From Fistulifera solaris (lineage: Eukaryota > Bacillariophyta > Bacillariophyceae > Naviculales > Stauroneidaceae), in assembly GCA_030295235.1 (NCBI GenBank), contig AP026120.1, positions 20,974 to 84,973 on the forward strand: a stretch of 64,000 nt of DNA, in the 5' to 3' direction. This document shows positions 1 to 64,000 of this stretch, piece by piece. Position 1 is the stretch's first letter. Each line of letters opens with the position of its first letter. The notes beneath the pieces are model-generated. The model ran no database searches. It saw only the letters and a list, made by a program, of their open reading frames with translations, and had not been told where the DNA came from. The translations under genes and the position numbers were made by a program.

Positions 1-16
1 GAGTTCAGGTTAAAGA

Positions 17-64
17 TATGAAAATAGGGATTGAACCTATAAAATCACCTAATTGATTTTCATA
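17..64 (-). ncRNA. tRNA-like element A, just 3' of rns
   Basis: On the minus strand this 48-nt segment has a perfect 7-bp acceptor-like stem (TATGAAA/TTTCATA) and a perfect 5-bp T-arm (ATAGG/CCTAT with loop TTCAATC). Between them lies only one short hairpin (ATCA/TGAT). There is no room for both D and anticodon arms. It follows the 3' end of rns and precedes nad6 around the circle. I read it as a tRNA mimic that could direct RNase P and RNase Z cleavage; a severely truncated real tRNA is the alternative. Confidence 0.6.
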
Positions 65-65
65 T

Positions 66-1543
66 TTTTCCAGCTACACGTTCCCGTACAGCTACCTTGT
101 TACGACTTCATCCAAATCGCTAATTTTTCAATCGGTTAGAACAAAGTCAAACCTTCAAGTAAAACTAACTTTCTGCATGTGACGGGCGGTTTGTACAAGG
201 CTAATTGACATATTCACCGCAACATTCTGATTTGCGATTACTAGTGATTCCAACTTCATGTAAACGAGTTGCAGCTTACAATCCGAACTGGGAAAACTTT
301 TAGGAGATTAACAAAAATTTAATTTTAGTTACTTTTTGTAATTTTCATTGTAGCACGTGTGTAGCCCAATTCATAAGGGTCACATTGACTTGGCTTAATT
401 CTTCCTTCCTTCAACTTATAATTGACTGTAACTTTAAAGCTTTTTCTAAAATATTTTAGAAAAGTAAATAATTAAAGTCAAGAGTTGCGTTCGTTAAGGG
501 AACTAACCAAACATCTCACGACACGAACTGACGACAGTCGTGCAACACCTGTAATATTTCATTTTTTTAATTATCAGCAATAAATAAAAATAAAAATTTA
601 ATATTATGTCAAGAATTGGTAAGGTTTTGCGCGGATTATCGCATTAAACCACATGCTCCACCACTAGTATTAGCCCCCGTCAATTTCTTTGAGTTCCAAC
701 CTTGCGATCGTACTCCTCAGGCGGAGTGTTTATAGCGTTAGCTTAAAAATCTAAATAAATTTTAATTTTTACATTAAATTTCAACACTCATAATTTACAG
801 GTATGGACTACCAGGGTCTCTAATCCTGTTTGCTACCCATACTTTCGTCCCTCAACGTCAGTTTTTACCAAAAAGTCGCCTTCGCTAATGGTATTCCTTT
901 ATATATTTACAGATTTTACCCTTTCGTATAAAATTCTACTTTTCTGTATAAAACTCAAGCAAAGCAGTATTACAAGCTGTTTTAAAGTTGGGCTTTAAAT
1001 TTTAACAAGTAACTTACTTTACCGTCTACGGACTCTTTACGCCCAGTCATGATGAATAACGCTTGCCCTTCCCGTATTACCGCGACTGCTGGCACGAGTA
1101 TTAGCCAGGACTAATTCTTAAGTAATGTCATTATCATTCTTAATAAAGAAGTTTACAATCAAAAAAACCGTCTTTCGTTCATTTAGTATTGCTGGATCAG
1201 ACTTTCGTCCATTGTCCAATATTCCTCACTGCTGGCCGAAAACTCAGCCTGGACCTTATTTCAGTTCCAGTGTGGTTGATCATCCTCTAAGACCAACTAA
1301 AGATCAAAGGCTTGGTAAGCTATTAAATTTACCAACTACCTAATCTTACGCAGACCCATCTTTTAGCAGAAATACAAAATAACATCGTAAAACTTTTAAA
1401 ATATTCATGATTTATGATTTTGTCATGAACTAAAAGGTAGCAGTCTGCGCTTTCCTCACCCGTTCGCCACGAAAATAATTCCGTTAGACTTGCATGTGTA
1501 AAGCATACTAGTAGCGTTCATTCTGAGCCAGAATAAAACTCAT
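66..1543 (-). rRNA. rns: Small-subunit ribosomal RNA
   Basis: The minus strand carries the universal SSU landmarks: a 5' segment around 1,515-1,540 matching the bacterial 'CTCAGAATGAACGCT' region, the 530-loop and 'GGATTAGAGACCCTGGTAGTCC'-type segment near 810-830 (a little altered), the 'ACGACAGTCGTGCA'-region complement near 525-550, and the 3' 'GTAACAAGGTAGCTGTACGG' segment near 85-110. The ends are estimated. Several variable regions are very A/T-rich. It is cotranscribed downstream of rnl and is followed by tRNA-like element A. Confidence 0.95.
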
Positions 1544-1664
1544 ATTATAATAACATAAAATATTTATATAAAATTAAGTTAATTTGAATTTAAATCTAAT
1601 TTTGAATTATGAAATAATGTATAAAAATTTCACAAAGTTAAAAAATTTAAGTAATTTAATTTTA
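1544..1664. other. rns-rnl spacer
   Basis: About 120 bases of A/T-rich sequence between the two rRNA genes. I see no tRNA or open reading frame in it. Confidence 0.5.
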
Positions 1665-2242
1665 GTACTTGTCAGCTAAAAATTTTACAATTCTTACACT
1701 TCAAGCCTATCTATGTAATAGTCTTTTACATTTATATAAAAACTGATTTTAAGGTTAATTTCTCGCTTAGATGCTTTCAGCGATTATTTATTACGAATTT
1801 AGCTACTCGACAGTGCTATTGGTATAACAATCGATTCACCAGAGATTCGCTTTCTCCGGTCCTCTCGTACTAGGATTTAGTCCTTTCAGTTTTCAACACC
1901 TACGGTAGATAGGGACCAAACTGTCTCACGACGTTCTAAACTCAGATCATGTACCGCTTTCATTGGCGAACAGCCAAACCCTTGGAACCACTTACAGCTC
2001 CAGGATGCGATAATCCAACATCGAGGTGCCAAACCATTCCGTCGATAGGGTCTCTAGAGAATGATTAGCCTGTTATCCCCGGCGTACCTTTTATTCATTG
2101 AGCGATAACCGTTTCCACTTAGAATTATCGGATCACTATAACCGACTTTCGTCCCTGTTTGATTTGTCAATCTTACAGTCAAGCAAGTATATACTATTGC
2201 GCTTTAAAATTGGTATATATCAATTTAAACTTACCTTTGTAT

Positions 2243-2287
<45 letters not shown>

Positions 2288-2456
2288 ATTATACACTGTT
2301 TTAAATAAATTAGTAATAAAAAATTTTAAGAGTGGTATTTCAAAGATCGTTTAAGTAATTTGCTTGCGCAAAGACTCATTTATTCAATAGAAACTATTAA
2401 ATAAATATCAACTCCCACTTATGCTGCACATAAAAATTTTTATGACAATATATAAC

Positions 2457-2489
<33 letters not shown>

Positions 2490-4400
2490 CCGCAGGTACT
2501 CCGCATCTTCACGGAAAATTCAATTTCACTGAGATTATGTTGGAGACAGTAGGACAGTCGTTACGCCATTCATGCAGGACACCAATTAAATGCCAAGGAA
2601 TTTCGCTACCTTAGGACCGTCAGAGTTACAGCCGCCGTTTACTGGGAGTTAGGATCGAAGCGTAATTACTTCTTTCTTTAATCTTGCAGCACTGGGCAGG
2701 CGTCAGTCTCAATACATCTTTTTACAAATTAGCAGAGACCTGTGTTTTTAATAAACAGTCGCTGTCCTCGATTCTGTGACAACTTTACAAGGTTGCCCTA
2801 ATAAAGTTACTCCTTCTTCCGAAGTTACGGAGTCATTTTGCCGAGTTCCTTCAACATAATTATCTCAAGCGTCTTAATTTACTAAATTTGTCCACCTGTG
2901 TCGGTTTAAGTACGGTTTTTAAAATTTAAAGCTATTTCTTGAAAATAATATAAAACTTTTATTTTTACCATAAAATAAAAATAATATTTTTATTTTGTCA
3001 CTATAAATTAATAAAAAAATTTCATTTTTTACCCATCGATTAGAACTTTCGTTTTTCTCTTAGAGACCGATTAACTTTTACCAAAACGGATTAGCCTTGT
3101 TTTGGAAACCTAGGACTTAAGACGACAATGTTTCGCACATTGTTTATCGTTACTCATATCAACATTTTCACTCCTGAATTTTCTAAATTATGTTGTCCAT
3201 AATTTTTCACAAACATACAGGACGTTCTGCTACCATTAAACAATTTTTTTTGTTTAATCTACGGTTTCGGTAAATAGTTTAAGTCCCTTTACATTTTCAA
3301 TGCAAAAAAACTCGACCAATAAGCTGTTACGCTTTCTTTTGAGGCTGGCTGCTTCTAATCCTACCTATCGGTTGTCATCATTCTTTCACATTTTTTTCAC
3401 TTAACTATTTTTAAGGACCTTAACCTTTAGTCTGGGCTGTTTTCCCTCTCGACTATAGATCTTAGCATCTATAGTCTGTCTGCTTAAAGTCTTTTAAATT
3501 GTATTCGAAGTTTTAATAAACTCAGTAAGATTTTACTCCCCATTGCTTATCAAGAGCTCTACCCCAAATTAAAGAAATTTTAAACGCTCTACTTAAATAG
3601 ATTTCGCAGAAAACCAGCTATCTCTAAGTTTGATTGGCCTTTCACCCCTAACCACAAGTCATCCCAGTATTTTTCCACATACACGGGTTCGGTCCTCCAA
3701 TAAGTATTACTACTTGAAATTCAACCAGCTCATGGTTAGATCACTTAGTTTCGGGTCTTATTTTAGAAACTTAAAAACATTTTAAAATTCAATTTCTTTT
3801 CGCCTACGTAGATATTTTACTTAAGCTCGCTACTAAAATAAACTTGTTGATCCATTATACAAAAGGTACGTTGTCACTTTATAAAGCTACAACTGTTTGT
3901 TTGCATTAAAATTCATTATCTTTTCAATTTTACAAAATCTTTTTCACCTTTCCTTCACAGTACTTTTCACTATCAAACATCAAAAATTTTAGACTTTGAG
4001 GGTGGTCCCCCAATATTCAATCAATACACGACTTGTATCAATTTACTTTAATCAAAAGTTAAAATTAAATAGAATTTTACAGGGTTTTTACCTTCTCTGA
4101 CTTTTTAAAAAATTAAATTCTAAATTATAACTTTTTAGTCTAAGTCGCACATTCGCTCTCCACTACTAATGCTATCTCGGTTGATTTCTTTCTTAGTTAC
4201 TGAGATGATTCAGTTCACTAAGTTGAATTATGTTAATTATAAAATTAACACAAGTTTAAATTAAACAAAACTTGGTTTTCCATAATGGGAAATTGTAGTT
4301 CTCAGCAAAATATTTTACTCGCTACAAAATTTTGTTGTTAAACACCCACTTTTATTTTTTTGATGTATAGGAATTCCTTTAATGCATTATAAAACTTTTT
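1665..4400 (-). rRNA. rnl: Large-subunit ribosomal RNA
   Basis: Conserved LSU blocks are readable on the minus strand: the sarcin-ricin region near 1,850-1,875 (complement of 'CTCTCGTACTAGGA'), the peptidyl-transferase segments near 2,030-2,100 and 2,260-2,285, and the domain II/IV blocks near 2,460-2,640. The 3' end is placed near 1,665 and the 5' end just before trnH; both are approximate. Length, about 2.7 kb, is typical of protist mitochondria. It follows trnH and precedes rns, the usual stramenopile order. Confidence 0.94.
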
Positions 4401-4405
4401 AACTA

Positions 4406-4479
4406 GGCGAATAATAGGATTTGAACCTATGACCTCTAGAACCACAATCTAGCACTCTAACCAACTGAGTTATACCGCC
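4406..4479 (-). tRNA. trnH: tRNA-His (GUG)
   Basis: Cloverleaf with anticodon loop TTGTGGT (GTG) and a canonical T-arm. This copy lacks one C in the acceptor stem; the second copy (47,799-47,873) has CCCGCC and forms the full 7-bp stem, so the loss here is an error. It lies upstream of rnl. Confidence 0.92.
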
Positions 4480-4728
4480 AAATTGAATTTGAAAACTTTT
4501 TTCAAATTCAACTATCTTAGCTTTATTTATATTTGGTAAAACGAAATATGAACTTTTCAATGTAACTACAGACTCAAAACCCTCTAATAAAAAAAGTTCT
4601 ATGAATCTTTATAAAATAAATTCGCAAAGCTGAACATTTATTTTTGGACAAAAAAAGGTTACAATTCGACAAATTATTATATTTAGCTCTTCATTTTTAG
4701 TATTTTTCAATTAATTCTAAGTTTTGTT

Positions 4729-6761
4729 TTATTTAATACTTTTTTCCTTAGGAGTTGGCTCGTATAGAATAAAAAATGCTGAAACAAAAACTAAAATAAA
4801 TACTATTCGATCATTAAATAATGAAAACTGTACGAATGCCTCTCGGAAACCTAAAAGAAAAGTTACTCCCATTAGAATTAAAAAAGTATAATGGTAAATA
4901 AATCCTGTTTGCATCTTATGTAAACTAGAACCAATTTTTAAAGCAACGCTAGATAAACCGGTAGGACCCAGAATTTCAAAAATACCTCTATCAACAAATT
5001 TATAGCTAGTTGAATAACCAAATTTAAAGAAAAACTGCGCTAAATATTCGTTATAAATTTTATCAAAATACCATTTTCGATTTAAAAAATTATAAATTTT
5101 TTTACCAACAAAAGAAGTTTTTAGTTTGAATAATAAATCTGATCTAAATGAATATAAAAAATAAGCTGATAAAACTCCTAATAAACTTAATTTTACAGGT
5201 AAAGTTTTATAAAAGGTTGGTATAAATTCAGCGTCAAATAAATTCATATTAACAGCATTAACATAAATAGCGCTTCCAAAAAACGGAGTTCCAACACCTA
5301 CGATCATATCTTTAGTATAATATCCTACTAACATACTAGGTATTGATAAACTAGCCAATGCTATACAAATATTCAAGCCTGAATCAGCGGCATAAGAAAT
5401 TACTTTTTTATAACCGTTAGGCTTCGATAAAAAAAGTTAGATAGGCTAGTCTAGTGGAATAAAAAGCTGTAAAGAAAGCTCCAACAGTTCCTAAAAAATA
5501 ACTAAAATAACCAGGCAAACTATATTTACCATAAGCTACTTCTAAAATTAAATCTTTAGAATAAAAACCGGTTAAAAAAGGAAAACCAATTAATGCTAAA
5601 GAACCAATTGTCATCATAGCATAAGTGAAGGGTAGAAGAGATTTTAAACCACCCATTTTTCGCATATCTTGTTCATCCGCAACAGCATGGATGACTGACC
5701 CCGCTCCTAAAAAAAAGCAATGCCTTAAAAAATGCGTGATTAGATAAATGAAAAAAACCTACTGAATAATTCGATAAACCACATGCAAAAACCATGTAAC
5801 CTAATTGGCTACAAGTAGAATAAGCTATAACACGCTTTAAGTCATTTTGCAATAAACCAGTTGTAGACGCAAAAAATGCAGTAAGTGCACCAACTATAGT
5901 AATTATTTCTAAAACATTAGGAATAAATTCATATAGAAAAGAACTTCGAACAATTAAGAACACACCTGCAGTAACCATCGTAGCAGCATGAATTAACGCA
6001 GATACAGGAGTTGGCCCTTCCATGGCATCAGGTAACCAAGTATGTAGACCTAACTGAGCTGACTTACCAACAGCTCCTAAAAATAAGAAAACTCCAATAG
6101 CTGTTAATAAATTTACATCTAAATTTAAAAAATTAATAACTTTATCTTTAAAAAACGGAGTTAGAACAGCAACACTTGCATAATCAATCGACTTATAATT
6201 AACGAAAATCAAAAAAATTCCCATTAACAAACTAAAATCTCCGATACGATTTATCAACATTGCTTTTATAGCAGCCTTATTCGCTTGAATTCTAGTAAAC
6301 CAAAAATTAATTAATAAGTATGAGCACAAACCAACACCTTCCCAACCAACAAACATTTGCACAAAATTATCAGCTGTTACTAAAATAAGCATAAAGAAAG
6401 TGAATAAAGATAAGTAAGACATGAAACGAGAAATATGAGGATCATGTGACATATATTCGGTAGAATATAAATGAACCAAAAATGAGATAAAAGTAACAAC
6501 TACACACATAGAGGCAGTCAAACTATCGAACATAAAACCCCAATCAATATTTAAAACTTCCGAACTAATCCAAGTAGTTAATTTTATATAAACAAAACAA
6601 CCTGAAAACGCAACTTCATAAAACACAAAAAGTGATAATAAAAAAGATAAAAATAAACAACTTGTTGTTATTATAGCAGAACCCCAAGATCCTAAATATC
6701 TACCGAATAATCCAGCAAGACAAGAACCGATAATAGATAAAAATACTAATAGTAAATACAT
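4729..6761 (-). CDS. nad5: NADH dehydrogenase subunit 5 (two +1 frameshifts)
   Basis: Proton-pumping membrane subunit of complex I, many transmembrane helices. The N-terminal two thirds contain the antiporter-type core, with the conserved '[13 protein letters not shown]' and '[19 protein letters not shown]' motifs; the last third is the long amphipathic-helix domain. The reading breaks twice: an 8-base T run (coding strand, 5,709-5,716) must be 7 to continue '..[13 protein letters not shown]..', and a 7-base run (5,429-5,435) must be 6 to continue '..[13 protein letters not shown]..'. With both corrected the product is 676 residues, a normal length. The same two extra bases are present in the second copy. 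Neighbours are trnS upstream and trnH downstream. Confidence 0.95.
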
Positions 6762-6778
6762 TTTTAATAATTAAACTT

Positions 6779-6867
6779 AGAAAAGGTGGGATTCGAACCC
6801 ACGATATAGAGAATTTCTATATAGAAATTTAGCAGATTTCCGCTATAAACCACTCAGCCACTTTTCC
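6779..6867 (-). tRNA. trnS(gcu): tRNA-Ser (GCU), long variable arm
   Basis: Class II tRNA: acceptor GGAAAAG/CTTTTCT, anticodon arm GAAAT-CTGCTAA-ATTTC giving GCT, an A/T-rich extended variable stem and a standard T-arm. It separates cob and nad5. Confidence 0.9.
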
Positions 6868-6891
6868 GATAAAATAAACATTTCTTTAAAA

Positions 6892-8175
6892 TTAAGACTT
6901 ATGCCGAACTAATGCTGCCTCAATTTTACCAACTACTGGAATAATAACTAAGAAGAACATGAAGTAATAAACAGTAGCTACTTGAGAAACAAGTTTATAA
7001 GTATCTGTTACTGGTTTTTGACCAGCAATAACTAAAATAACGAAATCAGCAAGGAATAACCAAAAAAAAAATTTAAAAATAGGTCGATATGTTGTATTCC
7101 GAATTTCTGATGAATTAATGAAAGGTATTAAAAATAGCACAGCAATTGAACCAAACATAGCAATAATTCCTCCGGTTTTATGTGGAATACCTCGTAAAAT
7201 TGCATAATAAGCTAAAAAATACCACTCTGGAACAACATGTCGTGGAGTTTCAAAAGGATCAGCTGGAATACAATTATCTGGATGGTTTAACACATTAGGG
7301 AAATAGAAAACAAAGGTAGCAAAAAAAACTAAAAAACAAGATAAAGCAAATAAATCTTTAGAAGCATAATAAGGATAAAATGGAACATCATCTACTCCAG
7401 TATCAGATCCTATAGGACTATTTGAACCTACTTTGTGAAGTAATGCTAAATGAATTAAAGTAAATCCAGCAATAAAGAATGGTAGTAAAAAATGAATAAC
7501 AAAAAATCGATTCAGAGTTGGATTCTTAATAGTATAACCTCCCCATAACCATTCAACAATAGCACTACCAACAACTGGAATAACAGTAACCATACTTGTA
7601 ATTACAGTTGCACCCCAAAAACTCATTTGACCCCATGGTAAAACATAACCGGTGAAAGCAGTTCCCATCATTAAAAAGAATAAAATAACTCCAGAAACCC
7701 AAAGCCATTCACGTGGCTCCATATAAGAACCATAATATAAACCTCTACAAATATGAGAATAAACAACTATAAAAAACATAGAAGCACCATTCGCATGTAC
7801 GTAACGAATTAACCAACCATTTTTTATATCTCTCATTATATACTCAACACTACTAAACGCTAAATCAACATTTGGAGCGTAGTGCATTGATAAAAAAATA
7901 CCAGAAACCATTTGAATAACTAGACAAATACCAGCTAGAGAACCAAAACTCCAAGCATAAGTTAATGTAATTGGAGTTGGATAATGGATTATATGACTAT
8001 CGATTAGTGCAAAAAAATATGCTTTATTTAACCGTGGTAGATTAACGGGCAACAACGACTTAAGGCTAATTTGAAGTTGTAATAAAAGACTTGACAACGA
8101 AAAACTAGGTCGAACTATACCACTTGGTAGATTAATTAACGGACTTGATGTAATACGATTATGTGAACTATTCAT
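6892..8175 (-). CDS. cob: Cytochrome b with an unusual N-terminal extension
   Basis: Haem-carrying core of complex III. The 427-residue product contains the four haem-ligand histidines (H127 in 'VHANGAS', H141 in 'SHICRGLY', H228, H242) and the Qo-site 'PEWY' at 316-319. The family norm is about 380 residues. Similarity to other cytochromes b begins only near residue 48-55 ('..LNKAYFFALIDSHIIHYPTP..'), and the first 45 residues are Ser/Leu-rich with no equivalent that I recognise. No ATG is available nearer the conserved start. The extension depends on a 7-A run near 8,011-8,017; the second copy has 6 there, which would put a stop just upstream. The core is certain, the start is not. Confidence 0.95.
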   Translation of the reverse strand: MNSSHNRITSSPLINLPSGIVRPSFSLSSLLLQLQISLKSLLPVNLPRLNKAYFFALIDSHIIHYPTPITLTYAWSFGSLAGICLVIQMVSGIFLSMHYAPNVDLAFSSVEYIMRDIKNGWLIRYVHANGASMFFIVVYSHICRGLYYGSYMEPREWLWVSGVILFFLMMGTAFTGYVLPWGQMSFWGATVITSMVTVIPVVGSAIVEWLWGGYTIKNPTLNRFFVIHFLLPFFIAGFTLIHLALLHKVGSNSPIGSDTGVDDVPFYPYYASKDLFALSCFLVFFATFVFYFPNVLNHPDNCIPADPFETPRHVVPEWYFLAYYAILRGIPHKTGGIIAMFGSIAVLFLIPFINSSEIRNTTYRPIFKFFFWLFLADFVILVIAGQKPVTDTYKLVSQVATVYYFMFFLVIIPVVGKIEAALVRHKS

Positions 8176-8178
8176 AAA

Positions 8179-8250
8179 TGTAAGAGATAAGAGTTGAACT
8201 TATATTTTCAGGGCATGAGCCTGACTGGTTACCGTTACCACACCCTTACA
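8179..8250 (-). tRNA. trnM(cau): tRNA-Met (CAU), first of three CAU tRNAs
   Basis: Acceptor TGTAAGG/TCTTACA, anticodon arm TCAGG-CTCATGC-CCTGA, T-loop TTCAACT. It sits between cox1 and cob. Whether it is the initiator, the elongator or the lysidine-modified Ile tRNA is not decided by the sequence alone. Confidence 0.85.
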
Positions 8251-8342
8251 AAGGAAAAAATGCATAGTGAGAATAGGATTATGCCAACAAGAAATTGAAA
8301 AAATTCCAAGTATAGCAAAACCTACAAACTCAACTATTTAAA

Positions 8343-10034
<1,692 letters not shown>

Positions 10035-10039
10035 TTATT

Positions 10040-10253
10040 CGATCCTTCTTTTTTTCTCTATAAGGGTTAAATTTTATTTATATTTATGTTCATATTAGTT
10101 CTAACTTTGCATTTACTAATTTATTTCATTTTTTTAATTTTTATAAAATACTTGATTTTTCTAGATAGCTTTAACAATCTAACAAAGTTTAAGTTCCTTT
10201 TATAAATGGTAGTTAATGAAATTTATCTTTTTTTACCCCCTTTTCAATCCCTA
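10040..10253 (+). repeat. Diverged partial unit U0 at the left edge
   Basis: It starts with 'CTCTATAAGGGTTAAATTTT' and then follows the unit only loosely ('TTTATATTTATGTTCATATTAG'). It looks like a decayed edge copy that has escaped homogenisation. Confidence 0.6.
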
Positions 10254-11199
10254 CCCTTTCTTTTTCCTCTATAAGGGTTAAATTTTATTTGTATTTTTAT
10301 TCATCTTAATTTTAGCTTTGCAGAGATTAGCTTATCTCATTTTTTTTAATTTACTAAAAGGAAAGTTTAGGTTTTGATTTTTATTAAAATTTTAATCATT
10401 TTGGAAATTTTGAATTATGTTTTTCTGTTTTGACCAATTCTTTTATTTATTTGCATTTTAGTCTATTTTAGGTATTTTCCAATTTTTTGGCCTAATGTTG
10501 ATTGGTTTTTCTTTTTCTTCTATAAGAATTGAATTTTATTTGTATTTTATTCATCTCAATTTTAGCTTTACAATTCTTAGCTTATTTTATTTTTTTAACA
10601 TGGCGTAGGATAAAACCCACATTTTGATTTTTGCCGCGATTTGAGCCTTTAATTTATTGACTCAAATCCTGTAGATTTCATAATTTTTGAATTCTTCTTT
10701 TTCCTTATTTTCATTTCCAATTTTGATATATTATTTAGCCAAAAAATTAAATTGAATTATGTTAACTTAATAGAAATAAGCATGAAATTGAAACATAGAT
10801 GAGAATGTAATGGTTAAATAAAGATGTAAAAAATTAATACTTTATGCATTTAATATATGTATATTATATATATTTATGTTAATATCCTATGTTTTTATAT
10901 TAAAGTTATTATATAACAACAGGAACAACTTCTAAAATAAGTGTGGGTTATAAATAATTTGATCTTTTCTTCTTAAAACTTTTTTACTCAGTCGTTTCTT
11001 TTTTTATAGTATAGGAATATTAAATTTTAGTCATTTTAATTTTAACTTTACACTTATTATCCTATATAATACCCTTTTTTGTAAATGATTTTATGTATTG
11101 GGGATTCTTATGATTTAAACCTCTATAATTGATCTAGCTCTAACTTGTTAGCTTCTTTTTGTAGTGTACTTCCCTATATTCCCCCTTTTTCAATTCCTA
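10254..11199 (+). repeat. Repeat unit U1, about 946 bp
   Basis: Full-length unit. It contains two internal, diverged versions of an 85-bp block ('CTATAAGGGTTAAATTTTAT' and 'CTATAAGAATTGAATTTTAT'), the 'ACATGGCGTAGGATAAAACC' segment, and the roughly 118-bp module with 'AACAGGAACAACTTCTAAAA'. Confidence 0.9.
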
Positions 11200-12029
11200 C
11201 CCCTTCTTTTTCCTCTATAAGGGTTAAATTTTATTTGTATTTTTATTCATCTTAATTTTAGCTTTGCAGAGATTAGCTTATCTCATTTTTTTTAATTTAC
11301 TAAAAGGAAAGTTTAGATTTTGATTTTTATTAAAATTTTAATCATTTTAGAAATTTTGAATTATGTTTTTCTGTTTTGACCAATTCTTTTATTCATTTGC
11401 ATTTTAGTCTATTTTAGGTATTTTCCAATTTTTTGGCCTAATGTTGATTGGTTCTTCTTTTTCTTCTATAAGAATTGAATTTTATTTGTATTTTATTCAT
11501 CTCAATTTTAGCTTTACAATTCTTAGCTTATTTTATTTTTTAACATGGCGTAGGATAAAACCCACATTTTGATTTTTGCCATGATTTGAGCCTTTAATTT
11601 ACTGACTCAAATCCTGTAGATTTCATAAATTTTGAATTCTTTTTTTCCTTATTTTCATTTCCAATTTTGATATATTATTTAGCCAAAAAATTAAATTGAA
11701 TTATGTTAACTTAATAGAAATAAGCATGAAATTGAAACATAGATGAGAATGTAATAATTAAATAAAGATGTAAAAAATTAATACTTTATACATTTAATAT
11801 ATATATATATTTATGTTAATACCCTATGTTTTTATATTAAAGTTATTATATAACAATTTTAGTCATTTTAATTTTAACTTTACACTTATTATTCTATATA
11901 ATACCCTTTTTGGTAAATTACTTTATGTATTGGGATTCCTATGATTTAAACCTCTAGAATTGATCTAGCTCTAACTTGTTAGCTTCTTTTTGTAGTGTAC
12001 TCCCTATATTCCCCCTTTTTCAATTCCTA
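11200..12029 (+). repeat. Repeat unit U2, about 830 bp, lacks the 118-bp module
   Basis: Nearly identical to U1, but the sequence passes directly from 'TTATTATATAACA' to 'ATTTTAGTCATTTTAATTTT' near 11,855, skipping the module present in U1 and U3. Confidence 0.9.
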
Positions 12030-12978
12030 CCCCTTCTTTTTCCTCTATGAGGGTTAAATTTTATTTGTATTTTTATTCATCTTAATTTTAGCTTTGCAGA
12101 GATTAGCTTATCTCATTTTTTTTAATTTACTAAAAGGAAAGTTTAGATTTTGATTTTTATTAAAATTTTAATCATTTTGGAAATTTTGAATTATGTTTTT
12201 CTGTTTTGACCAATTCTTTTATTTATTTGTATTTTAGGCTATTTTATAGGTATTTTCCACTTTTTTTAGCCTAATGCCGATTGGTTCTTCTTTTTCTTCT
12301 ATAAGGATTGGATTTTATTTGTATTTTATTCATCTCAACTTTAGCTTTACAATTCTTAGCTTATTTTCTTTTTTAACATGGCATTTAGGATAAAACCCAC
12401 ATTTTGATTTTTGCCATGATTTGAGCCTTTAATTTATTGACTCAAATCCTGTAGATTTCATAATTTTTGAATTCTTTTTTTCCTTATTTTCATTTCCAAT
12501 TTTGATATAGTATTTAGCCAAAAATTAAATTGAATTATGTTAACTTAATAGAAATAAGCATGAAATTGAAACATAGATGAGAATGTAATAATTAAATAAA
12601 GATGTAAAAAATTAATACTTTATGCATTTAATATATGTATATTATATATATTTATGTTAATATCCTATGTTTTTATATTAAAGTTATTATATAACAACAG
12701 GAACAACTTCTAAAATAAGTGTGGGTTATAAATAATTTGATCTTTTCTTCTTAAAACTTTTTTACTCAGTCGTTTCTTTTTTTATAGTATAGGAATATTA
12801 AATTTTAGTCATTTTAATTTTAACTTTACACTTATTATCCTATATAATACCCTTTTTTGTAAATGATTTTATGTATTGGGATTCTTATGATTTAAACCTC
12901 TATAATTGATCTAGCTCTAACTTGTTAGCTTCTTTTTGTAGTGTACTTCCCTATATTCCCCCTTTTTCAATTCCTACC
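12030..12978 (+). repeat. Repeat unit U3, about 949 bp
   Basis: Full-length unit with the 118-bp module (about 12,696-12,805). It carries private variants such as 'CCTCTATGAGGG' and 'GCATTTAGGATAAAACC'. Confidence 0.9.
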
Positions 12979-13568
12979 CCCTTCTTTTTTCCTCTATAAG
13001 GGTTAAATTTTATTTGTATTTTTATTCATCTTAATTTTAGCTTTGCAGAGATTAGCTTATCTCATTTTTTAATTTACTAAAAGGAAAGTTTAGATTTTGA
13101 TTTTTATTAAAATTTTAATCATTTTGGAAATTTTGAATTATGTTTTTCTGTTTTGACCAATTCTCTTATTTATTTGCGTTTTAGTCTATTTTAGGTATTT
13201 TCCACTTTTTTTGGCCTAATGTTGATTAGTTCTTCTTTTTCTTCTATAAGAATTGAATTTTATTTGTATTTTATTCATTTCAATTTTAGCTTTACAATTC
13301 TTAGCTTATCTTATTTTTTAACATGGCGTAGGATAAAACCCACATTTTGATTTTTGCCGCGATTTGAGCTTTTAATTTATTGACTCAAATCCTGTAGATT
13401 TCATAATTTTTGAATTCTTTCTTTTTCCTTATTTTCATTTCCAATTTTGATAATAGTATTTAGCCAAAAATTAAATTGAATTATGTTAACTTAATAGAAA
13501 TAAGCATGAAATTGAAACATAGATGAGAATGTAATGGTTAAATAAAGATGTAGAAAATTAATACTTAT
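12979..13568 (+). repeat. Truncated repeat unit U4 next to the palindrome centre
   Basis: It holds the first 580 bp or so of the unit, ending after 'GATGTAGAAAATTAATACTT'. Its first ~390 bp (to about 13,370) are mirrored by R0. Confidence 0.88.
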
Positions 13569-13665
13569 AGGTTAAAATCTAGATGAACAAAGATAAAATT
13601 CAACATCTTAAAAAACATATAAAAATTGATAAATAGTTGAATTTTGAACCTTTGTACAAAAGGCT
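13569..13665. repeat. Unique centre of the palindrome with a 10-bp hairpin
   Basis: About 95 bases found nowhere else in the array. They contain AAAATTCAAC (13,595-13,604) and its perfect inverse GTTGAATTTT (13,636-13,645) around a 31-nt A/T-rich loop. Position and structure fit a cruciform or origin core, but function is inference. Confidence 0.75.
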
Positions 13666-14043
13666 CAAATCATGACAAAAATCAAAATGTGGGTTTTATC
13701 CTACGCCATGTTAAAAAATAAGATAAGCTAAGAATTGTAAAGCTAAAATTGAAATGAATAAAATACAAATAAAATTCAATTCTTATAGAAGAAAAAGAAG
13801 AACTAATCAACATTAGGCTAAAAAAGTGGAAAATACCTAAAATAGACTAAAACGCAAATAAATAAGAGAATTGGTCAAAACAGAAAAACATAATTCAAAA
13901 TTTCCAAAATGATTAAAATTTTAATAAAAATCAAAATCTAAACTTTCCTTTTAGTAAATTAAAAAAAATGAGATAAGCTAATCTCTGCAAAGCTAAAATT
14001 AAGATGAATAAAAATACAAATAAAATTTAACCCTTATAGAGGA
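13666..14043 (-). repeat. Inverted partial unit R0
   Basis: Reverse complement of the first ~390 bp of U4, including the U4-specific variants 'AACTAATCAACATTAGGCTA' and 'AATAAGATAAGCTAAG'. This shows the two innermost copies have been kept alike. Confidence 0.88.
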
Positions 14044-14871
14044 AAAAGAAGGGGGTAGGAATTGAAAAAGGGGGAATATAGGGAAGTACACTACAAAAAG
14101 AAGCTAACAAGTTAGAGCTAGATCAATTCTAGAGGTTTAAATCATAGGAATCTCAATACATAAAGTCATTTACCAAAAAGGGTATTATATAGGATAATAA
14201 GTGTAAAGTTAAAATTAAAATGACTAAAATTGTTATATAATAACTTTAATATAAAAACATAGGGTATTAACATAAATATATATATTAAATGTATAAAGTA
14301 TTAATTTTTTACATCTTTATTTAACCATTACATTCTCATCTATGTTTCAATTTCATGCTTATTTTTATTAAGTTAACATAATTCAATTTAATTTTTTGGC
14401 TAAATAATATATCAAAATTGGAAATGAAAATAAGGAAAAGAAGAATTCAAAATTTATGAAATCTACAGGATTTGAGTCAATAAATTAAAGGCTCAAATCA
14501 TGGCAAAAATCAAAATGTGGGTTTTAGCCTAATGTCATGTTAAAAAAGAAAATAAGCTAAGAATTGTAAAGCTAAAGTTGAGATGAATAAAATACAAATA
14601 AAATCCAATCCTTATAGAAGAAAAAGAAGAACCAATCGGCATTAGGCCAAAAAAGTGGAAAATACCTAAAATAGACTAAAATGCAAATGAATAAAAGAAT
14701 TGGTCAAAACAGAAAAACATAATTCAAAATTTCCAAAATGATTAAAATTTTAATAAAAATCAAAATCTAAACTTTCCTTTTAGTAAATTAAAAAAATGAG
14801 ATAAGCTAATCTCTGCAAAGCTAAAATTAAGATGAATAAAAATACAAATAAAATTTAACCCTTATAGAGGA
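14044..14871 (-). repeat. Inverted unit R1, about 828 bp, lacks the 118-bp module
   Basis: Reverse-complement unit in which 'ATGACTAAAAT' passes straight to 'TGTTATATAATAACTTTAAT' near 14,226, the same junction as in U2. Confidence 0.9.
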
Positions 14872-15717
14872 AAAAGAAGGGGTAGGAATTGAAAAAGGGG
14901 GAATCTAAGGAAAAGAGTACACTACAAAAAGAAGCTAACAAGTTAGAGCTAGATCAATTATAGAGGTTTAAATCATAGGAATCTCAATACATAAAGTCAT
15001 TTACCAAAAAGGGTATTATATAGGATAATAAGTGTAAAGTTAAAATTAAAATGACTAAAATTTAATATTCTTATACTATACAAAAGAAACGACTGAGTAA
15101 AAAAGTTTTAAGAAGAAAAGATCAAATTATTTATAATCCACACTTATTTTAGAAGTTGTTCCTGTTGTTATATAATAACTTTAATATAAAAACATAGGGT
15201 ATTAACATAAATATATATATTAAATGTATAAAGTATTAATTTTTTACATCTTTATTTAACCATTACATTCTCATCTATGTTTCAATTTCATGCTTATTTT
15301 TATTAAGTTAACATAATTCAATTTAATTTTTTGGCTAAATAATATATCAAAATTGGAAATGAAAATAAGGAAAAGAAGAATTCAAAATTTATGAAATCTA
15401 CAGGATTTGAGTCAATAAATTAAAGGCTCAAATCATGGCAAAAATCAAAATGTGGGTTTTAGCCTAATGCCATGTTAAAAAAGAAAATAAGCTAAGAATT
15501 GTAAAGCTAAAGTTGAGATGAATAAAATTCAAATAAATAAAAGAATTGGTCAAAACAGAAAAACATAATTCAAAATTTCCAAAATGATTAAAATTTTAAT
15601 AAAAATCAAAATCTAAACTTTCCTTTTAGTAAATTAAAAAAAATGAGATAAGCTAATCTCTGCAAAGCTAAAATTAAGATGAATAAAAATACAAATAAAA
15701 TTTAACCCTTATAGAGG
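14872..15717 (-). repeat. Inverted unit R2, about 846 bp, internally deleted
   Basis: It has the 118-bp module (about 15,062-15,170) but lacks about 115 bp between 'GATGAATAAAATTCAAATA' and 'AATAAAAGAATTGGTC' near 15,525-15,540, a deletion not seen in other units. Confidence 0.88.
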
Positions 15718-16097
15718 AAAAAGAAGGGGGTAGGAATTTAAAAAGGGGGAATATAGGGAGTACACTACAAAAAGAAGCTAACAAGTTAGAGCTAGATCAA
15801 TTATAGAGGTTTAAATCATAGGAATCTCAATACATAAAGTCATTTACCAAAAAGGGTATTATATAGGATAATAAATGTAAAGTTAAAATTAAAATGACTA
15901 AAATTTAATATTTTTATAATATAAAAAAGAAACGACTGAGTAAAAAAAGTTTTAAGAAGAAAAGATCAAATTATTTATAGCCCACACTTATTTTAGAGTT
16001 GTTCCTGTTGTTATATAATAGCTTTAATATAAAAACATATGGTATTAACATAAATAAAATATATATATATATATATTAAATGTATAAAGTATTAATT
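15718..16097 (-). repeat. Inverted terminal partial unit R3
   Basis: It contains the tail of the unit with the 118-bp module and an expanded AT dinucleotide tract (16,056-16,077), ending at 'AAAGTATTAATTT' just before orfA. Because it is directly upstream of a rightward gene, any outward promoter of the unit tail would serve orfA here. Confidence 0.85.
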
Positions 16098-16126
16098 TAG
16101 AATTTTATTTAAACAAATCTATTAAA

Positions 16127-17325
16127 ATGCCAATTAAAAATAAAGAAAGAGAACTAGTTACTTCTTCTGAAAATTTGAAAAATTTACCTGATGAGAATCT
16201 GCTTTTTTCTCCAAGTTCTAATTTACAAATTAATGAAGAAAATCCAATAGATGTCTATACTTTGTCAACTAGAAATGATCTTAATTTTAGTTCTTTGTTT
16301 AAAAGTCAGACCAATGGTACTGTCGATTTAACTGATGCTATATTTCCAAATTCTGCGCGACAAGTACGTTACAAATCTGAAGATGTGGATATTGAAAATT
16401 TAAAGACCCACACATTTGAATTGTACCAGTTAAATTTAAAAAAAAAAGAAGGACAAAGTAACCAACTTGCTTTTCGTGATTTTACCGAAATTGAAAATTC
16501 ATCTGAATTTAAGGATTCAGAACTTTTAGCCAAATATAATGCCTTAACTACAGAAGAACCTTATCGCACATCATATATTAATTCTCACATTGACGTTTCT
16601 TTAATGAGTAATGAAGCTTTTTTAACATTAGCAGAGCAATCTAGAATGTTGATAACCAGAATTTTAGCATTTGTAAAAGTCGATGACTTATCTTTTACAT
16701 CATTACTACGCTATCTTCGAGTGCTAGCAGATCCAACCTCTATTAACGAACTCGATATCTTTGTTGATTCAAAAGAGTATTTTAAAAAAGCTCTTCTTAG
16801 TTGTTATAATTTATTTTTATATAGTTCGACTTTCGTAGCTTGTACATTATTTCAAGATAATAATGTGGATCCTAACCGATTAAAATATGCGGCGATTGCA
16901 ATGACTTTAATTAAAATACTTCATAATACTAACTTATCAGTAGGTATCGCGAAAACAGAAACTAATTACTTTTTTTAAAACTGTGCGAGAATCATTACAA
17001 TTAAAATATTACATTCCTAAACTATCAGAGTATATGTTACCCAAGTTACCAGAGTTTTTAAAAACTAGTTTTAAAAAAATGTCGCCTTTTGTAAAACGAT
17101 CTTGTTTATTTGTTATACAATCGACTAGTCTTGCGATTTGTGGTTATGTGATTAATGAAAATTCAGGCAATCTTTTAACGATTTCACAAAATAATACTCA
17201 TCAGTTAAATCTAAGCTTTACTCAAAGTCGGAATGATTGGTTTGATAAATTTTTAGAAATTTTATTTTTTAGTTTTTCTAATATCTAATGTTTATTTAAA
17301 TTTGTTAATTCTACACAAATCATAA
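16127..17325 (+). CDS. Orphan protein orfA, about 398 residues after two indel corrections
   Basis: I do not recognise this protein. As read it is two frames, 16,127-16,978 (283 codons) and 16,983-17,288. A T7 run at 16,970-16,976 is T5 in the second copy; T6 would join the frames as '..TNYFFKTVRESL..'. A T6 run near 17,265-17,270 is T5 in the second copy, which continues into a hydrophobic tail '..FLVFLISNVYLNLL..' ending at 17,325, one base before orfB. The first ~210 residues are polar and acidic; hydrophobic segments lie near 'SCYNLFLYSSTFVACTLF', 'SCLFVIQSTSLAICGYVI' and the C-terminus. A lineage-specific membrane-associated protein is the most that can be said. Confidence 0.7.
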
Positions 17326-17326
17326 A

Positions 17327-18082
17327 ATGTCAACTAAAACAATTTTAAAGCCATTCTTTGAGCCAATAGAAATAATAATCAAAGAATTTTATCTACTTAT
17401 ACTAAATCTTACTCCTTCTTATGCAGTTATAACAAGGTTAATATTTATGAGTATTTTAGTTTCAAAAATTATTCTTGTTGTGCCAGGTTCTTCTCTAAAA
17501 ATTCCTGTTCTTTATAATGCAGCGAGTCTTTATTTAAATGAAATAACAGAAATCTGGTCGGAATTTAAATCTTTCTTTTATTCTTTAATAACTTATTTTC
17601 AACAAAATTCTGCGTTATATCAAGAAAAAAGTTTGCTTGTAGTTGAAAATACTATGTATAAAGAATTATTAGATTCTTTAAAATTAGAAAATCATACACT
17701 AAATTTGGAATTGCGAACTATACAAGAAGCGAATGCGCAATACAAAGCTGAAAATTCATTGTTGTTGCAAGAATTATCTAGGTCAAAGACTATTAATCAA
17801 TTCGATAACATTATAAGAATAGCGGGTTCTATTATCGGCGTTGCGAACATTTTTACAAATTGTCTAAATTTGGGTACAATGTTCTACAATTTTATAATTC
17901 CTTCAAAAAAATTAGCTGAAGTTAGCTTATCAGTTCAAGATAAAGAATTATTAAAGGACACTCATAATTATGCAATGAAATCTGTTGAGTCTAAAATATT
18001 AGATCAAGCAGCTAATACTAAACAGTATAATATTTTTGACGGTGCAAAGAGTTTATTTGATATTAGTCGTGAAGGTGGCTAA
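17327..18082 (+). CDS. Orphan membrane/coiled-coil protein orfB, 251 residues
   Basis: Unrecognised. It starts with ATG one base after the inferred stop of orfA, so the two are probably one transcript. Residues about 20-60 are strongly hydrophobic ('FYLLILNLTPSYAVI', 'IFMSILVSKIILVV'). About 100-160 are rich in E, L, N and Q with heptad spacing, suggesting a coiled coil. About 165-200 are again hydrophobic ('IAGSIIGVANIFTNCLN'), followed by a polar tail. It could be a scaffold in the inner membrane, but no family motif is visible. It is read intact here and broken by two homopolymer losses in the second copy. Confidence 0.75.
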   Translation: MSTKTILKPFFEPIEIIIKEFYLLILNLTPSYAVITRLIFMSILVSKIILVVPGSSLKIPVLYNAASLYLNEITEIWSEFKSFFYSLITYFQQNSALYQEKSLLVVENTMYKELLDSLKLENHTLNLELRTIQEANAQYKAENSLLLQELSRSKTINQFDNIIRIAGSIIGVANIFTNCLNLGTMFYNFIIPSKKLAEVSLSVQDKELLKDTHNYAMKSVESKILDQAANTKQYNIFDGAKSLFDISREGG

Positions 18083-18183
18083 TTTAATTTCAAGAATAAT
18101 AGAATAAATCTCTGATAGTGTACTTATTTTAGATATTGTACTAAAAAGATTGCAATTGTAAAGGGTACAAAACTAGTTATATC

Positions 18184-18254
18184 ATCCCTAATGGGATTTG
18201 AACCCATGTTATTGACGTGAAAGGTCAGCGTCCTAACCACTAGACGATAGGGAC
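18184..18254 (-). tRNA. trnE: tRNA-Glu (UUC)
   Basis: Acceptor GTCCCTA/TAGGGAT, anticodon arm TGAC-CTTTCAC-GTCA (TTC), T-arm ATGGG/CCCAT. Confidence 0.93.
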
Positions 18255-18288
18255 TTTATTTATAAATAAAAATGTATTTTTGGAAAAT

Positions 18289-18360
18289 AAACAATAACGG
18301 ACTCGAACCGCTAACCTTTTCGTTGTAAGCGAAACACTCTACCAATTGAGTTAATTGTTC
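18289..18360 (-). tRNA. trnV: tRNA-Val (UAC)
   Basis: Acceptor GAACAAT/ATTGTTT, anticodon arm TTTCG-CTTACAA-CGAAA (TAC), standard T-arm. It lies just 3' of nad11b. Confidence 0.93.
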
Positions 18361-18369
18361 TTAAAATTT

Positions 18370-19989
18370 TTAACTAAAAAAGTTTGTAGCTTTTGCCCTT
18401 AGGATTTTTGAGCAATTCGCTAAAACAAGTGATTTGTGACTATATTCATCTTTACCTCCACTAAAAAAGTCATCTAACCAATATTTTAACTTTGTTAATT
18501 TTATTTTTGAACGTCTCTGTTTAAAATTAGAGTTGTTGTTCAAGATTACAAAACTTTCATTTTTAATACCTAAATAAAAGTTTAAATTTGTTAAAGTTTG
18601 AGTTGCTTGGTAGTGAAAATAAATATAATTTTTAAAATTTAAAAGCTTTTTGGAATTAAAAATAATTAAATTATTATCTTTATTGTTTAAAAATGTAACT
18701 TGAGTTCTTAAAGATTTTAAAACTCTTCTTAAAATTTGCCAGTTACTTTTTGCTGATTTTCGAAAAATAAGTTTTGTAGTTCTTTTCACAAATCCTTCGG
18801 TATTTATAAAAGTTTCTTCATTCTCGTAAAATATAGTAGAAGGTAAATGAAGATAATGACTTAAATTTTTAGAGTTTGAAAATAATTCGTTGTATAACTC
18901 TAAGTTTTTATCGTTACTCTGATTTAAAAATAACGAGTTTTGAGTATTTGTATTTGAATATTTCAGCAGCTTTAACTCAGTTATTTTTTTTAAATTTGAA
19001 ACATTATTCAGTGAAACATTTAAAAAATAGACAGAACTAAAATTACTTAAATCTTTACTATTTAGTGCGCCAAAGTTATACATTGATTGGCTTCCTACTT
19101 CAGAAAGTGAAGGACTTAATACATTTATTCCATTCCAAACTTTGTTAAAAACTTGAGCGTATTTTAGTAGATTTAATAAGTTTTCTGTATTATTTTTATT
19201 TCCGTTTCTTTTTAACAACTCATAGTTGTAAATTATAACTGGATTTTTTGCTGATTTAAACTCTTGGCAAGCCAAATTATTTCCTTCTAAAATTGTTTTT
19301 AATACCGATGTATTTGATCCTAATGAAGATACGGGAAATGTTAAATCAATTAATGAACCTATGATTAAACATTTAAAGTTACCTTTAAAGAATCTTTGTC
19401 TTAGGTTTAAATTTAAGTAATATCCTTCATATCTTGGGTTACAAGAGATTAACAAACATAATGAAGAGTTTGCTAATCCAGCTTTACTTGTACTTGAATT
19501 AAGCTGAAGACTAGCTTCTAAATCATTATTGTTATTAATATTTTCAGCTCGCTTAATTTTAATGAAAGATTTTTTTTGCTCTAAAATATTTAGCAAACTT
19601 AGTACTTCAATGCTTAAATTTTCAAAAACAATAAGAAAAAAATTATTTTTACTCTGTTGAGTTTTACAATATTCAAAGACATATAATGTTTCTACTAATT
19701 GTTTTAAAATGTTAAACCAAGACTTATTGTTTAAATCTTGATTTTTATTTCCATCAGCTTCCCAAATTCCAAATATTCCGTCAAAAAATTGACGGCCTTT
19801 ATCAGTTAGCCATGTGTTTTGAGAGTGTATATTAAAATCTGGTTCAATCTGAACAACTTGATCTTTACTTATATACGCTCTTGTATTTGATCCAAATCCG
19901 TCTGTTGGATCAATACTTTCTAACTTTTCAATATCCCATCCTCTTAGTTCAAAAGGAAAACTTTTAAGAGTTAAAGCACCGATTTGTAA
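18370..19989 (-). CDS. nad11b: NADH dehydrogenase subunit 11, C-terminal (molybdopterin-like) half
   Basis: Second half of the 75-kDa-type Fe-S subunit of complex I. The start 'IGALTLKSFPFELRGWDIEK', then 'LESIDPTDGFGSNTR', is the standard junction between the ferredoxin-like and molybdopterin-like domains of Nad11/NuoG. The rest is divergent. The frame is open from a stop at 19,990-19,992 to 18,370, about 540 codons, with no ATG before the conserved block; TTA (19,989), ATC (19,983) or another non-ATG start, or joining to the first half, must be invoked. orfC50 ends one to two codons upstream, so the pieces are likely cotranscribed. It is broken by several indels in the second copy. Confidence 0.82.
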   Translation of the reverse strand, partial: LQIGALTLKSFPFELRGWDIEKLESIDPTDGFGSNTRAYISKDQVVQIEPDFNIHSQNTWLTDKGRQFFDGIFGIWEADGNKNQDLNNKSWFNILKQLVETLYVFEYCKTQQSKNNFFLIVFENLSIEVLSLLNILEQKKSFIKIKRAENINNNNDLEASLQLNSSTSKAGLANSSLCLLISCNPRYEGYYLNLNLRQRFFKGNFKCLIIGSLIDLTFPVSSLGSNTSVLKTILEGNNLACQEFKSAKNPVIIYNYELLKRNGNKNNTENLLNLLKYAQVFNKVWNGINVLSPSLSEVGSQSMYNFGALNSKDLSNFSSVYFLNVSLNNVSNLKKITELKLLKYSNTNTQNSLFLNQSNDKNLELYNELFSNSKNLSHYLHLPSTIFYENEETFINTEGFVKRTTKLIFRKSAKSNWQILRRVLKSLRTQVTFLNNKDNNLIIFNSKKLLNFKNYIYFHYQATQTLTNLNFYLGIKNESFVILNNNSNFKQRRSKIKLTKLKYWLDDFFSGGKDEYSHKSLVLANCSKILRAKATNFFS

Positions 19990-19993
19990 TTAG

Positions 19994-20146
19994 TTATTTT
20001 GTTCGTAATTGTTTATAAATATATATAATATACAACATTGCCAAGCTAAATAGTATAAAAAGAAGAGTAGAAAGCTTTTTACTTTTATCTAAAACAGATA
20101 CACTCATTAAAATAATAAAGATGATCCATAATAATAACAGTTTCAT
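19994..20146 (-). CDS. 50-codon hydrophobic ORF between the two halves of nad11
   Basis: An ATG-initiated, uninterrupted frame starts 16 bases after the nad11a stop and ends 4 bases before the first possible start of nad11b. The product begins 'MKLLLLWIIFIILMSV', has a short basic turn 'DKSKKLS', a second hydrophobic segment 'TLLFILFSLAMLYIIYI' and a basic tail 'YKQLRTK': a two-helix hairpin membrane protein in outline. I cannot assign it to a family. Its exact fit between the nad11 pieces supports a real gene, but length alone does not prove coding. Confidence 0.5.
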   Translation of the reverse strand: MKLLLLWIIFIILMSVSVLDKSKKLSTLLFILFSLAMLYIIYIYKQLRTK

Positions 20147-20162
20147 GGATGTTTTTTAGTTT

Positions 20163-20762
20163 TTAATATCGTTTAGATGTTAATGATCCAACAGGACATA
20201 GATCGATAACGTTTCCTGATAATTCAGAAGATAAAACTAAATCCACGTAAGTACCAATTTCACTCTGTGTTCCACGTCTAAACATACCAAGTTCTTCAAC
20301 TCCAGCTATTTCTTTAGCAAATCTTACACATCTAGTACAGTGAATACACCGGGTCATTACTGTTTTAACAATAGGCCCTAAATCTTTATCACTTACTATC
20401 CGTTTAAATTTATAAAATCGTCTCTTAGTAAAACCAAAGAATAAAGATTGATCTTGTAAATCACAATCTCCTCCCTGATCACAAATAGGACAATCTAATG
20501 GGTGGTTTAATAATAGAAATTCTAAAATATTTTCTCGGGCTTTTTTAATTAAAACACTATCATGATAAACACTTGTATTATATAAAGCCGCACTAGCGTT
20601 TGTAGCACAGGATACAACAGGTTTCATAGAATTCTTTAATTCTACTAGACAAACTCTACAATTTCCAGCTATAGATAAATCATTGTGGTAACAGTAGTGT
20701 GGTACTGAAATACCACATGCTATTAAATAAGCAATTAATGAAGTTTTATTATTTATTTTCAT
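20163..20762 (-). CDS. nad11a: NADH dehydrogenase subunit 11, N-terminal Fe-S half
   Basis: The 199-residue product carries the electron-transfer clusters of the complex I Fe-S subunit: C24, C35, C38 and C52 for the 2Fe-2S cluster ('NCRVC'), the '[14 protein letters not shown]' motif for the His-ligated 4Fe-4S cluster, and 'CIHCTRC' plus the late 'DLCPVG' cysteine for the next 4Fe-4S cluster. It stops right after 'GSLTSKRY', where intact proteins run on into the molybdopterin-like domain, and nad11b restarts with a similar 'GALTLK'. Hence a clean gene split at the domain border. Split nad11 is known in some diatoms (general knowledge). Confidence 0.95.
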
Positions 20763-20776
20763 TTTTTATTTTTACA

Positions 20777-20849
20777 GAGAATGTAGTTTAATGGTTAAAA
20801 CATCGACCTGTCACGTCGAAGACTGCGGGTTCGAGTCCCGTCTTTTTCG
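20777..20849 (+). tRNA. trnD: tRNA-Asp (GUC)
   Basis: Plus-strand cloverleaf: D-arm GTTT/AAAC, anticodon arm TCGAC-CTGTCAC-GTCGA (GTC), T-arm GCGGG/CCCGT. The acceptor has one T-T mismatch (GAGAATG/CTTTTTC). It lies alone on the plus strand between nad4L and nad11a. Confidence 0.92.
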
Positions 20850-20858
20850 GATTTTTTA

Positions 20859-21179
20859 TTAAATTTTATTAGTTAGTTTTTTTTTTATAGGATCTAACTG
20901 AATAGAATTTTTTAATCGGTAAAAAACTGTTATAATAGCAAGACCGATTGCCGACTCCGCAGCAGCTATTGTTAGTACAAATATAACAAAAATTTGTCCA
21001 ATAATATCATCTAAATAAATAGAAAACGCTGCAAAGTTTAAGTTTATAGCAAGTAATAAAAGTTCAATTGACATAATAGTTATTAAAATATTTTTACGAT
21101 TAAAAATTATTCCTGCCAATCCAATAACAAAAACCAAAGAAGTTGTGATTAATAAATAATTTATATTGATAGTTAACAT
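20859..21179 (-). CDS. nad4L: NADH dehydrogenase subunit 4L
   Basis: Small three-helix membrane subunit of complex I, 106 residues. It starts at the ATG giving 'MLTININYLL'; the frame is open further upstream, but that part lies in trnK. The conserved glutamates and 'AAAESAIGLAI' motif of NuoK/Nad4L are present. trnK precedes it; trnD on the other strand follows. Confidence 0.95.
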   Translation of the reverse strand: MLTININYLLITTSLVFVIGLAGIIFNRKNILITIMSIELLLLAINLNFAAFSIYLDDIIGQIFVIFVLTIAAAESAIGLAIITVFYRLKNSIQLDPIKKKLTNKI

Positions 21180-21191
21180 ATTAATTTTGCT

Positions 21192-21264
21192 AGGTATACT
21201 GGGACTCGAACCCAGGACCGGTGGATTAAAAGTCCAATGCTCTACCAAACTGAGCTACATACCC
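21192..21264 (-). tRNA. trnK: tRNA-Lys (UUU)
   Basis: Acceptor GGGTATG/TATACCT, anticodon arm TGGAC-TTTTAAT-CC region with TTT anticodon, T-arm CTGGG/CCCAG. Confidence 0.93.
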
Positions 21265-21284
21265 TTTTATTTAATACAAAATTA

Positions 21285-21530
<246 letters not shown>

Positions 21531-21606
21531 TTATAAACGACATTATATTTTTAACATATTGTCAAACTTTTTATCTGTGTCTTTCGTTTTATTTCTAAGA
21601 ATAGAA

Positions 21607-22012
21607 TTAAATAAAAATTTTCGTTCTAACAGGTAATTTTGCACCGCCTGCTTTTAAGGCATTAAAAACAACGTTAAAATTTAAGCCTGTCACTTCGAAC
21701 AAAGTTGTTCCGCCTCGAACTCGAGCAGCCCAGTGAGAAAATTGTCCTTTACCTTTACCCATTCTTATTCCTGTTGGTTTTGATGTAATTGATATATCAG
21801 GAAAAATTTTTATCCATATTTTCCCTTTTCGTTTTATTTTTCTAACTATTGCTTTTCTTGCGGCTTCTATTTGTCGAGCGTTTATAAGGCCCGATTCTAA
21901 AGCTTTCATTCCCACATTTCCGAAGCTTAGCTTGTTAGATTTAAATTCCAATTTTTTTAGCCGTCCTTTTCTTGCTTTTTTTATATTTAGTTTGTTTTGG
22001 TCCTGTAAACAT
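21607..22012 (-). CDS. rpl16: Ribosomal protein L16 (one +1 frameshift)
   Basis: Large-subunit protein near the peptidyl-transferase centre. The body from 21,951 down contains 'GNVGMKALESGLINARQIEAARKAI' split over normal L16 positions, 'RMGKGKGQFSHWAARVRGG' and a typical end. The N-terminus is in another frame: ATG at 22,012 gives 'MFTGPKQTKYKK'. A 7-base A run (coding strand, 21,976-21,982) must be 6 to continue '..KKARKGRLKKLEF..'. Corrected length is 134 residues, exactly the family size. It ends the cluster rpl2-rps19-rps3-rpl16, the bacterial S10-operon order. Confidence 0.94.
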
Positions 22013-22029
22013 TTTATAATATTAATTTG

Positions 22030-23115
22030 TTACTTTTCACATATCCAAACTTTTACACCCAATGTTCCATTAGCTGTAAATGAAGCTGCTTCAAAGTAGT
22101 CAATTTTAGAGTTTATCGTCATCGCAGGTACACCATTTTTAATTTCTAAAATTTTATGTCTTGCTCTAGGAGCTCCATTGACCCGACCTTTGATTTGAAT
22201 CTTGATTCCTTTAATATATGAAAAAGCTTTTGTATGAAACTGTGTTAACGTATTTTTTAAGAATCTGATAAAAAAATTATGTCTTTTTTGTTTTTGCAAC
22301 TCTTGTGCAATAAATTTAGCTAATAATTCGGCAGAATTTTTTTGTATCACGGATAAAAACATAATATCTATTCCTTCTTTGAAAAACTTGTTTTTCTCAT
22401 ATTTTCTAAGTCTAACTAAATTTTTCTTTAATGCTTTTATATTTTTTTTCGTAATTTCTTGCTTAATTTCAGCATTGATTGGTTTTATTACCAAAGAAAA
22501 GTTTATTTTTTGTTTAGTAAATAAAGATAGACTTTCAAAAAATTTAGTTAAAAAAGTATTAGAATTAAAAGATGAAATATTATCGTATTTTTTAGATACA
22601 TTATAATTTGCAAAATATTTTAAAAATCGAGCTCTTGTAGCTGATGGTATTCTTTTTAAACCGAGTAATCTATTTTTAGCTATTTTCGAACTTGGTAAGA
22701 TTGTACCATTTGGCTGTAATTCAGAATTATTTTCTTGATATTTTTCTAAAGCTTTTCTATAAAAATTACGTTTTCTTGTATGATTTATTAATTTAACGTA
22801 GTCTGTTGAATATTTTACTTTTTTAGGTAGAAACTTTATTTTTCGATCTTCATGAATTACGTTTTTAATAATAGAATTAGCTTTTAACGTCGAAAAATAA
22901 GATACAAAAATATAAAGTGTGCTATTAAAAAAACTCAATTTTAAATCATGAACACTAAGACCATATGAATTAAAAAATTGCTTTATAAAGTTTTCTATTT
23001 CTATATTTTTGAAATTGTAGATAGGAGATTCTAAAGATTTTTTTTCAATGTATTTAGCTTTTGAAGCGTATGTTTTATCTATTCTAAGTATAATAGGATT
23101 AGCTTTTCTGCCCAT
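22030..23115 (-). CDS. rps3: Ribosomal protein S3
   Basis: Small-subunit protein at the mRNA entry site, 361 residues. The N-terminus 'MGRKANPIILRI' and the C-terminal S3 domain '..GIKIQIKGRVNGAPRARHK' and 'NGTLGVKVWI' are diagnostic. The middle is a long Lys/Asn-rich insertion, as in most mitochondrial S3. Its first 17 bases overlap the end of rps19. Confidence 0.96.
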   Translation of the reverse strand: MGRKANPIILRIDKTYASKAKYIEKKSLESPIYNFKNIEIENFIKQFFNSYGLSVHDLKLSFFNSTLYIFVSYFSTLKANSIIKNVIHEDRKIKFLPKKVKYSTDYVKLINHTRKRNFYRKALEKYQENNSELQPNGTILPSSKIAKNRLLGLKRIPSATRARFLKYFANYNVSKKYDNISSFNSNTFLTKFFESLSLFTKQKINFSLVIKPINAEIKQEITKKNIKALKKNLVRLRKYEKNKFFKEGIDIMFLSVIQKNSAELLAKFIAQELQKQKRHNFFIRFLKNTLTQFHTKAFSYIKGIKIQIKGRVNGAPRARHKILEIKNGVPAMTINSKIDYFEAASFTANGTLGVKVWICEK

Positions 23116-23377
23116 TTTTTATTTTTTTTGATTTTTTTTTAAAAACAAATTTGGCCCGTGTAGGTACAAATTCTCCAAACTTATGTCCAATCATAGAATC
23201 AGTAACTGATATATCTATATATTTTTTTCCATTATACACTTGAAAGTCTAACCCAACAAATTTTGGTATTATTTCAGAGTTTTTAGACATAAAATATATA
23301 TTTTTCTTTGGATTAGCTTTTTTTAAGTTTAAGTATTTTGGATCGATGTAAGGTCCTTTCCATTTAGATCTACTCAT
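23099..23377 (-). CDS. rps19: Ribosomal protein S19
   Basis: 92 residues. Conserved 'MSRSKWKGPY', 'DSMIGHKFGEFVPTR' and a basic tail mark the S19 protein of the 30S head. It overlaps rpl2 by 8 bases and rps3 by 17, preserving the S10-operon arrangement and implying one transcript. Confidence 0.97.
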   Translation of the reverse strand: MSRSKWKGPYIDPKYLNLKKANPKKNIYFMSKNSEIIPKFVGLDFQVYNGKKYIDISVTDSMIGHKFGEFVPTRAKFVFKKKSKKIKNGQKS

Positions 23378-24182
23378 TTATTTTTTTTATTATTGCTTTA
23401 TTTTTAGATTTGCTTGTTTTACCTTTCTTATTATTTTTTCCCCAAGGTGTTTTATCTTTTCCAGATTTTTTTCCTTCACCACCTCCATGTGGGTGATCAA
23501 TAGGATTCATTGCTACACCTCGTACGGTTGGCCTATTGTTTAGCCAACGTGACCTACCGGCTTTTCCAAGTTTTGTCAAAAAGGTAAGTTCATTTGAAAC
23601 GATTCCGATAGTTGCATAGCACTGCGGTGATATAAATCGCGTTTCACCAGAACTAAGTTCAATCTTGGCGTATTTAAATGTTTTTTCTTTTAATTTTGAA
23701 AAAGTTCCGGCAGCTCTGCTAATCTGAGCAGGTTTTGATACTGTTGGTGATATGTTATGAATATAGCTTCCAACAGGTATATTTGAAATTGGTAAAGAGT
23801 GACCGATTTTTGGCTCTGCTTTTAAGCCAGATTTTACTATATCTCCTATTTTTAAATCATTGGGAGCTAGTATATAAAAAAAATTTTTTTGTTCGGTATC
23901 GTATATTGAAGCAATGCTTGCACTTCTGTTAGGGTCGTATTCGATACTTGTGGTGATTCCTACGGAATGATTAGTTCGATAAAAATTTATAGTTCTATAT
24001 TTTCGTTTATGCCCCCCACCTTTATGGTTTACGGTAATTTTACCAGAATTGTTTCTACCAAATGACCGTTTTATTGATTTTATGTGTTTTTTAAAAAAAG
24101 GTTTCTTATCTAGATGTTTTTTATCTAACTGTACTAAATGTCTTTGAGAAGAAGTTGTAAGCTTTTCAGTTTTAAAATTCAT
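23370..24182 (-). CDS. rpl2: Ribosomal protein L2
   Basis: 270 residues. Contains the OB-fold region with 'GGGHKRKYR', the SH3-like region, and the C-terminal signature 'GVAMNPIDHPHGGGEG', which contacts the peptidyl-transferase centre. It starts only 26 bases from the divergent rps11, so the two promoters or processing sites must share that gap. Confidence 0.97.
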   Translation of the reverse strand: MNFKTEKLTTSSQRHLVQLDKKHLDKKPFFKKHIKSIKRSFGRNNSGKITVNHKGGGHKRKYRTINFYRTNHSVGITTSIEYDPNRSASIASIYDTEQKNFFYILAPNDLKIGDIVKSGLKAEPKIGHSLPISNIPVGSYIHNISPTVSKPAQISRAAGTFSKLKEKTFKYAKIELSSGETRFISPQCYATIGIVSNELTFLTKLGKAGRSRWLNNRPTVRGVAMNPIDHPHGGGEGKKSGKDKTPWGKNNKKGKTSKSKNKAIIKKINE

Positions 24183-24208
24183 TTACTATTTTATTTTTTA
24201 ATTTTAGA

Positions 24209-24763
24209 ATGAGTGAAAAAAATTATACTAAATTTTTTGATTTAAACAAATTTTTGCGATTTATTAATTTAAAAAAACAATATCTTAAACAGCTAAAAAA
24301 TAAAGAAAAATTCTTATCTCATATGAAAGAAAAGAATTACAAGTATTTAAATAGTTCTTTAACTAATAATACTAGACAGCCATTAAACTCTATGGATAAT
24401 TTGATAACTTATGTTATCGATTTAAAGTTTTCAAGATCCAATACGCTTTTGCACGTCATGGACTTTTCTGGAAAATTGAAATTCTTTTACTCAGCAGGGT
24501 CTGTTAAGTATTCAGGTAAAAATAAAAAATCTCGATACATGATTTTTAGAGATTTGTACCGTATATTAGTTTCAAAGTTAGCATTCTTAAAAGGAAAACC
24601 TGTAGCTTTACATTTAACTAATGTCGGTATAAATAAAACCTGGATAGTTAAAAAGTTAAAAAAACGATTTTTCATAAAATGTGTCAAAACATTTAATTTA
24701 CACCCTCATAATGGGTGTAGAAAGCGAAAGATGCGACGTAAAAAATTTAAGAAAAAGAAATAA
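24209..24763 (+). CDS. rps11: Ribosomal protein S11
   Basis: 184 residues on the plus strand, longer than the bacterial protein (about 130) through an N-terminal Lys/Asn-rich extension. The S11 core starts near residue 70 ('TYVIDLKFSRSNTLLHVMD') and ends with the diagnostic 'HNGCRKRKMRRKKF'. It heads a plus-strand island with trnY and trnP. Confidence 0.95.
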   Translation: MSEKNYTKFFDLNKFLRFINLKKQYLKQLKNKEKFLSHMKEKNYKYLNSSLTNNTRQPLNSMDNLITYVIDLKFSRSNTLLHVMDFSGKLKFFYSAGSVKYSGKNKKSRYMIFRDLYRILVSKLAFLKGKPVALHLTNVGINKTWIVKKLKKRFFIKCVKTFNLHPHNGCRKRKMRRKKFKKKK

Positions 24764-24796
24764 AGTCTACAAATTTGTGTTTAGACTTGAAATCAC

Positions 24797-24879
24797 GAAG
24801 AAATGGCTGAGCGGTTTAAAGCGGCAGACTGTAAATCTGTTGAGTTTTCTCATCGTAGGTTCGAATCCTGCTTTCTTCA
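24797..24879 (+). tRNA. trnY: tRNA-Tyr (GUA)
   Basis: Class II tRNA with acceptor GAAGAAA/TTTCTTC, anticodon arm CAGAC-TGTAAAT-CTG (GTA), a long variable arm and T-loop TTCGAAT. Confidence 0.93.
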
Positions 24880-24885
24880 GTTTTT

Positions 24886-24957
24886 CGAAATATAACGCAG
24901 CGGTAGCGTGTCTGCTTTGGGAGCAGAAAGTCATGTGTTCGAATCACATTATTTCGA
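24886..24957 (+). tRNA. trnP: tRNA-Pro (UGG)
   Basis: Acceptor CGAAATA/TATTTCG, anticodon arm TCTGC-TTTGGGA-GCAGA (TGG), T-arm TGTGT..ACACA-type. Its last 9 bases overlap the 3' end of the minus-strand gene that follows. Confidence 0.92.
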
Positions 24958-25412
24958 TAAATTATTTAAAATATGAGATTTTATATTGGTCAACTTAAAT
25001 TGATATAATAACAATTTACTTTCCCGATATTTTAATGAATTTGCATATTTAACTTGGTTTAAAGAATAAACATTTTTATTCATCTTTAGAGCTAAAAATA
25101 CAAATGATTCTAGACTTAATAATTTTTTTTTAGATATAGTTAGGTTTTTGTTATTTTTGCTGCTAGGTTTTATAAAAACTGTAAGACCGTTTACTAATGG
25201 TTCAATGTTTTGATAAACTGAATTTTTCAAAAGATTTTTTGAAGTTTTATTAAAAATTTTGGAATACGAAAGATTTAGTTTTTTTAGTTCTTGTTCTGTT
25301 CTGGTCCCGTCAGTAGAATTTTGATTTATACTGTTGAAAAAAAGAATAAATCACTAGTCTTTATATAATTTTTTGTTTTTAGAATTTTATAATTCTTTAA
25401 AGTAAGCTCCAT
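24949..25412 (-). CDS. rpl10: Candidate ribosomal protein L10 (one frameshift)
   Basis: An ATG at 25,412 opens 'MELTLKNYKILKTKNYIKT', then a T7 run (coding strand, 25,337-25,343) must be T8 to continue '..NSINQNSTDGTRTEQELKKLN'. The corrected product has 154 residues, with '..TEQELKKLNLSYSKI..' and '..LVNGLTVFIKPSS..'. Size, the N-terminal helix followed by a strand, and the 'NGLTVFI' element (compare 'GPT.L' in L10) suggest the L10 stalk-base protein. The match is by eye to remembered family features and weak. The C-terminal part is Lys/Leu/Asn-rich and uninformative. Confidence 0.4.
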
Positions 25413-25436
25413 AAATTTTTATATATACAAATAATT

Positions 25437-25507
25437 AGGCTTAGTAGGATTCGAACCTACGACTAAACCGTTATGAGCGGTACGTTCTACCACTGAACTA
25501 TAAGCCT
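25437..25507 (-). tRNA. CAU tRNA: Met or lysidine-type Ile
   Basis: Acceptor AGGCTTA/TAAGCCT (perfect 7 bp), anticodon arm ACCG-CTCATAA-CGGT, T-arm GTAGG/CCTAC. The loop CUCAUAA occurs in both initiator Met and Ile(CAU) tRNAs. One of the three CAU tRNAs here should read AUA as Ile. Confidence 0.9.
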
Positions 25508-25547
25508 TCCGTAATTTTAAATTCTACAACACAACATATAATTAAAA

Positions 25548-25700
25548 ATGAGAAATATTAGTTTTAGACAAGTTATTATTGTGATATTGGTTTTTTTTCT
25601 TCTATTTGGAGATTTTTTTAATTTAAAAAAAAAGGTCACAGTTTATTTAAACGATTTTAAAAATTACTTAAATAAAAAAAACAGGAAAAAAAGGACTTGA
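25548..25700 (+). CDS. tatA: Twin-arginine translocase subunit TatA
   Basis: A 50-residue protein, 'MRNISFRQVIIVILVFFLLF', then 'GDFFNLKKKVTVYLNDFKNYL' in outline: a short N-terminus with the 'FRQ' element, one transmembrane helix, the FG hinge, and an amphipathic basic helix. This is the minimal TatA plan. It sits 67 bases upstream of tatC on the same strand, with trnW between on the opposite strand; its TGA stop lies inside trnW. TatA is only rarely annotated in mitochondria because it is so short. The pairing with tatC strongly supports the call. Confidence 0.75.
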   Translation: MRNISFRQVIIVILVFFLLFGDFFNLKKKVTVYLNDFKNYLNKKNRKKRT

Positions 25701-25754
25701 ACCTTTGTCTTTTGGTTTTGGAAACCAACGCTCTACCAACTGAACTATTCTCCT
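25683..25754 (-). tRNA. trnW: tRNA-Trp (CCA)
   Basis: Acceptor AGGAGAA/TTTTCCT, anticodon arm TGGTT-TCCAAAA-CCA region giving CCA, T-arm AAAGG/CCTTT. A CCA anticodon reads only UGG, so UGA is expected to be stop. It overlaps the last 18 bases of tatA on the other strand. Confidence 0.92.
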
Positions 25755-25767
25755 TTTATTAAAAAAT

Positions 25768-26475
25768 ATGAAAAAATATATAATCGAGTTAAAAAATAGA
25801 GTTTTTTTGTTACTTTTAACATCTTTATCCATGCTTATAGTTGGTTACACCTATAAAGAAAATTTATTATTTTTATTTTTAGAATCAGAAATTTTCACAA
25901 GAAATGAATTTCACACTGACTATTTTATTTTTACAGATGTTTCTGAAGTCTTTCTTGTTTATATTCAGCTTATCCTATTTTTAAATTTTCAAGTGACGTT
26001 AGTGTATTTTTTTTACCATACTTTCGTTTTTACTAGCGGTGGGCTTTTTAAAAAAGAATATTATTACTTTCGTTACATTTTGAAAGTATTAATTTTTGTT
26101 TGGCTTCTTTCTATATGCATTTCTAAATATATTTTTATACCTATCATGAGAGATTTTTTCTTTAATTTTCAAAATTTTAGTAGTATAAATTTACATTTTG
26201 AAGCTAAATTAAATCAATATTTTGATTTTTATGTGAAATTCTACTATATGTTCATTTTTTATTGTCAAATTTTTACGTTATTGTTTTTTTTGATGGACTA
26301 TGCTAATACAAATATTAGAATGATAAAAAAGTTTCGTAAACTTTATTATTATTTTTTTATATTGTTTTCAACATTTATTAGTCCCCCAGATATCTTTAAT
26401 CAAATTTTTATAAGTTTCTTTTTAATAATCCTTTACGAATTCTTTATATTTCGCTTCGTATTCAGATCCTTATAA
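25768..26475 (+). CDS. tatC: Twin-arginine translocase subunit TatC
   Basis: 235 residues, six hydrophobic helices, the multispanning receptor of the Tat pathway (mttB/ymf16 of other mitochondria). The C-terminal signature '..FISPPDIFNQIFISFFLIILYE' in outline matches TatC '..TPPD..sQ........YE'. The N-terminal 'LKNRVF' matches the TatC 'LR.R' element. Start ATG is 13 bases after trnW. In mitochondria the likely client is the Rieske protein of complex III (established for some protists, inference here). It converges on nad1 with a 5-base gap. Confidence 0.93.
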   Translation: MKKYIIELKNRVFLLLLTSLSMLIVGYTYKENLLFLFLESEIFTRNEFHTDYFIFTDVSEVFLVYIQLILFLNFQVTLVYFFYHTFVFTSGGLFKKEYYYFRYILKVLIFVWLLSICISKYIFIPIMRDFFFNFQNFSSINLHFEAKLNQYFDFYVKFYYMFIFYCQIFTLLFFLMDYANTNIRMIKKFRKLYYYFFILFSTFISPPDIFNQIFISFFLIILYEFFIFRFVFRSL

Positions 26476-26480
26476 CATTT

Positions 26481-27466
26481 TTAATTAGGTAACCAATTAA
26501 AACTGATTAATATTCCCACAGTAAATAATAAATACCCCAAGGTTAAAGGTAAAAAACACTTCCATCCTAAGAACATAAGTTGGTCATATCTGTATCTTGG
26601 TAAAGTTGCTCTTGTAACAATAAAGAAAGTAGCTCCAATAATAATTTTCAGACTTAACCATATAGGACCTGGAATAATGTTAAAAAAAATATATCTAAAG
26701 GCGGTAACCAACCACCTAGGAATAATATAGCTGAAAGAGTACTCATAAGAAGCATGTTAGCATATTCACCAAGAAAAAATAAAGCAAAAGTCATTGCTGA
26801 ATATTCTACATTATATCCTGAAACTAGCTCTGCTTCTGCTTCTGGTAAATCAAACGGGTGTCGATTGGTTTCTGCTAACATTGAAACATAAAAAATGATA
26901 AAAATAGGTAATAATGGAAAAATAAACCAAATTTTTTTTTGTGCTAATACGATAGTGCTTAGATTAAAAGAGCCTGCACAAATAACAACACTTAAAACAG
27001 TAAACCCTATAGATATTTCATAAGATATCATTTGAGCTGCAGATCTTAACGCCCCTAAATAAGCATATTTCGAGTTACTTGACCAGCCTGCAAAAAGAAT
27101 ACCATAAACGTTTAATGATGAAATAGCAAATAGGTATAATATACCTAAATTGATGTCACAAAGAACTGCACCTTCAGAAAAAGGTATAACAGACCAACCT
27201 ATTAAGCTCAATATGAAAGATAAAGAAGGAGCTAATAAAAAAATACCTGTATTGGCACTTGCTGGTAGTGTTGTTTCTTTTGCAAATAATTTTAGGCCAT
27301 CAGCTAATGGCTGTAGTAAACCTATAAAACCTACAACGTTAGGTCCTCTACGTCTTTGGATAGAACCCATAATTTTCCGTTCTGCGATAGTAAAATAAGC
27401 AACGGCGATTAACAATGGAACAACAATACTAAGAATTTTTAAAATAGTAATTAATATTAAGATCAT
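26481..27466 (-). CDS. nad1: NADH dehydrogenase subunit 1 (one frameshift)
   Basis: Membrane subunit of complex I at the quinone site. Conserved '[18 protein letters not shown]' and '[25 protein letters not shown]' segments are present. The frame breaks at an 8-T run (coding strand, 26,682-26,689) in '[19 protein letters not shown]'; it must be 9 (or 6). Corrected length is about 328 residues, normal for Nad1. It begins the leftward block after trnC and converges on tatC. Confidence 0.96.
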
Positions 27467-27476
27467 GGATTTTTTA

Positions 27477-27550
27477 AGCTAAAACCGGATTTGAACCGAT
27501 ATTTTAAGATTTGCAATCTAACACATTAACCTGATTTATGTTATTTAGCC
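27477..27550 (-). tRNA. trnC: tRNA-Cys (GCA)
   Basis: Acceptor GGCTAAA/TTTAGCT, anticodon arm TTAGA-TTGCAAA-TCTTA (GCA), T-arm with loop TTCAAAT. First of three tandem tRNAs. Confidence 0.91.
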
Positions 27551-27562
27551 TTTTTAGAGTTA

Positions 27563-27647
27563 GGATAAGGTGGGATTCGAACCCACGGTATTTGTTCAAT
27601 ACAATAGTTTTCAAAACTAACGCCTTAAACCACTCGACCACTTATCC
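27563..27647 (-). tRNA. trnS(uga): tRNA-Ser (UGA)
   Basis: Class II: acceptor GGATAAG/CTTATCC, anticodon arm TTAGT-TTTGAAA-ACTAT (TGA), long variable arm, T-arm GTGGG/CCCAC. Confidence 0.92.
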
Positions 27648-27654
27648 ATAAAGA

Positions 27655-27727
27655 AGCAAGTAAAGGGATTCGAACCCTTATCTTTAATCTTGGCAAGATT
27701 ACACTCTACCAATTGAGTTATACCTGC
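27655..27727 (-). tRNA. trnG(gcc): tRNA-Gly (GCC)
   Basis: Acceptor GCAGGTA/TACTTGC, anticodon arm TAATC-TTGCCAA-GATTA (GCC), T-arm AAGGG/CCCTT. No tRNA-Gly(UCC) was found although GGA codons are common. Confidence 0.92.
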
Positions 27728-27730
27728 TTT

Positions 27731-28273
27731 TTATTTCTTTTCAAATGGTATCTTTATTGAATTAAAAATAAATTGTAGTTCTTCTTTTTTTTTTGATGTC
27801 ATTACTATTGTTACATGTAAATTCCGTAAATTGTTAAATAAATAATAATTTTCTTCTAATTCTTGGAAACTAAATGTATCGACTAATTCGTACGAAAAAA
27901 TATTTTCTTTCATTTTTTTACTAGTTTTTAATCCTTCAAAATTTTTTAACTTAGGAAAAATGTCTATCAGCATTTTAGTTAGAAATGCAAAGCTTTTCTT
28001 CTTTCTCAGTGTCACTTTACAACCTACAGGATGTCCTTTTCTAATTTTCAATAAAACATTATTGTGTTTTGTTAGAGTTAGAGTACTTTTTTGGTTTGTA
28101 ATTAACTCTAACGCTAACGCACTAGTTGACAAGGTTTTTAAATCACTTGTTTTACATCCAAAGTTTAAAATAATTTTTTCTATTTGTGGTATTGTTTTTG
28201 TGTTTTTGTATAAAAACTTATTAATTAAATCATATTTTAAAGTTTTAGAATAAAATTTTTCTATAAAGTTCAT
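27731..28273 (-). CDS. rpl5: Ribosomal protein L5
   Basis: 180 residues, the 5S-rRNA-binding protein (here without an obvious 5S gene). Conserved 'IPQIEKIILNFG', 'ALELITNQKSTLT', 'IRKGHPVGCKVTLR' and the C-terminal strand region mark L5. It follows rpl14 by 9 bases: the spc-operon order. Confidence 0.95.
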   Translation of the reverse strand: MNFIEKFYSKTLKYDLINKFLYKNTKTIPQIEKIILNFGCKTSDLKTLSTSALALELITNQKSTLTLTKHNNVLLKIRKGHPVGCKVTLRKKKSFAFLTKMLIDIFPKLKNFEGLKTSKKMKENIFSYELVDTFSFQELEENYYLFNNLRNLHVTIVMTSKKKEELQFIFNSIKIPFEKK

Positions 28274-28282
28274 TTTAGTTTT

Positions 28283-28663
28283 TTAGATTAATCCAGAAGA
28301 CATACTTATAAATTTTTGAAATTTTTTCTTTTTTAATAATTTGGGTAGAGGTCCAATAATTCTTGTACTAACAGGATTCTCTTGTTTATTTACTAATACT
28401 ACAGAATTTTCGCCAAACCATATTTGTGAACCATCCTTTTTTTTGTGAGGAACTTTTGTTCTGATTATTAATGCTTTATAAACTTCTCCCTTTTTAACTT
28501 TTGATGTTTTTTTTGATTTATTTCTAAGTTGTTGTACTGAGACTATGATATTGTCTCCTAATTTAGCATATTTTTTTCTAAATCCACCTAAGACTCTTAT
28601 ACATCTGACAGTTTTAGCTCCTGAATTATCAGAAACTTTTAAAATAGTTTGCTGTTGAATCAT
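28283..28663 (-). CDS. rpl14: Ribosomal protein L14
   Basis: 126 residues: 'MIQQQTILKVSDNSGAK' start, 'GDNIIVSVQ', 'KGEVYKALIIRTK' and 'GSQIWFGENSVVLVN' are L14 hallmarks. It starts 12 bases from the plus-strand trnR. Confidence 0.97.
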   Translation of the reverse strand: MIQQQTILKVSDNSGAKTVRCIRVLGGFRKKYAKLGDNIIVSVQQLRNKSKKTSKVKKGEVYKALIIRTKVPHKKKDGSQIWFGENSVVLVNKQENPVSTRIIGPLPKLLKKKKFQKFISMSSGLI

Positions 28664-28675
28664 GATTGATTATTT

Positions 28676-28749
28676 GCACTTATAGCTCAATTGGATAGAG
28701 CGTTGGATTTCGGTCCCAAAGGTTATAGGTTCAACTCCTATTAAGTGTA
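28676..28749 (+). tRNA. trnR(ucg): tRNA-Arg (UCG)
   Basis: Plus strand: acceptor GCACTTA/TAAGTGT, D-arm GCTC/GAGC, anticodon arm TTGGA-TTTCGGT-CCCAA (TCG, one A-C mismatch at the loop end of the stem), T-arm ATAGG/CCTAT with loop TTCAACT. Confidence 0.88.
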
Positions 28750-28769
28750 TTATTATACTTTAAAATAAA

Positions 28770-29215
28770 CTACTTCCATCTATAGTATCTGAAAAAATGT
28801 TTTTTAGCTAAAACATTTTTCTGTAATTCGCTCTTGGTTTTTACACTCTCTCCTTTGTTTTTGGAGCAAATCAAGATTTCTTTTGATAGACTTTGACTTT
28901 GACTAAAATATTCAATATTTTTTTTTGAATTCTTTAGAATAAATTTTAGCGCCAGAGAAATTCTAGATGTTCTAGTTTTTAAAAATCCAGGTATCTCTCG
29001 AAACCTGTTATTTTTACTTTTTTTCTTTTTTTTAATTTAATTTTATGAAGTTTAAAAATGGGAGTTGAATGAATTAACGCTAATTGAAAAACTTTACTAA
29101 AGCGTTTTGTTGAGTTTTTTTGTAATTCCTTTACGCTTTTTAATAAATTTTTCTCACTAGTTTCTTTTTTACCATTTAATGTTAAATGATTAATTAATTT
29201 GGTTTTTATTTTCAT
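28770..29215 (-). CDS. rps7: Ribosomal protein S7 (one frameshift)
   Basis: 30S head protein at the exit of mRNA. N-terminus 'MKIKTKLINHLTLNGKKETSE' in outline and the typical end '..AKKHFFRYYRWK' are in different frames. An A-rich stretch near 29,018-29,033 must gain one base (A7 to A8) to pass from '..KKRKK' to '..SKNNRFREIPGFL'. Corrected length is 148 residues. It lies 9 bases after rps12, the str-operon pair. Confidence 0.93.
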
Positions 29216-29224
29216 TTAGTTTTA

Positions 29225-29606
29225 TTATAAAAATCTTTTTAGGTTTTTTGTACCATATTTAGATCTCGATGTTTTTCGGTCTTTCAATCCTGCAAAATCT
29301 AGCTTTCCTCTCACCAAATGATATTTTACTCCAGGTAAATCTTTCACACGGCCTCCCTCTCATTAATACGGTTGAGTACTCTTGAAGATTATGCCCTTCG
29401 CCTGGTATATATGCATATACTCTTTTTTGGTTGGATAATCGTAATTTTGTTAATTTACGTAAGGCTGAATTTGGTTTTCTAGGAGTTCTGAAAACAAGTT
29501 TTGTACAAATTCCTTTTTTTTGTGGACACCCTTCTAGTGCAGGTGTTTTATTTAATTTTTTTCTAGGTTTTCTTTTATTTTTTAAAAGTTGATTATAAGT
29601 AGGCAT
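29225..29606 (-). CDS. rps12: Ribosomal protein S12 (one +1 frameshift)
   Basis: Decoding-centre protein. '[17 protein letters not shown]', '[12 protein letters not shown]' and '[16 protein letters not shown]' are canonical. At 29,355-29,357 a G run of 3 should be 2 ('ATGAGAGGAGGC'): the frame then continues '..[20 protein letters not shown]' in outline to a normal C-terminus. Uncorrected, the last ~25 residues are out of frame. Corrected length is 126 residues, the family norm. Confidence 0.95.
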
Positions 29607-29624
29607 ATCAATAAAATTTTATTT

Positions 29625-29706
29625 ACCAAAAAGGGGACTCGAACCCCTACTCTTCAGAAGAACTAGAACCTAAACCTAGCATGTCTACCAATTCCATCAT
29701 TTTGGC
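29625..29706 (-). tRNA. trnL(uag): tRNA-Leu (UAG)
   Basis: Class II: acceptor GCCAAAA/TTTTGGT, anticodon arm CTAGG-TTTAGGT-TCTAG (TAG), long variable arm, T-arm AGGGG/CCCCT. Confidence 0.91.
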
Positions 29707-29733
29707 AAAACGATTTTTTTTTACAAAAATTTT

Positions 29734-29817
29734 ACTCGTTATCGGACTTGAACCGATACTCTTTATAGAAGAATCAGATTTTAAGTCTGACGTGTCTACC
29801 AATTCCACCAAACGAGC
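29734..29817 (-). tRNA. trnL(uaa): tRNA-Leu (UAA)
   Basis: Class II: acceptor GCTCGTT/AACGAGT, anticodon arm TCAGA-CTTAAAA-TCTGA (TAA), long variable arm, T-arm ATCGG/CCGAT. Paired with trnL(uag). Confidence 0.93.
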
Positions 29818-29840
29818 ATTCATATCTTTACGTAAATTTC

Positions 29841-29978
29841 ATGGCACAGCTTGATTCTTTAATTATTTTGCCTCTTCTTTGGTCTTTATTGGTTGTTTTA
29901 GTTATTTATTATAAAATATCTATTGAGAGCTTACTTCCTTCATTTTTTGGTGTTAAAAATTTCGAGAAAAAAAATTAG
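29841..29978 (+). CDS. atp8: ATP synthase subunit 8
   Basis: A 45-residue plus-strand protein, 'MAQLDSLIILPLLWSLLVVL' then a polar, basic end. The 'M.QLD' start followed by one hydrophobic helix and a basic tail is the Atp8 pattern of the Fo peripheral region. It is shorter than most protist Atp8 (often over 100 residues). It lies between trnL(uaa) on the other strand and trnA. Confidence 0.75.
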   Translation: MAQLDSLIILPLLWSLLVVLVIYYKISIESLLPSFFGVKNFEKKN

Positions 29979-30070
29979 GATCACCAAATTTTTACTCGTT
30001 TAAAAGTAGCTTGAAATTTAAAAATTCATATAATAGTTTTTAAGAAAAATTATATACAAATTTAATAATA

Positions 30071-30143
30071 GGGGGTATAACTTAATTGGTAGAGTGTATG
30101 CTTTGCAAGCATAAAGTTATCGGTTCGAGTCCGATTATCTCCA
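30071..30143 (+). tRNA. trnA: tRNA-Ala (UGC)
   Basis: Acceptor GGGGGTA/TATCTCC, D-arm ACTT..GAGT, anticodon arm TATGC-TTTGCAA-GCATA (TGC), T-arm ATCGG/CCGAT. Confidence 0.93.
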
Positions 30144-30177
30144 TAATCTATATTAATGTATAATATTTTATTTAGTT

Positions 30178-30249
30178 CTCTTCAGGCCGGATTTGAACCA
30201 ACGTCCAGGTGGTTAACAGCCACTTGCTCTACCGCTGAGCTACTGAAGA
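30178..30249 (-). tRNA. trnN: tRNA-Asn (GUU)
   Basis: Acceptor TCTTCAG/CTGAAGA, D-arm GCTC/GAGC, anticodon arm GTGG-CTGTTAA-CCAC (GTT), T-loop TTCAAAT. Confidence 0.92.
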
Positions 30250-30254
30250 AAAAT

Positions 30255-30974
30255 TTATTGTTTATTTAAATCAACAAGAATTTTTTCTAAATTTAAGTTA
30301 AACAGAAATAAAGTAGAAGTATTAAGATTTTTTATATCACCGAAAACGATTTGCATTGTTTTATAATTAATAATCAAATGTTTCGGTGGTATTGGCCAAT
30401 GGATAGCTTTTCTAATATTTGATTCAAATTGTTTATAGTATTTCGGTTCGATTGAAATTAAATCACCTTTGTTTAAATTATAAGATTTACTCTTCACAAT
30501 TTTGTTGTTTACTAAAACGCGTCCATGTGAAATAAATTGTTGCGCGTTTCTAACACTGTGACAAAATTTAGATCTATATAAAACTAGATCTAGCCGTTTT
30601 TCGAGTAGTTCTATGAAAACTTTATTAATATTTTTATTTTTTTTATTTTTAGCCTTTAAAATGCTGCCCTTTAAAATTCTTTTTTGTGTATTACCTAAAA
30701 AAAGTTTTAAAGCCTTATAAGCTTGAAGTGTGTTTTTAAAATTCTTTTTATAAGCTGTGTATCTATTAGGATGTTTTGAAACAACATACAAATCTTGGTT
30801 ATTAGGTTTAAATTTTCGGTACCATTTTAATTTTCCTTTGTAAAAATGAATAAATTTACCCCATTTTTTTTTGTCAAATTTCAGGACCTTTTTTTTATTT
30901 AACACATTTTCCCTAAGATTTATAAGTTTTTTATATAAAGGCTTGAATTTTGTATTTCTTTTTTTAAAAATCAT
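30255..30974 (-). CDS. rps4: Ribosomal protein S4
   Basis: 239 residues. The S4 RNA-binding domain is clear at about 130-190: 'EKRLDLVLYRSKFCHSVRNA', 'QFISHGRVLVNNKIV', 'GDLISIEPK'. The N-terminus is Lys-rich and lacks zinc-binding cysteines. It starts 12 bases after rps2 ends, with trnN 3'. Confidence 0.95.
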   Translation of the reverse strand: MIFKKRNTKFKPLYKKLINLRENVLNKKKVLKFDKKKWGKFIHFYKGKLKWYRKFKPNNQDLYVVSKHPNRYTAYKKNFKNTLQAYKALKLFLGNTQKRILKGSILKAKNKKNKNINKVFIELLEKRLDLVLYRSKFCHSVRNAQQFISHGRVLVNNKIVKSKSYNLNKGDLISIEPKYYKQFESNIRKAIHWPIPPKHLIINYKTMQIVFGDIKNLNTSTLFLFNLNLEKILVDLNKQ

Positions 30975-30986
30975 TTTAATTAGTTG

Positions 30987-31700
30987 TTAGATCTTTTTAA
31001 TTATTTTCTTATAACTTTTTTTAGGTAGTTTTTTATAATTCTCTTTAATAGATTTTTTGTTAGGTTTTTTCATTACAACTTTGTAATGAGTTTTGACCAT
31101 TTTGTTAGAACCTTTTCTTAAAGTTGAAATTAGTAATGAGTAAAATAAATTATTTCTTGTTTTTTTATTCACAAATTTAAAATTACCAGGTACTTTGTAA
31201 CTAGGTTTATTAAAACAGATGTTTAAATTTGTGTTTAGCATTATAACAGGAATTCTAGCAACGTAACCCTCATTTAATACGTCATTACTATTATCTGAGT
31301 TATTAATTACAATTACTAAATCAATATTTTTTTTTAATTGAAATAAAAGTTCTGATATTTGATTTTTTGTGGTGTTTTTATTTTTTAATAAATTTGAAAA
31401 ATTTGTATTCTTATTACTTATAGCTCCATTTAGCCATACCGAATTAGGAATAAAAATATGTTTAGTATTTTTAATTAATTCTTGTAGTTTTAAAGTTATA
31501 TTAAAGGGTAGCCCAACAAATAAAATTCTTTTATTAAATACATTGTATTTATAAATTAAATAACAAATTTTTTTTAATCGATACTCTATATCTTCAATTT
31601 TGATATTTTCTAAGTATTGCTCTTTAGTATAAATTTTAGTTTGTATCAATTTAAGTTTTACTAGTTTATTTCTACGTTGTTGTATTCTTTTTATTTTCAT
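30987..31700 (-). CDS. rps2: Ribosomal protein S2
   Basis: 237 residues. The segments 'KRILFVGLP', 'NSVWLNGAISN', 'IDLVIVINNSD' and 'EGYVARIPVIMLNTNLN' follow the S2 Rossmann-like core; the tail is Lys-rich and repetitive (KKSYKK). It is a 30S body-head junction protein, here between rpl6 and rps4. Confidence 0.92.
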   Translation of the reverse strand: MKIKRIQQRRNKLVKLKLIQTKIYTKEQYLENIKIEDIEYRLKKICYLIYKYNVFNKRILFVGLPFNITLKLQELIKNTKHIFIPNSVWLNGAISNKNTNFSNLLKNKNTTKNQISELLFQLKKNIDLVIVINNSDNSNDVLNEGYVARIPVIMLNTNLNICFNKPSYKVPGNFKFVNKKTRNNLFYSLLISTLRKGSNKMVKTHYKVVMKKPNKKSIKENYKKLPKKSYKKIIKKI

Positions 31701-31735
31701 AGAATTGTTTTTTAGATAACTTTTTGTTTTTATAT

Positions 31736-32315
31736 TTATACTTTTTTACCTTCTTTTATATTAATTTTCTCATTCTCATATAAAATACCCTTTCCTTTAT
31801 ATGGTTCTGGTTTTTTATACGATCTAATTAGTGCTGCTGTTTGAGTTATATTTTGATAGGAATTTCCATATATAAATAATTTTATTCTTTTTAAACAAAA
31901 AATCTTGGCTTCTTCATTTATTTTAAAAAAGATTGGGTGACTATAGCCTAATCTAAACATCAGTAATCTATTTTCAAAATTATCTACATCAAAAGTTCTG
32001 TATCCAATACCAACAAATTTTAGTTTTTGATATAATAAATATGAAGTTTCTAGAATGACTTGTTTAATGAGTGCTGCAGTAGTTCCTTTTAGAGCATTAA
32101 TATTTTTTTTTTTGTTTGTTTGATATTTTTGAGCAAGGCTCTGAGCTTACTACAATTGTTTTTTGGTCTTCACTTACAAATACCTTCAATTCTAGTTTTA
32201 AAGATTTTCTTTTCAGAGGGCCTATGACCGTAAGTATGTTTTTATCAGACAAATATAAAATTGTAATGTGACTTGGTATTTTAATTATATATTTATTATT
32301 ATGTGTTTTTTCCAT
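31736..32315 (-). CDS. rpl6: Ribosomal protein L6 (one +1 frameshift)
   Basis: The N-terminal half ('KIPSHITILYL', 'TVIGPLKRKSLKL') is followed after an 11-A run (coding strand, 32,103-32,113; 10 required) by '..INALKGTTAALIKQVILE' and then the diagnostic 'FVGIGYRTF', 'FRLGYSHPI' and 'IRSYKKPEPYKGKGI' end. Corrected length is 192 residues. With rps8 immediately upstream it keeps the spc-operon pair rps8-rpl6. Confidence 0.94.
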
Positions 32316-32331
32316 AGATCAGTAGATTTTT

Positions 32332-32709
32332 TTACTTTATAATTATATATGGCTCACCTCCTATTTTTAATTTTTTACAATTATTAATTGATTGTAATCC
32401 TTTGTTTGTTGAAAATATAATAAAAGACTTTGTTGAATCTATTTTCCAAATTTGTTTTATTGAATAATAAACACGACGGCTAGGCTTAGATATCGATTTT
32501 ATAGAATTGATAGCAGGACTGCCATTTTTATATTTTAGAAATATTTTAATTTTATTAGGGGACAAAACGTAACCAAGAATAAAACCTTCATCCCAAAGAA
32601 TTTTTAAAAAAGATTCACATATTTTTTTCCTTTCGTTATAGACAAAGTTTCTTCGAGAAAGTTGACCTTTTTTGATAGTATCAAACATACAATATAGATG
32701 ATTTTTCAT
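32332..32709 (-). CDS. rps8: Ribosomal protein S8
   Basis: 125 residues from the ATG at 32,709; the frame is open further upstream, but that part is trnF. 'ISKPSRRVYYSIKQIWK' and the C-terminal 'STNKGLQSINNCKKLKIGGE' are the S8 signature region. It assembles the 30S platform. Confidence 0.92.
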   Translation of the reverse strand: MKNHLYCMFDTIKKGQLSRRNFVYNERKKICESFLKILWDEGFILGYVLSPNKIKIFLKYKNGSPAINSIKSISKPSRRVYYSIKQIWKIDSTKSFIIFSTNKGLQSINNCKKLKIGGEPYIIIK

Positions 32710-32724
32710 TCTAAATTTATTTTT

Positions 32725-32796
32725 GTCTAGAGGCAGGTTTGAACTGCCGACACAAGGATTTTCAGTCCTTTGCTCTACCAACTGAGCTATCTAAAC
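32725..32796 (-). tRNA. trnF: tRNA-Phe (GAA)
   Basis: Acceptor GTTTAGA/TCTAGAC, D-arm GCTC/GAGC, anticodon arm AGGAC-TGAAAAT-CC region (GAA), T-arm GGCAG/CTGCC-type. Confidence 0.92.
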
Positions 32797-32799
32797 TTT

Positions 32800-32976
32800 T
32801 TAAGAATTATTTATAATTAACTCTCCATATACATCAAACACTTTTAACATATTTAATGTCTGTATTTGTTTAGTAGAAAATTGAGTTAAATTATTAGCTC
32901 GTTTTTTGTTAAGTTCCACAGATTGATTTAGTTTTTTTGTATAATTTCTTATTTTAAAATTATTTGGGTGAAACAT
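32800..32976 (-). CDS. Small basic ORF, 58 residues, between rps10 and trnF
   Basis: ATG at 32,976 opens an unbroken 58-codon frame, 'MFHPNNFKIRNYTKKLNQ' onward, with '..TQFSTKQIQTLNMLKVF' and 'DVYGELIINNS' at the end. It overlaps the last 17 bases of rps10. The composition (polar, basic, well-formed helices) is that of a small ribosomal or assembly protein and unlike random A/T-rich sequence. I could not place it in a family; a small mitochondrial ribosomal protein is the best guess. Confidence 0.5.
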   Translation of the reverse strand: MFHPNNFKIRNYTKKLNQSVELNKKRANNLTQFSTKQIQTLNMLKVFDVYGELIINNS

Positions 32977-33320
32977 CGATATTTCTAAACTTTTTTCTTT
33001 TTTTTTTATTCAAAGAAAGTTTAATTTTAAGTTTTAAATCTGATAAAATTTTTTCTTTAATGTTTTTCAAGAAAAATACATTTTTAAATTTATTAAAATT
33101 ATAACTTGATAATTGTCTAGAAAACATATGACTCTCAAACTGTTCTTGAGCTTTTTTGTTTACATGTGGTGATTTTAAAATTGTTAAAATACGCCTTTTT
33201 GTTTTTTTTCTTAAAATGCTTTTTTAGACCAGATTTTTTAAAATCATTTAATAAAAATAAAAAAGCATTGTTTAAGGAATTCTTATTTTTTGAAGAAAAT
33301 GTTATATGATAAGCTTTCAT
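32960..33320 (-). CDS. rps10: Ribosomal protein S10 (one +1 frameshift)
   Basis: It begins 'MKAYHITFSSKNKNSLN'. An 8-A run (coding strand, 33,202-33,209) must be 7 to continue 'KKKTKRRILTILKSPHVNKK' in outline, where 'LKSPHVNKKAQEQFE' is the S10 hallmark. The frame then ends at 32,960 after '..NIDVSPK'. Corrected length is 119 residues. S10 is a 30S head protein. It lies downstream of atp6. Confidence 0.88.
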
Positions 33321-33343
33321 AAAAGTTTAATTATTGAAAATTA

Positions 33344-34112
33344 TTAACTTCCGTCTTGGATATAAATACAAGTTAAAATAACAAATACATAAGTTTGAAT
33401 TAAAGCTACTCCCAATTCTAAACCAAATAATATAACAACGATAACCATTGGTAAAATTAGTCCTAAAGAAGTTAAATTCTCAAGTAGTAACATACTCCAA
33501 GCAAAACCTATAATAACTTTTAATAAGCTATGTCCAGCCATTAAATTAATAAATAATCGCATACCTAAACTAATAGGTCGAGCAATATAAGAAATAAATT
33601 CAATAGGAACTAAAATTAAAGCTAAAAAGAAACTACTGTTTGCTGGAAGGAATAACGCAAATCCTTGCATTTTATACTTTTCAAAAGTCATAATAGTAAT
33701 TCCAATGAAAATTGAAAATGATAAAGTAAAAGTAACAATTACGTGACTAGTTGCTGTAAAAGTATAAGGTATTAAACCAATCAAATTACTGAATAAAATG
33801 AAATTAAACACTACAGAGATAATTGGAACATATTTTTGGTTATCTGTAGTGATTATATCAGAAATTAATTGAGCAGATGCTTCTGAAATACCCTCAATTG
33901 TTTTTTTGCCATGCGTTTGGATTAAAATAAATTGATGTTTTTTGAAAAGAGCTGGCTTCTACTCTTGCGCTGCTTAAATAAATAAGGCTTGAAAAAATAG
34001 TTAAAGCTAATATGTTAATTAATAAAAAGTTTGTTATTGAAAAGTCTAAGTTTAAAAATTTAATATTTACTAATGATAATATTTGAAATTGTTCTAATGG
34101 AGCTTTTAGCAT
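33344..34112 (-). CDS. atp6: ATP synthase subunit a (one +1 frameshift)
   Basis: Proton-channel subunit of Fo. The essential arginine is in 'LGMRLFINLMAGH', and 'LELGVALIQTYVFVILTCIY' is the conserved last helix. At 33,901-33,907 (T7 on this strand, A7 coding) six bases are needed to join '..NPNAWQKT' to 'IEGISEASAQLISDI..'. Corrected length is 255 residues. Upstream lies tRNA-like element B rather than a tRNA. Confidence 0.96.
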
Positions 34113-34144
34113 TTATGATAATAATTATATATGTAAAATATATA

Positions 34145-34210
34145 TTGAAATAAAAGGATTCGAACCTTTAGCATACCCTCTTATCACATCTTGTGATAAG
34201 ATTATTTCAA
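34145..34210 (-). ncRNA. tRNA-like element B between rps14 and atp6
   Basis: Minus strand, 66 nt: an acceptor-like stem of 8 bp (TTGAAATA/TATTTCAA), a perfect T-arm AAAGG-TTCGAAT-CCTTT, and in place of D and anticodon arms one 9-bp hairpin TCTTATCAC-AAGAT-GTGATAAGA followed by 9 unpaired bases. No anticodon loop of seven bases can be drawn. It sits where rps14 and atp6 transcripts must be separated and would suit cleavage as a tRNA mimic. Confidence 0.6.
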
Positions 34211-34243
34211 TTATACGTGTAGTTTCATAGCAAAAAAAGAAGT

Positions 34244-34543
34244 TTACCAACTAGATTTTTTCATTCCATTTATTTTACCTAGTCGAATCAATTTTAACAG
34301 AACATGTCTTGAAAAATTAGTATTTTTATTAAATCTTTTTTTGTTTATAGTTGCGACACATCGATTTGAAAATTTAGTTTTATTATTAGTTGTGGATAAT
34401 AAATTCAATTTTAGATACGCATTCCATCGTACTAAAGTAAAAAAATTTGAGTTTTTGTAAATAGATTTTAATATTAAATATTTTTTTTCTATCTCAGAAA
34501 ATTGTGATCTTAATTTTTTATCTTTTGCAAATAATTTTTTCAT
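34244..34543 (-). CDS. rps14: Ribosomal protein S14
   Basis: 99 residues. The C-terminal half 'NRCVATINKKRFNKNTNFSR' in outline and the end 'GKINGMKKSSW' are diagnostic of mitochondrial/bacterial S14 without zinc ligands. It starts 2 bases after the stop of nad9. Confidence 0.95.
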   Translation of the reverse strand: MKKLFAKDKKLRSQFSEIEKKYLILKSIYKNSNFFTLVRWNAYLKLNLLSTTNNKTKFSNRCVATINKKRFNKNTNFSRHVLLKLIRLGKINGMKKSSW

Positions 34544-34545
34544 GC

Positions 34546-35108
34546 TTATTTTTTATTAAAAACTTCCCATGGTGAAATAAACTCAAAAGTTCTATATTCT
34601 TGAGCTAATTCTACATTTTCGTATACAACTCGATTTTTTGTTACATTGTACCGTGCTTCAGTATATCCACTTAAAGGAAAATCTTTTCTTAACGGGTAAC
34701 CTTGAAAACCATAATCAGTTAATAAACGAGTCAAACTTGAATGATTAAGAAAAAATATACCATACATGTCAAAATTTCAGATTCCCACCATCCTGCTGCT
34801 GGAAATACTTTTTGAATAGAGTGTACTGGAGTTAATTCATCTGTTAAAATTTTTATTCTAACTCTTCCATTGTAATGAATACTTAAAAGATCGTAGACAA
34901 CTTGAAATCTATATAAGTTTTCAGGATAGTCTACTCCTGAAACACAAGTTAAAACTTTAAATCGATAATTAAAATGATTTTTAAGAACTTGCATCACGTT
35001 TACTATGGAGTTAGTTGGAGTTAAAAATACTGCTTCTTCTTCATTATAAAGTTCGAATCTTACGATTGGTAATATTTTAATTATATTTTCACTTATAGAT
35101 AATAGCAT
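34546..35108 (-). CDS. nad9: NADH dehydrogenase subunit 9 (one frameshift)
   Basis: 30-kDa-type peripheral-arm subunit (NuoC family). '[13 protein letters not shown]'-like segment, '[10 protein letters not shown]' and, after the break, '[20 protein letters not shown]' with '[16 protein letters not shown]' are canonical. A 4-base T run (coding strand, 34,771-34,774) must be 5 to give 'ESEIFDMYGI'. Corrected length is 187 residues. Confidence 0.95.
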
Positions 35109-35118
35109 TTATATTAAT

Positions 35119-35309
35119 TTAAAATTTTAAATATTGTTTTTTATATTTAACAGACTGATAAGAAGTTTTAGTAAAATTAGTGGTTTGTTTTTTGTTTAAA
35201 AAAAGTTTTTATGATCTTTATCATATGCTTTAAATTGCTTAAAAGCTGGACTAGATAAAGTAGTTAAATTTATACTTCCATCAGATAATAACTGAATATA
35301 TTTTGTCAT
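35119..35309 (-). CDS. Small ORF between nad7 and nad9, possibly L31-like
   Basis: ATG at 35,309 gives 'MTKYIQLLSDGSINLTTLSS'. As read it stops after 37 codons at a T7 run (35,198-35,204); T8 extends it to 63 residues with a basic end '..SVKYKKQYLKF'. The 'SDG..' turn near residue 10 and the basic '.KF' end faintly recall ribosomal protein L31 of the alphaproteobacterial type. The nad7-nad9 gap would otherwise be 205 empty bases, unusual in this compact part. Tentative. Confidence 0.35.
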
Positions 35310-35313
35310 TTTT

Positions 35314-36510
35314 TTACCTATCAATTTCACCAAAAACAACGTCTAGAGTTCCAATAATAGTTACAACATCAGCTAGCATGTGGCCACGTGACATATAGTC
35401 TAAAGCTTGCAGATGACCAAATCCTGGTGCTTTTATTTTACACCTGTAAGGTTTATTAGTATTGTCTGAAACTAAATAAACACCAAATTCACCTTTTGGT
35501 GCTTCAGTTGCTGTATAAGTTTCATTAGCTGGAATAGAAATTCCATTTGTGTAAATTTTAAAATGATGAATCATACCTTCCATAGAAGATTTCATTTCAG
35601 TTCTAGTCGGTGGGCATAGTTTATTGTCATTTGTCTTAACTAATCCTTCTGGAATCTTATTTAAACATTGTGAAATTATATTTAATGACTCTTTCATTTC
35701 AATAATTCTAATTAAATATCTATCATAACAATCACCGTTTGTTCCAACTGGAATAGCAAAATCAATTTGATCATATATCTCATAAGGTTGACTTTTTCTT
35801 AAATCCCAGTTTATACCCGAACCTCTTAGCATTACTCCACTAAATCCCCAATCCATAGCGTCTTTAGAAGAAACAACTCCTACATCAATTAGTCTCTGTT
35901 TCCAAATTCGGTTTTCAGACAACATTTCCTCAATTTCTAATAATCTATTAGTAAACTGCTCTACAAAAATATAAATATCTGAAAGCAAACCTTTAGGCAG
36001 ATCTACATGAACACCACCAGGTCTAAAATAAAAAGCATGCATTCTTGCACCAGAAACTCTTTCGTAAAACTCCATCAATTTTTCACGCTCCTCGAAACCC
36101 CAAAGCATAGGAGTCATAGCACCAACATCCATAGCATGGCAGCCGACTGCAAGCAAGTGATTTAAAATACGAGTAATTTCGGCAAATATTACACGAATAT
36201 ATTTCGCTCTTTCAGGAATTTTACAATTCAATAATTTTTCAACAGCTAAGCAATATGAATGCTCTTGAGCTAGCATAGACACATAATCTAATCGATCAAA
36301 ATATGGCAAAGCTTGTAAATAATTTTTATATTCTATTAATTTTTCGGTTCCTCTATGTAAAAGTCCGATATGTGGAGTTGCTTTTATCACAGTTTCACCT
36401 TTTAACTCAAGTAATAATCTTAAAACACCGTGCGCAGCTGGATGCTGTGGTCCGAAATTTAAAGTAAAATTTTTTACTTTTTTTAATAAATCCTTTTTTT
36501 TAAAAGTCAT
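35314..36510 (-). CDS. nad7: NADH dehydrogenase subunit 7
   Basis: 398 residues, the 49-kDa-type subunit lining the quinone site. '[19 protein letters not shown]' in outline, '[16 protein letters not shown]', 'RPGGVH' and the C-terminal '[20 protein letters not shown]' are all conserved. It reads intact from ATG to stop and lies between trnI and the small ORF before nad9. Confidence 0.98.
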
Positions 36511-36548
36511 AAAATATATTTAAAATACAAATTTTATTATAGACTGCT

Positions 36549-36621
36549 AAGCTTAAGTAGACTTGAACTACCGACCTTGCGCTTATCAGGCACATGCTCT
36601 AACCAACTGAGCTATAAGCTT
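36549..36621 (-). tRNA. trnI(gau): tRNA-Ile (GAU)
   Basis: Acceptor AAGCTTA/TAAGCTT, D-arm GCTC/GAGC, anticodon arm TGTGC-CTGATAA-GCGCA (GAT), T-arm GGTAG/CTACT. Confidence 0.92.
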
Positions 36622-36629
36622 TTAACTTA

Positions 36630-37428
36630 TTAATTAAACTCTAAATTTGACATTATCACATAATGATACTGTACAGATGGAACTGCAAATAAAACAATAG
36701 GCATAAATCCATGGTTAACACCACAAATCTCACTACACTGTCCAAAGAAAAGTCCAAATCTCTTAATGAATAAATTAGCTTGATTCAATCTTCCTGGGCA
36801 AGCATCTACTTTTATTCCAAAAGATGGGATAGTCCAACTATGTAATACGTCTACTGCAGTAATTAACAATCGCAAGTGGGTATTTGTAGGTAAGATAACA
36901 CGTTTATTTGTTTCTAAATTCCGAAAAAAACCCATTGCATTTTTTTTCTTTTAATGACTCATCAGTAAGCATATAACAAGAATATTTTAAATGCTGAGTA
37001 CCTGAACAAGAGTTGAAATCAGAAATTTCGTAACTCCAATACCATTGGTGACCTAAAATCTTTAAAGTTAACTCAGGATTTGAAATTTCGTCTAAACTAT
37101 ACAAAAGAGAAAAAAGACGGTGAAGCTATACTTAAAAGAATTAAAGCAGGAACAGAAGTCCAAATAATTTCTAATGCGTTATTATGAGTAAAATTACTTG
37201 GTTTACTGTTACTAAATTCCATAAAGTTTCTTATAACTAAAAATAATAACCAAGCTACTACAGTCACAATCGCAATAATTACAAACAATAAATGAAGGTT
37301 AAATAAAAAAATACCCTCCATAACTGTAGTGGCAGGATCTTGAAATCCTAATTGATATGCTGAACTACTATCTCCGAACCAATTACTTATAATTATAAAC
37401 ACAGGGATAGAAGTGTTTTAAAAAACAT
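36630..37428 (-). CDS. cox2: Cytochrome c oxidase subunit 2 (frameshifts)
   Basis: CuA-bearing subunit of complex IV. '[19 protein letters not shown]' in outline, '[16 protein letters not shown]', 'GHQWYWSYE', '[15 protein letters not shown]' and the CuA site '[15 protein letters not shown]' are canonical. Two extra bases break it: T6 should be T5 (37,110-37,115, joining 'SPSF' to 'SLLYSLDE') and A8 should be A7 (36,940-36,947, joining 'LKEKN' to 'AMGFFRNLE'). The uninterrupted frame begins only at a GTG (37,402). An ATG at 37,428 opens a leader-like '[11 protein letters not shown]' in a neighbouring frame, suggesting a third indel. Mature part about 256 residues. Confidence 0.95.
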
Positions 37429-37467
37429 TTTTATTATTTAATATTCAATTTAACGAAAGAATATTTT

Positions 37468-37852
37468 TTAGTCCCAGTCTAACGCACGAACATACCAGAC
37501 GTAAAAAAACCCAATACCTAACTCAAATAAGAAATCAATCATAGACCAAAAACCTAATAGATCTAATTTAGCTAAAGAAACACACCAAGGGATTAAAAAC
37601 ATAATTTCGATATCGAAAATAATGAATAAAATAGCAATTACACAAAATCGAACGTCAAATGTATGACGAGTATCTTCGTAAGGCTCAAAGCCACACTCAT
37701 AAGCCGATAATTTTTCAGGATCGGGATTTTGTCTAACTAAAAAATAAGACGCACCAATAATAACAATGGTTAATAAAACAGCAATTACTAAAAAAGTTAA
37801 AAGAACAGAATATTCTTTTTTTTATTAAAGAGTCTTCGAAAAAAAACATCAT
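37468..37852 (-). CDS. nad3: NADH dehydrogenase subunit 3 (one +1 frameshift)
   Basis: Three-helix complex I subunit. From ATG (37,852) 'MMFFFEDSLIKKEYSVLLT' in outline; an A8 run (coding strand, 37,816-37,823) must be A7 to stay in frame. Then come 'KLSAYECGFEPYEDTRHTFD' with the functionally important loop cysteine, 'FCVIAILFIIFDIEIMFLIP' and 'VWYVRALDWD' at the end. Corrected length is 127 residues, close to the family norm of 115-120. It lies between cox3 and cox2 with no tRNA on either side. Confidence 0.95.
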
Positions 37853-37879
37853 ATTATAATCAAAATTTGCCATGAAAAT

Positions 37880-38710
37880 TTATTTATTACTCCACCAGTA
37901 TACATTTATAAATAAGAATAACCAAACAACATCTACAAAATGCCAATACCAAATGGCAGATTCAAAACCAAAATGGTGTCTATTTGTAAAATGATTTAGT
38001 ACAATACGAATAAATGAAACTAATAATGCAATAGTTCCAACGAAAACGTGAAATCCATGAAATCCAGTTGCCATGTAGAAACAAGAACCATATATACCAT
38101 CACTAATAGTAAAAGGTGCATTTACATACTCGAAACCCTGTAAACAAGTAAAAATAGTAGCTAAAACTAGAGTGAAAAGTAAAGCTACTAAAGTATGCTT
38201 TTTAGCTCTTGATAATAAAGCATGATGAGCCCAAGTTACGCTAGCACCTGAAGTTAATAAAATAAAAGTATTTGTTAAAGGAACAGTGTAAGTACTAATA
38301 GTACTAATAGCTTTTAGTGGCCACACTCCACCTAAGTTATAGGTTGGAGCGATACTAGAGTGAAAAAATGCCCAAAAGAATGCAAAAAAAAACATAATCT
38401 CCGAAACAATAAATAAAATCATTCCTAATCGTAGACCTTTTTGAACAGTAACAGTATGTGTATCCTCGAATGTAGCTTCTCGAACAATATCTCGCCACCA
38501 GGTATACATTGTGTATAAAACAATCAAAAATCCTGTAATTAAAAGATTCCACCCTCCTATAAATTTATGCATATATAAAACAACTCCGCTAGTTAACATG
38601 AAAGCACCAAAAGACGCAAAAATAGGCCAAGGGCTAGGATCTACTAGATGATAAGAATGAGTTGTTTTTAAATATTTAAATTGTTCTTTTAGTAATAAAG
38701 TATTAGACAC
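37880..38710 (-). CDS. cox3: Cytochrome c oxidase subunit 3
   Basis: 276 residues, seven helices. 'HLVDPSPWPIFASFGAF', 'MFFFAFFWAFFHSSIAP', 'TGFHGFHVFVGTIALLV' and 'WYWHFVDVVWLFLFINVYWW' are canonical. Intact frame. It is preceded by tRNA-like element C rather than by a tRNA. Confidence 0.98.
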   Translation of the reverse strand: MSNTLLLKEQFKYLKTTHSYHLVDPSPWPIFASFGAFMLTSGVVLYMHKFIGGWNLLITGFLIVLYTMYTWWRDIVREATFEDTHTVTVQKGLRLGMILFIVSEIMFFFAFFWAFFHSSIAPTYNLGGVWPLKAISTISTYTVPLTNTFILLTSGASVTWAHHALLSRAKKHTLVALLFTLVLATIFTCLQGFEYVNAPFTISDGIYGSCFYMATGFHGFHVFVGTIALLVSFIRIVLNHFTNRHHFGFESAIWYWHFVDVVWLFLFINVYWWSNK

Positions 38711-38772
38711 TTTACCGCTTTTATTTTTTTTTACTCGAGTTAATATTTATTAAATTATGTAAGATATTCATT

Positions 38773-38865
38773 GTAAGAAATAAGATTTGAACTTATAATT
38801 AAGGAACTTTTTAACATTCTTATTAGTTGTCTCATTTGTAACATTTTTGCTACCAACTTTCTTAC
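38773..38865 (-). ncRNA. tRNA-like element C between rps13 and cox3
   Basis: Minus strand, 93 nt: perfect 7-bp acceptor-like stem GTAAGAA/TTCTTAC and perfect T-arm ATAAG-TTCAAAT-CTTAT. The 61-nt interior contains a 5-bp hairpin GTAGC/GTTAC and an AGTTG/CAACT pairing but no standard D-arm and no seven-base anticodon loop on a five-base stem. It lies 24 bases beyond the true rps13 stop and 62 bases before cox3. Confidence 0.55.
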
Positions 38866-38889
38866 TTTAAAAAAAATAAAATTTTTAAA

Positions 38890-39239
38890 TTATAAAAATC
38901 GCTTTTTGGAAGTGTTCGCATTCGTATGAGTTCTTTGACCTCGTACGGGTAATCCTGCCGCAATCTTATCCCTCTATAAGATTTTATAGAAAATAAACGA
39001 TTTTTATCTAAAGATTTTATTTTTTTTAAATCACCTAAAACCATTATATTAGAAGATTCCAAAGACTGAGCAAGTTTCGAAATCTGCTCTTTAGTTAAAT
39101 CTTTTATTTTTAAATTTTTTGAGAAACCTAATTTTTTACAAATTAGATTCGAATTAGATTGTCCTATACCAAAGACACGTGTCATTGCGAAAGAAACCGA
39201 CTTATTTTCCGGTAACTCTGATTCAAATAAATAAACCAT
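38890..39239 (-). CDS. rps13: Ribosomal protein S13 (one frameshift)
   Basis: 'TRVFGIGQSNSNLICKKLGF', 'KDLTKEQISKLAQSLE' and 'IKSYRGIRLRQ' identify S13. At 38,954-38,955 a G pair (coding) should be three, after which '..GLPVRGQRTHTNANTSKK' gives the normal S13 end at 38,890; the uncorrected frame runs on meaninglessly to 38,862. Corrected length is 116 residues. Its ATG directly abuts the nad4 stop with no intervening base. Confidence 0.94.
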
Positions 39240-40705
39240 TTAAAAATAAAGTAATTCTACTAAATAATTTACACTCATATGAATTGAGCTTAAAAATATA
39301 TTAGGATAAATACCAATAATGAAAGTACCTAAAATTAAAGGTAAAAATAATATACTTTCTCTAAAACTTAAATCTAAAAATGTTTGAGTGTACTGAATTT
39401 TTAAATTTCCAAAAGCAATTCTGTTAAATAGCCATAATGAATAAGCTCCACTAATAATTACTCCAGTTGCTCCTAGGAAAGTAATTGTTGTATTAACTTT
39501 AAATGAACCTACTAATATTAAAAATTCACCGACAAAACTACTTGTTCCTGGAAAAGCGATATTAGCAATGGTAAAGAACAGAAATACTGCTATATATAAA
39601 GGCATAACTGTGGCAAGTCCTCCATAGTACTGAACAATTCTAGTTCTGTATCGATCATAAACAACTCCAATTACAAGAAATAAAGCACTTGCAACAAAAC
39701 CATGACTTAAGCTTTGTAAAATAGCTCCCTCAAGACCTATATTATTGAAACTAAAAATACCAATTATAACTAGATTCATGTGAGCTATGGATGTATAAGC
39801 AATAATTCGTTTAAAATCAGTTTGACGAATAGCAGTAAACGAAGTGTAAATAATTCCAACAGCAGCAATAGTATACACAAGTGGAGTAAAAAAAAACGAA
39901 GCTTTAGGAAAAGAGGAAGAGAAAAACGAATAAAACCATAGGTCCCTAATTTTAATAACACTCCAGCTAAGATAACCGAACCTGCTGTAGGGGCTTCGAC
40001 ATGTGCTTCAGGTAACCATAAATGAACAGGAAGCATAGGAACTTTACTAGCGAATGCTATAAAAAAAGTTAACCACATTATTTTTTGTTCGATATCTGAA
40101 AACCCAAATGTTAATAAAGTTTCGTAATCAGTAGTTCCAACCTGGCTAAATATATAAAGTATCGATAAAAGCATAACGACTGATCCTAATAAAGTATATA
40201 AGAAAAAATAGTAAGATGCTAGTATTTTTCGTTCTCTAGAACCCCAAATACCAATAATCAAAAACATTGGAATCAGTACACTTTCAAAGAAAATATAAAA
40301 AAGTAATAAATCTAATACACAAAAAGTTCCAATTAAAAAGAAATCTAATACTAAAAAAGCTATTAAAAATTCTTTTACATTTGTACTAACGGAATTCCAG
40401 CTAGTTAAAAGACACAAAGGTATTAATAAAGTTGTTAAAAGTAAAAAAAATAAAGAAATTCCATCTACACCTAAAATAAAATTTATATTAAAGTTAGGAA
40501 ACCAAAATAGTTTAACCACAAATTGAAAAGAACCTACAGAATTTTGAAAAAAACCCCAAACTAGCAAAGAGGTAGTAAAAGATAAAGAAGCTGAAGTTAA
40601 GGCTATAAGCTTCATCAATTTCAGTTTTTTTGCAGGGGTAAATAATAATAAAACAATCCCAAAAATTGGGAATAATAAAGTATATATTAATAAATTTTTT
40701 ACCAT
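39240..40705 (-). CDS. nad4: NADH dehydrogenase subunit 4 (one frameshift)
   Basis: Antiporter-type membrane subunit of complex I. 'GVDGISLFFLLLTTLLIPL' and 'PMLPVHLWLPEAHVEAPTAG' in outline are conserved. At 39,909-39,912 a T4 run (coding) must be T5 to go from 'RFSLPLF' to 'PKASFFFTPLVYTIAAVGI', then 'RQTDFKRIIAYTSIAHMNLV'. Corrected length is 488 residues, normal for Nad4. It is directly followed by rps13 and preceded by trnR and trnM. Confidence 0.97.
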
Positions 40706-40719
40706 AATTTTTGTTTATT

Positions 40720-40792
40720 ACACTCTATAGGATTTGAACCTATGACCATCAGTTTAGAAAACTGTTGCTCTATCCAACTGAGCTAAGAATGC
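40720..40792 (-). tRNA. trnR(ucu): tRNA-Arg (UCU)
   Basis: Acceptor GCATTCT/AGAGTGT, D-arm GCTC/GAGC, anticodon arm CAGT-TTTCTAA-ACTG (TCT), T-arm ATAGG/CCTAT. Confidence 0.92.
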
Positions 40793-40817
40793 ATCTATTT
40801 TTAAAATATAAATCATT

Positions 40818-40890
40818 AATGAAAAAGGGACTCGAACCCCTGACATTTGGATCATGATTCCAACGTTCTAACCAACTGAACTATTCCATC
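40818..40890 (-). tRNA. trnM(cau): tRNA-Met (CAU), third CAU tRNA
   Basis: Acceptor GATGGAA/TTTCATT, D-arm GTTC/GAAC, anticodon arm TTGGA-ATCATGA-TCCAA (CAT), T-arm AGGGG/CCCTT. The loop AUCAUGA suits an elongator Met tRNA. Confidence 0.88.
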
Positions 40891-40891
40891 T

Positions 40892-42612
40892 TTATTTATT
40901 AAAAGGATAATCGATAGGAAGACTTGAATAAGTAACAGGATCCACAAATAGAGCCAAAGAAATCTTATAACAAGCTAAATATAATAAAGTTGGGTTACAA
41001 AATAAAAAAATTAGCGCAAATATTAAAACACTTAAAATAATAGTTTTTTCTGAGTTTATAGGATAATATAATTTTCCTACTAAAATATTTTCGAAGTATA
41101 AAACCTTTATTAGTCTAATATAATAAAAAGTAGAAACCACACTAAATACAATACTAGCTAAAGCTGGTAAATAATAAGAATTAATAATTAAAGGCAAAAA
41201 TACACCCAATTTAGCTAAAAATCCAACAAGAGGTGGAATTCCTGCAATAGAGAACATAGTTAGAGATAATGCTAAAGAAAGAGGTATATTTGATTTTCTT
41301 AGTAATGCGAGATCACCTAATTCTTTATTGTATTTAGTCGTAATATTTTTTCTTTTTAATCTTAAAAACAATAGAATCGACCACACGCATAAACTAGAAA
41401 TCATATAAATTATCATATAAACTAATGCCATTTGAACTCCAGTAAAAGTGTCGGAACCCATTGCAATTAATATGTAACCCATGTGACTAGTAGAACTATA
41501 CGCTAATAAAGTTTTTAATTTTCGTTGCTTTAATCCTCCAAACGAACCAACGAAAATACTAAAAACTCCAATAGATAAGAAATAAAAGTCCCACCATTCT
41601 TTTATCTCAAAGAAAGCCATGTGACAAAGTCTGATTAGAACTACCAGTATACTTAATTTAGTAATTACTGCAAAGAATATCGTTGAACTAGTAGGAGATC
41701 CTTCATAAACATCTAACGACCATAAATGAAACGGAGCTGCTGCTAATTTGATAAATAAACTAAATAAAATTAAAGTTAAACCTATTTCAACAAAATTAAA
41801 ATAGTCGATGGTATAACCAAACAATAAATCGTCAAAAGTCAAATCGTAAACTTCAATAAGTCTAGCGTAACTTGCTCTAAAGCTAAATGAAAAAAGCCAC
41901 GACTCAAAGAAAAAACTTGGTAAATAGCCTATTCCAGGAAACCATTGTACCATAACATAATCATAAATAGAAGCATTATACATTCGATAAAAATCAAAAA
42001 AATTTATAGATCCAGTAAAGCCGTAAATAAATGAACTTCCTAATAAAAAAAAAGGCAGACGAAACGGCACCAGTAATAAAATATTTTATACCACTTTCAA
42101 CCGAATAACTTGATGTTTTTTTTGAAAGAAGCTAAAACATATAAAGCAAGACTAGATAATTCGATTGCTAAATAAGTAAGCAATAAATCATTACTACTAC
42201 ACATGATCAGTAAACCTAAAACAGAAAATAAAATAATAATTAAATATTCAAATGATGTTAACTTTTGCTCTTTTAAAGAATCGGCAACAAATAGAAAATA
42301 AAGCCCTGAAAAAAAGCATAACCAAAAGCGTGTAAAAGATGCAAGAGAGTCATAGATTACAGCGTTACTAAATGACAAAATATCCATGAAATACGATGCT
42401 GAAGTAAGATCATCGTTTAGAATTAAATAGCATGCCATAAAAAGTGTTAAAGCCATACACTCACTAACCGCCTTTTGTAACATTAGCCCATTTGAATTAT
42501 AAGTGATCAAAGTAATCACTATTAATATATAAATAATACTAAGAGTAATAAAATACTCAGGAAATACAGTAAAAGACTGTAAAGAAACTACATTATATAA
42601 ATTATTTACCAT
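40892..42612 (-). CDS. nad2: NADH dehydrogenase subunit 2 (two +1 frameshifts)
   Basis: Antiporter-type complex I subunit. The N-terminal part runs to '..ALYVLASFKKN'; an A8 run (42,116-42,123) must be A7 to give 'FKKTSSYSVESGIKYFITGA', and a T9 run (42,045-42,053) must be T8 to give 'AFFLLGSSFIYG'. Then come 'KLAAAPFHLWSLDVYEGSPT', 'LLAYSSTSHMGYILIA' and 'SIAGIPPLVGFLAK', all typical. Start is the ATG at 42,612 ('MVNNLYN'), which overlaps the end of nad6 by 11 bases. Corrected length is about 572 residues, somewhat longer than most Nad2. Confidence 0.95.
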
Positions 42613-43216
42613 CAAATTTGTCAAAGAAGAAACTCGAATTTCGAGATAATTGTTTAGAAATAGACTGTTCTAATATTTGGCTTTTATTAAAATTATTTGT
42701 TAAATAAACAACTCCAATTAAAACAAGTAATAATGTAAAACCAGCAATTAAAAAATGTAAAACAAAGTAAGAATATAAAACGTGACCATAAACTTCGACG
42801 TCGGATACAGAATCAACCATGTCATACCAGTTTTGATATTTATTAAAGTAAAAAGAATTTGCTAAAAAATTAGTATTAAAATGATCAGAAACTAAATTTA
42901 ACAAAGGAATAAGGAAGAAAATGAAAAAACAAAACCAATAGGAATATATTTTAAAGCATTCTTTGATAAATTGATTGATTTTGTATCTAACATCATAATA
43001 GCAAATAAAAATAAAACAGCTATTGCACCAACATAAATCACAATGAAAAGTAGAGCTAAGAACTCACATTCTAACAAAAATAGTAAGAACGATGAAAAAA
43101 TAAAACACCCAACAAGGAATAGTAAAGAAAAAACGGGATGTTTTGGAAACAATAACCATAAAAGCACAAAAAACTAAAAGAGAGGAAAATATTATAAACA
43201 ATGTATTAGAATTCAT
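42602..43216 (-). CDS. nad6: NADH dehydrogenase subunit 6 (two compensating frameshifts)
   Basis: Complex I membrane subunit. ATG at 43,216 starts 'MNSNTLFIIFSSLLVFCAFM'; an A4 run (coding, 43,141-43,144) should be A3 to give 'VIVSKHPVFSLLFLV', then 'FIVIYVGAIAVLFLFAIMML' is the family signature. A T6 run (42,924-42,929) must be T7 to reach the C-terminal part 'NLVSDHFNTNFLANS..' with the last helix. Corrected length is 204 residues. It is the first gene after tRNA-like element A around the circle and overlaps nad2. Confidence 0.93.
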
Positions 43217-43393
43217 TTAATAAAATATATAATTTATAGATTATAGAAGAAAAAAGATTGAAATTTTTTTATAAAATGTTACAAATTTTTTATTAGTATA
43301 CATTTTTACGAGAATTAAACAATTAAAATTTTTTAAATGATTCCCTACAAATAGTATTTGAAAAAAATTTTAATAAACACTTGAGTTCAAAAC
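43217..43393. other. Spacer between nad6 and the rns end of the circle
   Basis: About 177 A/T-rich bases plus 16 at the window start, upstream of nad6. No ORF, tRNA or repeat-unit sequence is visible. It could carry a promoter for the leftward nad6 block, but nothing specific can be pointed to. Confidence 0.4.
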
Positions 43394-43409
43394 GAGTTCA
43401 GGTTAAAGA

Positions 43410-43457
43410 TATGAAAATAGGGATTGAACCTATAAAATCACCTAATTGATTTTCATA
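43410..43457 (-). ncRNA. tRNA-like element A, second copy
   Basis: Identical to 17-64; part of the circular overlap. Confidence 0.6.
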
Positions 43458-43458
43458 T

Positions 43459-44936
43459 TTTTCCAGCTACACGTTCCCGTACAGCTACCTTGTTACGACT
43501 TCATCCAAATCGCTAATTTTTCAATCGGTTAGAACAAAGTCAAACCTTCAAGTAAAACTAACTTTCTGCATGTGACGGGCGGTTTGTACAAGGCTAATTG
43601 ACATATTCACCGCAACATTCTGATTTGCGATTACTAGTGATTCCAACTTCATGTAAACGAGTTGCAGCTTACAATCCGAACTGGGAAAACTTTTAGGAGA
43701 TTAACAAAAATTTAATTTTAGTTACTTTTTGTAATTTTCATTGTAGCACGTGTGTAGCCCAATTCATAAGGGTCACATTGACTTGGCTTAATTCTTCCTT
43801 CCTTCAACTTATAATTGACTGTAACTTTAAAGCTTTTTCTAAAATATTTTAGAAAAGTAAATAATTAAAGTCAAGAGTTGCGTTCGTTAAGGGAACTAAC
43901 CAAACATCTCACGACACGAACTGACGACAGTCGTGCAACACCTGTAATATTTCATTTTTTTAATTATCAGCAATAAATAAAAATAAAAATTTAATATTAT
44001 GTCAAGAATTGGTAAGGTTTTGCGCGGATTATCGCATTAAACCACATGCTCCACCACTAGTATTAGCCCCCGTCAATTTCTTTGAGTTCCAACCTTGCGA
44101 TCGTACTCCTCAGGCGGAGTGTTTATAGCGTTAGCTTAAAAATCTAAATAAATTTTAATTTTTACATTAAATTTCAACACTCATAATTTACAGGTATGGA
44201 CTACCAGGGTCTCTAATCCTGTTTGCTACCCATACTTTCGTCCCTCAACGTCAGTTTTTACCAAAAAGTCGCCTTCGCTAATGGTATTCCTTTATATATT
44301 TACAGATTTTACCCTTTCGTATAAAATTCTACTTTTCTGTATAAAACTCAAGCAAAGCAGTATTACAAGCTGTTTTAAAGTTGGGCTTTAAATTTTAACA
44401 AGTAACTTACTTTACCGTCTACGGACTCTTTACGCCCAGTCATGATGAATAACGCTTGCCCTTCCCGTATTACCGCGACTGCTGGCACGAGTATTAGCCA
44501 GGACTAATTCTTAAGTAATGTCATTATCATTCTTAATAAAGAAGTTTACAATCAAAAAAACCGTCTTTCGTTCATTTAGTATTGCTGGATCAGACTTTCG
44601 TCCATTGTCCAATATTCCTCACTGCTGGCCGAAAACTCAGCCTGGACCTTATTTCAGTTCCAGTGTGGTTGATCATCCTCTAAGACCAACTAAAGATCAA
44701 AGGCTTGGTAAGCTATTAAATTTACCAACTACCTAATCTTACGCAGACCCATCTTTTAGCAGAAATACAAAATAACATCGTAAAACTTTTAAAATATTCA
44801 TGATTTATGATTTTGTCATGAACTAAAAGGTAGCAGTCTGCGCTTTCCTCACCCGTTCGCCACGAAAATAATTCCGTTAGACTTGCATGTGTAAAGCATA
44901 CTAGTAGCGTTCATTCTGAGCCAGAATAAAACTCAT
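43459..44936 (-). rRNA. rns: rns, second copy in the overlap
   Basis: Same sequence as 66-1,543; no independent gene is implied. Confidence 0.93.
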
Positions 44937-45057
44937 ATTATAATAACATAAAATATTTATATAAAATTAAGTTAATTTGAATTTAAATCTAATTTTGAAT
45001 TATGAAATAATGTATAAAAATTTCACAAAGTTAAAAAATTTAAGTAATTTAATTTTA

Positions 45058-45635
45058 GTACTTGTCAGCTAAAAATTTTACAATTCTTACACTTCAAGCC
45101 TATCTATGTAATAGTCTTTTACATTTATATAAAAACTGATTTTAAGGTTAATTTCTCGCTTAGATGCTTTCAGCGATTATTTATTACGAATTTAGCTACT
45201 CGACAGTGCTATTGGTATAACAATCGATTCACCAGAGATTCGCTTTCTCCGGTCCTCTCGTACTAGGATTTAGTCCTTTCAGTTTTCAACACCTACGGTA
45301 GATAGGGACCAAACTGTCTCACGACGTTCTAAACTCAGATCATGTACCGCTTTCATTGGCGAACAGCCAAACCCTTGGAACCACTTACAGCTCCAGGATG
45401 CGATAATCCAACATCGAGGTGCCAAACCATTCCGTCGATAGGGTCTCTAGAGAATGATTAGCCTGTTATCCCCGGCGTACCTTTTATTCATTGAGCGATA
45501 ACCGTTTCCACTTAGAATTATCGGATCACTATAACCGACTTTCGTCCCTGTTTGATTTGTCAATCTTACAGTCAAGCAAGTATATACTATTGCGCTTTAA
45601 AATTGGTATATATCAATTTAAACTTACCTTTGTAT

Positions 45636-45680
<45 letters not shown>

Positions 45681-45849
45681 ATTATACACTGTTTTAAATA
45701 AATTAGTAATAAAAAATTTTAAGAGTGGTATTTCAAAGATCGTTTAAGTAATTTGCTTGCGCAAAGACTCATTTATTCAATAGAAACTATTAAATAAATA
45801 TCAACTCCCACTTATGCTGCACATAAAAATTTTTATGACAATATATAAC

Positions 45850-45882
<33 letters not shown>

Positions 45883-47793
45883 CCGCAGGTACTCCGCATC
45901 TTCACGGAAAATTCAATTTCACTGAGATTATGTTGGAGACAGTAGGACAGTCGTTACGCCATTCATGCAGGACACCAATTAAATGCCAAGGAATTTCGCT
46001 ACCTTAGGACCGTCAGAGTTACAGCCGCCGTTTACTGGGAGTTAGGATCGAAGCGTAATTACTTCTTTCTTTAATCTTGCAGCACTGGGCAGGCGTCAGT
46101 CTCAATACATCTTTTTACAAATTAGCAGAGACCTGTGTTTTTAATAAACAGTCGCTGTCCTCGATTCTGTGACAACTTTACAAGGTTGCCCTAATAAAGT
46201 TACTCCTTCTTCCGAAGTTACGGAGTCATTTTGCCGAGTTCCTTCAACATAATTATCTCAAGCGTCTTAATTTACTAAATTTGTCCACCTGTGTCGGTTT
46301 AAGTACGGTTTTTAAAATTTAAAGCTATTTCTTGAAAATAATATAAAACTTTTATTTTTACCATAAAATAAAAATAATATTTTTATTTTGTCACTATAAA
46401 TTAATAAAAAAATTTCATTTTTTACCCATCGATTAGAACTTTCGTTTTTCTCTTAGAGACCGATTAACTTTTACCAAAACGGATTAGCCTTGTTTTGGAA
46501 ACCTAGGACTTAAGACGACAATGTTTCGCACATTGTTTATCGTTACTCATATCAACATTTTCACTCCTGAATTTTCTAAATTATGTTGTCCATAATTTTT
46601 CACAAACATACAGGACGTTCTGCTACCATTAAACAATTTTTTTTGTTTAATCTACGGTTTCGGTAAATAGTTTAAGTCCCTTTACATTTTCAATGCAAAA
46701 AAACTCGACCAATAAGCTGTTACGCTTTCTTTTGAGGCTGGCTGCTTCTAATCCTACCTATCGGTTGTCATCATTCTTTCACATTTTTTTCACTTAACTA
46801 TTTTTAAGGACCTTAACCTTTAGTCTGGGCTGTTTCCCTCTCGACTATAGATCTTAGCATCTATAGTCTGTCTGCTTAAAGTCTTTTAAATTGTATTCGA
46901 AGTTTTAATAAACTCAGTAAGATTTTACTCCCCATTGCTTATCAAGAGCTCTACCCCAAATTAAAGAAATTTTAAACGCTCTACTTAAATAGATTTCGCA
47001 GAAAACCAGCTATCTCTAAGTTTGATTGGCCTTTCACCCCTAACCACAAGTCATCCCAGTATTTTTCCACATACACGGGTTCGGTCCTCCAATAAGTATT
47101 ACTACTTGAAATTCAACCAGCTCATGGTTAGATCACTTAGTTTCGGGTCTTATTTTAGAAACTTAAAAACATTTTAAAATTCAATTTCTTTTCGCCTACG
47201 TAGATATTTTACTTAAGCTCGCTACTAAAATAAACTTGTTGATCCATTATACAAAAGGTACGTTGTCACTTTATAAAGCTACAACTGTTTGTTTGCATTA
47301 AAATTCATTATCTTTTCAATTTTACAAAATCTTTTTCACCTTTCCTTCACAGTACTTTTCACTATCAAACATCAAAAATTTTAGACTTTGAGGGTGGTCC
47401 CCCAATATTCAATCAATACACGACTTGTATCAATTTACTTTAATCAAAAGTTAAAATTAAATAGAATTTTACAGGGTTTTTACCTTCTCTGACTTTTTTA
47501 AAAAATTAAATTCTAAATTATAACTTTTTAGTCTAAGTCGCACATTCGCTCTCCACTACTAATGCTATCTCGGTTGATTTCTTTCTTAGTTACTGAGATG
47601 ATTCAGTTCACTAAGTTGAATTATGTTAATTATAAAATTAACACAAGTTTAAATTAAACAAAACTTGGTTTTCCATAATGGGAAATTGTAGTTCTCAGCA
47701 AAATATTTTACTCGCTACAAAATTTTGTTGTTAAACACCCACTTTTATTTTTTTGATGTATAGGAATTCCTTTAATGCATTATAAAACTTTTT
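45058..47793 (-). rRNA. rnl: rnl, second copy in the overlap
   Basis: Same as 1,665-4,400 apart from a T4-to-T3 loss near 46,830 and a T5-to-T6 gain near 47,494. Confidence 0.93.
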
Positions 47794-47798
47794 AACTA

Positions 47799-47873
47799 GG
47801 CGAATAATAGGATTTGAACCTATGACCTCTAGAACCACAATCTAGCACTCTAACCAACTGAGTTATACCCGCC
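47799..47873 (-). tRNA. trnH: trnH, second copy, with the better acceptor stem
   Basis: This copy has the extra C (CCCGCC) that completes the acceptor stem GGCGGGT/ATTCGCC, so here the second copy is right and the first is wrong. Confidence 0.9.
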
Positions 47874-48121
47874 AAATTGAATTTGAAAACTTTTTTCAAA
47901 TTCAACTATCTTAGCTTTATTTATATTTGGTAAAACGAAATATGAACTTTTCAATGTAACTACAGACTCAAAACCCTCTAATAAAAAAGTTCTATGAATC
48001 TTTATAAAATAAATTCGCAAAGCTGAACATTTATTTTTGGACAAAAAAAGGTTACAATTCGACAAATTATTATATTTAGCTCTTCATTTTTAGTATTTTT
48101 CAATTAATTCTAAGTTTTGTT

Positions 48122-50153
48122 TTATTTAATACTTTTTTCCTTAGGAGTTGGCTCGTATAGAATAAAAAATGCTGAAACAAAAACTAAAATAAATACTATT
48201 CGATCATTAAATAATGAAAACTGTACGAATGCCTCTCGGAAACCTAAAAGAAAAGTTACTCCCATTAGAATTAAAAAAGTATAATGGTAAATAAATCCTG
48301 TTTGCATCTTATGTAAACTAGAACCAATTTTTAAAGCAACGCTAGATAAACCGGTAGGACCCAGAATTTCAAAAATACCTCTATCAACAAATTTATAGCT
48401 AGTTGAATAACCAAATTTAAAGAAAAACTGCGCTAAATATTCGTTATAAATTTTATCAAAATACCATTTTCGATTTAAAAAATTATAAATTTTTTTACCA
48501 ACAAAAGAAGTTTTTAGTTTGAATAATAAATCTGATCTAAATGAATATAAAAAATAAGCTGATAAAACTCCTAATAAACTTAATTTTACAGGTAAAGTTT
48601 TATAAAAGGTTGGTATAAATTCAGCGTCAAATAAATTCATATTAACAGCATTAACATAAATAGCGCTTCCAAAAAACGGAGTTCCAACACCTACGATCAT
48701 ATCTTTAGTATAATATCCTACTAACATACTAGGTATTGATAAACTAGCCAATGCTATACAAATATTCAAGCCTGAATCAGCGGCATAAGAAATTACTTTT
48801 TTATAACCGTTAGGCTTCGATAAAAAAAGTTAGATAGGCTAGTCTAGTGGAATAAAAAGCTGTAAAGAAAGCTCCAACAGTTCCTAAAAAATAACTAAAA
48901 TAACCAGGCAAACTATATTTACCATAAGCTACTTCTAAAATTAAATCTTTAGAATAAAAACCGGTTAAAAAAGGAAAACCAATTAATGCTAAAGAACCAA
49001 TTGTCATCATAGCATAAGTGAAGGGTAGAAGAGATTTTAAACCACCCATTTTTCGCATATCTTGTTCATCCGCAACAGCATGGATGACTGACCCCGCTCC
49101 TAAAAAAAAGCAATGCCTTAAAAAATGCGTGATTAGATAAATGAAAAAAACCTACTGAATAATTCGATAAACCACATGCAAAAACCATGTAACCTAATTG
49201 GCTACAAGTAGAATAAGCTATAACACGCTTTAAGTCATTTTGCAATAAACCAGTTGTAGACGCAAAAAATGCAGTAAGTGCACCAACTATAGTAATTATT
49301 TCTAAAACATTAGGAATAAATTCATATAGAAAAGAACTTCGAACAATTAAGAACACACCTGCAGTAACCATCGTAGCAGCATGAATTAACGCAGATACAG
49401 GAGTTGGCCCTTCCATGGCATCAGGTAACCAAGTATGTAGACCTAACTGAGCTGACTTACCAACAGCTCCTAAAAATAAGAAAACTCCAATAGCTGTTAA
49501 TAAATTTACATCTAAATTTAAAAAATTAATAACTTTATCTTTAAAAAACGGAGTTAGAACAGCAACACTTGCATAATCAATCGACTTATAATTAACGAAA
49601 ATCAAAAAAATTCCCATTAACAAACTAAAATCTCCGATACGATTTATCAACATTGCTTTTATAGCAGCCTTATTCGCTTGAATTCTAGTAAACCAAAAAT
49701 TAATTAATAAGTATGAGCACAAACCAACACCTTCCCAACCAACAAACATTTGCACAAAATTATCAGCTGTTACTAAAATAAGCATAAAGAAAGTGAATAA
49801 AGATAAGTAAGACATGAAACGAGAAATATGAGGATCATGTGACATATATTCGGTAGAATATAAATGAACCAAAAATGAGATAAAAGTAACAACTACACAC
49901 ATAGAGGCAGTCAAACTATCGAACATAAAACCCCAATCAATATTTAAAACTTCCGAACTAATCCAAGTAGTTAATTTTATATAAACAAAACAACCTGAAA
50001 ACGCAACTTCATAAAACACAAAAAGTGATAATAAAAAGATAAAAATAAACAACTTGTTGTTATTATAGCAGAACCCCAAGATCCTAAATATCTACCGAAT
50101 AATCCAGCAAGACAAGAACCGATAATAGATAAAAATACTAATAGTAAATACAT
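48122..50153 (-). CDS. nad5: nad5, second copy (three frameshifts)
   Basis: It shares both +1 runs of the first copy (49,102-49,109 and 48,822-48,828) and has one more loss (A6 to A5 near 50,035) that breaks the N-terminus. Confidence 0.9.
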
Positions 50154-50170
50154 TTTTAATAATTAAACTT

Positions 50171-50259
50171 AGAAAAGGTGGGATTCGAACCCACGATATA
50201 GAGAATTTCTATATAGAAATTTAGCAGATTTCCGCTATAAACCACTCAGCCACTTTTCC
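50171..50259 (-). tRNA. trnS(gcu): trnS(gcu), second copy
   Basis: Identical to 6,779-6,867. Confidence 0.88.
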
Positions 50260-50283
50260 GATAAAATAAACATTTCTTTAAAA

Positions 50284-51566
50284 TTAAGACTTATGCCGAA
50301 CTAATGCTGCCTCAATTTTACCAACTACTGGAATAATAACTAAGAAGAACATGAAGTAATAAACAGTAGCTACTTGAGAAACAAGTTTATAAGTATCTGT
50401 TACTGGTTTTTGACCAGCAATAACTAAAATAACGAAATCAGCAAGGAATAACCAAAAAAAAAATTTAAAAATAGGTCGATATGTTGTATTCCGAATTTCT
50501 GATGAATTAATGAAAGGTATTAAAAATAGCACAGCAATTGAACCAAACATAGCAATAATTCCTCCGGTTTTATGTGGAATACCTCGTAAAATTGCATAAT
50601 AAGCTAAAAAATACCACTCTGGAACAACATGTCGTGGAGTTTCAAAAGGATCAGCTGGAATACAATTATCTGGATGGTTTAACACATTAGGGAAATAGAA
50701 AACAAAGGTAGCAAAAAAAACTAAAAAACAAGATAAAGCAAATAAATCTTTAGAAGCATAATAAGGATAAAATGGAACATCATCTACTCCAGTATCAGAT
50801 CCTATAGGACTATTTGAACCTACTTTGTGAAGTAATGCTAAATGAATTAAAGTAAATCCAGCAATAAAGAATGGTAGTAAAAAATGAATAACAAAAAATC
50901 GATTCAGAGTTGGATTCTTAATAGTATAACCTCCCCATAACCATTCAACAATAGCACTACCAACAACTGGAATAACAGTAACCATACTTGTAATTACAGT
51001 TGCACCCCAAAAACTCATTTGACCCCATGGTAAAACATAACCGGTGAAAGCAGTTCCCATCATTAAAAAGAATAAAATAACTCCAGAAACCCAAAGCCAT
51101 TCACGTGGCTCCATATAAGAACCATAATATAAACCTCTACAAATATGAGAATAAACAACTATAAAAAACATAGAAGCACCATTCGCATGTACGTAACGAA
51201 TTAACCAACCATTTTTTATATCTCTCATTATATACTCAACACTACTAAACGCTAAATCAACATTTGGAGCGTAGTGCATTGATAAAAAAATACCAGAAAC
51301 CATTTGAATAACTAGACAAATACCAGCTAGAGAACCAAAACTCCAAGCATAAGTTAATGTAATTGGAGTTGGATAATGGATTATATGACTATCGATTAGT
51401 GCAAAAAATATGCTTTATTTAACCGTGGTAGATTAACGGGCAACAACGACTTAAGGCTAATTTGAAGTTGTAATAAAAGACTTGACAACGAAAAACTAGG
51501 TCGAACTATACCACTTGGTAGATTAATTAACGGACTTGATGTAATACGATTATGTGAACTATTCAT
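50284..51566 (-). CDS. cob: cob, second copy (N-terminal frameshift)
   Basis: One A is missing near 51,403-51,408, putting a stop just before 'IFFALIDSH' and disconnecting the N-terminal extension; the haem-binding core is unchanged. Confidence 0.9.
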
Positions 51567-51569
51567 AAA

Positions 51570-51641
51570 TGTAAGAGATAAGAGTTGAACTTATATTTTC
51601 AGGGCATGAGCCTGACTGGTTACCGTTACCACACCCTTACA
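51570..51641 (-). tRNA. trnM(cau): trnM(cau), second copy
   Basis: Same as 8,179-8,250; one extra A follows it. Confidence 0.85.
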
Positions 51642-51734
51642 AAAGGAAAAAATGCATAGTGAGAATAGGATTATGCCAACAAGAAATTGAAAAAATTCCA
51701 AGTATAGCAAAACCTACAAACTCAACTATTTAAA

Positions 51735-59493
<7,759 letters not shown>

Positions 59494-60682
59494 ATGCCAA
59501 TTAAAAATAAAGAAAGAGAACTAGTTACTTCTTCTGAAAATTTGAAAAATTTACCTGATGAGAATCTGCTTTTTCTCCAAGTTCTAATTTACAAATTAAT
59601 GAAGAAAATCCAATAGATGTCTATACTTTGTCAACTAGAAATGATCTTAATTTTAGTTCTTTGTTTAAAAGTCAGACCAATGGTACTGTCGATTTAACTG
59701 ATGCTATATTTCCAAATTCTGCGCGACAAGTACGTTACAAATCTGAAGATGTGGATATTGAAAATTTAAAGACCCACACATTTGAATTGTACCAGTTAAA
59801 TTTAAAAAAAAGAAGGACAAAGTAACCAACTTGCTTTTCGTGATTTTACCGAAATTGAAAATTCATCTGAATTTAAGGATTCAGAACTTTTAGCCAAATA
59901 TAATGCCTTAACTACAGAAGAACCTTATCGCACATCATATATTAATTCTCACATTGACGTTTCTTTAATGAGTAATGAAGCTTTTTAACATTAGCAGAGC
60001 AATCTAGAATGTTGATAACCAGAATTTTAGCATTTGTAAAAGTCGATGACTTATCTTTTACATCATTACTACGCTATCTTCGAGTGCTAGCAGATCCAAC
60101 CTCTATTAACGAACTCGATATCTTTGTTGATTCAAAGAGTATTTTAAAAAGCTCTTCTTAGTTGTTATAATTTATTTTTATATAGTTCGACTTTCGTAGC
60201 TTGTACATTATTTCAAGATAATAATGTGGATCCTAACCGATTAAAATATGCGGCGATTGCAATGACTTTAATTAAAATACTTCATAATACTAACTTATCA
60301 GTAGGTATCGCGAAAACAGAAACTAATTACTTTTTAAAACTGTGCGAGAATCATTACAATTAAAATATTACATTCCTAAACTATCAGAGTATATGTTACC
60401 CAAGTTACCAGAGTTTTTAAAAACTAGTTTTAAAAAATGTCGCCTTTTGTAAAACGATCTTGTTTATTTGTTATACAATCGACTAGTCTTGCGATTTGTG
60501 GTTATGTGATTAATGAAAATTCAGGCAATCTTTTAACGATTTCACAAAATAATACTCATCAGTTAAATCTAAGCTTTACTCAAAGTCGGAATGATTGGTT
60601 TGATAAATTTTTAGAAATTTTATTTTTAGTTTTTCTAATATCTAATGTTTATTTAAATTTGTTAATTCTACACAAATCATAA
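59494..60682 (+). CDS. orfA, second copy (frameshifted)
   Basis: Broken at several runs (A10 to A8 near 59,804-59,811 among others). Its 3' end reads through the hydrophobic tail to 60,682 in one frame, which supports the longer C-terminus proposed for orfA. Confidence 0.75.
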
Positions 60683-60683
60683 A

Positions 60684-61437
60684 ATGTCAACTAAAACAAT
60701 TTTAAAGCCATTCTTTGAGCCAATAGAAATAATAATCAAAGAATTTTATCTACTTATACTAAATCTTACTCCTTCTTATGCAGTTATAACAAGGTTAATA
60801 TTTATGAGTATTTTAGTTTCAAAAATTATTCTTGTTGTGCCAGGTTCTTCTCTAAAAATTCCTGTTCTTTATAATGCAGCGAGTCTTTATTTAAATGAAA
60901 TAACAGAAATCTGGTCGGAATTTAAATCTTTCTTTTATTCTTTAATAACTTATTTTCAACAAAATTCTGCGTTATATCAAGAAAAAGTTTGCTTGTAGTT
61001 GAAAATACTATGTATAAAGAATTATTAGATTCTTTAAAATTAGAAAATCATACACTAAATTTGGAATTGCGAACTATACAAGAAGCGAATGCGCAATACA
61101 AAGCTGAAAATTCATTGTTGTTGCAAGAATTATCTAGGTCAAAGACTATTAATCAATTCGATAACATTATAAGAATAGCGGGTTCTATTATCGGCGTTGC
61201 GAACATTTTTACAAATTGTCTAAATTTGGGTACAATGTTCTACAATTTTATAATTCCTTCAAAAAATTAGCTGAAGTTAGCTTATCAGTTCAAGATAAAG
61301 AATTATTAAAGGACACTCATAATTATGCAATGAAATCTGTTGAGTCTAAAATATTAGATCAAGCAGCTAATACTAAACAGTATAATATTTTTGACGGTGC
61401 AAAGAGTTTATTTGATATTAGTCGTGAAGGTGGCTAA
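60684..61437 (+). CDS. orfB, second copy (frameshifted)
   Basis: Two homopolymer losses (near 60,983 and 61,261) split the frame that is intact at 17,327-18,082. Confidence 0.75.
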
Positions 61438-61538
61438 TTTAATTTCAAGAATAATAGAATAAATCTCTGATAGTGTACTTATTTTAGATATTGTACTAAA
61501 AAGATTGCAATTGTAAAGGGTACAAAACTAGTTATATC

Positions 61539-61609
61539 ATCCCTAATGGGATTTGAACCCATGTTATTGACGTGAAAGGTCAGCGTCCTAACCACTAGAC
61601 GATAGGGAC
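61539..61609 (-). tRNA. trnE: trnE, second copy
   Basis: Same as 18,184-18,254. Confidence 0.88.
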
Positions 61610-61643
61610 TTTATTTATAAATAAAAATGTATTTTTGGAAAAT

Positions 61644-61715
61644 AAACAATAACGGACTCGAACCGCTAACCTTTTCGTTGTAAGCGAAACACTCTACCAA
61701 TTGAGTTAATTGTTC
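61644..61715 (-). tRNA. trnV: trnV, second copy
   Basis: Same as 18,289-18,360. Confidence 0.88.
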
Positions 61716-61724
61716 TTAAAATTT

Positions 61725-63329
61725 TTAACTAAAAAGTTTGTAGCTTTTGCCCTTAGGATTTTTGAGCAATTCGCTAAAACAAGTGATTTGTGACTATATT
61801 CATCTTTACCTCCACTAAAAAGTCATCTAACCAATATTTTAACTTTGTTAATTTTATTTTTGAACGTCTCTGTTTAAAATTAGAGTTGTTGTTCAAGATT
61901 ACAAAACTTTCATTTTAATACCTAAATAAAAGTTTAAATTTGTTAAAGTTTGAGTTGCTTGGTAGTGAAAATAAATATAATTTTTAAAATTTAAAAGCTT
62001 TTGGAATTAAAAATAATTAAATTATTATCTTTATTGTTTAAAAATGTAACTTGAGTTCTTAAAGATTTTAAAACTCTTCTTAAAATTTGCCAGTTACTTT
62101 TGCTGATTTTCGAAAAATAAGTTTTGTAGTTCTTTTCACAAATCCTTCGGTATTTATAAAAGTTTCTTCATTCTCGTAAAATATAGTAGAAGGTAAATGA
62201 AGATAATGACTTAAATTTTTAGAGTTTGAAAATAATTCGTTGTATAACTCTAAGTTTTTATCGTTACTCTGATTTAAAAATAACGAGTTTTGAGTATTTG
62301 TATTTGAATATTTCAGCAGCTTTAACTCAGTTATTTTTTTAAATTTGAAACATTATTCAGTGAAACATTTAAAAATAGACAGAACTAAAATTACTTAAAT
62401 CTTTACTATTTAGTGCGCCAAAGTTATACATTGATTGGCTTCCTACTTCAGAAAGTGAAGGACTTAATACATTTATTCCATTCCAAACTTTGTTAAAAAC
62501 TTGAGCGTATTTTAGTAGATTTAATAAGTTTTCTGTATTATTTTTATTTCCGTTTCTTTTAACAACTCATAGTTGTAAATTATAACTGGATTTTTGCTGA
62601 TTTAAACTCTTGGCAAGCCAAATTATTTCCTTCTAAAATTGTTTTTAATACCGATGTATTTGATCCTAATGAAGATACGGGAAATGTTAAATCAATTAAT
62701 GAACCTATGATTAAACATTTAAAGTTACCTTTAAAGAATCTTTGTCTTAGGTTTAAATTTAAGTAATATCCTTCATATCTTGGGTTACAAGAGATTAACA
62801 AACATAATGAAGAGTTTGCTAATCCAGCTTTACTTGTACTTGAATTAAGCTGAAGACTAGCTTCTAAATCATTATTGTTATTAATATTTTCAGCTCGCTT
62901 AATTTTAATGAAAGATTTTTTGCTCTAAAATATTTAGCAAACTTAGTACTTCAATGCTTAAATTTTCAAAACAATAAGAAAAAATTATTTTTACTCTGTT
63001 GAGTTTTACAATATTCAAAGACATATAATGTTTCTACTAATTGTTTTAAAATGTTAAACCAAGACTTATTGTTTAAATCTTGATTTTATTTCCATCAGCT
63101 TCCCAAATTCCAAATATTCCGTCAAAAATTGACGGCCTTTATCAGTTAGCCATGTGTTTTGAGAGTGTATATTAAAATCTGGTTCAATCTGAACAACTTG
63201 ATCTTTACTTATATACGCTCTTGTATTTGATCCAAATCCGTCTGTTGGATCAATACTTTCTAACTTTTCAATATCCCATCCTCTTAGTTCAAAAGGAAAA
63301 CTTTTAAGAGTTAAAGCACCGATTTGTAA
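61725..63329 (-). CDS. nad11b: nad11b, second copy (many frameshifts)
   Basis: About a dozen homopolymer losses fragment the frame; the content otherwise equals 18,370-19,989. Confidence 0.8.
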
Positions 63330-63333
63330 TTAG

Positions 63334-63484
63334 TTATTTTGTTCGTAATTGTTTATAAATATATATAATATACAACATTGCCAAGCTAAATAGTATAAAA
63401 GAAGAGTAGAAAGCTTTTACTTTTATCTAAAACAGATACACTCATTAAAATAATAAAGATGATCCATAATAATAACAGTTTCAT
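63334..63484 (-). CDS. 50-codon nad11 ORF, second copy (frameshifted)
   Basis: Runs A5 and T5 in the middle are each one base shorter than in 19,994-20,146, so the frame is broken here. Confidence 0.4.
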
Positions 63485-63498
63485 GGATGTTTTTAGTT

Positions 63499-64000
63499 TT
63501 AATATCGTTTAGATGTTAATGATCCAACAGGACATAGATCGATAACGTTTCCTGATAATTCAGAAGATAAAACTAAATCCACGTAAGTACCAATTTCACT
63601 CTGTGTTCCACGTCTAAACATACCAAGTTCTTCAACTCCAGCTATTTCTTTAGCAAATCTTACACATCTAGTACAGTGAATACACCGGGTCATTACTGTT
63701 TTAACAATAGGCCCTAAATCTTTATCACTTACTATCCGTTTAAATTTATAAAATCGTCTCTTAGTAAAACCAAAGAATAAAGATTGATCTTGTAAATCAC
63801 AATCTCCTCCTGATCACAAATAGGACAATCTAATGGGTGGTTTAATAATAGAAATTCTAAAATATTTTCTCGGGCTTTTTAATTAAAACACTATCATGAT
63901 AAACACTTGTATTATATAAAGCCGCACTAGCGTTTGTAGCACAGGATACAACAGGTTTCATAGAATTCTTTAATTCTACTAGACAAACTCTACAATTTCA
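63499..64000 (-). CDS. nad11a: nad11a, second copy, cut by the window end
   Basis: The C-terminal 'CIHCTRC' part reads in frame; two losses follow, and the sequence ends at the equivalent of about 20,664. Confidence 0.85.

Follow-up and report, generated by a model that had tools for sequence, protein, structure and literature searches.

Three tRNA-like structures in the mitochondrial DNA (mtDNA) analysed here are quite probably t-elements, that is, sites for cutting by RNase P and RNase Z and a counterpart of the plant t-elements in a stramenopile-like lineage. The window, meaning the whole stretch of 64,000 nucleotides that was analysed, carries them on its minus strand at positions 17-64 (E1, directly after the small-subunit rRNA), 34,145-34,210 (E2, between rps14 and atp6) and 38,773-38,865 (E3, between rps13 and cox3). 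These positions agree with the first-pass annotation, and the acceptor and T-arm stems of all three are perfectly Watson-Crick paired. The annotation had read them as punctuation. In support of this, they lie between genes and share the strand of the genes on either side, they are built in the way that RNase P and RNase Z recognise, and related mtDNAs have counterparts.

The window is the mtDNA of an assembly of 61 contigs (51.7 Mb in total). It is a tandem assembly, in which positions 1-20,665 are repeated from 43,394 onward (the two copies align with 68 gap openings and only 2 mismatches), so that the true mtDNA unit is a circle of ∼43.4 kb (43,393 bp). For the same reason E1 occurs twice, with an identical second copy at 43,410-43,457 on the minus strand, and its right-hand neighbours were taken from this second copy. 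Contigs C58 (42,898 bp) and C59 (43,000 bp) hold the same circle at ∼98-98.7% identity, the differences being nearly all gaps. Neither E1 nor E2, flanks included, shows any difference in these two contigs, E3 differs by four and two single-base gaps, confined to homopolymer runs, and the E2-atp6 border was found four times in the assembly, every time in mtDNA contigs. A sequencing artefact was rejected as the source of the elements, since they are the same in three contigs except for homopolymer lengths. As expected from gaps of the homopolymer type, nad5, nad4, atp6 and cox2 are broken across frames, and their pieces match single genes in relatives. ARAGORN called 23 tRNAs in the unit and found no trnT in the window; Rfam added one tRNA at 4406-4478, whose place corresponds to that of the trnH at 47,798. 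The names nad2, cox2 (the neighbour of nad3), nad4 and nad9 are presumed from the earlier annotation and gene order, and the borders of rps7 and rps8 are estimates used in no result.

To be counted in a strict scan, a 7-bp acceptor stem had to stand directly on a 5-bp T-arm with the loop TTCRANY. The 43,393-bp unit yielded 20 matches, 17 of them in ARAGORN tRNAs and the other three being E1, E2 and E3, while 100 dinucleotide-preserving shuffles gave a mean of 0.03 strict matches and a maximum of 1. A chance origin was therefore rejected; the elements are real, as the first-pass annotation held. Allowing up to one mismatch per stem produced 17 non-tRNA matches beyond E1-E3 in the window unit and further ones in relatives, and this relaxed scan is too noisy for use alone. 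None of the three is a complete decoding tRNA. ARAGORN, finding no cloverleaf, calls none of them, and their Rfam tRNA scores (22.9 bits for E2, 21.4 for E3 in an inner 52-nt version at 38,772-38,823, and 15.7 for E1) stay below the gathering score of 29. The anticodon arm with a 7-nt loop expected of a functional tRNA was not found in any of them. No Rfam tmRNA family matched up to an E value of 10, and identity with tmRNA was rejected.

Each element borders on a protein or rRNA gene and shares its strand. The six respiratory genes that were checked begin 2-37 nt behind a real tRNA (trnQ-cox1, 9 nt; trnM-cob, 2; trnS-nad5, 16; trnI-nad7, 37; trnR-nad4, 12; trnC-nad1, 8), and the start of atp6 lies 32 nt behind E2. 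Against the t-element reading, at least three long tRNA-free junctions are without an element, as the strict scan of the tabulated gene block found none at cox3|nad3 (58 nt), nad3|cox2 (74 nt) or nad7|nad9 (205 nt).

Ancestry was assessed over a core of 31 nt, comprising both acceptor strands and the T-arm. Between different window tRNAs, 252 of the 253 pairs score 25/31 or less and one scores 28. E2 is alike at 29/31 core positions to the window's own trnQ(UUG) (9837-9908, minus strand), its probable donor, and the T-arms of the two are identical. Its acceptor has 8 bp, and its interior has been replaced by a single hairpin of 8-10 bp with a loop of 3-5 nt. It has no evident D-loop GG, a point against the t-element reading. 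Upstream lies rps14 (34,244-34,543, minus strand; Pfam PF00253 at 25.1 bits, just under the cut-off of 27) and downstream atp6 (33,344-34,112, minus strand) in two frames, of which the 3′ piece matches PF00119 and the 5′ piece has no Pfam match; both pieces match one gene in the related genome G002.

E3 agrees at 27/31 core positions with the window's own trnM(CAU) (8178-8250, minus strand), its probable donor, and has a D-loop-like stretch, GTTGGTAGC. The upstream rps13 (38,862-39,239, minus strand; PF00416) has its stop codon inside the 5′ strand of E3. The start codon of the downstream cox3 (37,880-38,771, minus strand; PF00510) is a candidate only: an ATG lies 1 nt behind the 3′ end of E3, and an A-run near the cox3 start measures 9, 7 and 6 in the three contigs, none of these lengths joining the candidate ATG to the cox3 frame. 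The interior of E3 is long (62 nt) and offers two possible 5′ strands, which again speaks against the t-element reading.

E1 adjoins the 3′ end of the small-subunit rRNA (58-1549, minus strand; RF00177, 1018.7 bits). It combines a 7-bp acceptor (TATGAAA/TTTCATA) with a 5-bp T-arm (ATAGG-TTCAATC-CCTAT) around an interior of 17 nt. The first-pass annotation denied these structures both D and anticodon arms; for E1 this is correct as to the anticodon arm, but a D-arm with GG in its loop can form (ATCA-ATTAGG-TGAT). Its assignment to the rns|nad6 junction is likewise right on the rns side, while a probable 5S rRNA segment intervenes between E1 and nad6 (42,602-43,216, minus strand; PF00499 at 21.2 bits, under the cut-off of 33.2). 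Out of 87 ARAGORN tRNA rows from the window and its relatives, the closest to E1 is the G002 tRNA(CAU) at the rns|nad6 border, at 22/31; three other tRNAs reach 21/31, a thin lead that tells against this ancestry as far as similarity goes. In contig C16 of G002 the small-subunit rRNA ends in CTGGAAAAA, followed directly by the intact cloverleaf of tRNA(CAU) and then by nad6; in the window CTGGAAAAA is directly followed by E1. The outer stems of E1 and this tRNA are nearly the same and share ATGAAA/TTTCAT. Because the same place in G002 holds an intact tRNA(CAU), E1 is probably a relic of that tRNA left at its old place, this ancestral place being judged from one relative. The window's counterpart of the G002 tRNA (tRNA(CAU), 40,817-40,890, minus strand; 24/31 core positions) adjoins trnR.

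Taken together, these comparisons show that all three elements derive from tRNAs, firmly for E2 (trnQ) and E3 (trnM), with acceptor and T-arm retained, and for E1 through its place combined with a moderate similarity. Intact copies of both trnQ and trnM remain in the window. A single duplicated tRNA was rejected as the common source, because the donors differ and the cores of E1-E3 are mutually alike at only 17-18/31 positions. The first-pass annotation had argued against one duplicated, decayed tRNA, and was right in that the donors differ; each element is nevertheless tRNA-derived, from trnQ, trnM and probably tRNA(CAU), and the 'one plan' it saw is the portion common to all tRNAs. Relative to the donors the stems carry 11 substitutions, none of the 36 pairs is broken and five pairs have changed on both sides. 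If changes are assumed to be independent, the chance that all 12 pairs of an element are kept under random substitution is 0.00095 for E1, 0.040 for E2 and 0.013 for E3, the value for E1 resting on a donor from another species, so that part of the changes arose in the lineage in which the tRNA still works.

Related mtDNAs were sought by a nad7 scan of genome contigs. From 453 loci 80 were kept, of which 13 entered a tree, 9 an ARAGORN table and 5 (L017, L018, L020, L022 and L023) a gene-by-gene comparison; L019, L021, L024 and L025 were called mtDNA by nad7, low G+C and tRNA content only. The relatives' mtDNA contigs found in this way sit in records labelled bacteria. In the nad7 tree the window pairs with L023 (100/99), and L017 (genome G001) and L018 (G002) join this pair in a clade supported at 100/100. 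The strict scan gave one non-tRNA match in G002:C16 (4830-4900, rps13|cob) and one in L017 (644-708, after cob), which ends 3 nt ahead of the ATG opening the next frame; no donor stands out for either (best 20/31). There was no strict non-tRNA match in L018, L115 or L023, nor in any of the six contigs that fall outside this clade (L019, L020, L021, L022, L024 and L025). A further element of G002:C16 (23,464-23,533, nad5|atp6), with one acceptor mismatch, came from the relaxed scan and was counted only for its place and its likeness to G002's own trnM (24/31 core positions, the same D-arm and most of the T-arm). The junctions that bear elements differ between species, gene order varies among the related mtDNAs and neither L023 nor L017 has an element behind rps13. 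The searches made found no relative with the same three elements. Viral contigs searched with cox3 and nad7 held no relative, and a search for the rns 3′-end pattern gave no match. A cox1 DNA search of the families of G001 (397 genomes) and G003 (129 genomes) matched, at E≤1e-100, G001 and G003 themselves only; cox1 in viral contigs gave seven loci, of which five were looked at, by G+C content only, with nothing new on relatives.

Two other readings accept the link to tRNAs. Non-functional pseudogenes, produced by duplication and gene-order shuffling and still awaiting erosion, would share the clear tRNA ancestry of E2 and E3 and would suit the differing gene orders of the related mtDNAs. It is hard to see, however, why in such remnants the interiors should be lost or replaced and 36/36 stem pairs stay intact despite the 11 stem substitutions, or why all three should stand at gene borders on their neighbours' strand, with similar elements at borders in G001 and G002; we consider this explanation unlikely. 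RNAfold speaks on both sides of the t-element reading. The minimum-energy folds of E2 and of the L017 element form the acceptor and the T-arm, whereas, against it, those of E1 and E3 pair the T-arm otherwise and the nad5|atp6 element of G002 does not fold like a tRNA. A working but aberrant tRNA, arm-less or intron-bearing, would supply for instance the tRNA-Thr missing from the window, and arm-less mitochondrial tRNAs are described in animals (PMC8662596). The 17-nt interior of E1 is nevertheless too small for an anticodon arm, the lone hairpin of E2 has a loop of 3-5 nt, ARAGORN and the Rfam cut-off reject all three, and the donors trnQ and trnM are still intact. Lack of trnT is, moreover, described as general among stramenopiles (PMC6723347, PMC11528492). 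Identity with tRNA-Thr was rejected for want of an anticodon arm, and aberrant tRNAs as a whole seem highly improbable.

The remaining alternative concerns E1 and its neighbour. What is probably the core of a 5S rRNA, perhaps a permuted one, lies at 43,321-43,406 on the minus strand, 3 nt after E1. RF02547, the model of permuted mitochondrial 5S rRNA, aligns over 43,328-43,433 at 19.5 bits (E 0.36), below its gathering score of 39, and a homologous segment stands in L018 between trnE and trnS (6396-6499; its local score is 60, and 1,000 shuffles did not exceed 42), with no RF02547 match of its own at E≤5. In the RF02547 alignment the 5S helices extend back into E1, so covering the E1 hairpin as well as the sequence downstream, and a hairpin predicted by RNAfold in L018 lies 14 nt ahead of a shared ACCTGA motif that in the window is 13 nt from the E1 T-arm. 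E1 might then be no t-element at all: a permuted 5S rRNA would begin with its T-arm-like hairpin, and its acceptor pairing would be a coincidence. We regard this as very unlikely. The score is half of the gathering cut-off, several model pairs in the E1 hairpin fail to form, the L018 counterpart goes unmatched and the 5S-like segment of G002 stands elsewhere than at the rns border; E1 itself has a consensus T-loop, a 7-bp acceptor without mismatch and perhaps a D-arm, and it lies precisely where G002 has its intact tRNA. With E1 kept as a t-element, it and the 5S rRNA may overlap and compete, and the overlap could make E1 dual-purpose, or its T-arm could by now serve as a hairpin of the 5S rRNA. 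The 3′ acceptor strand of E1, TTTTCATA, can pair with its own 5′ strand or, at 7/8 positions, with the 5S strand TATTAAAA, and in that reading cutting as a tRNA mimic and folding of the 5S rRNA would be mutually exclusive. A larger scheme, which we put forward as speculative, is that a stramenopile-like lineage built its own t-element system, in which spare copies of trnQ, trnM and tRNA(CAU) repeatedly became cut marks at junctions left without a tRNA by gene shuffling, the E1 relic being also fused with the 5S gene so that cutting and 5S folding exclude each other.

On the preferred reading, E1-E3 would have started as tRNA genes or copies of tRNAs, would no longer decode and would have been kept because an acceptor stacked on a T-arm, with a D-arm in E1, is still cut. 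In a long transcript of the minus strand, mitochondrial RNase P would cut at their 5′ ends and RNase Z at their 3′ ends, both enzymes treating real tRNAs and E1-E3 alike. The small-subunit rRNA would gain its 3′ end by cutting at E1; cutting at E2 would end rps14 and begin the atp6 mRNA, and cutting at E3 would likewise end rps13 and begin the cox3 mRNA. We infer the transcription, the cutting, the action of these enzymes in this mitochondrion and the uncharged state of E1-E3. In the same assembly, three loci outside the mtDNA contigs exceed the Pfam PRORP cut-off and are candidate genes for a protein-only RNase P; an RNase P RNA was not found in the window at the Rfam gathering threshold. Arabidopsis PRORP1 is reported to cut a substrate without an anticodon arm efficiently; after removal of the D-loop no cutting was detectable, and a bare acceptor-T hairpin was bound ∼200-fold more weakly (PMC4975455). 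These data fit E1 best and E2 least, because E2 is without an evident D-loop.

The lineage can be named less closely than the first-pass annotation proposed. Its label, bicosoecid, is unproven: two bicosoecid mtDNAs are reported with UGA as Trp (PMC6723347, PMC6972860), but in-frame UGA is absent from the 8 genes or gene pieces checked here and the anticodon of trnW is CCA. On the other side, a few other window frames, nad5 and nad6 among them, contain one UGA each, possibly owing to frame errors.

If the preferred reading is true, t-elements are no speciality of plants, compact mitochondrial genomes can reach them independently and a tRNA copy can be retained for its shape alone once gene order changes. 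The steps would stand side by side, with the tRNA next to rns still intact in G002, the same place without an anticodon arm in E1, and copies of trnQ and trnM at other borders, a natural experiment in which the smallest substrate of RNase P/Z could be tested. The tRNA-free junctions of other protist mtDNAs may likewise conceal such elements under the thresholds of tRNA finders.

Different from E1-E3 are the mascRNA-type tRNA-like structures of non-coding RNAs, which are nuclear and belong to one transcript; we know of no common origin of the two. Animal mitochondrial genes are separated by tRNAs that RNase P and RNase Z excise (PMC10941002), an arrangement resembled here by the six respiratory genes that start shortly behind a tRNA; the RNAs excised there are working tRNAs, unlike E1-E3. 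Among the titles and abstract openings of the open-licence papers listed, we found no t-element from stramenopile mitochondria, and t-elements have been proposed as a gain of the streptophyte-algal ancestor, with none reported for Pediastrum (PMC8003010). Those of plant mitochondria are described as tRNA-homologous, non-decoding structures at mRNA and rRNA gene borders, taken as RNase P/Z cut sites, CCA-tailed and not aminoacylated (PMC11658184). E1-E3 are likewise tRNA-homologous, non-decoding and placed at gene borders. In Silene, an arm-less stem-loop of fMet origin is reported 58 bp from atp6 and thought to act as a t-element (PMC8662596), much as the trnM-derived element of G002 precedes atp6. 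Plant t-elements have established RNA ends and CCA tails and are not charged, properties that for E1-E3 are predictions; donors and junctions are also different, E1 stands between the small rRNA and a probable 5S rRNA and looks like a tRNA minus only its anticodon arm, and the lineage is stramenopile-like. A kind of element known mainly from plant mitochondria would thus appear here as a variant in a stramenopile-like lineage.

The window holds one 43.4-kb mitochondrial circle repeated about 1.5-fold in tandem, with positions 1-20665 appearing again at 43394-64000, and two further contigs of the same assembly (C58 and C59) carry the circle in single copy. Nearly every difference between the copies is a gap, and the apparent frameshifts in genes of the window are therefore probably sequence errors. 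A tRNA on the minus strand of the first copy (4406-4478), identified as trnH by its place, was detected by Rfam and not by ARAGORN; in the second copy (47798-47873) both programs detected it.

The minus-strand segment 43321-43406 is a probable mitochondrial 5S rRNA core. It scores below the threshold for the permuted 5S family, and its sequence has a clear homologue at 6396-6499 of L018, a related mitochondrial contig. L018 and four other mitochondrial contigs, from related and other eukaryotes (L017, L020, L022 and L023), are filed in genome records labelled as bacterial (Flavobacteriaceae, Paenibacillus roseus, Halobacteriovorax and Pseudolysobacter).

Between nad7 and nad9, a short minus-strand frame (35109-35313), beginning ATGACAAAATATATTCAG, may be a small ribosomal protein gene. 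About 6 kb of the circle (10236-16079) consists of direct and inverted repeats, where several short frames, themselves repeated, were also observed. From these repeats to nad11, the plus strand contains open frames at 16127-16978, 16983-17288 and 17327-18082, the two longer of which gave no Pfam match at E≤0.01.

In-frame UGA is absent from eight genes or gene pieces (cox1, cob, cox3, nad7, rpl2, rps3, the main piece of nad1 and one piece of nad4), and the anticodon of trnW is CCA; a few other frames of the window contain a single UGA each. The lack of UGA in these eight and the CCA anticodon are unlike the mitochondrial code of Cafeteria and Cafileria, in which UGA is reported to encode tryptophan (PMC6723347, PMC6972860).
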